From Scenedesmus sp. ARA3 (Eukaryota > Chlorophyta > Chlorophyceae > Sphaeropleales > Scenedesmaceae), in NCBI GenBank assembly GCA_004335835.1, contig RWJK01000985.1, positions 24,988 to 88,987 of the forward strand: a DNA stretch of 64,000 nt, given 5' to 3'. How positions within the stretch are numbered: the stretch's first letter is position 1; the number at the start of each line of letters is the position of its first letter. The notes beneath the pieces are model-generated. The model searched no databases and was not told the DNA's origin. It worked only from the letters and a program-made list of their open reading frames with translations. A program made the position numbers and the translations under genes. Below, piece by piece: positions 1 to 64,000 of this stretch.

Positions 1-788
1 GTACATGCTGGCTGCTTGCAGTGCTGCCCTTGTGCGCAAGTTCAGTTCAGTTCACACTGCTCTGTCAAACTCACCGCCTGCGCCAGCATCCACGACATAC
101 TGACTTGCTCGTACACACTCCGGAACTCTGCCGGTGCTAGGCTGTACGCATTTGGCTCTGGGCTGACCACTGCCGTCACCACTGCGCGGTTGGTGGCGGT
201 GCCGATGCTGCGGTGCTTGCTGTCCCACAGCGGCAGCTCCAGCGTGCGCGCGTCGTTGCTGAGCTCGTGGCCTGCAAACATCCAGAAGGCAACAAACAAC
301 AGGAGTTGTGAATAAAGAATATATAGATGTCATAGAAGACTGCTGGAAGCATAGTGGTTGCTGTCCCACAGCGGCAGCTCCAGCGTGCGCGCATCGTTGC
401 TGAATTCGTGGTCTGCAGACATCCACAAAGCAACAAGTGACAGAGGTTTTGAAAAGATACTACACAGATGTCATAGAAGACCCTTCCCTCCTTCCTTGCA
501 CACTTCCACTCACCGAAGCAGAACATGCGCACGTGCTGCATGCTGCTGCAGATCTGCTGCACCGGCGCTGCCCCCTAAGGATACTGCTGCCTTTCCTCCC
601 GCACTTCCACTCACCAAAGCAGAACATGCGCACGTGCCGCATGCTGCGACGATCTGCTGCACCCGGCGCTATCCCCTAAGCATACTGCTGCCCTTCCTCC
701 CCCACTTCCACTCACCAAAGCAGAACATGCACACGTGCTGCATGCTGCAGCCGACCTGCCGCGCCAGCCGCCATTCACCCCCTATGCC

Positions 789-820
<32 letters not shown>

Positions 821-3800
821 ACCCCGACTCACCGAAGCAGAACATGCGCACGTGCTGCATGCTGCAGCCGACCTGCCGCGCCATGCGCTGCCGCAGCAGC
901 CCCACGTACTCGTTGCTGTGGCTGGCCAGGCGCAGCCGGCTGGCGCCGTCACGCGACACGTCCAGCGCCCAGGGCGTGCCGCGCCAGGCCAGGCGGTGCG
1001 CAGGCACAGGGGGCATCGTGGCCATCTGCATGTACGCAGACAACAGTACACATGGATGGATACACAAAAGAAGCATTTGAACGCTGGATGGCGGCGAGGT
1101 AAAAGCACGCGAAGGAAGCAAGGTTGTATGTAGGGGGGAGGGGCGTCACGGGACACGTCCAGCGCCCAGGGCGTGCCGCGCCAGGCCAGGCGGTGCGCAG
1201 GCACCGGCAGCATTGTGGCCATCTGCATGTAAATCAAGACAATATGCTGTAAAAAACGGATGTTTGGTCATCTACCACACCAGAAAGCAGACGGAAGATG
1301 GCAGGCAAGAGGCAGGGAATGTGTGAGAATCGCAGGTGTGTGGCTGGCCAGGCGAGACCAACTTTGGCAGTATCAGCCAGGCCCTAACAGCCCTCCAGGC
1401 TGTCCACAAATTGCTGGCGCAGCGGCATTTCCACAAGGCAAGGGGTAGGACAGGCAAACATGTGTGATAGGACACCAGCGCACCTCTTTGAAGCCTATGG
1501 CCTCCAGGGCCAGCGTCAGGCAGCGCGACACAGCCCTGCCAGCAGCCTCGATGGCGGCCGGCTCAGGCCCGCGTAGCGCAGCCTCGTGCATTGCTGCCAC
1601 GATGCGCCTGCAGCAGCAGTAGCAGCCACACGCCCGTTGATAAACAGCGCATACACGGAGGTTACAGCAGGAGGACGGCATATCAACAGAGACATGGGCA
1701 CAGCGCCAGCAGCCATGCTGCATTGTCAAATTGATGTTATCATCCAAGAGGTGGCTTGCCATTGGCAATCCACCTGGGGACGCCAATCCCTTTGCATAAC
1801 CAATTGAACGCGCATTGCGCGCCATCAACCTCGAATCCTGGTGCCCAGCCACTGCCATGAGATGCAGAATGAAGCGGACGACCCCAGATTGCTATAATGT
1901 TTACAATGCATAAAAGGCAGCATGATTACCCGGCTGCCTGATCAAGCCAGCCACTCACTCTATAAGCGCCCGCTTGTAGCTGGCGGACTTGACCTGCAGG
2001 CTGCTGCAGTGGTAGAGCCACAGCAGCTGGTTGCGCATGGTGCCAGCGATGCGGTCGTCAGGGTTGCTCAGGTACACGCGCCAGATGAAGTCCAGGCCTG
2101 CGGTAGGGCGAAAATAGGCACAAAATTTAGGGTTGTTTTTGTGGGTTGGTGGGGTTACATGGAAAGCCTGGATCGACTTCGTCATCAGAGGTACGCACAG
2201 TTACACATGTATAAGAACGCATGTACACATCCGCCGAGTCCTCACGGACCGCATTGGATGCGAAACTGCACATTTAAGCAAAGCTGCGGCAGAAGACCTC
2301 TCGTTCCAAGTCTCCTGACCATCTGCGTGGGCTGCAGCTGCATGTGTCCACTCTGTCGTGTCAGAGACATGATATGGCAAGACCCCCAAAAGCTCGCACC
2401 GATGCAGCGTCGCATCACGCAAGCTGCACAAGGCCACAGAACCGCCATGCGAATCTACGCACACTTGTCAAGCCTACATGCACGCGTGCTGTTGTGCGGC
2501 TGGCTGCAAGTGTGGTGTTGTGTATGTTCTCTGCACTCGAAGCAACAAATTGCCAGCATCTCACCCTTGATGTCAGCCAGGCGCTGCGCCTGCACGAAGG
2601 TGCCCTTGGCTTTAGCCTGCGGCAGGCCCAGCGCCTTCGACTCCAGGTTGACCTGCACAATGCAACGCAGCAGTAGCAGCAGCGGCAGCGGCGGCAGCAG
2701 CAGCAGCAGCAGAATGAGATATCAGCAGGATGCATGGCAGGCCCAGCGCATTGGACTCCAGGTTGACCTGCACAGTGGCATGGGCGGCAGCAGCAGCAGC
2801 AGCAGTGGCAGCAGCATTGGATTTCTTTGGATGCAATAGCTGCATTGTCGGCCGGCACAGTGCCTTGGACTCCAGGTTGACCTGCGCAGTGTCATGCGGC
2901 GGCAGCAGCAGCAGCAGTGGCAGCAGCATTAGATTTCTTTGGATGCAATAGCTGCATTGTCGGCAGGACCAGCGCCTTGGACTCCAGGTTGACCTGCGCA
3001 GTGTCATGCGGCGGCAGCAGCAGTAGCAGGCGCAGCAGCATGAGGAAGAGCAGCATGGGACATCAACAGGATGAATGGCTGCATTCTTGGCAGGCCCAGC
3101 GCCTTCGACTCCAGGTTGACCTGCGCAGTACAATGCAGCAGCAGCAGCAGCAGCAGTAGCGGCGGCAGCAGCAGCAGGAGCAGCAGCAGCAGCAGTAGCA
3201 GCAGCATGGGACATCAACAGGATGCAATGGCTGCATTGTCGGCAGGCACAGTCCCTTGAACTCCAGGTTGACCTTCACAGGGTGTGCCAGCATGCGATGG
3301 CTTGCTTGTCAACAAGACAATGATGAGACAGCAGGCAAAAGAACAACAAGAGGCAACAGGGCATTGTCAGCATGTGAAACTTGACTATGTGAACGTCCTC
3401 ACACCTGTTGAAAGACAGTCACAAAGAGCTACGCCGCCAAGTAGCTCTTCAGCTTTGCTGCGTCCACTGATACACCAAGAAATACACCGCTTGACTTGCA
3501 TGGCTGACAAACATCTAAATAGACGGCTCACCTGCTGGAAGATGTCCACAAAGAGCAGCGCAGCTTGGCCGCGCCCACTGACACACCAATAAAACTTCAC
3601 ACTTAGGCCTGCTTAGGGATGAAAGTTACATATGTTCCAACAAAGAAAAGACGCCTCACCTGCTGGAAGATGTCCACGAAGAGGCGCGCCGCCATGTCGC
3701 TCAGCTTGGCCGCGTCCACTGCGACACCACTTGCACTTCAAACTTAAAAAAGGTTACATAACAACCTGCAAAGAAAAGACGCCTCACCTGCTGGAAGATG

Positions 3801-6800
3801 TCCACGAAGAGCCGCGCCGCCATGTAGCTGAGCTTGGCCGCGTCCTGGCGCACCATGTGGCTCTCCAGCAGCGCCGTCTGCGTGGACGGCTCAAAGAGCT
3901 CCGTGGATCCCGGGGCGCCCTGGAAGCCCGCCTTGAAGAACGCCTGCGCACACAGCCGCAGTACAACACACAGTTAGTGATGATGTTCATGGCTTGTTGC
4001 TATGGTTTGCGTCGACGGCTCGAAGAGCTCCGTGGAGCCAGGCGCGCACTGGAAGCCCGCCTTGAAGAACGCCTGCAGGGCAGCGCACACAAGCATAAAC
4101 AAGAGCATAACTTTCGGCTGTTGTGTTCATATACGGCTCAAACAGCTCGGTGAGGCCAGGGGCGCCCTGAGAGCCCGCCTTGAAGAACGCCTGCAAGACC
4201 ATACACGCAGCATAACACACACAACCATGTTAGTGATGATGTTCATGGCTTGTGTAATCTTGTGTGGCCGGCTCAAACAGCTCCGTGGAGCCAGGGGTGC
4301 CCTGAAAGCCCGCCTTGAAGAACGCCTGCAGACGAAAAATAACAACTTACAGCATCACATTTGGATGTTGTCTGATTGAACGGCTCGAAAAGCCCGTGGC
4401 GCCCGGGTGGGCCTGGAAGCCTGCCTGCCTTGACAAACGCCCAGAAACGCCATACAGACGGCACAGATGGTGATATCTACTTTCACAATCTGCGCCGTCT
4501 GTATGGCGTACTATCATTAAAACCAATGTGGGTTCGACAAATGTGGACGGCTTAAACTCCACTTGGCGCTGACGCGCCCCAGACGCGACTGCCCATCTTC
4601 CCAAGACTTCAGCAGACTTCCTCAAATCCTCGCGTACCTGTGTTGCAGGCAGCGCGTCCTCCCTGCATGGCGGGTCCACCATCACAGGTCCCACAGCCGC
4701 TCCGCCTGACCATGATCATGTGTTACTATGATAATATCACATTTGTTGGGATATAACCCAATATAGTCTAGGCGCACCTGTGTTGCGGGCAGCGCGTCCT
4801 GCCTGCAGGGTGGATCCACCACCAGCGTGTCCCACAGCCGCTCAGCCAGCCGGCCATTATAAATAACAACTAAGGCACTATGACGATGATCTTGGTAAGT
4901 ATTTGACAATAAATAACACTCTAGAGAAGAAGTGCATAGATAGACAAAACGCACAAAAGGAAAAACAACATTCAGTGTCGAGTTATCTCCACGCGCACCT
5001 GTGTTGCGGGCAGCGCGTCCTCCCTGCAGGGTGGGTCCACCATCAACGTGTCCCACAGCCGCTCCGCCAGCCGGCCATCAAAGTAGCTGTTGCTGTGCAG
5101 CGACAGGTAGCGCAGCGTCAGCAGGTGCTCCCGCAACACCTCGCTGTAGCTCCAAGCCCCCTGCCGCAAAGACTCCATCGCTGCCAGCTGCAGCGCCTCT
5201 TCATCTGGCTGCTGCTGCGCCGCAGCATTTGCAGGAGCTGCTGCTGCTGCTTCGCGTGCTGCTGCGAGTGCTGCTCGGGCCTGGTCAACGCTGCTGCAGA
5301 GCCGTTTGACCAGCACTGCGCTGAGGCTGTGCTGCTGGTCCAGGTCATCGACTGCGCGCTGCATGGTGGGCAGCTTGCGGCCCTTCAGCTTCAGCGCCTG
5401 CAGATATGAACACAGAAAAAAGTTGCCAACAGTGTAAGTAGGACTTCAGTTTTGGTATGCTGGAGGGGAATGGTGCGCTTTGCAAAACGGGGTGCTAGAG
5501 AGCGTCGGGCTGCATATGGCTGCAGCATGTGCTCGCAGCAAGTCAACTTTTGCAGTGCAGCAAGGCATGTCAAGTCACGCATGCCCCAGTCAGGGCACAG
5601 CTGCTGCACATCTTCGCTGCCCTGGACTCAATCTCTAAACACGGCAGATACGCGTCAGTGCGGTCCTGCTTGGCATAACACACCTGTTCATCAGGCAGCC
5701 ACCGCAGCAGCTCCCGAATGCTGCGCAGCAGCGGCACCTGCCCGCCAGCCCCCTCCAGCAGCTGCTTGGCGCACTTGTTGATCATTTCCACCACATAGTC
5801 CAGGCCGTCACCAAACTGGGTGTTTGTTGCGCCGGGCAGGCAGGAGCAGCATGCAAACATGTCAGTTGACAGCAGCTGCTTGGCGCACTTGTTCATCATT
5901 TCCACCATATATTTCAAACCGTCACCAAACTGGGTGTATGTTAGGCGGGGCAGGCAGGAGCAGCGTAACAGACATGTCAGTCGACAGCAGCTGCTTGGCG
6001 CACTTGTTGATCATTTCCGCCACATAGTCAAGCCCTCGCCAACCTGGGGGAACGTTACGCAGGGCAGGCGGGGCCAGTGGGCAGTGCAACAAACACAGCG
6101 TCACTGTTGCTGTTGCATCATAAACCAGCTCTGTTGTTGTCATCGGTGTCATCAACAGTACATCACACTCATTGGTGCTCTCGCTGCTGTTATGATATCC
6201 TCACCTCCAGGTGAACCTTGTAGGCCTTGATCACGTCTGCCAGCGCCCACCTACCCTCACCTGACCACCCACCATATTCGTATCACTCTTGCTATGGTAA
6301 CAAGATGGTAGCAGCAAAACCAAAACTGTTACATACATCTTAAGCTCACCTCCAAGTGACCCTTGTAGGCCTTGACCATGTTTGCCAGCGCGCCCACGCC
6401 CACCACACGCCCTCACCTCCAGCGCTGTGCTATTGTTATGGTTACTGCTACCGTCGGAGTTGCTATTATATTCCTCACCTCCAAGTGGCCCTTGTAGGCC
6501 TTGACCACATTCGCCAGTGCGCCCACGCCCACCACGTCCGGGTGCACGCCATCACCCATCGTGAGGTCCCACACCATGTCGCCAATCTTCTCACACATGT
6601 GCACCTCCTTATCGCTGGCTGCCAGGTGCTGCAGCAGCCCCAGCAGCCGCTGCGTGTCCTGCGTGCTGCGCTGCCGCGCGGCCTGCAGCTTGGCGAAGAG
6701 CATGTCCAGCTGGTTCCGCGAGAAGCGGGACGCGATCTCGGCCAGCAGGTCAAACATGTGTTGCTTGACCGCCTCGTACGTGTCCTCCTGCAAGCACAGA

Positions 6801-9800
6801 GATGCGAGGATGAAGGCAGAGCATGACGGCTCACGTTGACTTTACGACAGCAGGTCAAACATGTGCGCCTTGACCGCCTGATAGGTGTCCTCCTACAGGA
6901 ATGTCACGTTTAAAAAGGTTCAGAAAGAGGTCAGCAGCTGTTTGGGCGCGAAGCATGACGGGATGTCACTAGCACGTCATATATGTGCATCTTGGCCGCC
7001 TCATAGGTTTTCCTCTGCAAGGTGATATAGGCACAAGTTCAGGTACTAGCAATCAAGGCCATACTGGGTGCAGTGCCACTGAAGCCACTTGACTTTTTGG
7101 GCTGGTTGTGCGCTGGTGGTTATCAACGAAATAAAAGAGCTGACAAGTGCTCGGGCAACAAGCCCGCCGCCTCACCTTCTCCGTCACCGCCCACAGCATG
7201 TCCAGGTGCTCCGGCGCCAGGGACTGGTTGGTTGTCAGCGTGACCATGATGCCTTGCACCTGTGCAGCAGCGTGCAGCAGCAGCAGCGTGCAGCAGCAGC
7301 AGTGTGCAACAGCATGCAGCATTGCATAGGAGCCTGGTGCCTGCAACAGTCCATGTCCGCCGTTGCAGCTGCACCAGCCTGCCGGCTGCCCTGCGCAGCA
7401 ACCATCAGGTAATGCACCACCTGGCCCACACCAGCAGCTGTGCTTGGCTGCCTGACCTCATACGGCAGCACATATTGCTGATAAGCACACTGCGCTAAAT
7501 CTGCACTGTGCTAGCCTGCGGAACCACAGTACTGCCTACATCGCACCCCTGCCAAGCCAAGAGAGCAGCAGCAGCAGCCGCAGCAACACTGGGGCAATCG
7601 TATCCCACAACAGCCTTGCATCATAGCACAAGTGCTGAATGTGAATGCCGACTGCTGTCACGGCTGCTGGACTTGGCACTGCTGCTTGCAGCGCTCTGAG
7701 ATATGCCTACTATGCCACTGCTTTCACGGTTGCTGTGCTCTGCTGCTTGTGCCCCGCTAATGCATGCCTACTACGCTACTGCTGTTGCGGCTGCTGTGCT
7801 CTGCTGCTTGCAGGGCAGCCACACACGCACCTCCTGCATGTACTGGCGCTGGTGCAGGTTGGTGCGCAGGATGCGCTGCACAATGCCCCGGTCAGCCATC
7901 CAGCCCACCAGCAGCTGCAGCAGCAGGCAGCAGCAGGCAGCAGCACAGCACACATATGATGCACACACGATGGGTGCATGCACAACCAAGTGCGCAGAAT
8001 GCGCTGCACAATGCCCTGATCAGCCATCCAGCCCAGCAGCATCTGCAGCAGCAGGCAGCAGCACAGCACACATTTCGTACATACACGTTGGGTGCTCGTA
8101 CATACACGTTGGGTGCATGCACAACTGAGTATCCAGGATGCGCTGCACAATGCCCTGATCAGCCATCCAGCCCACCAGCAGCTGCAGCAGCAGGCAGCGG
8201 CAGGCAGCAGCACAGCACGCTTTTGATATAGACACGATGGGTGCATGCACAATCAAGTGCGCAGGATGTGCTGCACAATGCCCTGATCAGCCATCCAGCC
8301 CACCAGCATCTGCAGCAGCAGGTGGCAGCACAGCAGAACACATAATGAACGCTCCCAGGATGAGTGCATGTGCAATGATGTACCTACAATGCGCTGCACG
8401 ATGCCCAAGCTGGAAGATGCCCAAGATGGCCTCCTCCAATCCACCAGCACTTGAATGCAACACAAGAGGTATATGCTACAACAGGATGACACAATGAGTG
8501 CATACGCATGGAGTGGCCGATCCCAAGCATAAGCCGCCAAGGCCTCCTGTGGCTGCTCCTGCATGCGGCTTCTCTCTGACACTAGGCTGCTGTCAAATGC
8601 TCTGTCACCAGCCACTCCAGTCTGCACAGACAGCAAGCATGCTTGCTGAATCGAGGCCATCCGACGCCAACCATGCACTGCTGCAGGTGTGCATGCTACG
8701 CTGCTGCTGCTGCTGTTTCACCCCATTCAGCTGCTGCCGCACCTCAAGAGTGGGCTCACACTGGCGGCTGCCGCTGTCCGCCGCATTTCGCAGCATGCGG
8801 TTGCACTCGCGCACGCCGCTGAGCAGCTTGTTGAAGCTGCTGGACTCCAGCATCTTGCATACGAATGCACACTGCACCTGCGCCAGCTGCACAGACAAAC
8901 AGAACAGCAGCAGCAGCAGTGGAAGTGAGACAACAGCAGTTCGTTGAAGATGCTGACTCCAGCACCTTGCACACAAACACGCACTGCACCTGCGCCAGCT
9001 GCAGGTCACATCGGCAGCACCAGCAATTGTTGGTCCAGCTGCAGCAGCAAGGCAGTGCTAGCAAGACGACTGGCAGCGTGGCAGCCTCTAGCTGTAACTG
9101 CGTCCTGCAGGATGCCAAGACCAGATGGGCAGCACTGCACAAGGGCGCCCCACCTGATAACATACCACTGCACAAACAGCTGCCATACCCTCCCAATAGT
9201 ACCGCCTGCGTGGCATCTGTAGCTTGTAACTGTGTCCTGCAGGATGCCCCAAGACCAGATGTACAGTGCCAGTGCACATGCACATGCCACCTGGCAACAT
9301 ACCACTGCTAATTTATTCGCCATACTTACACACCACCACCACCACCACCACTAAGGCACTCAAACTCTTGATTAAGTCACACCTAAACCACATTAAAAAC
9401 ACACTCACCTGCAGCAGCATCGCCTGCGGGTCTGGCCCATGCGCGATGATACGGGGCAGGTTGGTGTTGGCCAAGCACTGGAAGATGCTGTATGTCCTGT
9501 CGCTGCCATGATCACTCAGGCGCTCGCTGCCGCCCTGCACCAGCTGCGACACGTGCTGCATCACTGGCACCACAATCTGCATGCAGCAAAAGAGCAGTAC
9601 AGGTGAAATCTTGTGCAGGAAGATATGAGTAGTGCAGCAAGGATCGCACTGCGGCTAGCCAAGTGATTATGTGGCGCACAGGGCTGGCCCGTGGTTGCTG
9701 CGTTTGGCAGTTGCCGCTACTGTGGCTGGTTGCAGGAAACTCGAATTGCTGCAGCGGCAAGTGCTAGTGCTGCACCTGCTGCTGCTGCTGCTGCTACTGC

Positions 9801-11645
9801 TGCGACGCAGTGGCATGCCGTGCAGACCTATGCCATTGCTGTGTGACAGACGCCAGCTGCTGCCAGCATGTCCAGCTGCTGGGATTGCTGATGCTATAGG
9901 TGTTAGCGTCCCAGCTGCTGACATTTTCCTATCATTATCATTGGCCAGTTACTGCTGCTGCGGCACTTGCATAGCTGCTGACCTCGTTGAACTTCTCATG
10001 CGCTGCATCTGTGGCGACATCCACGACCTGCACAACGCATGCAGGCACAACACACAAGCGTCAATCGGCAGCTGCTAATAATCTCTAAGCAGTGATCAGC
10101 GGTGTCTGGCACGTGAGTGAGCCTGGGACAACAGAACCAGACACTCCTGCAAGGCAACAACTGCTGCTTGCAGGCACTTTTTGCGAGCACGCGAGCCACA
10201 GCTTTGGGAGCACACCAGCCACAGCTGCTGCCGGTGGTGGTGCTGCTGCTGCTCTGCAGGCATGTCTGCACACCCTGCCTTGCTGCTGCACTGCTGAACA
10301 GCGCCGCACGCACCTGCGCCAGCACAGCTGTCATCATGTTGAGCAGCGCAAAGCCGACCTGGTCTGGCTCCTGCAGCAGCTGCAGCACAGATACAACGCA
10401 GGTGCAGCAGCACAAACCACACACAGTAGGGGTTGAGGTGATTAAGAACCATCTATTCATGTGTTTGAACGTTCTGCAGAGTTGTGTGCGGATGCCAGCA
10501 TGCAGCTGGCAAGAACAGCGGCGCAATCATCAAGTTTGAGCAGGTCAACGTCATCACTGGCCCTTCGCCACTACACAGCATGCCGCACTGGCACAGCACA
10601 ACTGCTATGCTGCAGTCGGCACAACACTGTTCAACATAGACACCTCAGAGTTGTTGCTGGCTCTGGTCTTGCAGGAAGCTCCTACTGGTATCGCCGCTGC
10701 TGCTGGTCAAGCGCGCCACAGCTTGGCGCACTTTCCAGCTGTCAACCAACCCAACTGCTCCAACTGCTTGCTGTCCTGCAAGCCCGAGTATGCAAACCAA
10801 CACACCTGCAGGATGTTTTCGAAGCCGTGCAGGTAGCCAAACAGGTTGACCAGGTGCACCAGCCAGCGGTTGCGCTCCACAGCTGGCTCCAACTGCTCTT
10901 CATCCTCCTCCACTGCTGCTGGGTCGTCGTTGTCTGCATGCAACGAGAACTGCCGCTGCGCCCACGCATCTGGCACGCTATCTGCATACTCAAACAGCTT
11001 GGAGGACGCTGGCACCTCCTCATCTGCCAGCTGCAGCATCAGCTTCTTGTTCATGTTGAAGAGGTTGAGCATGCACTGCGCAACAGGCACCAGGTCGCTG
11101 TCAAGCTCTGCTGTGGCATCGCCAGGGGCCAGGCAGGCCCTGTAGCTGAGTGCGTGTGCTGCAGTAGCCACCAGCAGCTGCAACGTTTGCAGCAGCACCT
11201 CCTCCTGGTCCTGATGTGGCAGCATGCTGCTCTGGGGGTAGCTGAGCAGCTTGTCCACACTCAGGAACAGATCATCCCGGAACAGACGCCTGACGCAGTC
11301 CAGGTCCGTCTGGCGCATCCTGCAAGGTGTCAAACGTTGTGTAATAGCAGCTGGGAGTGCTATGGCAGGGCTGAATCAGCTGCATGCCACGTACCTGCTT
11401 GAAGGGGACCCCCAGCGGAGCATGCCACATGCAGTGCGTAGGCACTGGCCAAGAGCGTAGATGCCATGGCTGCTGGTTCGTAAGTTTGTGATTTGCGACA
11501 TGAGCATGAGATACTCGTCGCTGGGGTAGAGTTTGCCCTGCTGCTCAGCATCCATAGCATCCTCGCCCTGCTCCAAAATCTCAGAGCTGGCCTGCCCTGC
11601 ATCATCATCAGAGACGCTGTTGCTGACTGCAAGTTCCTCCTCCAT
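1..11645 (-). CDS. USP9X-like: USP9X/faf-type ubiquitin C-terminal hydrolase, 5' portion (3' end beyond window)
   Basis: Multi-exon gene read right to left. The order of exons follows animal USP9X/fat facets. The first visible exon (11395-11645, MEEELAVSN...) joins in phase to 10806-11319, which holds CVRRLFRDDL and LVHLVNLFGYLHGFENIL. Later exons include about 9412-9570, 8705-8890 (FVCKMLESSSFNKLL), about 7830-7920 (GIVQRILRTNLHQRQYMQE), about 7170-7255 (LAPEHLDMLW), about 6477-6789 (HMFDLLAEIASRFSRNQLD), about 5690-5815, about 5000-5399, about 3788-3943, about 2560-2652, about 1955-2097 (LDFIWRVYLSNPDDRIAG), about 1486-1617, about 842-1020 and about 80-272 (ubiquitin-like region). These are the long armadillo-like and UBL parts; the Cys/His protease domain should lie left of base 1. 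Family role: removing ubiquitin from substrate proteins. Many introns hold tandem copies of exon edges. The start Met at 11645 is the best visible one, but an earlier exon cannot be excluded. A few small exons near 9990-10740 remain unsolved. Confidence 0.88.
500..850 (-). repeat. Donor-side exon-end array, 4 copies (USP gene)
   Basis: Four copies of an exon end encoding about MQHVRMFCFG, each followed by GTGAGT, lie near 840, 735, 625 and 525. The copy near 840 is continuous with the full exon; the others sit in the downstream intron. The phase-1 end joins the next exon (HELSNDARTLELPLWDSK), whose own start is copied once near 360-420. Confidence 0.8.
2560..3300 (-). repeat. Acceptor-side exon-start array, 6 copies (USP gene)
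   Basis: Six exon starts encoding about VNLESKALGLP, each preceded by an AG acceptor and usually a CTG-rich tract on the sense strand, begin at 2652, 2767, 2881, 2993, 3120 and 3272. Spacing is 115, 114, 112, 127 and 152 bp. Only the 2652 copy runs on into a full exon (KAKGTFVQAQRLADIKG). Confidence 0.85.
3480..5060 (-). repeat. Exon-edge duplication cluster (USP gene)
   Basis: Two neighbouring exons have multiplied edges. Copies of an exon start encoding about FFKAGFQGAPGSTELFEP occur near 3935, 4060, 4180, 4310 and 4420. Copies of an exon end encoding about VDPPCREDALPATQV occur near 5020, 4810 and 4650. Copies of the exon end LFVDIFQQ occur near 3790, 3660 and 3540. Sequence identity is high but imperfect, with some copies frameshifted. 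Confidence 0.78.
5690..6050 (-). repeat. Acceptor-side exon-start array, 3 copies (USP gene)
   Basis: Three copies of a segment encoding about DYVVEMINKCAKQLL occur with the shared core at 5765, 5879 and 5994 (spacing 114 and 115 bp). The lowest-coordinate copy continues into the full exon that ends RELLRWLPDEQ. Confidence 0.8.
6200..7020 (-). repeat. Exon-edge copies on both sides of the HMFDLLAEIASRF exon (USP gene)
   Basis: The intact exon is about 6477-6789. Its start (about TYEAVKQHMFD) is copied near 6850-6895 and 6970-7018 on the upstream side. Its end (about VKAYKGHLE plus GTGAG donor) is copied near 6345-6395 and 6205-6245 on the downstream side. One exon therefore shows both polarities. 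Confidence 0.8.
7830..8450 (-). repeat. Acceptor-side exon-start array, 4-5 copies (USP gene)
   Basis: Copies of a segment encoding about LVGWMADQGIVQRILRT recur with the shared core at about 7891, 8020, 8159 and 8286 (spacing 127-139 bp). A more diverged copy lies near 8390-8440. Only the lowest-coordinate copy continues into NLHQRQYMQE. Each copy is preceded by CTG-rich sequence on the sense strand. Confidence 0.8.
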
Positions 11646-13328
11646 CTGATCAGACGAGACCGACAGCGAAACAGGCTAGTGCAAGTACAGCAGCATCGTT
11701 CCGCCCAGTTTGAATTGCTGTGGCGTACAAGGGCGCCAATCAGCAGAATCAGATGTACCCGTACATGCACTTCGCCTTACTCGTAACAACCCAGGCACGT
11801 TCCTGCTGAGGTGTTAGGGTTGGCTGATCAGCATGATTAACAGTGCGGGCCTCATGTCGTGGATAAAGAGCCTCGTTTGGTGGCTGAAGCATTGATCCAC
11901 TTGTCTCTTACCGATCCAAGCAGCCTGTGTGGGTGCCTCATTGCAACTGTGTTCAGGACAAGCATGATGTGGCATCTGTCAGGCTGGCACATGGCAGGCA
12001 ATGTAGCACGACTCAAACAATCTGCACTGACGATACAGGCTCTTGTTTGTGGATTTGCTGCCCAACATACCTGTAACGGCCTTCGCATGCTGGTCTGGAC
12101 TGTGAGGCTGAATCAGCTCTGTCCAGAGTTCCAGTATGCACTGCATGCTGTGTTGCAACACAGCATGCCGCTCCAGGGCCTGCCGATAGCCAAAAACCTA
12201 ATCTACACAGCTGCTTACATTCTTGTAAAGTAAATACCATCCGCTGTCAGCTTTGAAATGCAATTACCTCTTGTTGTTACAGACAATGTTGCAGACAAGG
12301 AGCCTACTTCAACCTGCATGCGGGTTTGATTCTGCACAGACAACATTTGCCGCAAGCACCAGTTGCGCTGAAACTGGCATGCTGCCGCACATGACACACA
12401 AGATACATGGCCACAACACAGAAAACAGTGAAAGCTCCCTGCAACACCTGAAGGTGCCATGCACGCTGCCTCTGCGTCTCCTGCCTGCAGGCACTTGCAA
12501 AGCCCAGCAAGCAAAGAGCAGATGCAACTGTTAGGAACCTGCGGCTGCCAAATGTATGCCTGTCACAGCGGCCACAACAACGAAAAAAAACACAGCTGCA
12601 CCCAGATGGTTCTACAACGGGTTACTCTCTCAGCAACTGTTGTCACAGCTCTCACCAAGCTGTACACGCCTTCTACAGCTGCACTGATGTTGTCAAGTGC
12701 AAGACACTGGCAGTGCACAATGCAGCAGCTCCGCATAGCTGCAACGGCTGCAGCTGCTGTGTGCTGTGATCAAGCATCAGCACCCCAGCAGACTGCCTAC
12801 AAAGTGATGTCACCAAGCCAAGCAATGGTGGAGTGCAGACAGAGCTCTAAACACACCAGCAACAGGTGCAACATGCACCGACCTCGTGCATTGGCCAGCA
12901 TGCAATTGCGTGCACAGCCGTCCAACACATCTTACTACAACAACATAGTACGGGATACAACACTTTACATGCCCCAGGCAACAGGCATTGCGGCAGCACT
13001 TTGTGAAGTTGTTGCGCCACCATGCATGTCCAGCAATGGCTGCGTTCCAAGTGCTGCACCAGGCATCCGACTCCAGCAAACACAGAGGCTACTAGCGGCA
13101 TGTGATGCTCCTAATTACAACCTCTGCAGCCAATGCAATGGCACACACATGCGCAGCAGCTGCAGCACAGCTGCTGAATGGCTGCAGGATCTGCCTGCGG
13201 CACACACAGCCGCAGCCTCAGCACCTTGCTGGCATCATCAGATGCTGTTGCTGCCCCTCTGGCGCATTGCAGCTGCTCCTGAAACTGCTGCTGCTGCAGT
13301 TGCTGGCCGCTGCTGCTGCTGCTGCTGC
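11646..13328. other. Intergenic region between USP and FTRC genes
   Basis: Both flanking genes are on the minus strand, so this stretch should hold the FTRC 3' UTR and the USP promoter and 5' UTR. A minus-strand TGTAA at about 13115-13119, some 210 bp after the FTRC stop, is a candidate poly(A) signal. A long plus-strand open frame here is rejected as a gene. Confidence 0.5.
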
Positions 13329-14669
13329 TCAGTGCATGCCCTTGATGCCGTCATTGATCTCCTCCATGGAGATGTCCTGATCCTTTCCTGCAAAGTCATT
13401 ATCCTCCGTGAGGAACAGCATGCAGTGGCACTCCTGCAGGGCAGCGCAGCGCAGCCACACTTGTAAGGCAACCCCAAAGCATCAATATACGCCACATGCT
13501 TGAGCAGAACATGTAAATCGTGGGCGTTTAGCTTGGCACAGCTATCAAAGGTGCAGCTGCCAGCTGGCGCACTGCACATGCCTCTGCTGCACGTCTCGGG
13601 GCCGTTTCCAGTCGCATGTTGCAGCTGTCGCTGTGCCTTACAGTAATGACCCTCCCCTCCCTGCAGGATAGGTGTGTCCTGCAAGCACCCCTGCGCCTGA
13701 TACTGCTAGCGCGAGCAGCTGCCACTGCTGCTGCCACTGCTGCCGCTGTTTCGCTGCTGCTGCTGCCGCACCTTGCGCTCGCGCATGGGCACGCAGGGGC
13801 AGTTCCAGAAGCCCTGCGCCACCTCAGCCTCCTTGTCATCGTAGTGCCTGCAGGGGCACAGCGGGGCACCCAGCTGGTCCTTGTGCTCAGCCAGGCCCTG
13901 GATGACGACTGCGGTCACTGACTTGTCCACGCAGAAGTAGGTGCCAGACCTACGGCAGCAGCAGAAGCAGGCAGCAGAAGAGGAGGCAGAGGAAAAAGAT
14001 GGCGCTAAGATAAACGCCAAGTTGCCGCAGTTGTTGTTGGTGGTGGCAGGTGCTTGCTCTGTGTGTGCGTACAGCTGCAGCAGGGGTGCTGAGACAGCAA
14101 GACAGTGCTCAGCACGCCAGGAACTTGCGCACAGGTGCCAAGCCATGGTTCCAGGCATGTCGCTGCTACTCCACCGACAGTGCCGCTTTCAGGCATGCGG
14201 TCAAGCCTGATCTGCCTGTTATGGTGTGCAGTAAGCACTGCTGCATATGCATGCAGCAGCAGTGCTGTTTGCTCCTGGCTGCCTTGTGCCTCAGCAGCTG
14301 GCAGGCACCGTGTGCTGCAGCACATCATCACCTCTTAGCATACTGCTCCGAGAATTTGCGCATCACCTCCAGGCTGTGTGACTCTGTGGCCACTTGCTCT
14401 GCGAAAGTACGCAGCAGCAGTGTGCGAGGACTTGGGATCACAAGCGATCTTGGCCTGTGGCAGCATGCCACAGCAGACACTGACAGGTACTTGCATGTAT
14501 GGAAGCGACACCCTTGCTGGCTACCAATGCAAGGAAACCGGACACCGACAGTGCCGAGAGCGCCCCAGTCGAACCCACCAGTGGCGCGAACGAGCACGCA
14601 TCTGCGAGCAGCTGGCCTTGATGGTGCAGGGCATGCAATTCCAAAGGCACGGCTTGCGGAGAGGGCCAT
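13329..14669 (-). CDS. FTRC: Ferredoxin-thioredoxin reductase, catalytic subunit (chloroplast)
   Basis: Four exons: 14579-14669, 14332-14398, 13772-13949 and 13329-13433, joined in phases 1, 2 and 0. The protein starts MALSASRAFGIACPAP, an Ala/Ser/Arg-rich plastid transit peptide. It continues through EVMRKFSEQYAKRSGTYFC and VVIQGLAEHKDQL, then LGAPLCPCRHYDD, FWNCPCVPMRERK and ECHCMLFLTEDNDF, ending at GMH. All seven conserved Cys are present (SGTYFC, CPC, CPC, CHC); in this family they carry the 4Fe-4S cluster and the redox-active disulfide. The enzyme passes electrons from photosynthetic ferredoxin to thioredoxins in the stroma. An in-frame Met at 14690 is an alternative start; 14669 is preferred because MALSAS begins a typical transit peptide. 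Length about 146 aa, normal for a precursor. Confidence 0.96.
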
Positions 14670-15055
14670 GTTCACGGGTGGCACTGGCACTGATGAAGCG
14701 TGGAGGTGAATGACGTGCAGCAGTAGAAGCTGATACGCTTACAGTACACAGGGTAATGCTGATCCCACATCGTCCAGCAGGTTGACACCACACATGGGCC
14801 GTGGTCCCGGAGCTCCACAGCTGAGGTGTGTGACAGTCATCTGCAAACTTGCTGTTCATGCATTGGCGAGTCAAGTTTTTATCTTCTGTAAAGCTACAGC
14901 CGTAGAACCCATTTTGGTTGCATGACAGTGCATCCTTGCTCGGCAGTACGTCTGTTTTTTGACCACCGACACCAGCTGCTTGTCGACCAGCGTGTTTGCT
15001 TGAGGGTGACCTTTTAACCTGTTGAAGACATCTGAATTTTTCTTATTGCCACGGC
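14670..15055. other. Divergent promoter region (FTRC / unknown gene)
   Basis: This 386-bp gap separates the start of FTRC (minus) from the start of the 15056 gene (plus), so it probably holds a bidirectional promoter. I see no clear TATA box or recognised regulatory motif. Confidence 0.4.
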
Positions 15056-17329
15056 ATGTCGAGCAAGGGGCCTCTGGATGGCTTTTACAAGGATAGTTTG
15101 CGCATGGGCAACCTCAAGGTCCGTGGCAGGCTCCTACAACACGGCTATAGCTGTAATCTGCTTATGTCAAGTATCAAAAGAGCTTCATGTGGCTTTCTGC
15201 TGCAGTGCTTTAACCACTTCAGTTTGTACCTAAAAGGGAGGGAGGAGCTGGTGGTGACCATCTATCATGGTCTGCTGCCTGGCACCACACCACCTCCCAT
15301 GGCACGGTTAACAACTCCAGGGTAAGCAAGCTCTTCAAAGCTCTCAACATAACGGTCAAAGTAGTAGCCAGGTTGCGCAAGGCTGCAGCAAAAACTCGGG
15401 CGGTGGCAGCTGCTGGTGTAATCAGCTGCAGTTGCCTGGGCATCGTGCCAGTGCAGAGTGCTGCCTCAACAGCAATTACGGATGCTACAAACAAGCGGGA
15501 GGCTGCAGGTGCTGTTGGCATCACAGCGCTTGATGTCGCAGGTCAGCAAGACCAACACTGGGTGCATGCTCTGCTGCTGCAGGGGTGGCGAGCAGGCTCT
15601 GCCGCCAGCTAGCCCAGCAACACATGAGTCAGATGTGAACAACCCAGAGGTGGGGCACACATTGGCTTTGCAATTACTTCTTGTGGAGATAAAGCCGTCA
15701 TGGGATGCTGCTTGTTAAGCTAAAGAAGTACAGCAGTGTGATGCTGTCAATGTGTGCTATCTGCATTGGACCAAGCCAGCAGTTGGTGTTTCTTGACATC
15801 TGCAGGTACAAATGTCAAAATCAAGTAAATGAATAAGTGTAGACAAGGAAGCAGTTTCAGCTTAGTGCTTATGCTGCTGGCAATCGGTGGGCATAGGAAC
15901 CAGCTTCCTGCAAGCTGAGCAGCCGCAATTGCGCTGTTGCAGGTGACAGTGTTCCTTGTTGGCGCGTACGCCAAGTACAACTGGCCTTACGTATGGGTGA
16001 GCACCGTCAATTCCTGCTTATATAACAGATGCAGGAGTTGCACCTATGGCGGTAGTTCTGGTGCTTCAGGTGGTCGAGCAACAGGCACTTCATCCCTAGT
16101 CAGATGGCAGCGACATGACATCATGGCAGCAGCAGGTGGTGAAGGAAGTGACCGCTATGGCCAGCAGCAACTGCTGGATCAGCGACAAGCTCACTATGTG
16201 TGCCTGCTCTGCACCCATACTACTTGCAGCTGCGCTCATTCAACAGGAACAACAGGGGCACAGACATTGATGCGCCGCTTGACCTGCCCAGCACAAATCA
16301 GTGGCAGGACAAGGGTGAGCACAGCAGCAGGGGCAGCGCTTGAATGCCTGCATACAGCTCAGATTGACGGGCACTGTAGGATCGCAAGCTGTCCTGCAAG
16401 CAGTTGCTCTGCTAACAGCCAGCAATCGCAAGTCACAGCCCATGTGTCAGCCTGCCTCTGGTGGCTAAGGCGGCAGTGTCCTCTCACCTGGGGCGCTGGC
16501 AGCTGGACTTATGAGGTTGTGATGGCTAAACAACGCTGCTGGCGCCCGCTTTCTATGTGCTGCTGAGGAGGCCTTCTGTTGCTGACATGCAGGGCTGCGA
16601 GTGTGGCACATAGTGGAGGAGCTCATCAACATGAACATGTCGCCGCCACCCCAGAACCCGTTCGCTGTCAACTTTGAGGCGCTGACACAGATGCCTACGC
16701 TGGAGCGTGCGCTGCAGGTGGGCCATGCAGCAGCAACAGCGGCAGCAGCCGCAGCGGCAGCAGCAGCAGCTGTGCAGGACCACTGCTTAAGAGCTCCTGG
16801 CATGTGTGGTTTGACAAGCTGGCATGCAGCTCAGCAGCATCATGGCACGGGAAGCAGCTGACAGGCATGTCACATACCACTGTGGTTTTATCAGCTATGT
16901 AAAACCAGTCCAGTGCAAACCATGTTACCGTGGTGGCTTCAGCTGCACCTGTTTTGAGGTCAGACAGTGGCGCACAGGCTTACAGCTCGGTTGGACCCAC
17001 CATACAAGCAGCTGCATGCACCGCATGCCAGCCAGCTGCAGCTTGTCATAGCAACCTGCATGTGTGTTGTGTGTGCCGCACGCGCTGTATATGACGCGCT
17101 GTTTCTGCTGCTGCAGGCCGGTGCCACAGCAGCATTCCTGCGGGAGCTGCTGCTGAGCCCGCTGTGCAGCGCGCCAGCAGCAGTGGAGGCCGACATGCAG
17201 CGCTGCCTGGAGATGCACTTCAAGGACATGCCGCAGCTGCTGCCGGAGCAGCCGGGCAAGCTGCCGGCAGACTGCCTGGAGCGCCTGCAGCCGCAGCCCG
17301 CAGCCAGCAGCAGGCAGGTGGCGGCTTGA
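15056..17329 (+). CDS. Conserved-looking small protein of unknown function
   Basis: Exons are inferred from splice sites and phase: 15056-15118 ([15 protein letters not shown]...), 15943-15996 ([18 protein letters not shown]), 16230-16314 ([18 protein letters not shown]...), 16593-16717 ([15 protein letters not shown]...) and 17117-17329 ([12 protein letters not shown]..., ending at a TGA). The phases 0, 0, 1 and 0 all match, giving about 179 aa. The NNRGTDID and [14 protein letters not shown] segments look non-repetitive and truly coding. The [12 protein letters not shown] segment is hydrophobic but short for a membrane span. I do not recognise the family. A further candidate exon at 15206-15321 has a good donor (GGTAAGC) but does not fit the phases, so the 15119-15942 interval is uncertain. 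Confidence 0.6.
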
Positions 17330-19148
17330 GGTTGTTGGTGGTGCGTGGGTGAGGCGTACAGCGGGAAACGGCAGCGTGACTGGTGACGCACCCGGGTGGA
17401 CTGTTACCCAGCACTTGCCATTGTTTGTGCCTGGGTGCAGGTGCGTATGTGTCCTGGTTTGTGACCGTAGAGTCTCAGGTAGAAATAGGGTGACAAATTG
17501 GACAGCAAGGTGTGACTCGGCAGCGGTATGTGATAGGTTGGCTCGGTGTGGTTGCAGCTCCAGGGCAGGCCTAGGTTATGATGAGGCAGGGGAGCTGCTT
17601 GCTCTGCACGCACCCTGCACAGATGTCAATTTCATGGGTGCTGCTGCCTGGCAGGCCAGACGCCCTTGGCGTGCAGTACTACTAGTAGTCAGGTGGAGCA
17701 GCAGCAACAATGCCTGCTAATTTGAGTCAAAGTTGATGAGCTGTGCTTATGCACACCACCACGACAATCTGTCTGGATGGGGCCTCAATCCTGCCTGACA
17801 GCTGTTTGGCTTGCTGGTCATTGTTGCCAGCCTGTTCATCGTCCACTTGAACTAGCGCACACGCTGGCACTGCGATCTGTGACCAAAATAGCAGGCCTGG
17901 CATATTTGGCGTTGCCAACGCAGTGGCGCTAGCCACGCTGCCTTGCCTTCAGTGTTTGAAGAGGCATGGTTGGCAGCAGGTGTTGGTCTCCTACCACTGT
18001 TCTGCTGCAGGTGCCTGTGACAGCCTGTCACTGAGCCACTCAATGTCGGTAGCAGGGCACGGCTGGTAAACCACTGTCCCAGGCCGGGCCATGGGCAGCT
18101 CATGTTCGGTGTTTGATCAACATGGCTATTAGCTCTGTGCTTAGCACAAGCCATGCTCAGTGGGCCGTGTGTCATGGTCAGTGCGTTGTCTGGGATTAGC
18201 TGGGCCGTATGTTCAGTCAACCGTTGAAGTGACTTCAGGGCAAATTGCCATGCATGTGCAGTCGTGTAGTGTTGTCAATACTGTGGTGCTTCCAGTCGGA
18301 CTACCATGTGATGTGGTATGGCGTCCTAAGTGATATATCGTTGTTATCATGTTACACATGGAGCCTTGCAAGACAATCAGCTACCCATTGGCTGCCAGCC
18401 CAGTGGGCCAGTACCCTGCTACGCAGCGACATCAGCCTGAGTCTGAGACTAGCTGGCTGCCAGAACAGAAGACATGGCAACACCTTTGAGCAATGAAGGC
18501 TTGCACCGTGCATCAAAGGTGCATGCGCCAAAGAAAAGATATCACAACCCTTTGGCAAGAAAGCGACCGCCCATATAACCCCACAAATAGTGCTGCACCC
18601 ATCACATGTACACACGGCCCTAGTGGAGCTGCACCTGCCGCTTTCAAAGCACGCTACACGATCAGCTGGCAGCTGACAATGTTCAAACCATATCTGTAAA
18701 CCATTATGCCCAGCTGAACACAAGCTAGCCCAATATTGCAGACCTTGTTGGATAGGCAATATGTTTGCCCCGTCACATTTGTTGCTAATGCAAAACACCA
18801 AGACCCATGCCACAGCTGCAGGTTGTGATGCATATGCGGCAGCAACACACAAACACACACACAGTGAAGTGTGCGGAAGCAGAGTCCCAACGCCATGCAA
18901 GTCAGTATAGTTTCAAACAAACTAGTGCTGGGATTTCTTGCGCCCATACTGCGTGTGCTCACTGCTGCACTGTGTATGCGCTGCAGCCCTGCTGATACTG
19001 TGTGCTGCAGCGATATGTGAAAGCCGTGCAAAATCTCCTGAGCTGCCTCCCAGCTGCTGCAGTGGTGACAAACAGGCTCCATGTGCGCACTGCCCATATC
19101 AGGTTATTGCGGACTGCGCCTGCATCACGATGATGATCATCGAGTGGG
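17330..19148. other. Region without a supported gene
   Basis: This should hold the 3' UTRs of the converging 15056 (+) and 19149 (-) genes. A TGTAA at about 18695 is far from the plus-strand stop. Open frames here have no recognisable protein or consistent splice structure. Confidence 0.4.
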
Positions 19149-19721
19149 TCATGGTGCTGCACAGGCTCCGTCACCGCCCTCATCGGCGCTGCACGCAGTC
19201 TCTGCCTCAGTTGTTTCCTGCAAGGAGCAGCAGTCACAGAAGGCAGTTGTTCTTAGCAGCAGCTGTGACAACCTAAGCGTGTTACTTCCAGCTGCCGTAC
19301 ATGTGCTTCTGGTCCAGCATTGCTTGCAGGTGCACAGCTGTGCATTCACCATGCTTAAATCTGCCTTGTCACATGTCGTTAGGTACGTTGTCTGCCTTTT
19401 GCAAGGTATACAAACAAGTTTTCATATCCATCATAATCGCTGCTGCTGCTGCTGCTTGCGCTGCTGCTGCTGCTCCTAACTCCGCACTCACATGGCCGCC
19501 CAGCTTGCACCTGAACCGCACCCCCCCCCGCTGCTCCTGCTGTTGCTGCTGCTGCTGCTGCTGCTGCTGACTCAGTAGTGTACTCACATGGCCGCCCACC
19601 ATTCACCTGAACCGCACCACCCCCGCTGTTCCTGCTGCTGCTGCTGCTGCTGCTAACTCAGCAGTGCTCAAAGCTCTCACATGGCCGCCCAGCTTGCACC
19701 AAAACCGCACCACCCCCGCGG

Positions 19722-19753
<32 letters not shown>

Positions 19754-20103
19754 AACTCAGCAGTGCTCAAAGTACTCACATGGCCGCCCAGCTTGCACCT
19801 GAACCGCACAACCCCAGCATCGCACGGCCGCCCCGTGCCCTCCAGCAGCTCCGGAAAGTTGACATCACTCGGCCAGGGCCACTTTTTGCCGCTGCCTGCT
19901 GCCGGGTTGTATGTAAACGGCCCCAGGTGCTCTGTGTCGCAGCAGCTGTTAGGGTCTGGTGACTCGTAGGCGCTTTCGCCGTTGTAGCTAAAGCCTTCGC
20001 CGCTGCAGGGCCCATCGCTGCAGGTGGGCAGGGGGAAGGAGCCCTGGAAAGAGGAGCCTTGATAAGAAGGCTGGCCACTGGTGCAGCAGGCAGCGCGGGC
20101 GCC
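19149..20103 (-). CDS. Cys-rich protein of unknown function, 3' part of gene (5' end unresolved)
   Basis: Two exons are supported. Exon 19780-20103 (108 codons) reads GARAACCTSGQPSYQG..., then CSDGPCSGEGFSYNGES, CCDTEHLGPFTYNPAAG, KKWPWPSDVNFPELLEG and FRCKLGGH, ending at a GTGAGT donor in phase 0. Exon 19149-19217 follows a TTGCAG acceptor and reads ETTEAETACSADEGG... to a TGA. The many Cys, Gly, Ser and aromatic residues suggest an extracellular or disulfide-bonded protein (inference). The start codon and earlier exons, probably between 20103 and about 21400, were not resolved. Both edges of the large exon are tandemly copied. The family is not recognised. Confidence 0.5.
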
Positions 20104-20520
20104 CTGTGTGTAGAAAGACAAGACAAGTTGAGTCGAATAAATGAATGGGGGGACAAGGTGCACACAACAGGTGCAGGTGCAGGTGCGGCGGCGGTGAGGT
20201 GTGCGTGCAAAGGGTTTGCAGGGCGCATTGTTGCAGGTGGGCAGGGGGAAGGAGCCCTGGAATGAGGAGCCTTGGTAGGAGGGCTGGCCGCTGGTGCAGC
20301 AGGCGGCGCGGGTGCCCTGCGTGTAACAAGTAGCACAACAACTTGTGCTTGGGCGCGGGGCCAGGGGGCACACGTCATACGCAATTGCAGCGGTGACTGC
20401 AGGTGCAGGTGCGGCGGTGAGGTGTGCGTGCAGAGGGTTTGCAGAGTTTGCCGGAATGCCGAGCCTTGATAGGAGGGCTGGCCGCTTGTGCAGCAGGCGG
20501 CGCGGGCGCCGCGCGAATGT
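19485..20520 (-). repeat. Exon-edge arrays on both sides of one exon (Cys-rich gene)
   Basis: The end of the 19780-20103 exon (about VVRFRCKLGGH plus GTGAG) recurs near 19675-19720, 19585-19625 and 19487-19530, each copy preceded by a CTG/CAG tract. The exon start (about GARAACCTSGQPSYQG) recurs upstream near 20225-20320 and 20455-20515. Several copies stay in frame, which produces a misleading 310-codon open frame. Confidence 0.82.
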
Positions 20521-21250
20521 AACACAAATTGGCATTCCTAGTTACTTCGTGGAGGGTGTGGCTAAGCTGTGAGTTGCGAGTGATGCAAGCCGCGAGTGTC
20601 ACATGTGAGCGAAGTTGAAAATGGAATGCGGCAGTGTGAGGTGTGTTTGGAGGGTTGCAAGAGAATGCCATGGCAGGGCCCTGCATGGCTGCATACTATA
20701 CAAACTGGTTGGCATGATACACAGCTGACGACGTCTGCAATGGCGGGCACGTGCGCCGAGCACAATCCAATCGCACGATTTGCAGGGTTACAGGGTGATA
20801 AACGGTACACAGTGTTCTGCCTGCTTCGGCCTGGCTACATTGCTCTGCCGCTGCTGTTGCTGCGTACAAGCACATCGCAACAGGTGCGCAAGGAGATGCC
20901 CTGACCAATGCATCATTTGGCTGTGCTCATATACATCACAGCTCGCGAGCAAACAAACGTGCTGTTAGCTACCTGTGTATATATACATATGTACCATGCA
21001 ACAAGAAACAGCAATGTGGCCTCGCCAGTCCTCTCACCAGAGACCAGCTGCACAACAGCAGCAGCTGCACTGCAAGTTGTACCACGGACTGGTACGCCAT
21101 CCGTGCCGCACCAAAAACTGCCGGGTAGGGTCAAAAGCAAAGTCTGGGGCCCTTGCACGTATACCGATGTCGCCAAGTAACGAGCCTCAGCAAAACAGCA
21201 GCAGCGGAAAAGGTTGACAGCGGTGCTGCGCTTGGGTGTGCGTCTTGCAG

Positions 21251-24200
21251 ATTGTCAAAAAAATTATCTAACAAGCACTCTGGTCGCCGAGGTATGTTGC
21301 TGCAAATCCTGCTTCGGGCAGGATCGCCACGCTCGAAGGGTATCGGAGTTTGTGCGTGTTTGTCGTGCACTGTGTTCAGTAAAGTCTGAAATGAAATATC
21401 AAACACCCTCAGGCCTTGTTCAGAAGCCGTACATGTGAATGGGCGCAGCAGCTGCTACGGATCAGCCTTGTCACCCGGGGCACTGTCAGCATCATGGTTA
21501 CACTGTGCGAATCCCAGCGACAGCTGTGGCTGCCATTTTCGCCTTGCCCGTCACCTTCACGACCAAATGTGTGGCTCCAAGCATCACAGGTTGATTTTGG
21601 TGCAGGTGACACAGGGCACAGTTACATGGGTGATATTCTAAGTGAAAAGTCCACAGCCCACCGCTAGCAACCAGATACCAGATGACGGGTGGTGCTTTAA
21701 GTGAAGGCCATCAGTCAGGCACACCAAAATATGCACTGCGTCAGCTTTATCGGGTGCCCACAGAGCTATGAATGGCAGTCATGCCCCAGCTGCAGCATGC
21801 CATATGGCATTGGCCATGCATGGCCAAGGCATCATTCGCAGGAGGTCTAGGGGAAGTGACAGCGACTTTGTTCGCTTGTTTTGGCTTGCAATTGCTGTTC
21901 TAAATGTTCGGAAACTGCGATACTAGCAAGCACTGTAGGTAGCCCAAGGGCCCGCCTTGCCAGCTGTCCACTGGCCTGATCTCCAGAGTGAGCTCAGCTC
22001 ACAGTGAGTCACTCATCATCACAGTGAGTCACTCGTGTGTCCGCGTCCAATATAATTTTCTGAGGAATGTGCTGCTGTGTGTGTTGCTGCATTAACTAGA
22101 CCCCATCTGTAGGTTCAAACGTCTTGGTTGTTCACACTGTGACAGTCAGTGTCAGTCACTGGATGCTGCAGTTCAGTGGTGTCGCAACTGCCAGTGTTGC
22201 AGTGCAGGAGCAGAAGGATTGCAGGCATAAGCACCGCACAGCAGACCAGAGTAGATTACAACCATACCCATGGGTTTTTCCAGGTGTTGTGCAACGGCCA
22301 GTTTCCAGAAGTTTCGCTTCAAGCCTTGAACAAGGGGCGGGAGGTCCGGTTACACTGTCATTTGTCACAGCCGTGCCCAAAACACTGGTCTTTGTTTGGT
22401 CCGCGCAATGCAATCAAGTGCTTATGATTTAGCTAAACAGCTTTACATCGAAACCGTACAACATTCAACTGTGGTGTGACACCCCTGACAAACTACCCGG
22501 CTCCACCAACACCTCAGCTCAGCTGCTCGCTGACGGTGTTCGATCGCATCTCACCAGACTGATAGTTGAAAACCGGACAAATCCTGTTCACGGCCGAGGA
22601 TGACGGCAAGCGGTAAGGCCGATGCATACTGCACTGTAGACTTGACCACAGCCCACTCAGCATAGCAGCAGTAGCAACTGAGCCAGAACACAGTCCGCGC
22701 ATGCGGGGACCCGCATCATCTCGTAACGCCATTATACGCGCACGATGCAACCACAGACCCTTATAACACCAACATGTAGACAGTGCTGGCAGCCACAGCT
22801 ACTGCTCAGCTGCTGCTGCTTTCACCTTCCCGCCATGCACAGTCAGCTGGTCAACATCTCGCCTGCTGCAGCTGCACCCACTCCAACCACCTAATTCGAC
22901 CATGTTTGACCATCTTTGACCATCTTTGACCACAACAACACCTGCAGGTACCGCTTCTACATCGGCAGGCCCGTCTGCGCCACCTGCTGGCAGCAAGGGC
23001 CACCTGGCCAGCAGATGCACCACACAGTTCTGCCGTTCCTGCAAGCACATGGGCCATGCAACAGGCGACTGCCAGCTCGCATGCCCTACTTGCAAGAAAG
23101 ACCACAGCAGGCCCAACAGCTGCTCCTTCAGGACGTGCGGGCTCTGGGGGCACACCCTGGCAGGTGCGCAATGGCATGCATGCATTTCTTAAAGGCAGCA
23201 TAACGGTTGCACATGGTGTAGAAGGACGAGGGCATACAGCTCCTTGGTTGTGAGGAACCCAGGTGAGTGCATAGCTGCGTGTAGCGTGATGGTTGTCCCT
23301 GGTAGCAGGTGCAAGTGTAGTAGGCATGTGTGCTGCTCCTTCAGGACGCCTTGCAGGACGTGCGGGCTGTGGGAGCACACCCTGGCAGGTGCGCAATGGC
23401 ACACGTGCATTGAAATAGGGGCGATGCCGCCGCGCTTGAATAGTAGCTTTAGCAGCGGCTGCCCATCTGTTAGGGAGCATACTGGTGACCTAGAGTTGCG
23501 TAGCAGCTGCGCGTGTAGTAGCCATGTTTGTGGCTGCTCAGCTGTGCCTGGTAGCAGCAGTATGGCCGCTGGGGGCACATTCTTGAAGGTGCGCAGCTGT
23601 GCATGACCAGCGTACTTCGGTATCCTGGCTTTGTCTAGAATTCGTCAGTAAAACAGCCTGGCTGGTGGGCAGTGGCACACATTTGTGCACACCTTTCAGG
23701 GAGCATGCTGGTTACATAGAGTGCGGTACGCATGCATGCCATGTCTCGTTTGCGCCTGACAGCAGCTGCACGTGTATTAGCCATATCCACTGCTGCTCTG
23801 CTCAACTGCACCTGGCCCTTCATTCCTCTGTTTCTTCCGTTGTCTGTGCCTGCAGACTGCCCCACGGAACTCTGCACAAGGTGCAACGCGTATGGCCACA
23901 GGACCAGAGACTGCGAAAGCCGCTACCAGACTGCGCTCGCCGCGTCAGCAGACGCTGCTGCAAACACAGGCCAAAAGGCAGCAGCAGCAGCAGCAACCAA
24001 CCCCCCAGGCACTGGCCGTGCTCCGTCCCAAGTCAGCAAACCCTTGACAGCTATCAAGGACAGCTGTTGGGGCGTCTCACCCGCACATAGCAGCAGCGGC
24101 AGCAGCAACGCAGCAGTTGCTACAGCGTATGGTGCTGCTGCTGCCGCCCCTGCAGCTGCACAGCCTCGTCCCACCCCTGACGTTGCGCCAAAACCCAACC

Positions 24201-25333
24201 CCTGGGGTGCACAATCTGCTGCTGCTGCCGCTGTGTGGCATCCCGGCACCAAAAGCTTTGCTGCTGTTGCAGCGGCGGCAGGAGCTGCTGCGGCGGCGGC
24301 TACACCATCAGCAGCAGCAGCAGCAGCAGCAGCATCCACCCCCAGCAGCAGCAGGCCAGCCACCCCACGCCAAGCTCCCCCACCCCTTGCTGCCCCAGCA
24401 ACACCCACACACGGGTACGGTCACCCACCCGCCAGCCGCATCACAGCTAACGCCGCCCACGCTGCTGCAGACACGCTGGCCTATGCCTCCGGCAGCAGCA
24501 GCAGCAGCGGCGGCATGCGTGCTGCAGATCTGCTGCAGGCTTTGGAGATTGCCGGACTAACTGACTATGCGGCCTCGCTGCGTGTGCGCAGCAGGGCCGC
24601 TGCTGCAAAGTTGGCTGCGCTGTGCAGCCTGCCTGCTACTGAGCTGGAGGTGGTGCTGCGGCAGCAGCAGCCTGAGGACTTGCTCGATAGCCTGGCTGAA
24701 CGGCAGCAGCAGCAGCAGCTGGGAGATACACCTGGCTTGCTGGCTGAGTGGCAGCAGCAGCAGCAGTGGTGCGGGCAGCAGCAGCAGCAGCTGGACGGCT
24801 CACCTGACGTGCTGGCTGAGCAGCATCAGCATCAGCAGCAGCAGCAATGGTATGGGCAGCAGCCAGTGCCTCACGAGCATCAGCAGCTGGAAGACTCACC
24901 TGACGTGCTGACCGAGTGGCAGCAGCAGCAGCAATGGTATGGGCAGCAGCCAGTGCCCTACGAGCAGCAGCAGGCAGCCTGGCTGCAGCCGCAGGAGCAG
25001 CAGGGATACGCTGCTGTGCCAGCCCCGTACTACGCTGCTGCAGCAAACAGTGGGCACACGCAGGCTGCCTGCTACAGCTCATCCGCTCCTGCAGCAGCTG
25101 CAGCAGCAGCAGCAGCCGCATTTGCCCAGGGGCCCCCAGCACCGCTGCACATGCAGCAGCAGGCTGCAGTGCCTGCACAGCAGGCCGCATGGTGTGCACC
25201 AGCTGCCTGTGCAGGCATGGAAGCAGTTGGTGGGAGCATGGCTGGTCACATGGCTGCAGCAGCAGCAGCAGCAGCAGCAGATGTGGATGATGAGCTGGCT
25301 GATATGCTGAGCCTGCTCGGTGTTGCAGCATAA
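21251..25333 (+). CDS. Zinc-knuckle (CCHC) protein with polyQ/polyA tail; apparent frameshift
   Basis: Supported exons: 21251-21291, 21322-21378, 21413-21589, about 22284-22420, 22566-22612 (LKTGQILFTAEDDGKR), 22948-23163 and 23856-25333. A series of CCHC knuckles is visible: VCATCWQQGHLASRC (only after correcting one base), FCRSCKHMGHATGDC, ACPTCKKDHSRPNSC, CSFRTCGLWGHTLADC across the intron, and LCTRCNAYGHRTRDC. Such knuckles usually bind single-stranded RNA or DNA. The last exon is about 490 codons, rich in Ala, Gln, Ser and Pro, with one non-repetitive patch (LLQALEIAGLTDYAASL) that could be a small helical domain. Reading through needs loss of one G in the run at 22997-22999. The intron after the knuckle exon holds extra copies of its end (23338-23385 and a decayed one near 23560). 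The 5' start is uncertain; a Met at 20996 is one candidate. Confidence 0.65.
22890..22932 (+). repeat. TTTGACCAT tandem motif
   Basis: A short run of repeated TTTGACCAT units lies in the intron just upstream of the first knuckle exon. The same motif repeats in an RRP5 intron at 46551-46588. Confidence 0.7.
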
Positions 25334-26509
25334 GCATAAGGGTTCTGTGTAGCTCTGCTGCTAACGTCCGTGCTAAACTTTGCGTTGGAACATGTTGTTT
25401 TGTGTTGTGGCTGTGTTGCACGCAGAACCAGCCGCAGTACGCCTGTTGCATGCGCGGCATGGCAGATCTTTTGGCGCGTTGAAGTGCCTCTTATCTCTCC
25501 AGTGCTCACACCATTGCTGCAGTGGATGATTGCCCCTACTCTCAACCAGAAGAGGGCTCAATGTGCTGGTTTACGCACACGTGGTGTTTGTGTGTTTGAG
25601 TTCTACTCGAGCACATCTGCCAATCACACATTCAAAGTTTGGCATTGTGTGTGACAGATGTCAACATGGAGTTTGCAGAGTTTCCAAGCATGCAAAGCAA
25701 ATGGCAAGATATGATGCCATGCTGCCGGGCAGCCGGGCCTACATGAACAGCCCATTGGGAGTTCCAGGACTTTGGCGGGGGTCTCCTGGTCCAGCATTGC
25801 TTGAAGGTGCGCAGCTGTGCACGACCAGCGTCCTTCAGGACCCTGGCTTTGTGTAGAATCCGTCCTTTTACATGCTGATCAATTTGACCTTACCATGGCA
25901 TGAGCGGCACCCTGGTGGAGCGTGCTGGTGCAGCAGGCCAAAGTTAGGTCTGCAAAGCATGACTCAACTGACCCGAAACAGTCTTCTGTTACCTCAGACA
26001 GCGTGCTTATTATTATGTATGTGCTGCACGTTTGGTTCACTGCCCCTTTGGTTGCCCAGCACCATTTGGTGCACAATGCAGCCCATTTCTCCTGCCTCTC
26101 TGGTGGGGTTCATGTGAATTGCACCAGTAACACAAATTTATGTATGAACCAATAACTTTAGGCAGGTGTGAAAGCCGTGAGATCACCAATGGGAAAGATG
26201 GTGCTCGTCTCCAGTTCGAAGGCAGCAAAAATCGTTGGACCGGCCAACAGTCCTGCTCAATGCCCGGCACGCCTCAACATATTAACCAAAATAATACATC
26301 GTAGCAGTTTATGCTGTATGAACGGTAACCTGTCATGCTGGGTATGACAATAGCTCGAGCTTCTAGTGCTTGGTTCTTCGCTTGTTCCTCCACCTTGCAT
26401 CGCCGCGATTGAGGTTACTTTGTCGGATGACGTTTGTGGCCAGTTGCAAGGATTTCTCATTAAGTGGACCCGTGTCCCCGTCTTCAGTGTTTTCTCAACT
26501 TTATCAACG
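25334..26509. other. Intergenic region with a dispersed repeat fragment
   Basis: It holds the zinc-knuckle gene 3' UTR and the promoter of the next gene. Bases about 25785-25860 resemble 23580-23640 and, more weakly, 19310-19345; all contain a GGTCCAGCATTGCTTG- or GTGCGCAGCTGTGCA-like core. No TGTAA signal was found close to the stop. Confidence 0.45.
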
Positions 26510-28459
26510 ATGCCTCGACGGACAGTTTTATGCCTGTTAGTATCGTCTTTGATACTACTGGCACCAGTTCTCGGCGCTCGGACCGGCCTCGAGGTGGGTT
26601 GCTGTCCAGCCTGCAGCAAGTGCTGAAGCTTCCGTCCCTGACTTCTCGCAGGCCTGATCAGCCCTTACCGTGCCCGTCAGACTTTTTATCACCTTTTCCA
26701 TTGTTTTAAAGCGTACCCAGCTGCAAGCACGTCGTCCACACCACATCAACACAGTGCTGCCGTGAACCAGCTCCTCTTTATGTTCCGCACATCTTTTGGC
26801 CCATGAACACCCCCAAATCACCAACAGCATCGACTTTAACTATCTGCTTGCCATGCCGTATACTTGCAGGGCCTGCAGCCCTCACAGCGCCACCAGCAGC
26901 ACCACTCCAGCTTGCAGGACTCCAGGCAGCAGCTGCAGCCTGCAACAGATGGTCAACCAGTCGACGACTACTACCATTACCAGGATGAGCTGTCTCTGAC
27001 GTCAGCCAATTCAAATCCTGCAGATGTGTTAGCCCCAGAGGAGCTGCAGCAGCGCAACGCGTATGTAGTAGAGGACCCTCAAACAGGCCGCACAGCAGTA
27101 ATCGAGCAGGAAGCTAGGCCCCTGCCGACTGGCGGGAAACTGTTCTGGATGCCCAAGACCGCCCCAGGCTCGGAAAGTGTTACAACTGTTATTTCCAGCA
27201 GCAGCAGCAAGTCGCTTGCAGGGGCTGCAGAGACAGAGGCCATGCTGCAGGGGGCTGCCGATAGGCTGCGCAACAGCTGGGGCCTGGCGCAGCAGATGTT
27301 TGGCGGCGGTTTGGGTTTCGACACATTCAGCAGCGTGTTTGCGCCGCTGAATGACATGCTGGATGCCGTGGATGCGCAGCAGCAGCGGCTGGGCAGCGTG
27401 ATGGTGACACGCTACGTGCAGAAGTCAGCAGCAGCAGCAGCAGCGCATCCTCACCACCGCCACATGCCACACCACCATGCGGCTAGCCAGCAGCAGCAGC
27501 AGCAGGAGCTTATGCATCATGGCGTGCATCACGGGATGCACCATGGCGGCGGCGTGCCCTGCCCCAGGCACCAAGCTCTCATGGCAGCGACAGCAGCAGC
27601 AGCAGCACACACATCTGCCATGGCAGCTGCCAGCCACCACCACCACCAGCAGCAGCAGCAGCAGCAGCAGCAGGATGGTGAGGTGCTGGACCTTGAGACC
27701 TTGTGGTCGCAGCAGGCGCAGCAGCAGCGCGAGCAGTCGCGTGCGCAGGCAGAGCAGCAGCTGCAGCTAGAGCAGCTGGCAGCGTCAGGGCTCGTGTTGT
27801 CAGCAGAGGGAGCAGTAGTGCCGCTGCAGATTGAGCCGCTGCCTCAGCCGCAGCAGCCGCAGGATGACAATGCAGGCGCATTTGCAGCTGCAGATGCTCT
27901 GTATGCTGACTACGAGGCAGCGGCAGCAGCAGCAGCAAGACTCGAGGCGTTGTACGATACCACAGATGACGATTACGCGTTCACTCCCTCGTCATTGGAC
28001 GGCGTAATCCCTCGGCTGGATTATGCGCCCGGCGGCGGCAGCAGCAGCAGCAGCAGCAGTGTGTTTGACAGCTTGGATGTTGACCTGGCGCTGCTGGTGC
28101 TGCTGGTAGCAGCCACTGCAGGAATGTGCATGGCTTTCCTGCAAAGCCTGCTGCAGCTGCGCGAGGCACTTTATGCACAGCAGCAGCAGCAGTACCCTGC
28201 TGCCCCCTTCCTGAGGCTGAACCGCTGCAAGCCCGTCATGATCACAGCAGTGGCCGGTGGCCGTAACGTTGTTAGTAACATTGTTACTGGCACCGACGAG
28301 CTGACGCAGCCGCTGCTGGTGAGTCCTCAGGACAGCGAGTTTGCCCAGGAGCAGCAGCAGCAGCAGCAGGGTGTGGCAGCAGCAGCAGGCAGCGGCATGC
28401 AGCGCTTCTACAACCCTCTCTGCTACCAGCAGCTGCCGTCAGGCGAGGGCCAGATTTGA
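26510..28459 (+). CDS. Predicted type I membrane protein, His/Gln/Ala-rich, unknown function
   Basis: Two exons: 26510-26593 (28 codons) and 26870-28459 (530 codons including stop), joined in phase 0 across a GTGGGT...TTGCAG intron; 557 aa. The first exon is a clear signal peptide: MPRRTVLCLLVSSLILLAP then VLGA. The luminal or extracellular part contains FWMPKTAPG and a QQMFGGGLGFDTFSSVFAPL segment, a His-rich stretch with HPHHRHMPHHH and HHGVHHGMHHGGG, and long Gln and Ala runs. Near residue 430 a hydrophobic helix (LDVDLALLVLLVAATAGMCM then AFL) is followed by a basic, Gln-rich tail. The layout suggests a single-pass protein with its N-terminus outside or in a vesicle lumen. The His clusters could bind metal (inference). 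No known family was recognised. A TGTAA at 29307-29311 is the likely poly(A) signal. Confidence 0.82.
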
Positions 28460-29632
28460 GGGAAAGTTGTGTCTTGTGAGGGTGCCGGCTGTTGAGCTGT
28501 GTTTGTTCTTCGCCATCATTCATCTTTGCCATCATTGGGTGGATGGTTTGTGCATCTAGGGCTGGCTGGGTGGCTGGAAGTACCATGAAGCCAAGGGTTG
28601 ACTGGGAGTGCGGCAGGTGGCCCTGATGTGGATGGCTGTATGTCTGTGTGTGTGGATATGTTCGACACAGTGACTGGAATGGAAGCATGCAAGCAGGCCT
28701 AGTCTGGCTAGCGTGGTATCCTGGCTAGCGTGGTTCTTGTAGGATAGAACCCATGGATTGTTGTGAGCTGTGGAGGCTGTTTGGCTGTGCTTGGGTGTGA
28801 CCATGTGACGCTGTATGAAAGTACTATTAGCAGTACTGCTGTGCAGTGCAACACTTGTGCTGCTTGTGCATCGCTCACTGCTGCCTGGCAGCATCTTCCA
28901 AGCCTTGCACACACTGAATGGCCCCGTGCGGTCTATGTATATAATCATCTCGGTTGTTTGCCAGTGTCTGTGTGTCAGCATATGCATCAGGCTGGTTTGG
29001 CGCCTTCACGTCTGTTCTAGCCTGGTGTGCGTGTGCAGGGCACCTGGCTAGTGACACTGAAAACTAGTGTGCTGTACATGCTGCACACAGTGTGTGCAGA
29101 TGCAGTGCAGATTGCTTGGTATGCTGCAACCTCCATAAGCCAGAAATGTATGCCATCGAATGATTGTCGTTGTGACTGATCACTGCAGGTGCCTGGTGAA
29201 GTGTCAAGTTATAGCCTATCATGTACCATTTCTAAATTGGCAGGTTGGGTGCATGGTGAGTTGTTTATGTTTGGCGTTGTCAAGTCAAGGTGTCAAATGT
29301 TATGCATGTAACAGGATAAATATAAAGCTTGGTTAACAAATGGAGAACAGCTTCCGGTGCAGCAGCAACAGGGCTGCAGGGGGCAGGGCAGGCAGCAGTG
29401 CCTGCCCTGCAGCAGTGCCTGCCGTCAGGGCTCAGGCCAGCCTGACAGGCATGTAACAGTTACACCATAACTGCTGCACCCATGACAGCAGCAGCTAGCC
29501 CTAAAGTTCTGCAATATCGCAAAGAGTTCTCTTTGCAAATTTGCCGCTTTGTATAAGTTGCACCGAATCCGCGTAGAGCTCGGCACCATGTCTGTGTGAG
29601 TGGCAGTAGCAGCACAGGGAGCAGCAGCAAGC
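28460..29632. other. 3' UTR of the membrane-protein gene and RRP5 promoter
   Basis: The stretch is transcribed 3' UTR up to the TGTAA at 29307-29311, followed by about 320 bp of RRP5 upstream sequence. I see no open frame with protein-like content. Confidence 0.55.
29307..29311 (+). terminator. Poly(A) signal TGTAA
   Basis: This is the canonical green-algal poly(A) signal, about 850 bp after the 28459 stop and before the next gene starts. Confidence 0.5.
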
Positions 29633-30290
29633 ATGGCTGGCAAGAAGCGGCCCCCAGTGTCGGAGGAGCCTGCTGTAGCAGATGAGGACGAAGCGTTTCC
29701 GCGCGGCGGTCGCGATGATCTGACTCCGCTCGAGAAAAGGCAGCTTTCGCAGCAGGCCGAAAAGGACTTCCACCGTGAACAGCAGACAGACGATGATGGC
29801 AAGAAGCAGAAAAAGAAGGCGAAACGTTCTGGCGAACAGGTGTGTTTTGCAGGGTTGCTAGCGGCAGTGCAGCGTAAGCTGTAGGATTGGCGCAGTCACT
29901 TTCTGCTGTGGGGCGGCATGTACACCTGCAGCTGAGGCAGCTTATCATAATGTCTGCAAAAGATACTGAAGGGGTTTTATGTAGCTCTCAGTGCGATATG
30001 CAGCTGTCTGCAGCCTACTGCTGCTGCTGGTGACTGGCAGTACAGCACTGCTGGTGGCAGCAGCAGATGGCAGGCCTGTGCATGCTGCTGGTCCTGGTGT
30101 CAAACTCGTGTTTCGTAACAATAAATCATTACGTGTGTTAACGTACAACTTGCTGCTACTGCAGCACAAGCATATGCTAGCCCCCAGCTCACTCCGCAAG
30201 CCGCTCGCGCACTCCTGCCTGCTCTCTATCCAGCTTGCGCTTCTAGCACACACCACCAGCAACTCCAGCTGCACCTTTCATCAAATCTGC

Positions 30291-30334
<44 letters not shown>

Positions 30335-30707
30335 TGATGCCGAGGGCGCCTTCTTCAGCAAGTCCGCAGCAGCAGGCAAGGTGCAGCACGTGGAGCAGCT
30401 CAAGTACAAGGTGGGCGGCAGCAGCGGCAGCAGCGGCAGCAGCGGCAGCAGCAGCGGCAGCGGCAGCAGCGGCGGCGGCGGTGGTGGCAGCAGCAGCAGT
30501 GTGCAGCAGCTGTGAGGCACAGCTTCTGTATGCTGCATCTGCGCCTGCTCTGTCAGCAAGGGTGCTACGCCCAGCAGCAGCAGCAGCAGCAGCAGGAGCA
30601 GCAGCAGGAGCAGCAGCCGGGCAACATCACACCATCGTACGGATATCAGTATATGACGGTGCTGGTAGTGCAGCGCAAAGCTTCGTAGCCTGCGCCGCTG
30701 CAGCCGC

Positions 30708-30752
<45 letters not shown>

Positions 30753-31511
30753 TAACTGTGTTGGTAGTGCACCGCAAAGCTTCGTAGCCTGCGCCGCTGC
30801 TCAGTCGGTGCAGCGCATTGGGATACTTTGCGACAGCAGCGCCTGCTGAATCTGGCACGCGCGCCCCTGCACATCAATAATCCAGCAGGGAGCGGGCCAC
30901 TGATTGGCAGTACAATGCAATGCAATGCATCCAGCTGCACCAGCAGATGCAGCATCGCTTGCATCTGTGCTGTAGGAGCACAGCTAATCTTTACGGTTCT
31001 GTGCACTGCGCAATCGATGCACGCTGGTGTTCACTATTCCCTGCTGCCCTGCTTCTGCCGTGCTGCCTGCTCTGATGGCAACATCCGCAAAACCCTGGAA
31101 CTGCCAAAACCCCAAACCCCAGAACCTGGCAGTTGGCATGAAGCTGTGGGGTTGTGTGCTGGAGGTGGCCCCCGAGGGTTTAACTGTCAGCCTGCCTCAT
31201 GGCCTGAGGGGCACAGTGGCACCAGAAGAGGTGAGCAGGGTTCAGGTCTGTGCAGTGTATTACGGTACCAGGGATGTATCCAGCTGTTGATGCATTGGGG
31301 CCAATGCAGCACAGTGCAGTACCCGCTGCCTACAGCCACAATCAAGGTCACACTTTGGGAACCCTCAGCCTCCGACTGCTGCCACCTGCTGCAAATGCTG
31401 CTATCTTGCTGCTATTCTGCTGCTGCTCTGCAGGCCTGAAACGTGCTGACCCTGCTGCTGCACCACCACACCACTGGCAGCCATATCTTGTCACCGCTGC
31501 TAACTTGCTGC

Positions 31512-31556
<45 letters not shown>

Positions 31557-33237
31557 AGGCCTCAGACGTGCTTGCCCTGATGCTGGACAGCAGCAGCAAG
31601 CGCGGCGCAGCACTGCGGGCAGCCATGCCTGGCAGGGCTGCGCCAAGCCTGCCGCAGCTGTTTTCGGTTGGGCAGTTTGTGCGCTGCGTGGTGGCGGGGC
31701 TGTCAGCAGCTGGCGGAGAGGCGGATGAGGCGGCAGCAGCAGCTGACGCAGGAGCAGGTGAGGTGCTTGAACAATATCATCATCTCAAATGCCTTGGCAA
31801 CGAAAAGAAAGCAACAGAAAGTGCAACCAAACATGCTGTGGGAAATTACAGGGTTGCAGGGTTGATCTCTGTATAACAGCCCACCGGTATGAACCACAAT
31901 GTGTGTCTGTTGCATGCCTGCCTGCAGGCGACTCCCGCAAGGCGCGGCCGGCCGCCAATGTCATCACACTCTCAATCACTCAAATGAGCTGAAATTTTGA
32001 TCTCTGTTGCGCGCCTGGTGCTTCTGCAGGTGGCTCCCGCAAGGCGCGACCAGCCTCCAAACGCATCGCGCTGTCGCTGCGCCTCAAGGCACTGGCCGGC
32101 AGCAGCAGCACCAGCAAGGTCAGCGGCAGCAGCAGCAGCAGCAGCGGTTTGGGGCCTGAGGCGCTGCTGCCGGGTCAGGTGCTGCCTGCTGTGGTGCGCA
32201 GCGTGGAGGACCGTGGCTACAGCCTCACCTTTGGCATCAAGGTGGGTGTTATGTTGTTATTTTGTTATTTTATCACTATGTTACTATGGTTGTTACTTTT
32301 GGGGATTTCAGCGGTAGATTGTCAAGGCTGCTCTGATTCAGGCTTGGGTGCGGAGTGCAGCCTGCAGCATCAAACAGGGAGCTGGGAGCAGCATTGCTTG
32401 CAGGTGACTTGTTTCGTGGCAACATGCCCAAAACTGCCATTTTGCAGCTTTTCTCGGCGCAATGCATGTGCGCTCAGCAGCTGGACACGGCAGGAGCTCA
32501 GACAGCAGTGCAAACAGCATAAGTTTTAGGTGTACTTAGTGCCGATCTGCTGCTGCTGCCGCTGCTGCTGCTGCTGCTGCAGGGTGTGACGGGCTTCCTG
32601 CCTGCCAAGGACTATGCCACCTACTACGGCGCTGACAGCCCGCTACTGCCAGGCAGCTTGCTGGATGTAGCAGTGGCAGCAGCAGCAGCAGCAGCAGGCG
32701 GCAGCAACAGCAGCAGCAGCGGTGTGGTTCAGGTGTCGGTTGCGCATGATGCTGTGTCAGGGGGTCAGCTGCAGCAGTGGGAGGGACTCAACATGGGCAG
32801 CCTGATGCCAGGCGCGCTGGTGTCCTGCAAAGTGCGGCAGGTATGTACGATGTTATTTTGTATGTTATAACATCATCATAACACTGCTTTTGTACTGCTG
32901 GGCAGATGGCGAGGCTACAGTTTCGATCACGCACTGGTGCTGTTATAAAATGTTTGCTTACGTTTGCGCATTAGCCTCCTGCTGTTCTGCTTCTGCGGCT
33001 GCTGGTGGTGTGAAGTTATGCCAGGCGCGCTGGTGTCCTGCAAAGTGCGGCAGGTTCGCAACGTGTTAATTTAACGTGTTGTAACATGTTATAACATGTT
33101 ACATGATAACTCTTTGTCAGGTGGGCAGTGCTGACTGTAATGCTGCGGGTTCACTCAGGCACTGGTGCTGAAGTGAGATGCTGATGTACCAGCTCCCTCC
33201 ACTTGCTGCTGCTGTTGATGATATGAAACAAATGGCA

Positions 33238-33271
<34 letters not shown>

Positions 33272-36247
33272 CAGGTGTGCCCTGATGGCGTGCTGGTGTC
33301 CTTTTGCGGCTTCTTCCACGGCGCCATCGACCACTGCCACCTGGGCAGCCCAGTACCAGAGGACAACTGGCAGGCCAGGTGCGGCGCATTCGGCATTTTT
33401 CAGACCCCGTCATACCTTTGATCAGCCCCACATCATAGTGATGGCGGTTGCCAGGGGTTTAATTATGCAGTGTCGTTGGCTTTGGGTTTTTGGTTTTGTA
33501 GCGTGTGCGGCTGCCTGGTGTGCTGGGCCACCGCCACCTGGGCAGCCCAGTGCCCGAGGACAAAGGGCAGGCCAGGTGCAATGGGAGCAGCACTATTCAA
33601 GCCCTTTGACAAGCTCCACACCATAGTCACATGTAACTATCCTCTCTTTTTTATAGTTAACCAATGCTTACAAGACCGATTGGCATCGCTGCCATACCTG
33701 CTTGCCTTTGGGATGCACCTTGCAGGTACAAGCCTGGGCAGCGGCTGCAACTTCACCAAAGCCAATGCAGCTGATCTGATGTAAAATAACCCACAACCCA
33801 CAATAAACAATAAACCACAGAATGCTGCACACCCTGCCCCTTTGCTGCAGGTACAAGCCTGGGCACCGGCTGCAGGCGCGGCTGCTGTACGTTAATCCAG
33901 CCAGCAAGCGCATCGGGCTCTCCTGCCTGTCCCACCTTCCCGTTTTTTAAATGTGCAACATCACAGAAGCCATTGTAGCCAATCCTGTGCAAAACCACTC
34001 ACAATCAGCCACAAAATGCTTATCAATTCTGCCGCTTCTGCTGCACGTACAAGCCTGGGCAGCGGCTGCAGGCGCGGCTGCTATACGTTGATCCAGCCAG
34101 CAAGCGCATCGGGCTGTCCTGCCTGCCCCATGTGCTTTTGAAAACTTGCAACATCACAAAAGCCATTGTAGCTAATCCTGTGTCGAATACTTACAATAAA
34201 CCACAAAATGCTGCATAATCCTGCTGCTATTCCATCCTGCAGGTACAAGCCTGGGCAGCGGCTGCAGGCGCGGCTGCTGTACGTTGATCCAGCCAGCAAG
34301 CGCATCGGGCTGTCCTGCCTGCCCCACCTGCTCAACTGGCGGCTGCCCACCGCTGTTCCCGCTATGGGTCAAACCTTTGACCAGGCCGTCATCGCGCGCG
34401 TTGACCAGGGTGTAGGCCTGCTGCTGCGGCTGCCCACTGAACCCGAGTCAGCAGTAGGGTTTTGCCACGTCAGCAACTTGGCGGATGGGCAGCTGGGCAA
34501 GGGGGAGATTGAGAAGCGGTTTAAGGTCGGGGGTTTAGTGAGGGGCCGCGTGATAGGGTTTAGGCTGGTGGACGCGCTGGTGGCGATGAGCCTCAAGGAG
34601 AGCGTGCTGGCACAGCAGGTGAGGGTTCAACCGGCAGGGTTTAGGATGCTGGTGTAAAGTTTAATGCAGCAGTGTTGCCAGGATGTGCAGTCATGTGTAC
34701 CTCACGGCAATCAGCTTACTGCAGCTACACAGCCCATATCCTATAGCACGCCGCCTGTCAGCAGCATTGCTCACACCAGGGTTGGGTTGGGCACATGCTG
34801 TTCCAGCCACACTTGGGTCTTTTGTCTCTCACATCTCCTGCCACTTTTGTCGCTGCTGCTGCTGCTGCTGCAGGTGTACTCGGTCAAAGACCTGTACCCC
34901 GGCCAGCACCTGGATGTAACAGTGCTGGATGCCACATCAGCAGGCCTCGTGGTTCAGATCACGCCAAACCTCAAGGGTTTAGTCCCCAAAACCCACATGA
35001 CCGACGCCGGGGTTCTGGCCGAGGGCTCAAAGCTGCCCAGCAAGCTAAAAACCGGCAAAACCCTGGCGGCTAGGGTTTTGTCAGTTGATCCAGTGGCCAA
35101 GAGGGTTCAGCTGACGCTGAAGAAGGGTTTACTGGGGTCTAAGCTGCCAGTGCTCTCAGATCTGCGGCAGGCGGCACAGGGAATGAAGCTGCACGGCGTC
35201 GTGTCCGGGGTTCAGGGTTTTGGCGTCTTCGTGGGGTTTTACGGCGGCGTGTCGGGGCTGCTGCCTAAAGCGCACCTGGACCTGCTGCCTGGCCAGACCC
35301 CTGCTGACCTGTACAGTGTGGGCCAGCTGCTGCGCTGCCAGGTGGGTGGCTAATGAGATTATTCGGTGATTATGTTTGATAATCAGTAATCATCAAGCAG
35401 CTGAGGGCTTTCTGCAGAGCACAACTCAGCCCTGCCAGTAGCGTATGAAGCGTTTGTGCGTTATCTGCGTGATTGTTGCAGGGTTGCTGTGCAGTAGTCA
35501 TCAGTGTGGTCATTTCCGCATACAGTTACGTGCACACCCCTTTACAAGCTGCTGCAGGTGGCGTGAGTTGACGTGCGCACATGTTGGCTGGCATGCATTG
35601 CGTTACTGCTGCTACACCACCTACACCTCTCATGCTGCTACCCTCACACACATGCAATCACATGCTGCTGCACGTGGCGTCAGTGGACCTGCGCAATGGC
35701 CTGCCATCATTTGATCCAATCTATCAATGCAAAATGCGCTCAACTGTAATACATGCCTTATGTCTGCTTTCATATTGCTGCAGGTGGCGTCGGTGGACCT
35801 GCGCAAGGGCGGCCTAGTGCTGAAGCCCTCCAGCAAGAAAGCAGCAGAGGAGGAGGCAGCAGCAGCAGCAGCAGATCGCGCTGCTGCTGCTGCTGCTGGG
35901 GACCCCTGGGGGGGCCTGGCAGTTGGATCGCTGCTGCAGCAGGGGGCAGTGGTGCAGCAGGTACTGCTGCGGCCGGCTGAGCAGGGCGGCGGTTTAGTGG
36001 AGCTCACAGTGACAGGTGGGTGGGGTTGGGGTTTAGGTTTAGGGTGGATTGGGTTTTGCAGTATTCATCCCGCAGGCTTGAACGCCTGCTTTGACTTCGG
36101 CAATAGATACATGGGTTGTGGCATGGCACTTGTGTTTGCTTATGGGGTGATGCATGCTGTGCAGCAGTATATGCAGCTTGATACTTGTGGTGCATGTCTG
36201 CTGTTTGCTGAACCCACCACTCATCACATCTGATCTAATACCTGGTC

Positions 36248-36288
<41 letters not shown>

Positions 36289-37060
36289 AGGCGCCAACGG
36301 CCAGCCAGTGCTGGCCCACCTGCCAGCTTCCCACCTCAGCGACCACCCCGGCGGCGCCGAGGGTTTACTGGGCGTGCTAAAACCCGGCCTCACCCTCCCA
36401 GGGCCCCTGCTGGTGCTGCAGCAGCGGCGTGTAAACCCTAACACCCAGGGTTTAGCCGGCGACAGGTGGCAGGGAGACAAGGACGGGTCTGGCGCAGCAG
36501 AGCAGCAGCAGCAGCAGCAGCGCAAGGGCGATGGTGTGCCGATGCTGCTGCTGAGTCGGAAGGCTTCGCTGGTGGCTGCTGCTGCTGCTGGGAGTCTGCC
36601 GGAGTCAGTGGCGCAGGTTGCTGCTGGAGCGGTGCTGCCAGGCTATGTGGCAAGCGTGACACGCGATGCAGGTGTGTTACTTTTGGTGTGCTATAACTGT
36701 TATTGTTGTTGTCATTGATGATGCGGCTGACTGTGTATGCTCGAGCCTTCTTGCGGTGCTGCCTGGCTATGTGGCCAGCGTGACTTGTGATGCATGTGTG
36801 TTGGTTTTGATGGTATTACTGCTGGTATTGTTGTAGGCTCAGCTGGCTGCTTGCATATGCTCTAGCTTGTTTGTGCATCTGTGCATGTGTGCAGAGCATG
36901 CAAAGCTCATGTGTGCTGTTATGCAGCGTCGTCTTTGTGTGAAATGTTATGTATGTTTGATGTCTTGGATGTCTGCAGTGCTGCTGCATATCCACCATAT
37001 GCACCGCCGCTGCATATCTGCTGCGTATCTGCTGTGTTTGTGCAGCCATAACAACACTGG

Positions 37061-37094
<34 letters not shown>

Positions 37095-37875
37095 CCGCAG
37101 TGTTTGTGCGCTTCCTGGGCCGCTGCACCGGCCGGGCCGGGCTGCCGCAGCTGTCTGACACATTTGTAACAGACCCGGCGCGTCACTTTTCCGTTGGGCA
37201 GTCGGTTGTGGCGGCCGTTGTGGCGGTTGAGGGTTCAGGCGGCGGGGAGGGTTCTGCGGCAGCTGGCGTGGCTGCTGTGAAGTTCGCAGTGAGCTTGAAG
37301 CCGAGCGTGGTGGGAAGTCACGAGGGGCAGTTCCTGGCATCACTCATGAGGTAAGAAAGAGTGAGAGGAGTCAGAGGAGTGACAGTGGAGTGACGCTGTG
37401 GGGAAGTGTGACCACACAGATCAGCTGCTATGTGTTGGCAGCGTATGCGTTGAAATGATGGCCGGATACGTTACGTTCATTGCATTTGGTGCCTTGTTTG
37501 AAGTGAGCTTAAGCTTGCAATGGAGTGCGGTGGGAAGTCACGAGGGGCAGTTCCTGGCGTTACTCATAACTGAGAAGAGTGAGGGAGTGACAGTGGGGAA
37601 AGAGTGACACCAGACGTAAGCCTCCATGTAACAAGTTGCCTTGAAGCCTCCATGTGCATGTGGGCTGGCTATGCTGTATAGAGAGTTACAGCGTGCGTGC
37701 AGGTCTGACATTACAGGCAAGCATAATGCAACATAATGAGAATTCACATGGCTAGAGATGGCGCTGTGTTAGATGATGCCAGGATAGGGTTGTGCAGTGC
37801 GTGGCTTGCCTCCAAAACCTTGTTCAACTGACTCTGCTGTGTTCGACAACCAACCACTGAAATATTGCTGCTGTG

Positions 37876-37917
<42 letters not shown>

Positions 37918-39056
37918 AGCGACCTGGAGCTGGCGTACATGCTGCAGCAGCAGCAGGCGGCAGCAGAGGAGGCCGATGGCAGCGGCAGCGGTACGGAGGA
38001 GGAGGCAGCCACTGCTGCTGTTGCTGACTGGGTGGCACTGACACCTGGCAGAACTGTGGCCGGCAAGCTGCACGAGCTGCGGGTGAGGGTTAGTAACAAG
38101 TGTTAATAACAACATGACAACAATGCTATACATCATGTGATGTGTGCTGTTGCCATATTTGTTTGCATGTGTGCCGCAGATGCAGGCTGGAGCTTCTATG
38201 CTGCATGTGTAGAAGGGTCGGGTGCAGGTCAAGTTGCTGGCCTTGCAAATGCATGCAGCATACGTTGGTAATGCTGCTGCGCTGCTGCTGCTGCTGCAGG
38301 GATATGGCGCTGTGATTGACGTTGAGGGCTACCCTGATGTGGTGGGGCTGGTCACACCAGACCACGGCGGCACTGCAGACCTGCAGGGTAAGTGTTAGTT
38401 GTGTTATGTAACATGTTATGTAACAGTGCTACATGTTACATATTCAACATTTTGAGAGCTGCCGTGACATGGTGGGGCTGGTGACGCCAGACTACTGCGG
38501 CACGGCAGACCTGCAGGGTAAGTGCTGGGTTGCAAAACATGCCAGTTGTCAGTGTAAGGTGCTGCAAGTTGATGGCAGCTCTGCTGTCCCCTGTTGCATC
38601 TCTAGCAGTCAACTCTGTTCACCAGCATTTGCTATGCATGAAGTGGCCACATCAGGTTTCTTTGTCTGCTTCACACTTCCTGCTGCTTTTGCTGCTATTG
38701 CTGCTGCTGTCGCTGCTGTTGCGGCTGCGGCTGCTGCTGCTGCTGCTGCTGCAGGCACAGGCAGCTTGGATCTGTGCATTCTGGATGTGGTCAAAACCTC
38801 GGGCCTAGTGGAGCTCAGCAAGCTGCCATACCTGCTCAACATGCAGCAGCCGGCAGCAGCAGCAGCTGGCAGCAGCAAGAAAGCCTCAAAGCGAGCAGCA
38901 GCAGCTGCAGACGCACAGCAGCAGCAGCTAGCTGTTGGGCAGGAGGTGCAAGCGATGGTGCAGTTCATCAAGGATCATTATGTGGTGGTGTCGATCGTGC
39001 AGCAGCAGCAGCAGCAACAGCAGAAAAAGGCCAAAAAGGACAGCGCCGACGCAACC

Positions 39057-39091
<35 letters not shown>

Positions 39092-42000
39092 CAGCCACCA
39101 CGGCATCGCATTTGTGGCAAGGGGTGACTTCAACAGTCAAGGGGCAGCAGGCAGGGAGGCTCGCCGCTTTGCACACAACCAAGTGGTTGCAGCAAAGGTG
39201 GCAGGCTTGCAGTCAGCCGGCAACGGCGGGCGCCTGCTGCTGGAGGTGAGGCGCGGTTGGGGCTGCCATGTTGACTGATTTAAGGTTGTGCATTGTCCCA
39301 AAACTCTACACGTCCAAGTGTAACTTTCGATCAATTACTTCCAGCTGGTGCGAGCAATGTTTTTGCAGATCGCACAATGCTCGTGGCAGTGTTGCCTTGC
39401 CTAATCTGGTCTGTGCTGCTGCTGCTGCCTGTGGTGCTGCTGCAGCTGAACCAGCCGCTGCTTCCTGGCAAGGGCGCAAAGGGCGGCGCTGCTGCTGGCA
39501 CTGCTGCTGCTGCTGCTGGCGGCGGCAGTAAGCCTGCTGCTGGTGCTGTGGTGGCAGCCACAGTGGTGGCTGTACATGAGCTGGAGCTGGAGATGGCGGT
39601 GGGCAAGGTGGGCAGGGTTTTATGGATGCTGTTTTTCAGGGTTTGAGAATATACTGTTTGTTAGGGCCTTAGGGTCTGGGCCACCAGCGTGGCAGTGCAT
39701 GAGCTGGAGCTGGAGATGGCAGTAGGCAAGGTGGGCAGGGTTTTGTTCGTGACGTTCATCAGGGTTTAAGCAACTGTTTGGGGTTTTGGAGCTGTGGTGT
39801 CAGCCACAATGGTGGCGGTGCATGAGCTGGAGATGGCAGTGGGCAAGGTGCGGTTTGTGACCTGATCTTGGAGATAACTGTCAAGAATTGAACATCCACC
39901 ATCAAATATCATAGTGGTTGAGGCGGCTCATAGCTGTACCTGTGATGCTTTCCGAGTTCTGCCAATGCTGCAGTCTGGTGCGACAGCGCACCCGCACGTC
40001 TCCGAGCTGCAAGAGCGGCTCACAGCGCTGCTTTGAATGCGTCATGCATTGTAATCGCTGAAATGATAAAACTGCTGTTACGTTCGCTTTCATGCTCGCA
40101 GGCTGCAGCCACAGCACACCTGCACGTCTCCGAGCTGCAGGAGCGCCTCACAGCACTACCTTCAGCGCCAAACGGCAACCCGCTCAGTGGCTTCAAGCTG
40201 CAGCAGCTGCTCAGAACCTTCCAAAGAGTATCGGCTCAACTAACATTTGTCTGTTTGCCTTTTTAATCGAAACACAACAAGTTACAAGTAGCTGAATGTT
40301 GCTGCTGTACCTTTTCATGTTTTCCCACATTCCTGCAGGCTGCGGCCACAGCGCACCTGCACGTCTCCGAGCTGCAGGAGCGCCTCACAGCACTACCTTC
40401 AGCACCAAACGGCAACCCCCTCAGCAGCTTCAAGCTGCAGCAGCAGCTGACAGTGGCCTGGCTGGGCCATGTGAGGGGCCTAGGGCACAAGCGCGGCAAA
40501 GAATCGCAGCTGAGTATGCGGCCATCAGTGCTGGCGGCAGCAAAGCAGCAGCAGCAGGTGAGGCATTTTTCAGGATGGGGGTTAAGAAGAACTATTGGGG
40601 CTGTGTTGCTTTTTGCGTTGCAGTGTACCTTGTGTTTTGCCTGTGGTTTGTATGTGTCGAGGTTATGTTTTGGGTTGCTGTTGTGTGGTGGCCTGGCTGG
40701 GCCATGTGAGGGGCCTAGGGCACAAGCGCGGCAAAGAATCCCAACTCAGCATGCGGCCATCAGTGCTGGCGGCAGCAAAGCAGCAGCAGGTGAGACGATT
40801 TCCAGGACCGGGGGCTCAACAAAGCTTCTGGGGTTGTGTTGCTTTTTGCGTTGCAGTGTATCTTGTGTTTTGCCTGTGGTTTGTATGTGTCGAGGTTATG
40901 TTTCGGGTTGCTGTTGTATGGTGGCCTGGCCGGGCCATGTGAGGGGCCTAGGGCACAAGCGGGGCAAAGAACCCCAACTGAGTATGCGGCCGTCAGTGCT
41001 GGCGGCAGCTAAGCAGCAGCAGCAGGTGAGGAAGATGGCGCTCAATCACATGCATCATCACTGTAGCGCTGACACGTGTCTTCCAGTGCGACACTGTGTG
41101 ATGTGAAAAGAACTTTGCAGCATGGTCGAGTCAACTCTACTGCTGCAGGGTGCTGCTCGCACCGGTGCTAACAGCCGCCGACCTACACCCCGGCCTGAAG
41201 GTGGTGGGCTGGGTGGCGGGCTTCACCAAAGATGCCCTGCGGCTGTCAAGCTCAGCCCCTAACCCTGCTGTTTCAAATCTTGATGCTGCAGGGTGCTGGC
41301 AAGGCCAAGCCTGCACACATTCCGTGTTGTTGCTGTCAAAAATCAACACCCAAACACTGTGTTCAATTCTCCTGATTCTGCAGGGTGCCGGCAAGGCCAA
41401 GCTCGCGCCGGTGCTCACAGCCGCCGACCTGCAGCCAGGCCTCAAGGTGGTGGGCTGGGTGGCGGGCTTCACCAGAGATGCCCTCTGGCTGTCAAAGCTC
41501 AGCCCCTAATCCTGGTGTGTCAAATTTTGATGCTGCAGGGTGTCGGCAAGGCCAAGCCTGCACACATTCCGTGTTGTTCCTGTCAAAAATCACACCCAAA
41601 TACTCTGTTACAATGCTCCTGATTCTGCAGGGTGCTGGCAAGGCCAAGCTCGCGCCGGTGCTCACAGCCGCCGATCTACACCCCGGCCTGAAAGTGGTGG
41701 GCTGGCTGGCGGGCTTCACCAAAGATGCACTCTGGCTGTCCCTGGCACCTGAGCTCAAGGGCCGGGTGCACCTGCTGGAGTCAGCCGACAGCCCTGAGGC
41801 TTTAGCGGCAGGATTTGAGGCGCGGTTTAGCATGGGGCAAGGTTTAGTGGCGGTTGTGCTGGGCGTGGATGCAAAGCAGCACACGCTAGATCTGAGCTTG
41901 AGGGGAGATCGGCTGCGGAGAGGGATCTCAGATCCAGCAGCAGCAGCAGCAGGGGCGGCAGCAGCAGCAGCAGACAGGCTGGCTGGCGGTGCGCTGGTGC

Positions 42001-44508
42001 CAGGTCGCATTGTGTCAGTGACAGGGTCTGGGGTTGTGGTTCAGCTGGGGCCTAAAACCCTGGGTGTTGCGGCAGTCACTGACATCCATGACAGCTGGGT
42101 GCCTAATGCCCTGGCAGGGCTCAGCGCTGGGGTTTATGTGCGTGCTAGGGTTTTAGCGGCCGAGGGTGCTAAACCCCGCAGCAGCGGCGCCGCAGCAGCA
42201 GCAGCAGCAGTAGACAGCAAAGGCAGGGTTTTGTTGTCGCTGAGGCCCAGTGAAGGGGGGCAGCTGGCAGCAGAGGAAGGCACAGCAGAAGCAGCAGCGC
42301 TGGCAGCAGCAAGCAAGCAGCGGCAGCAGCAAGGAGCAGCAGCAGCAGCAGCAGGCCTCCTGCTGCAGCCTGATCAGCTGACGGTTGGCAGCAAGGTGAG
42401 TGGCAGGGCTTGCAAACAAGCTGGCGCGGTGTCTGCATGCTGGCTGCTGTCATGCATACAGTTGCCTCTTGTTCTTTTGTTGCACCTGCACTTTATGCAC
42501 TGTATGGGCTGCTGCCGATTAGAACATTTCACAGCTCTTCACTGCATGCTGGTGCCAATTGCAGTTGCCGGGCTGTGTCTCCTTTGCACTGAACATGGAT
42601 GATGGCCTTCCAAGGATATTCCATCAAGTGCCTGACTGCAGTGGCCGGGCAGTCTGTGTCAAGTACACTGCATGCCTGCACTGGCACTCATACTGCCTTG
42701 CTTTTATTGTTCTTTACTTTTAGTATTGGCTGCGCGTTCTCATGTTGTGCTTCATTGCACCCGCAGGTGCAAGGCTACGTGCGCAGCGTGTCGACCAAAG
42801 GCCTGTTCGTAACGCTCGACCGCATCCGCGACGCTCGCGTGAAGCTGTCGCAGCTCTCCGACGGATTCGTCGAGGACCCCGCGGCCGCGTTCCCTGTCGG
42901 CTCGCGCGTCGAGGGCCGAGTTGTGTCGGTCGAGCATACGAAGCCGCCCCCAGCAGCAGCAGCAGCAGCAGCAGCAGTGGATGATGGTGTGCGCGTGGAG
43001 CTGAGCTTGCGGTCTGGTGACGGCCCGGGGCAGCTGCGCACGCTGGCTGACATCAAAGAAGGAGAGCTGACCACTGGCAAGGTGAGCCAGGACAGGTGCT
43101 GTGTCCGTTAGTGTTGAGGGCTTACAGGCCATGTCAGTCGCAGCTTCACTGGTTGTAGCCAGAAGGCCAGCAGGGGGTTTTAGGGCTGAGCTTGCAGATG
43201 TCAAAGGGGAGCTGACCACTGGCAAGGTGCGCAGAAAGCGCGGGTGCCCTGTGTAGAACATCTGATATCTTGTGTTGGTGTTTAGGGCGCACACAACATG
43301 TCGGTTTCAGAGTTCATGGTTTGCAGCGCAACATCCTTGTTCACAGGTGCGCCGAGTGGAGCGCTACGGCACGGGTATTCCACTGTTGCATTCCCTGGGT
43401 GGTTTGCCCAACCCCGCTGCTGCTGCCGCCGCTGCCGCTGCTGATGCTGATGCTGCTGCTGCTGCCGCCGCTGCTGATGCTGCTGCTGCTGCTTTACAGG
43501 TGCGCCGCGTGGAGCGCTATGGCGTGTTTGTTGAGCTGTCGCGCTCGCGCGTGAGCGGCCTCGTGCACGTCTCCAACAATTTCCTGCTGCTGCGGCTGCT
43601 GCCCTCCTCAAAACCCTGAACCCTCTTGCTGCTGCTGCCATCCCTGAACCCTGAAACCTTTCACTTGCAGGTGCGCCGCGTGGAGCGCTACGGCGTTTTC
43701 GTTGAGCTGTCGCGCTCGCGCGTGAGCGGCCTGGTGCACGTCTCTAAGACAGGCCTGCCTGGCCACGTGAAAGAGAAAGACCTGGCTGCTGCTTTCAGCC
43801 CGGGGCAGGCGGTGCGGGTGCGGGTGCTGGCTGTGGATGCTGAAGCTGGAAAAGTGACGCTGAGCATGCAGCCGGAGCTGCTGGTTGGGAGTGATGATGA
43901 AGATGATGATGCAGGAAACGAGCAGCAGCAAGGTGAGAGCAAGCACACCCACTGGTTCTATGGTTTGAACCGCCATGCAATGTTGTCTGCCTGTTAAATT
44001 TAACAGGTTTTGGACAGCTGGTTGGGTGCTGGCTGTGGATGCTGAAAGCGGGAAAGGACGTGGATCATGCAGCCGGAGCTGCTGGTGGGCAGCGAGGATG
44101 AAGATGACGAGCAGCAGCAGCAGCAAGGTGAGAGCAAGCACACACACTTCTTCGCTTTGGATGGCGTTATAGTGGGGTCTGGTTGATGAAATTGATATAC
44201 TTATTGGCAGCTGTGTAGGTGCTGGCTGTTGTGGATGCTGGGGGTGGCAAGGTGGCGCTGAGCATGCAGCCGGAGCTGCTGGTGCGCAGCGAGGATGAAG
44301 ATGATGATGCAGGAAATGAGCAGCAGCAAGGTGAGAGCAAGCGCACACACTGGTTCTGTGGTGTCAATCGCCATGCAATGTTGTCTGCCTGTTAAGATTG
44401 ACCATGTTTGGGACAGCTGGGTGGGTGCTGGCTGTGGATGCTGAGGGCAGGAAAGTGACGCTGAGCATGCAGCCGGAGCTGCTGGTTGGGAGTGTGATGA
44501 AGATGATG

Positions 44509-44539
<31 letters not shown>

Positions 44540-45443
44540 GGGTGAGTGCTGCGTTCACTTATCGTGGTGGCGCACAGGTTATGCTGCCTTAGTGCCATGT
44601 GATGCCGTCTCCTTCAGCTCTTCTGGCTGTGTTTCCCATTGCTTTATGTTGTGTGTGCAGGCAAGAAGCGCGGCAAGGCAGCTGCAGACTTTGATGAGGA
44701 GGTTGTTGCTGACCCAGCTTTGGCGCCTGCTGCTGCTGCCCCTGCCACTTGCTGCTATAAGTGAGCAGAAGCGCGGCAAGGCGGCATTAGATATTTGATG
44801 AGGAGATTGATGCTGACTCATCTGCTGCTGCTGCTGCTGCCGATGATCTAACACAGTTTCTTCACGCAGCCAAAAAGCACGGCAAAGCGGCTGCAGATTT
44901 TGCTCAGCTCATGGTCGCTGATCCATCTGCTGCTGCTGCTGCCGGTGTTCTTACACACCTCTTTCATGCAGCCAAGAAACACGGCAAAGCGGCTGCAGAC
45001 TTTGATGAGGAGATGGATTCTAACACATCTGCTGCTGCTGCTGCCGATGTCCTTGCTGCTGCACCTGCACATGTCTGCATACAGCTAAGAAGCGCGGCAA
45101 GGCGGCGGCTAACTTTGATGAGGAGATGGTCATTGCTAACTGATCTACTGCTGCTGCTGCCGATGTTCTTACACACTTTCCTCATGCAGCCAAGAAGCGT
45201 GGCAAGGCGGCAGCTGACTTTGATGAGGAGATGGTTGACGCGCTGGAGGCAGAGGAGGATGAAGGTGAAGACGAGGAGTCTGAAGAAGGTGAGAGGTTTT
45301 AGATTACAAGGTGATCTCTTGATGAGCGAATCCGTTGCGTGCGCTGCTGCACCGGCCTGTTGCTACATGCACAGCTTGCAATGACGGACTAGATTCCATA
45401 TGGCGCGCCATACAGCTGATCGTTGGTGTCAAGAATGTTGACA

Positions 45444-45489
<46 letters not shown>

Positions 45490-47265
45490 AGGCTCTGAGG
45501 GCAGCATGGGCTTGGATGACATGGATGCCAGCGAGGATGATGATGACGAAGATGAAGATGAGGATGAGGGTGCGTGGCTGGCATTTGACCATGCTTGATG
45601 TGTACTGCTGACTTTGGGTGATGATGATGTTGATGATGCTGATTATATATACTGCTGGCTTGTATGAGGAGGTGAGGGTGAGGATGAGGCTGAGGGTGCG
45701 TGGCTGGAGTTTGACCATGCTTGATGTGTACTGCTGACTTTGGATGATGGTGATGATGGATACTGCTTACTATGTATGAGGGTGAGGGTGTGTGGTTGAT
45801 GGGGCCTGACTGATGGTGGTCCAGCTCAGGGCCATCAGCGATTGAGAGACCTGCTTATTCTTCTGTGTTTGAAGGTTCTGGCCGTTCTGGCCCTGGCTTG
45901 GGGGTTTGCCCCTTCTGGTCAGGAACCACCTGAGGTGGTTTGGGAGTGGCTGCCTTTCTGGGCCCCCTCTTGCTAGCAAAACGTGTAATTGATTGATTGA
46001 TTGACTGATGGGGCGCTGCTCTGCATGTTGTGTGTCTGCCTGCTGCCACCTGCTGCTGCACTTGACATGCTGCTGCTGTTGTTGTGCGTCAACTTGCAGA
46101 CGATGATGATTCAGAGCAGCAGCTGGGCAGTGAGGACGAGGCAGCAGGCAGCAGCGATGATGATGATGATGCCAGCGAAGGAGAAACAGATGACAGCGAA
46201 AGCGATGACGAGGCTGCTGCTGCTGCTGCTGCAAACGGCGTTGCAGCGCCCGCTGCTGCTGCTGCTGACTGGGGGGAGCTGCAGCTGCAGGATGCAGCAG
46301 ATGCTAGCGGCGCAGCAGCAGCAGCAAACGGCGGCGCGGAGCTCAGCCGGGGAGAGAAGAAGCGCCTCAAAGCAGCAAAGGAGGCGGAGTTGAGAGCAGC
46401 AGAGCGGGCGAGGCTTGCAGGAGACGCTGCTCCGGAGAGTGCTGCGGGCTATGAGCAGCAGCTGCTGTCGGAGCCCAACAGCAGCTTCCTGTGGGTCAAG
46501 TACATGGCCTTCCAGCTCAAGCTGGGTGCGTCTGACCAAGAGCCTGACCGGATTTGACCATGTTTGACCGAGTTTGACCATGTTTGACTGACGACAGCTG
46601 TCAGTATACAAGGCGTTGACTGTGCGGTACCTGCCTTTCATCGCTTGCTTTACCCAACAACTGTTTCTACAACTCCTCATAGCTTTCGACCTGGATTCAG
46701 CGTCGAGTTTCGTCCCTCATGGGCTACATCAAAGTTGTGTTTGATGTCCTGCTGTCTTCCTGCAGGCGAGATCGATGCTGCGCGGCAGGTGGCTGAGCGC
46801 GCGCTGAAAACCATCGCGATGACATCTGAGCGCGACAAGTTCAACGTGTGGGTGGCGCTGATGAATTTGGAGAACGCGTATGGAGGGGCGAATGCTGAGG
46901 ACGCGCTGATGGCCGTGTTCAAGCGGTGAGTGCTGTGGGTTGCTTATCTGGTGTGTGCTGTGGGTTCAGAGCGTGTGTGGTGGTACCTTTGTGTGGTGTT
47001 GCGCACTGCAGACGCAGGGATGTGCAGGTGCGGGGTTGCTGGGGTGCGGTTGTGTGGGTGGCGCTGATGAACCTGGAAAATGCATATGGAGGGGCAGGCG
47101 CAGAGACGCGCTGATGGCGGTGTTCAAACGGTGAGTGCTGCAAGTGCATGCAATGACAGAAGCCGTCGTCCTTCAGCTAAGGATTCTGAACAGGCTGAAA
47201 GATTTGAAGTTATGGCAGTGCATTTGTTGATGATGCCGTACATTCCCGAGTGCTGACAAGTTTGA

Positions 47266-47360
<95 letters not shown>

Positions 47361-49860
47361 AGTGCTGTGGGCTACTGTGAGCACAAGCCGCTGTACCTGG
47401 CACTGCTCGGGATCCTGGAGCGCAGCGGCAGGCACGTGCTGGCTGGCGAGGTGTGGCGCACTGCCACCAAGAAGTTCAACACCAGCTGCAAGGTGAGCAG
47501 TGGGTCAAGACAGGGTGCTTGGCCGTTTGGATGCCTGTTGAACTGCATCTTAGTGATGGAAACGTCAAGCCTGGCAGGCGAGGTGTGGCGCACTGCCACC
47601 AAAAAGTTCAACACGAGCTGCAAGGTGCGGCCTTTTGTGGTGCCAGCAGAGGGGTAACTGCACGGGCTGGCGACACAGCGACAGCTGAGTAACTTTTGTG
47701 TGTGAGCGTTTGAGGGCGTTTGGTCACATGGTGACAGAGGGACCGCATTTTGAGTGTGTGGAAGTGGTTTGAGTGTATGGAGGCGAGCGGCACCAGCTGG
47801 CAAGGTGTGGCGCACTGCCACCAAGAAGTTCAACACCAGCTGCAAGGTAAGCGGAACAAACAGTGGATCGGCCTTCTTGGATGCTTCTTAGCAACTGAAG
47901 ATTGAGCTTGGCAGCTGAGGTGGGTTTCGCAGCGGCCAATAAGTTTCAACGCGAGTTGCAAGGTAAGCAGAACAAACAGAGGATTTGGGTGCTTCTTGGT
48001 ACTTGGGGTTTGAAGCCTGGCAGGCGAGGTGTGGCGCACTGCCACCAAGAAGTTCAACACCAGCTGCAAGGTGAGCGGAACAAACAATGGGTCGGCCTTC
48101 TTGGATGCTTCTTAGTAACTGGAAGATGGAGCCTGGCAGCCGAGGTGGTTTTCACAGTGGCCAAGAAGTTCAACGCCAGTTGCAAGGTGCGCACTGGCAG
48201 TGTGAATGCTTGAGGGTGTGTGGTCACTTGTTGACAAATGGATATCTGGCAGGCGCTTGCTGCTTTAATGCAAGTGCTATCGCTGACACGGCAATGTGCC
48301 GGCTGTTGCTGCTGTTGCTGCTGCTGCTGCGCGATGTGGCGTGCAGGTGTGGCTGGGTGCATACGAGTCAGCACTGCAGGCAGCAGCCAGGGCAGCAGCA
48401 GAGGATGCAGCACAGCCAGGTCGCACAGCAGCAGCAGCAGCAGACGGCGGCGCTGCCGCGCGGCAGGTTTTGGAGCGGGCGCTGAAGTCACTTCCGAAGC
48501 GCAAGCATGTCAAGGCGCTGCTGCGGTGAGATACTGATACTGGTCTGTCTGAGTGGATCGTCATCATTAACATCATGTTTACCGATCAAGCCGTAGCTTA
48601 ATTTATATGGGAGGGTGTGCCAGGTGTAACCTGCATGCGGTGTATATTATACAAATTGGTATAAATTACAAGTTACGGTGTGCTGCATCAATCATAAGGA
48701 TCATTATAGGTGGATCATCATTCTGTCTGAGTGGATGTCCAAGGTTGTGATGGCCTGCCTGCCCCTGCTGCTGAAGTGCTGCGCTGGCTGAGTTCAGCAG
48801 CGGCTGTGCTGACCCTGCTGCTGTGCTCCCCGTGCTGCTGCTGCTGCTGCTGCTGCTGCAGTGCCGCGCTGGCTGAGTTCCGTGGCGGCTGTGCTGAGCG
48901 GGGCCGCAGCGTCCTTGAAGGACTGCTTGCCAACTACCCCAAGCGCACCGACATCTGGAACGTGTACATCGACCAGGTGGGGCCCTGAGTTGTTTGCAGA
49001 GTTTTTTTGACTTTAATCGTTGCACAAAGAGTGTTTGTTATCAGCAGCATCCTTGAGGGGTTGCCTGCCAACTACGTAGGTATACCCCAAGCGCACCGAC
49101 ATCTGGAACGTGTACATCGACCAGGTAGGTGCCTCAGTTTAAACCCCTTTATTTCATTCACACTCAACATCCAGCCAGCTCCTCACCAATATTTCACATT
49201 GAACATGTGCGGGCCCTGGGCGCTGCTGTTGCGCGCCACCAGCCTGGGCCTGCCCCGTAAGAAGCTGCATGCTCAAATATCACAGTTTTGGAAGTTACAA
49301 GAGTAACCTCGCCCGTTGGGGAGGCAATGACAGGCTCATAGGGCAGAGGAAAAAGCAACCTTGACCGGTTCTATCACCTCAATGGTTTTGCAATGCCAAT
49401 TTGCAAGAAGTGAAGAACGGCGATGCCCCGCGCACGCGGGCGCTGCTGGCCCGCGCCACCAGCCTGGGCCTGCCGCCAACTTAATAACGCCCTGAAACCA
49501 TTGGCTTTTTGTGCTGCTTGCAGGAATGGAAGAACGGCGATACCCCGCGCACGTGGGCGCTGCTGTCGCGCGCCACCAGCCTGGGCCTGCCGCCTCAGAA
49601 ACCGCACGCTCCAATCACTTATCACCTTGTCACTTGTTATTTTCCATGCGAATCTGCAGGAGGTGAAGGGAGGTGATGCCCCGCGCACGCGGGCGCTGCT
49701 GGCCCGCGCCACCAGCCTGGGCCTGCCCCCAAAGAAGATGAAGGTGCTGTTCCGGCGCTGGCTGGAGTTTGAGCAGCAGCACGGCAGCAGCGCTGACGTG
49801 GCGGCGGTGAAGCAGCGTGCAGTAGAGTACATGGCGAGCCAGGCGCTGCGCAACAACTGA
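29633..49860 (+). CDS. RRP5: rRNA biogenesis protein RRP5 (S1 repeats plus C-terminal HAT/TPR repeats)
   Basis: 28 exons, all GT-AG and in frame, total 6,726 nt or 2,241 aa: 29633-29839, 30333-30410, 31123-31230, 31559-31757, 32030-32241, 32583-32840, 33275-33378, 34243-34618, 34874-35341, 35784-36015, 36291-36671, 37101-37350, 37920-38082, 38300-38387, 38755-39245, 39446-39607, 40339-40557, 41631-42395, 42767-43081, 43671-43932, 45190-45288, 45492-45569, 46100-46525, 46766-46925, 47363-47492, 48347-48525, 48862-48976, 49660-49860. The N-terminus has the family signature [18 protein letters not shown] long series of S1 RNA-binding repeats follows (for example [20 protein letters not shown] and [20 protein letters not shown]). 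Then comes an acidic Asp/Glu linker and HAT repeats ([50 protein letters not shown]). RRP5 acts in the nucleolus in pre-rRNA cleavage for both subunits. It exceeds human PDCD11 in length through Ala/Gln/Ser insertions. Confidence 0.95.
31922..32110 (+). repeat. Acceptor-side copy of RRP5 exon 5 start
   Basis: The exon-5 start at 32030 ([17 protein letters not shown]) is preceded by a copy at 31928 ([16 protein letters not shown]) with its own CTGCAG acceptor. Confidence 0.75.
33520..34330 (+). repeat. RRP5 arrays around the exon 7-8 intron
   Basis: The exon-7 end ([13 protein letters not shown] region) is copied at 33520-33573 with a GTGCAA donor. The exon-8 start ([20 protein letters not shown]) occurs at 33728, 33852, 34048 and 34243. 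The third copy has lost its acceptor AG (GCAC instead of GCAG). Only 34243 opens into the full 376-nt exon. Confidence 0.88.
39960..40557 (+). repeat. Acceptor-side array of RRP5 exon 17 start, 3 copies
   Basis: Segments encoding about [19 protein letters not shown] begin near 39972, 40101 and 40339, each after a GCAG acceptor. The last copy is the intact exon. Confidence 0.82.
40440..41025 (+). repeat. Donor-side array of RRP5 exon 17 end, 3 copies
   Basis: Units encoding about [20 protein letters not shown] end in CAG before GTGAG at 40557, 40789 and 41025 (spacing 232 and 236 bp). The intervening intron sequence is copied as well, with high identity, which implies recent duplication. Confidence 0.88.
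41149..41760 (+). repeat. Acceptor-side array of RRP5 exon 18 start, 5 copies
   Basis: Exon starts encoding about [20 protein letters not shown] begin at 41149, 41292, 41384, 41539 and 41631. Spacing alternates (143, 92, 155, 92 bp), showing a compound unit of about 247 bp that was itself duplicated. The short copies at 41292 and 41539 diverge after [10 protein letters not shown]. Confidence 0.88.
43183..43760 (+). repeat. RRP5 exon 19 end and exon 20 start copies
   Basis: The exon-19 end (ELTTGK plus donor) is copied at 43183-43227. The exon-20 start ([20 protein letters not shown]) occurs at 43347, 43500 and 43671, each after a CAG acceptor; only the last leads into the complete S1 domain. 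Confidence 0.85.
43825..44541 (+). repeat. Donor-side array of RRP5 exon 20 end, 4 copies
   Basis: Units encoding about [20 protein letters not shown] plus an acidic and Gln tail end before GTGAG at 43932, 44127, 44330 and 44541 (spacing 195, 203 and 211 bp). The first copy is attached to the intact exon. Confidence 0.88.
44661..45240 (+). repeat. Acceptor-side array of RRP5 exon 21 start, 6 copies
   Basis: Exon starts encoding about [15 protein letters not shown] begin at 44661, 44769, 44870, 44972, 45085 and 45190 (spacing 108, 101, 102, 113 and 105 bp). Each is preceded by CTG repeats and an AG. Only the last copy continues into the rest of the exon ([15 protein letters not shown]). Confidence 0.9.
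45560..45750 (+). repeat. Donor-side copy of RRP5 exon 22 end
   Basis: About 60 bp covering the acidic exon end, the GTGCGT donor and the following intron are repeated at 45672-45745 with near identity. Confidence 0.78.
46551..46588 (+). repeat. TTTGACC tandem motif in RRP5 intron
   Basis: Four TTTGACC/TTTGACT units alternate with CATG or GAG spacers right after exon 23. It matches the motif at 22890-22932 in an unrelated gene. Confidence 0.7.
47268..47362 (+). repeat. Long CTG microsatellite abutting a 3' splice site
   Basis: About 31 uninterrupted CTG units end directly in the CTGCAG acceptor of RRP5 exon 25. It serves as the whole pyrimidine-rich tract of that splice site. Confidence 0.9.
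47435..48186 (+). repeat. Donor-side array of RRP5 exon 25 end, 6 copies
   Basis: Units encoding about [17 protein letters not shown] end before a GT donor at 47492, 47623, 47846, 47962, 48070 and 48186 (spacing 131, 223, 116, 108 and 116 bp). Donors vary (GTGAGC, GTGCGG, GTAAGC, GTGCGC). The fourth and sixth copies have decayed protein sequence but keep the donor. Confidence 0.9.
49060..49740 (+). repeat. RRP5 exon 27 end copy and exon 28 start array
   Basis: The exon-27 end ([13 protein letters not shown]) is repeated at 49088-49123 with a GTAGGT donor. The exon-28 start ([19 protein letters not shown]) recurs near 49218, 49410, 49525 and 49660. One copy near 49405 has a mutated acceptor (CAA). 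Only 49660 leads to the stop codon. Confidence 0.87.
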
Positions 49861-50011
49861 GCGGCGCTGCTATAGTTTCTGTTGTTTTGCCAGAAATCGT
49901 GTTATGTTGTCTGTGTTTGCCCGGCAAGCCTGCCGGCTGCTGCAGGACGTTGCCTTGAGCTCGGCGAGGCCGCACTATGCAGTGCCACTGCTGCGGCAGC
50001 AGTCGCTGCTG

Positions 50012-50016
50012 TGTAA
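50012..50016 (+). terminator. Poly(A) signal TGTAA for RRP5
   Basis: TGTAA lies about 150 bp after the RRP5 stop codon, a normal distance for green algae. Confidence 0.55.
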
Positions 50017-50491
50017 CCAACCATCAGTTACCAAAGTAGGGTTATAGGCCCACCCACTGGCACTAAGGAGCCAGACATTCAGTGGATTCTACAAAGAATA
50101 CGCAGTATGCACAGACTCACAGACAGCGGATGATTTTGTCCATCACAGGAGTCCTGCCATGGTGGCCAGGGCCCCTTCTGGATATCTGAGTGAGCAAGTT
50201 GATCACATATTGAATATGTTGAAATCAGGTATTGCAAAATGTACCTCCTGCAACTCTTGTTACTTACAGCCGTGACTGGTGCAGCACAGCCTGCTGTGAC
50301 TGCTGCAACCTGCAGTCATTGCAGGGTGCAAGTGTGAGTGCAGATGTTCACGCAGGCCTTGCCGGCTGGTCTGGTTTGGCTGGAGTAATGGGCCTTACAT
50401 TAGCGCTTAAAATCTGCGAGCAGCTAGTGAGATTTGGTGGAACGTCGGCTGTGCACTGAAAGTCAAATTGTCAGCACTAGGCCACTGTGAC

Positions 50492-53333
50492 CACTATGAC
50501 AAATGGGCGAACGAATGTTTAGCGAATGGGCAGCGAATGACTGCACCTGGTTCGCCATTCATTCGCATTCTACTCACCCGGTATACGGTTCTGGTTCACG
50601 CCTGGTTCGATCACATTCACCGACCATTCACTCAGTGACTGATCATTCGTCCGTGTGAATGGGAATCTGAACGGGGCTAGTTCGCACTTATTCGGGTGTG
50701 AATGCTTGTTCACCGTTTGTTCACAGTGCACTCCCATTCACTCGTGCATTCGTTTACACATTCCTCCAGCTGTCATATGCATGCACAAAGTAGCTGCATC
50801 CACTTGGCAATCTGTACAATATGCTGTGCATGTGCCCACAGCATTAGTATTGCTGTACAGCAGTACAATGCTGCTGTGCAGGCCCAGCTAAGGTGCTGTT
50901 ACTGTGCACGACCCACCAAAACACAAGTCCAACATGTCTGCAGCAGCACAACTGTGCAATGCACACTGCGCAAGCGCAACTGCCAAGTCAGTGCGCACAA
51001 AACATTGCACATAGACTGTCCATCTTTACATACTCGCAGGACAGACCATCAAGGAAATGGACGGCATCCCTCAAGCTGAACTGCCAACCTCAAAGGGCAT
51101 AATTGTAAGCGCTCATGCCAAAGCACCCCCTCTACTCTGAAATGGGACAATCATGTGCATGTACAATACACAAGCCTCGCTGAAAATGCCATTGCACAGT
51201 AGCCACCGACAGTTTCACTTCCGCATTTTGGTTAGATATGGGCGGCCAACGTGAACAGACAGCTGTGAATCTCGACCACCAAGTAAGCTGCTTACTAAAA
51301 GTAACTCCTGGTTGACACTGTCTCAGCCGTACACACTGTCACTGCTCTGCTGGTGTTGCTGCTGCGCACAAGGCCTGCACACCGAGTGAAGGGGCGCCAG
51401 AGCCTGCACATCAGCATAGCAAAACAGTAGCAGCAGGGCGTGCATCGCAGCAGACTGCGTCAGTGGCAGCGCTTGACAAGTGCAGCATATGCTGGCAACA
51501 CTGCCACATGTGATAATGTGCAGACATTGTTTCCGAGTGTGCACAGTCTCACTCGCGTAGCGACACCTGCTCTAGCTGTTACACTTGCCCATACAGGCCT
51601 GTGAGTGACATGACGCTCTGCTTGGAACCCTGCACCAACCCTGTCTTGTATGACAAGCTGCCATAAAGCACAACACATACCCACCTGCCTGTGCTGCTGT
51701 TCCAATGTCTGCATTGCTGTTGCTGTTGTATCCTGCTGCTGCTGACGCCACGTTGAAACTCCTGGATGTCACCACATGCCTCAGCATCCCTTGTACGGAG
51801 ATGTGTGCAGTCTTAGGATGAACAGGGAGGCTGGCTCCAGGTATGCCAGGTGCCGCGGCATGATCATCGCCTGCAGGTGTTTGCAGGAACGTACTTCATA
51901 CACATGCTTGTAGCAAATTGTTTACACAAGTTCTCGTGCCTGGTCACCTGCATGTGCTTGCAGGGAAGTCTTGCACAGAAGTGCTTGGTAAGGCTGATCA
52001 ACCAGAAGTAGTGGAAGTGTCGATTCATGTAGAAGCACCAGCTGATAGCACACCCCAGGCTGGCCCAGGGAGGATACTCACAGTTGAGACGTGTTGCTGC
52101 TGCACCATGAGGCTCATGCGTTCACTGCTGTGCTGGCTGTAAACTACCAGCTGCATCGCATCACATCTGCTGCTGAAGCTCCTGTGGCCTGACAGGCGCT
52201 ATCTGACATATCTTGGCCTTCTTGTGCGCCACCTTGCTGTTGGGTGCTGCCTGGCCAAGTTGGTTGCAGCTGATGTCTGTGTCTGCTGCTGGACCTGGTC
52301 GCGTCCCTTGCTTGGCCGCATCTTCATCACGTCGCCATAGTTGCTACATTATCGTAAATCAGCGTGATTTATTCGCAGCAGGCCATCATCGGTAAAGCAA
52401 GAGAAGAGGCGGGTATAGGGTGCCCTCGGGTCAGCGTGTTCGTCATTGCTGCTAAGGCACGCAGGTAAGAAACACGTAAATCTGGAGGTCCTTCAGGTCG
52501 TGCGGTCTTAGCAAACGCTGAGCATGTTGCAACAATGCTGTTTGTCATAACGGTCAACAACGTAACGTTTTGACTGAAGTTCACCTTCTTTGCACTCAAA
52601 GGCCTGAATGCAGTAATCTATATAGATTAGAATATATATATTCTAAGGTTTACTTGGTTCTGGGAACCTGTGTTGCGATGGTTATAGGATCAATCGAGTG
52701 TGCAGCAAGTGTGCAGTAGCTGTGACAGCTAAGCATAGCAGCCGTGACTGCTGTTTGATGAACACATATGCTTATGTAGAACAGCATAACAGGGAATATA
52801 AACCAACTTGCAGCCCGTAAAGGTATGTGCCAGCTGGACTGCCTCCCATGCATGATGATTGAACAAGCTGTGAAACTTGTGAACAGCGGCAGCTAGCTGT
52901 GAATGTTGTGTGTACAAGCCGTGAACAAGGATTCACTGATCTGCCATACTCATGGCATGGTAAATGCGTGGTGAATGAACATCTGTGAATGGTGCATGAA
53001 TCAGCCTTGAACTGTGATTCACCAGCTGTCATGAACACGCGCTTCTGCAACTGAAAAGAGTCAAACGGCGATTTAGATGTCTTTGTAACACCCTGGTGAC
53101 ACCCGATGTGAGGTGTAAGGCCCGCGACGACCCTCATTGGACCCCAAAGCGTCATGATAACAACTTTTTGTTGAAAAAACATTTTACGATGATTTTGGGG
53201 GAATCCCGCAACCTAAAAACACACGAACGAATGCAGGGGGAATGCATTCAAGGCTATTCGCGCTGGCTCACTGGCCGTTCACCACCATTCACTTCGTATT
53301 CACCGACCACTCATTCGCCCGTTTGTCATAGTG
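50492..53333. mobile_element. Non-autonomous CACTA (EnSpm)-type DNA transposon
   Basis: The left end reads CACTATGACAAATGGGCGAA and the right end is its near-exact inverted copy, ending TAGTG. The outside bases are GAC on both sides (50489-50491 and 53334-53336), a 3-bp target duplication. CACTA termini and a 3-bp duplication are the defining marks of this superfamily. Both ends are rich in short subterminal GAATG/CATTC motifs (about 50500-50760 and 52930-53320), the usual transposase-binding style. Length is 2,842 bp. No open frame resembles a transposase, so movement would need an enzyme from elsewhere. It is AT-richer than its neighbours. Confidence 0.85.
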
Positions 53334-53721
53334 GACCACTGGGCTGGGATGAGTCATCACCATGCTGCGCCCGCACCTCGCGCGAACGCATTGACAGCAT
53401 CAACGTGGATTTAAAATGATCTAAAGTCAAAAACCACGGCATCGTGCAGTTGAAGTCGCGGACTTGGGTATACTGAACCTCAGCAAGCTTTTGTGACTGC
53501 CCCGGCCCGAGGCCATCCTCCGTAAGCCGGGCTGCAGCTTGTTATGGTTGTTGTTCTTATGACGCATGTTTTGGTGTAGCTATGCTGCGTTTGCTTCCGA
53601 CAAACCGGCAGATTCTAGCCAGGCATGGGTGACTCATATAAAACAGCAGGCTCAGTAGGTAGCAAACTCAAGAATTGTTTTAGGAGGATAGTTAGAGCGA
53701 TATCTCTCGACCTGCGCTCCG

Positions 53722-54312
53722 ATGGTCTTCAGCGTGCTTCAATCAGGCAAGCGAGTCCGCAACTCTGCGAGTACGGAGCCGCGAGCAGCCCAGGCGCTGG
53801 GCTTGCCCCGATATGCCATCATGCGTTATCTTGATGACTGTTTCTGGTGTGCCTGCAGGTCGATGCCTAGGTCACGCAGCGCTGATGACTTCGCAGCAGC
53901 AGGAGCAGCAGCGTTAACTGGCGAGGACTCAGCACCTGCAGTGCGCACCGAGCACGCCCCCAGGCGGCACTCGGACAGCGTAGTCTACGTGCCATACGTG
54001 GCAGCTGCGGTGTTTGACGATGCCATGCTGCTGCAGCAGCTGGCTGCATTGGATGCAGCACAGCAAGACAGCCGGCAGCGGCAGCAGCGGCAGCCGCGGC
54101 CGCCAAGGCAGAAGCTGTTCTCTCCAGGGACGCTGTGTGCTCTGCAGCAGGTGCTGCCAGCTGCCCCTACAGCCACTGCTGCAGCAGGTGCTCTCTGCAG
54201 TAGCAGCAGCTACTGGAGCAGCGCTGCTGCTGTGCCTGTCCAATGCGCTGATGTTGCAGCGCAGGCAGAACCACTGCCTGCAGCTGTGAGCAAGCTGACA
54301 AGCACACAAGAT

Positions 54313-54366
<54 letters not shown>

Positions 54367-54948
54367 TTCTCGTCAGCCAGCTACAAGGGCATGTACCAGC
54401 AGTCGCAGCCACAGCCGATCCTGCAGCAGCAACAGCAGCAGCAGCAGCCTGCAGAGATTGTCCCTGTGCGCTGGATCAGCTCTGTCACTGGCGCCAGCAC
54501 ACCAGAGGCACTGCGGAAGCCGCAGGACGGGCCGTGCAGCAAGCGGCGCCATCACAACGACCATGTCACTGAGCTCGTGGCAGTTGGGTGGCTGGACAAC
54601 ATCCCCTGCAGCATCGCACTGGATGATCTGCAGTTCGAACCCGAGCAGCCGCAAACGCCGTCCTCAGCAGCAGCAGCAGCAGCAGCAGGGGCCTCAGGTT
54701 TCGGGTTGGTTCTCAACAGCTCAGAGCAGCGCCGCTGGGGCTGTAAGGAGCACAGCAGCGCGGTGCTGTTTGCTGTGCCTGCAGCAGCAAGTGGGGAGCT
54801 TGACTCACTCGCTGCTCTGCCGCTGGTGAACCCGTATGCTGCAGCAGCAACAGCAGCTGTGGCAGCAACAGCAGCAGTTGAATCCTGGCAGGGGTGGAGG
54901 AGCGGGCACGAGCCGCACATGCTGATGGCTTCCATGGACTGGGAATGA
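53722..54948 (+). CDS. Low-complexity protein of unknown function
   Basis: One open frame of 408 codons, with long Ala and Gln runs (a CAG tract at 54312-54366 encodes about 19 Ala). Non-repetitive patches are SDSVVYVPYVAAAVFDD, ELVAVGWLDNIPCSIALDDL and SEQRRWGCKEHSSAVLF, and they look truly coding. A CTGCAG at 53858 could be an acceptor, in which case the first part (MVFSVLQSGKRVRN...) would be joined differently; the start at 53722 is therefore tentative. A TGTAA at 54970-54974 lies just after the stop. No family recognised. Confidence 0.6.
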
Positions 54949-56344
54949 CATGTTATTTGTTATGCTATGTGTAATGACACATGTTATGTCATATGTGTTG
55001 TGAATAGTGACGTCCATGGCTGGAAGCATGGTTTTGCAGCAGCAGCGGCAGCGTTTGCTGAGGGCTTGTCTGACGGTCTGTGTTGCTGTAGGCGTCGTGT
55101 TTTTGGTGAGGGTGTTGGCATGGGCATTGGTTGAGGCTGTACGCTCATGCAGCAGCTGTGCGTGTCCATTCTCACATCTTACCCAAAGAGCTAGAGGGGT
55201 GGCTGTGGCTTGCATCGCGCGGGCTTGCAGCTGTGTTGCGCTGGCGTCAAGTTGATTGCGTGTGCACATCAACATCAGCTTGGATGCATGTTGTCGGGAT
55301 GGGATTCTTCTTGTAGCTGAAAGTCGTCAGCTATACACCAATGACGGGGCGTACATTCATCCCTAGGCGCACATCAGATGTGACATGTGCCAACAGGCAT
55401 GCCGTGTGTTTCATGGCGGCTCATGGCAGCTGCTGCAGTGAGTTGTCGCCCGAGAGCTGCGCTGTACGTGTGGTTATGTATGGCGTGGCAAAGAATGCCG
55501 CCTCATGGACAAATAACAAAGCATGCAGCAAATGTGGGGTTGGCAATCTCGATTGATTGGCCAGTACACACGCTCTCCGTGGCTTCTTTTGTGTTGTTGT
55601 TGTTTTAAATCATGGCGTGCGCGTTGTGTCGGGCGTGCGCTTTGAGGCTCAAAGGTTGACAGTGGTTTGCAGTAGTAGTGGCTGGAGTAGGAGCAGCCAA
55701 GGGATCACTGCCTGATGACGGCAGGGCTGTTAGATGCACTGTTACATTTGGTTGGTTGGTTTTCAAATGTTTTTCAGATGTATCATGGCATGCAGGCAGA
55801 ACACATTGGTGGGTGCGATTTTCAACGCAACCCTTTGCACCCGCCTTGTGTTGCACAAGTGCTGCAGCGGCGTTGACCTGAAGGGTGGCAGCAGTCATGT
55901 TGCTGAGCTGTCGGGCTGATTTCAAAATGTGTTACATGACGGGGCCTGCCATCCCTGATGCAATGTGGCAGCTGCTTCGTGGCGTGCCAGCGTGCCGGGG
56001 TGTGCAGCAGCAGCACGCAGGTGCGGCAACATTATGCATTGTTTTTGTTATAACACATTGTCCAGGCTGCATTGCTGCACTGAGCTATCTGAGCGAGCTG
56101 TAGCTCAAGTGATAGAAGATGGCCGTCCTGGTCCCTGCTTGCAGGAAAGTGCTGCCTAGCCATACTGCGTTTAGTATGGTCTGCCTTGCCTGCCTTACGA
56201 TAGCAGGTTATTTTGGCGGTTCCATCAGCACTGCATGCGGGCATTACATGTTATAACATGTTATGCGATGTTATTGTGCTGACGGCTGTTTGCAGGACTG
56301 CCTTGAGCACTGGCTATCTTTTCTGATATATATGTGTGTGTTTG

Positions 56345-56860
56345 CTAAATGTCATGCGGTACAGCAGCTGGGAGAGAGGGCTTGCCTGTGGCTGCTAGGT
56401 GACAGGGCTTGTGTGAGGTTTCAACGGCGGGTGTTTCAGCAGTTTATGATGCGGCCTCATATGACATGTGCTGTGTGAAAGGCCTGAACCCTAGAATTCA
56501 AAAGGCTTGGCATTTGCTGATGTGGCTGGTGCCTCATGGGCTGTTGTGAGGGGGTGTCAGCAGTTGCAAACGCTCGGTGTGTGGTGTTGTGGCTGGCATG
56601 GCGCTGCGGGATCGGAAGCATCAGAAGCATTGGAAAACAATCTAAAATATGTCACAGCCGCGTCTGTGTGAGTTGCCATGTGAATGCACTCATGCGGTAC
56701 AGCAGCTGTTGAAGCTGATGCATGGGGCGGTGTGCGTGGGCGTGTGCTGTTGCTTTTGGTTTATGCTGCGGCCTCGTATGACATGTGCCGGGACAAACGC
56801 CTGAATCCTAGGACTCCAAATGCATTGCATTTGCTGATGTGGCCGGTAGCTCTGGGGAAT
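56345..56860 (+). repeat. Diverged direct repeat, about 335 bp apart
   Basis: Bases about 56352-56530 and 56690-56860 share CATGCGGTACAGCAGCTG at their left ends and a longer block ending near TTGCTGATGTGGC. Identity is visibly high but broken by indels. Confidence 0.7.
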
Positions 56861-58364
56861 GCTGTTTTGTGTGCTGCAGGTCTTAAGGGCCGTGGTTCGG
56901 TGTGTGCTACAGATGTGCTACAGCTTCACCTGAGGTGGCACTCATCATGTTTGTAGCGTCGAAGGCCTCTTAATGTCACGATCGGCCTCTCGCCCCACAG
57001 GAGCGGCTGAAAGAACAGGAGGCACGGTGCAGTTGTTAAGCCAGGTGTCTTGCGCTTCGGCGCAGACTGTGTCCTTGGCAGATGTTGTTGGCACATGTTA
57101 TTGTCAGGTGGTAATTGCGCGGATGGGGGCGCACTGCACAGCCGTTGCATGGCTGCAGATCGCAGCACTGCACAGCTGCTGGTGTGTGTGATGTGGCAGA
57201 TGGGGGCAGTGAGGAGCAGTTAGCATGGATCAACGGCAGCGGAGGGCACTGTGCAGCAATTGGGTTAAGATCGGATCGGGGGCAGGAGTGTGTTATGCAT
57301 GGTCAAGAGAGTCCATTTGAAAGAGGTGTTAAAGAGGTGTTCCATCTCTGCTTTACATGCGTGGTTGTCATCAGGTGAAGCAGGTGGTGCGGCTGATGTG
57401 TGCGCGTCGTGTGTGGAAGGACACAGGACTGCATGCGCGTGTCGTGTGCTGGTCAGTCTTGCCTACGTTTGTGCATGTGAAGTGTGATGGTTTGTTTGCA
57501 GTACCTTTGTTTGTTGAAAGCACCTGGGGCAGCAAGCTCCTGTTGTTTCAACAGCAGTCCAACAGAATGCTAGCAGCTGACCCAACATACATACAGGTAC
57601 CAAGGATTGTGGATACTGTTGTGTACAGGCACCAAAAACTGTGGATACTGTTGTTTTTTCAACCCAGCCTAGCTAGGTTGCTTCCACGCTGAGATTTGCT
57701 GTCATTGCGCATTGTTATTTGCTGTTTGCTGTGGCGCCAGCAAGCCTGGTTTTGGCTTGCTCGTGCTGATCTGTGTGCCTGCAAAGTGTTGCGTGCTTGT
57801 ACGGATCCGCCATGCATTGTGCTTTTGCAGGAACCGCCCAAGTGTTGTGTTCTGCAGGAACCACCTGCGTATATATGTATACATATATATATTGTGGATG
57901 GAGGAAATACAACACCTCCTCCACACTAACCTACCTCTACCCCTTACAGTCTTTGCTCTGTAGGGTGGTAGTAGTCTGTAGCAGTCTGCAGCGTAGTAGT
58001 ATATACAGAGGAACACAATATGGAAGTTGTTACACTGTGTGTGCGCCCGGCAGGGTGGCTGGGGATGTACCTTGTCTGAACTAAATCTGGTCAACGCCCT
58101 TCACTGCGCTGAGAGGCTTGTGAGCAAGTGTTGTAACATCACAGCTGCTTCCAGCTATGCTACACGTGATGCGCCTCATCATCATCATGTTACCCATCGA
58201 TACACGTCGTACATCAATACACGCTCATGCGCCTGTGACGGTACCAGCCGTGCCCCAAATGCGCCCCAGACGAGCCGCCACACTGAGAAGCGCATCTGCA
58301 ATCAATGCCAGAACATCAATCAGGCAAGCCGTTGACACAGGATCATCACGAAGAGTCACCATTA

Positions 58365-58510
58365 GCATGTTACCAACACACAATTGTTTTTGGCACCAGG
58401 GGGAACGAAACCCTACTGGCTGGCCATACACGGCAATCAAGCAAACCTGAATGCCGGAGGCCTACGGCACTGCCGTCACCAGCGAAACACGCAAGCACCC
58501 CTATACAGGA
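58365..58510. repeat. Dispersed repeat, inverted copy of 62290-62415
   Basis: Shared blocks include CACCCCTATACAGGAGGTGC, CCTACTGGCTGG-like and GGAGGC-like segments, in opposite orientation in the two places. The copy at 62290-62415 sits inside a RAD1 intron. It may be a SINE-like or other mobile repeat, but no tRNA-like promoter or tail was identified. Confidence 0.6.
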
Positions 58511-59075
58511 GGTGCCCAGCACCTGGCCAAAGGCAGCAGAGGAGTTGAACCAACACACAGTTGCCAGCTATGGTAGGGTGTGGCCTGTGGGAAGCACTAG
58601 CTAGCTCTGTGACTCAAGGAAGTGGCCACTGGCCGATGAGCCCTGACTGGGGCGAGGCAGCCTCCCTGGGGAGTAATGCTCCTCGCTTGCCAGCAGCAAC
58701 GCCGTCAACACCAAACAGAGCCTTGCGCAAGGCATGAGTCATGTGCTGTGTTTGCTGTGTTTGCGGGAGCTGTTGCCGCCATTGCCAACACGCCTCGCGG
58801 ACAAAATGAGCAATGAACAGGAGCGCCCACCACAGCACCCCCAGAGCATGGCCGCGCACGGGTTGCCTCCAATATCCTTGCCAACAAAGGCTGCGCAGCA
58901 GCCGCTGCTGCTGCTGCTGCTGCTGGATCGTGGGTGGCCAACCGCACGATGCCTGCTGCGGTTTCTGAAGCTGATCATGCGTGGCACGTGCACAGTCCCG
59001 TCCTTCAAACAAGCCGGCTGCTGCTGCTGCTGCTAGCAGCACTGTAACTTGCTGCTGCAGCTGCTGCTGCTGCCG

Positions 59076-59672
59076 TCAGTCCTCCTCGTCCACAGGCAGC
59101 GACACAAACTGCATGACGCCCAGCCTGGATGAATCAAGGGCGGCCTGCAGCACAGCAGCAAGCAACAAAACATGAGATGCGCACAACCGGCAAGTGCAAC
59201 CAGAAGAAGAACAAAAATAGTAAGCAATACTGTTAGTAACAGTTACAACACACCAGTGTGGCTGCAAAGCCGCTGAGGGCCGAAGGCTGCAGTGAGGCCT
59301 GCTGGCCTGTGCGGCAAGAGAAGAAAACAAGGGCTACGAAACAACATATTGTAACATGTTATAACACGCACCATAACGGCTATAACACACCTGTGTGGCG
59401 GCAAAGCCGCTGAGGGCCGAAGGCTGCAGTGAGGCCTGCTGGCCTGTGGCACGGCAACAGAAGAAACAAATGCTAAGAAAAGTCAAATTGTGACATGTTG
59501 TAACACGTGGCATAACAGTTATAACACACCTGTGTGGCTGCAAAGCCGCTGAGGGCTGAGGGCTGCATTGAAGCCTGCTGCTGGCCTGTGGCGCTGCCGC
59601 CCCCTGGGCCCCTGCCGCCAGCCAGTGGCACCATGTGCGTCACTTTGAGCAAGCCATTGGCATCAATGCTGA

Positions 59673-59724
<52 letters not shown>

Positions 59725-59794
59725 AGCAGCAGCAGCAGCAGCGGCGGCGGCATTGGGTGCGTCACCTTGACAATGCCATTAGCATCGATGCTGA

Positions 59795-59836
<42 letters not shown>

Positions 59837-62800
59837 TGGCACAATGCGCGTCACCTTGAGAAGGCCATTAGCATCAATGCTGACCTGGCAGCAGCAGCAG
59901 CAGCAGTGGTGGCACAATGCGCGCCACCTTGAGCACACCATTGGCATCAATGCTGATCTGACGAGCAGCAGCAGCAGCAGCAGCAGATGTGGTACCAGCA
60001 GCAGGGGAAGCAGCAGCAATAAGCATGTTTAATGCTCATGTGCATCAGATGGTTGTCATCATGTTATCTGTTACTGTTATTGTTATTGTTATTCGTAACA
60101 GCGCACCTTGGTTGACACCGGCCCTCCCACCTCTTTGCCATCTGGGATGTGGCACATGGACGCCTTCAGGTTCTTGTAGCGGTACCGCTGCTGCACCTGC
60201 GGCTCCGCCACTTGGAAACCCGACAGGTCAGCAGCGCTCAGGTGCACCTGCGGCAAAGAAGGGGAAGGTTCGAGGGGAAGAGAGGAGGATCAGCATGAAC
60301 AGCAGCAGGCACGTAAACCAGAGAGTAGTTTGCAGAAGCGCGGCACATCAAGAGGTTTGCAGCCTTCAGGTTCTTGCTGCTGCTGCTGCTGCTGGCGTGA
60401 ACACATACGATCACACACACCTCGAGTGAGCCTGTGCCTGCTGCTGCCGTGCTGACAGACAGGCACGTCACGCCTCAGCCGCCTTGCCACGAATGTGCAA
60501 GGAGATATGCTGGCACAAGCCGACTCAAGCCGTACGCCACCACCCCACAATCACTCAGCAGCAGCAGTGGCGCGTGTGTGTCGACATACCTCGAGCGAGC
60601 CTGTGCCTGCTGCTGCCATGCTGAGCGCGGGCGGGTCGCGGCTGAGCCGTATGGCCACGCTGCCGCCCGGCCACTCCAGATCGTCCACTGCCTCTTTGAG
60701 CAACGCGCCTGCAGGCAATTGCAGACGGAGCAACAGAAGCCATGAACAGGACAGCCAGCCAGCCAGCAAGTCTTTGAACCAGCCATGAGGTTAGTACCCA
60801 CCCTGCGTGCACAGCAACATGTGCACTCTGCACAACACGGTGAGGGCATGGCTCAAACTGATTGCCACGCCGCCGCCCGGCCACTCCAGATCGCCCATTG
60901 CCTCTTTCAACAGCGCGCCTGCAGCCATGACGCCAAGGTGCAAAAAGAGTGACAAGCAGGACAACCAGCCAGCCACCCAGGCTTCTCTAGATCGTCCACT
61001 GCCTCTTTGAGCAACGCTCCTGCAGGCAAATGCAGACGGTAGAGATGGCAACCGTGCAGTACATGATGACAGCACACACAGCTGCTGCATCGTCCACAAA
61101 TGATAGGTGTTCACTTACCAAAATATTTGAAAATGGCTTAGTAAATACCACATGCATATACCACATGCATATCTGCGCTAATCATGATTATTATCAGTCA
61201 TAATAAGAATTTGGCTGCTCACCCTTGAGCAGGAAGTGCGGGCTCCCGCCGGTATCTAGTCATGTCAGAAGGTAAGTCACAGTAACAGACGACAGCACGG
61301 CACCCAGAGCAGCATCTGTGCAGCCACAACATGGGTGCCTACAATGAAGCAATGTAATGTATGCAATCGGCAACTTTCTTTATATGAAGCACATATTCAA
61401 CAGTAAAAAAACACGCACCTTTGAGCAAAAAGTAGGAGGCAGGCTCCCGCCAGTAGTCAGTCATGTCTGAAGGCAGGTCCTGCTCCTGCGTGGCAATGCG
61501 CGCATACATCACGCAGCCCGCGCCACCACCGTCCACGTCGACGGCATCACCACTGTCAGACAGCCTGTGGCATCGCAAGTGGCAGAGGACATTGGATCGT
61601 CAGGCCTGCTTTTGCAACTGTTTTTGCGCCGCCCGCGCCGCTCCCGTCCACGTCGACAGCATCACCACTGTCACACAGCCTGTAGCGCCGCAGGGCAGCA
61701 ATCAAAATAGGAGCAATGGCAGAGCGTCAGGCCTGTTCTTGCAATTGTCTTCACGCCCGCACCACCACTGTCCACGTCGACAGCATCACCTGCGTCACAC
61801 AGCCTGTGGCATAGCAAGCAGCAGAGGACGGCAGAGTGTCAGGCCTGTTATTGCAGCTGTCAATACGCCAGCTGCGCCACCACCGTCCACATCGACAGCA
61901 TCACCGGTGTCACTCAGCCTGTTACATAGCAAAGCAGCAAAGGCAGAGCATCAGGCCTGTGTTGCAGATGTCGTCACGCAGCTTGCACCACCCCCGTCCT
62001 CATCCACAGGATTACCACTGTCAGACAGCCTGTACCACAGCACAGCAGCCATAACAATGCGTCAGGCCTGTTCTTGCGGCTGTTGTCACGCAGCACGCGC
62101 CACCGCCGTCCACGTCCACAGCATCACCACTGTCGCACAGCCTATAGCATAGCAAGGCAGCGGCGGACACGGGAGCGACAGTAGAGCGTCAGGCCTGCTC
62201 TTGCAGCTGTCAGTCCCAGGATACTGTGGTGCCAGGGGTGCAGGGTTCTGTTGCTGCTGGTGCTGCACCCTGCTACTACAAAACCCTACACCTGCGCTGG
62301 GCACCTCCTGTATAGGGGTGTTAGACGTGTCTTGCTGGCGGAGGCATTGCCTTGTGTCCCCTGCAGCCAGGTTCGCCTGACTGCTGTGTGTGACTAGCCA
62401 GTAGGACTTCGTCCCCCCTGGTAACATTAAAAAACCTACACCCGGCAGCCTATTTCCCCCACTCACTCTAGTTGCAGCTCCAAGTCAGGCCCCGGGTAGT
62501 GCAGCTGCAGTGGCGCAGGTTGTAAGTGCTGCTCGTGCTGAACCCTGCTACTACAAACCGTAAGCCATGCAGCCTGACCCCACTCGGTGTCTGGGGCGCC
62601 ACTTCTAGCCATGTGAGTACGCATTATGTTGCATTGTGCTTGCAATGTGTGACCTGCAACTCTTTCAACTCACTCCAGTTGCAGCTCCCCGTCAGGCCCT
62701 GGGTAGTGCAGCTGTAACGACGCAGGGTTCAAGTGCTGCTCGTGCTGAACCCTGCTACTACAAACCATAAACCCTGCAGCCTAATCCCCTGCACTCACTC

Positions 62801-63946
62801 AAGTTGCAGCTCGCCATCTGGCCCCGGGTAATGCAGCTGCAGCGGCGCGGCACTGCTGGCAGAGGCAAACACAGCCAGTGCGTCCACCAGCTGCAGCATG
62901 GCCACACAACCCGCAGCACCTTGAAACCCTGAACCCTGCAGCAACCTGAAACCCTGAACCCTGCAGCAACCTGAAACCCTGGACCCTGCAGCTTTGCCTC
63001 TCACTGCCGTTGCAACACGGCCTCGCCAAACCCATAATCCTGCAACTAAAACGCCCCTGCCTCACTCACTCTAGTTGCAGCTTCCCATCAGGCCCCGGGT
63101 AGTGCAGCTGCAGCGGCGCGGCGCTGCTGGCGGAGGCAAACACAGCCAGTGCGTCCACCAGCTGCAGCATGGCCACACAAATTTGCAGCACCTTGAAACC
63201 CTGAACCCTGCAGCAACCTGAAACCCACACCGCACAGCCCCTTGTTCACTGCCGTTGCAACACGGCCACGCCAAAAAACCTAATCCTGCAGCCTATTCCC
63301 CCCACTCACTCTAGTTGCAGCTCCCCATCAGGCCCTGGGTAGTGCAGTTGTAACGGCGCGGCGCTGCTGGCCGAGGCAAACACAGCCAGTGCGTCCACCA
63401 GCTGCAGCATGGCCACACCAAACACGCGCCTGGGGGGGCCGCACTCGTAGCTGCTGAACAGCTGCAGGCAGTGCAAAAGCAGTGCAAAAGAAGTGAAAAA
63501 CAAGTAAAATAAGAAGGCAGACTGTTGATGTGTGTCTGAGTGTACAGGGCATTGTGATGTCAGGGGGGAGTCAGTGTGCAGTGATGCATGAAGGCGCGGT
63601 GGCTGCACAAAACAATTCAAACACGGCCAGTGCGTCCACCAGCTGCAGCATGGCCACGCCAAATACGCGCCTCGGGGGCCCCCAACTCATAGCTGCTGAA
63701 CAGCTGTGGCGGCAGTGAACAGGCGGCAGTGCAAAGGCGGATTGCAGCAGGAGGCGATCGACGTGCATATGTTGACGGAGTCAAGGACACATGCAAGCAC
63801 ATCGAATGCAGCTAGCGCATGTATCCAAGCAACACAAACACAACGGGCCGTACCTCGCTGCGCAGCTGCAGCGATGAGCGCAGGCTCTTGGAGTCATCCG
63901 CCCAGTGCAGCTCCACCCCCTCAGGGGCCAGCACCACCGTGCACGC
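59076..63946 (-). CDS. RAD1: RAD1 homologue, 9-1-1 checkpoint clamp subunit (N-terminus beyond right edge)
   Basis: Seven exons, in transcript order: 63854-63946, 63310-63461, 61419-61564, 60590-60708, 60107-60247, 59530-59673, 59076-59144. They total 864 nt, 287 aa plus stop, with all phases matching (0, 2, 1, 0, 0, 0). Recognisable RAD1 blocks are TVVLAPEGVELHWADDSKSL, RRVFGVAMLQLVDALAVF, GCVMYARIATQEQDLPSDM, LKEAVDDLEWPGGSVAIRLS, QVQQRYRYKNLKASM, VSIDANGLLKVTHMV and the acidic end LPVDEED. RAD1 forms a PCNA-like ring with RAD9 and HUS1 in the nucleus that signals DNA damage. Only about 20-30 N-terminal residues should be missing. Every intron contains copied exon edges. Confidence 0.93.
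59245..59975 (-). repeat. RAD1 arrays around the penultimate exon
   Basis: The exon start (VSIDANGLLKVT) occurs at about 59965, 59890, 59797 and 59673, each after an AG acceptor and, in most, a CTG run. The exon end (QASLQPSALSGFAATQ plus GTGTG) recurs at 59530, 59395 and 59250. The intact exon lies between the two arrays. Confidence 0.88.
60420..61030 (-). repeat. RAD1 arrays around the LLKEAVDDLEWPGG exon
   Basis: The exon start (GALLKEAVDDLEWPGG) is copied near 60880-60930 and 60985-61025. The exon end (AAAGTGSLE plus donor) is copied near 60420-60450. The intact exon is 60590-60708. Confidence 0.82.
61200..62150 (-). repeat. RAD1 acceptor-side array, 6 copies, plus donor-side copy
   Basis: Exon starts encoding about LSDSGDAVDVDGGGAG recur with the shared edge at 61561, 61676, 61800, 61915, 62026 and 62138 (spacing 115, 124, 115, 111 and 112 bp). 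Only the first leads into the complete exon. A copy of that exon's end (REPASYFLLKG) lies near 61215-61265. Confidence 0.9.
62460..63705 (-). repeat. RAD1 exon-edge array around the FGVAMLQLVDALAVF exon
   Basis: The intact exon is 63310-63461. Downstream copies of its end (LQLHYPGPDGELQLE plus GTGAG) occur near 63075, 62805, 62690 and 62465; two of them also include the LQLVDALAVF part. One upstream copy of its start lies near 63615-63705 and is frameshifted. Confidence 0.88.
62920..62995. repeat. 26-bp minisatellite
   Basis: Three tandem units with the core AAACCCTGAACCCTGCAGC occur in a RAD1 intron; a further partial copy is at about 63192-63225. Confidence 0.75.
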
Positions 63947-63948
63947 CT

Positions 63949-63949
<1 letters not shown>

Positions 63950-64000
<51 letters not shown>
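63950..64000 (+). repeat. CAG microsatellite at the window end
   Basis: About 17 CAG units (CTG on the RAD1 sense strand) end in the CTGCAG acceptor of the first visible RAD1 exon. The tract runs off the window. Confidence 0.9.

Follow-up and report, generated by a model that had tools for sequence, protein, structure and literature searches.

What process places several diverged copies of an exon's edge inside the adjacent intron, and what becomes of the splice sites they carry, is the question raised by a 64,000-nucleotide stretch of the Scenedesmus sp. ARA3 genome (the window; G000:C688:24988-88987, from an assembly of 87.3 Mb in 1,567 contigs). Exon models were obtained by spliced alignment of the window to proteins of relatives (Table 1). 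The window's RRP5 and RAD1 share 98.2% and 99.3% amino-acid identity with the T. obliquus proteins P0001 and P0113, which contain the Pfam domains S1_RRP5 and Rad1, respectively; identities this high place the alga in T. obliquus or very close to it. All of RRP5 reads in frame against P0001 through GT-AG introns, and the original prediction that RRP5 and RAD1 splice in frame through 28 and 7 exons agrees with the alignments. The third gene, USP9X-like, was modeled on P0109, a transcriptome-derived protein judging by its name, in which Pfam PF25010 (UBP24/USP9X ARM repeat) is present; its analysis was restricted to the exons covered by P0109, with a spurious last exon (649-675) removed. A 45-nt internal alignment gap in RRP5 exon 23 was merged, and RAD1 exon 1 was trimmed of a portion whose alignment relied on a CTG run. 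Together, the three models give a test set of 42 introns and 84 exon edges.

Each edge query, comprising up to 130 nt of exon and 12 nt of intron, was compared with its own intron while the true junction was hidden; triplet repeats in the queries were masked, with masked N treated as a wildcard, and edges masked for triplet repeats were excluded. The search yields 73 extra copies of flanking edges, 69 of which span the splice junction, with an exonic part of 17 to 118 nt. They belong to 36 of the 84 edges, at 1-5 copies per edge, and lie in 27 of the 42 introns (17/27 in RRP5, 6/6 in RAD1, and 4/9 in USP9X-like). Matches were found for 1 of 840 comparisons of edge queries with unrelated introns, for 0 of 84 edge queries on the antisense strand, and for 0 of 20 interior exon windows. 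The predicted presence of exon boundaries in two to six tandem copies is therefore borne out in these genes, while the accompanying description of arrays at nearly every intron was too strong. Of the 83 pairs of local repeats within these genes, two are free of both exon and copy and none is wholly exonic. In all nine introns with donor and acceptor copies together, the donor copies without exception precede the acceptor copies, an order that fits two arrays, each growing from its own edge; hence, no pair of partial copies yields an acceptor-donor pseudo-exon. The acceptor consensus is CTGCTGCTCCTGCAG, and GCA/CAG triplet runs are common in the window.

Table 1. Genes, exon-edge copies, and other features of the window (positions are those of the window)
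Feature	Coordinates	Strand	Details
RRP5/PDCD11 gene	29633..49857	+	28 exons, 27 introns; spliced alignment to P0001
RAD1 checkpoint gene	59079..63924	-	7 exons, first truncated by window end; spliced alignment to P0113
USP9X-like gene	5684..11645	-	10 exons covered by P0109; spliced alignment to P0109
RRP5 exon 8 5' edge, two long copies	33845..34136	+	87-90 nt; true edge 34243
RRP5 exon 8 5' edge, third, short copy	33721-33749	+	
RRP5 intron 16	39680..40211	+	two donor-edge copies of exon 16, then two acceptor-edge copies of exon 17
RRP5 intron 17, donor side	within 40688..41557	+	two donor-edge copies of exon 17 (105 nt)
RRP5 intron 17, acceptor side	within 40688..41557	+	four acceptor-edge copies of exon 18 (at most 110 nt), one not junction-crossing
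RRP5 intron 19	43190..43576	+	one donor-edge copy, two acceptor-edge copies
RRP5 intron 20, donor side	within 44024..45130	+	three donor-edge copies of exon 20, one not junction-crossing
RRP5 intron 20, acceptor side	within 44024..45130	+	five acceptor-edge copies of exon 21, one not junction-crossing
RRP5 intron 25	47571..48197	+	five donor-edge copies of exon 25
RRP5 intron 27	49044..49600	+	one donor-edge copy, three acceptor-edge copies (one not junction-crossing)
RAD1 intron 1	63618..63717	-	one acceptor-edge copy of exon 2
RAD1 intron 2, donor side	62456..63181	-	four donor-edge copies of exon 2
RAD1 intron 2, acceptor side	61627..62153	-	five acceptor-edge copies of exon 3, spacing 111-124 nt
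RAD1 introns 3-6	59242..61278	-	edge copies at 61220-61278, 60861-60927, 60972-61029, 60415-60491, 59789-59886, 59909-59960, 59242-59311, 59381-59450
USP9X-like introns 5, 6, 8, 9	5870..9003	-	ten edge copies in all: 8935-9003; 7990-8054, 8134-8193, 8257-8321; 6848-6897, 6935-7021; 5870-5941, 5985-6048, 6195-6250, 6345-6406
Perfect (TGC)31 run	47268-47360		just upstream of RRP5 exon 25 (start 47363)
Putative ferredoxin-thioredoxin reductase catalytic chain	13335-13954	-	plant proteins P0111 and P0112 match 13772-13954 and 13335-13436
Cys-rich ORF	19603-20541	-	local arrays at 19438-19818 and 20004-20524
Long open frame	23720-25333	+	tandem 72-87 nt repeats at 24702-24973, which read as Gln-rich repeats

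The density of local direct repeats varies strongly along the window. They occupy about 23% of its bases overall (from seven values), with 44-61% at 1-10, 40-50, and 60-64 kb, 17% at 30-40 kb, and only 4-8% at 10-30 kb and 50-60 kb, which makes the extent first assigned to the phenomenon, the entire window, too wide. Self-match pairs rich in triplets (top three trinucleotides at least 45%, or at least 40% in the comparison of the window with other stretches) and pairs at least 1,500 nt apart were dropped. Both copies end at a splice motif in 42 of 104 window pairs, against 12% with shifted ends. A further 21 stretches of the same genome (165,497 bases), a non-random set selected by contig number at fixed coordinates, have 5.0% of their bases in local repeats and at least one pair in 14 of the 21; here, 20 of 57 pairs have both copies ending at a splice motif, against 10% with shifted ends. 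These counts exclude L002 (on the window's own contig), L001, L026, and L027 (inside the window), and L003 and L020, which are mostly N; the long N runs of the last two (L003:1-6567 and L020:1-3951), close to the window and on its contig, are either gaps or withheld sequence. Ab initio gene prediction in the other stretches was noisy and adds little: a predicted junction is spanned by 34 of 61 pairs, against 38% when shifted. The repeats and their splice-motif ends in other stretches indicate that the pattern extends beyond the window, which represents a dense spot.

Several further features lie outside the three genes. The stretch matched by plant reductase proteins looks like a separate gene. 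The Cys-rich ORF contains a repeated segment (TQG.RAACCTSGQPSYQG...), and its local arrays are possibly more edge copies; neither this ORF nor the zinc-knuckle ORF has a Pfam match. The long open frame likewise has no Pfam match, and the tandem repeats within it may be translated, unlike the edge copies.

Within the three genes, intron length follows copy number closely (295 + 127 × copies, in nt; r = 0.90, 42 introns). Mean length is 338 nt (median 286) in the 15 copy-free introns and 615 nt in the 27 with copies, and by this regression 43% of the intron bases in the three genes (9,284/21,674) are attributable to copies. The consequence for intron growth that had been anticipated for the arrays is thus upheld, in that longer introns go with copies. 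Published mean intron lengths (PMC5966456) are 462 for T. obliquus and 230, 302, and 284 for Raphidocelis, Monoraphidium, and Chromochloris. Given these means and the length of the copy-free introns, the copying of edges could account for introns being longer in Tetradesmus.

Sequence change within the copies bears on whether they are used. Neutral rates were calibrated on homologous intron flanks (16% divergence, 2,241 nt, 21 copies); in the 21 copies with a usable flank, 55 nonsynonymous changes are seen where 65.9 are predicted, so that nonsynonymous change in the copies is about neutral. Synonymous changes in the same copies number 71, against 26.6 predicted for the copy lineage, an excess that we assign to the lineage of the real exon, with an excess at synonymous CpG sites not fully accounted for. 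Coding constraint on the copies was initially suggested by an N/S of 0.31, a between-copy ratio of 0.45, and a third-position bias, and was rejected because of the near-neutral, flank-calibrated nonsynonymous change. In addition, 37 frameshift indels are distributed over 19 of the 69 junction-crossing copies, and aligned orthologous proteins carry each edge once. Given the near-neutral decay and the frameshifts, the copies look like skipped debris rather than alternative exons.

GT or AG is retained at the junction in 64 of 69 copies, which is not significantly above the 59.9 expected under neutral decay (P = 0.094), and splice-matrix scores fall below those of the copy's own true site by 1.7 bits for donors and 3.4 bits for acceptors. 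The original suggestion of a process that multiplies splice sites as such, or any preference for keeping them, finds no support in retention that fits neutral decay, in copies that behave about neutrally, or in aligned orthologs with each edge once. Nevertheless, 50 of the 69 copies (20 of the 30 at donors and 30 of the 39 at acceptors) score above the 10th percentile of true sites and are still skipped in the gene models. The outermost site must then be chosen by something beyond the local motif, which points to exon definition, in which, we infer, the outermost site is picked.

The boundaries and mutual relationships of the copies provide information on how they arose. In 31 of the 69 copies the intron flank is at background level, although the exonic part is 77-100% identical to the exon edge; a simulation in which the flank is copied along predicts 7% of such flanks. 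Weak homology in these 31 flanks has a mean Z of 0.9, against 0.25 in controls. The innermost copy is often without a matching flank, where plain tandem duplication would leave one. Two chimeras were spotted by eye: the RRP5 intron 25 copy at 47909-47970 has exonic variants in common with the copy at 48133 and a flank in common with the copies at 47796 and 48017, and the second lies on the donor side of RAD1 intron 2. RAD1 residue 76 (61419-61564, minus strand) is Ser in the window and in T. obliquus P0113 and Cys in P0114, P0123, and P0124; three of the five copies of exon 3 encode Cys76, the state in other species, intermixed with two that encode Ser76 as the exon does. One RRP5 copy similarly retains Pro1315.

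Where exon and ortholog differ, the copies match the exon, the ortholog, or neither at 41/6/14 positions in RAD1 (P0114), 37/5/10 in USP9X-like (P0109), and 287/6/38 in RRP5 (P0002). The copies are thus closer to their own exon than the orthologs are, as in concerted evolution, a relationship also expected of copies that are merely young. Copies of one edge tend to share their exonic breakpoint, with a deviation of 11.3 nt compared with 15.4 nt when shuffled (20 edges); 15 of 2000 shuffles gave a deviation as low as that observed. The chimeric copies, the swapping of flanks, and the coexistence of old and new residues point to repeated exchange between exon and copies. Two further expectations of the original prediction hold up here: with 1-5 diverged copies per edge, the arrays exceed a model of tandem duplication that makes one copy, and the process acted more than once, since copies of different ages occur on one edge.

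A similar arrangement is seen in relatives. A RAD1 search returned 17 matches, including short metagenome proteins that read through introns, and the exon start is repeated in 4 of the 11 relatives examined (P0123, P0124, P0126, and P0128), all from metagenome contigs; as the metagenome proteins came from an ORF search, no frequency can be derived from them. The start of RAD1 exon 3 is present twice in P0123 and P0124, that of the window's first RAD1 exon twice in P0126, and that of exon 4 twice in P0128. Scored by prefix-to-suffix alignment with shuffles, their internal repeats reach 128-145, while shuffles attain 45 at most. In P0127, whose contig equals that of P0128 in length, the exon 4 start occurs a single time and follows the spacer that lies between the copies in P0128; the best repeat of P0127 itself, elsewhere in the protein, scores 79 against 39. 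No repeat more than 1 point above shuffles was found in P0114, P0115, P0116, P0118, P0122, or P0129. The paired units in the metagenome proteins are alike, including at residues that differ from those of the window. This suggests that the habit of copying exon edges is common to relatives.

We consider exon-anchored tandem duplication, followed by unequal recombination on conserved exon edges, to be the best account of these observations, with a probability of roughly 0.6. The founding step would be a local tandem duplication with one end inside an exon and the other inside the intron, which would leave a second edge with its splice site inside the intron. The outermost edge would stay spliced, the protein would hence be unchanged, and the duplication event would survive, while duplications internal to exons would presumably be purged. 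Unequal crossing over or gene conversion could then use the conserved exon edge and its copies as short stretches of homology, and such exchange could add copies (about 127 nt each), delete them, swap their flanks, or refresh them from the exon. As intron flanks diverge freely, eventually only the exon edge and splice motif would remain recognizable. The copies would be about neutral, and the spliceosome would probably bypass them by exon definition, a partial exon having one of the two splice sites. Recombination accounts for the loss of flanks, however, only if the flanks are much older than the edges.

In a rival route, exon ends, up to and including the splice motif, would be copied and inserted into the nearby intron, for example by way of an RNA or R-loop intermediate ending at the splice site, with arrays then formed by ordinary recombination. 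We regard this route as unlikely. The wider proposal, that DNA- or RNA-derived exon-end copies cut at the splice motif were repeatedly inserted into the adjacent intron, whereby splicing signals would set the boundaries of a genome rearrangement and drive intron growth in the Scenedesmaceae, we hold to be slightly less probable still. Plain tandem duplication with purifying selection and without recombination, under which only edges are seen since duplications within exons are lethal and those confined to introns decay more quickly, has in its favor the approximately neutral decay of the copies and our own arithmetic, in which roughly 60% of the duplications that can be tolerated span an edge (127-nt units, 295-nt introns). 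About 40% should then be intron-only, against the 2 of 83 pairs observed (the pairs are non-independent, and intron-only pairs fade sooner); background-level flanks are far above the simulated fraction, and chimeric and mixed-age copies require exchange or repeated events, so that we judge plain duplication unlikely. A mobile spacer was rejected, as two spacers searched in the 87.3 Mb (very common words skipped) each matched only themselves.

It is very unlikely that some transcripts use the copies as alternative or mutually exclusive exon ends. The frequent GT or AG, the well-scoring majority of donor and acceptor copies, and the excess divergence at third codon positions would all suit such a role, but each copy has a single exon edge and so forms no complete exon with both splice sites, and frameshifts, near-neutral nonsynonymous change, and absence from aligned orthologous proteins also speak against it. 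Least probable of all is an artefact in which the assembler joined haplotypes or strains that resemble one another in their exons but have introns that cannot be aligned. Such mixing fits the often unrelated flanks beside matching exon edges, and N runs do occur on the contig outside the window; it fails to explain as many as five copies per edge, nonsynonymous changes and frameshifts unlike those of functional alleles, or the repeated RAD1 exon starts in four metagenome proteins with mutually matching units. An assembly fault had been named beforehand as the finding that would overturn the original prediction, and the same pattern in the metagenome proteins makes it improbable.

If duplication and exchange on exon edges is indeed the process at work, it represents a countable, transposon-free route to intron lengthening. 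The well-scoring copies skipped in the gene models make splice-site choice testable, and old copies serve as fossils of earlier exon states, such as RAD1 Cys76.

Introner elements are dispersed repeat families that add splice sites and intron mass. The arrays resemble them in being repetitive sequence that adds both, but are without dispersed homologs, given the single unrelated-intron match and the two self-matching spacers. In plants, repair of adjacent nicks duplicates short segments in tandem, tens to hundreds of bases long; such duplications are a plausible founding step for the arrays, although they are not tied to exon edges.

Intron gain by tandem duplication is known from a potato RdRp gene (PMC4974935) and from fission yeast, where several 24-nt repeats occur around new introns (PMC3629103); the potato paper also mentions, without giving details, a second, 83-bp intronic duplication. 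As in the Rogers model, the window has duplicated sequence with splice sites, exon sequence inside an intron, and an unchanged peptide. The Rogers arrangement itself, in which the donor of one copy and the acceptor of the next make a new intron, does not occur here: each donor copy follows the true donor, each acceptor copy precedes the true acceptor, and the gene models use the outermost sites. Unlike in tandem-duplication intron gain, a single edge is copied, one to five times and with divergence, at 36 of the 84 edges, and existing introns are lengthened. In Cryptococcus CNN00420 (PMC2395259), where repeat expansion creates introns, whole introns multiply in one repetitive gene, whereas the multiplied units in the window are partial exons within the introns of three genes unrelated to one another. 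The passages on these known systems do not describe arrays of single exon edges inside existing introns. Nor are exon-edge arrays in introns described in the titles and opening abstract lines of the matches listed in open-licence PMC full texts, a collection mostly outside the subscription literature, and the main text of the S. obliquus AS-6-11 genome paper (PMC7590803) makes no mention of introns, exons, tandem arrangement, or duplication.
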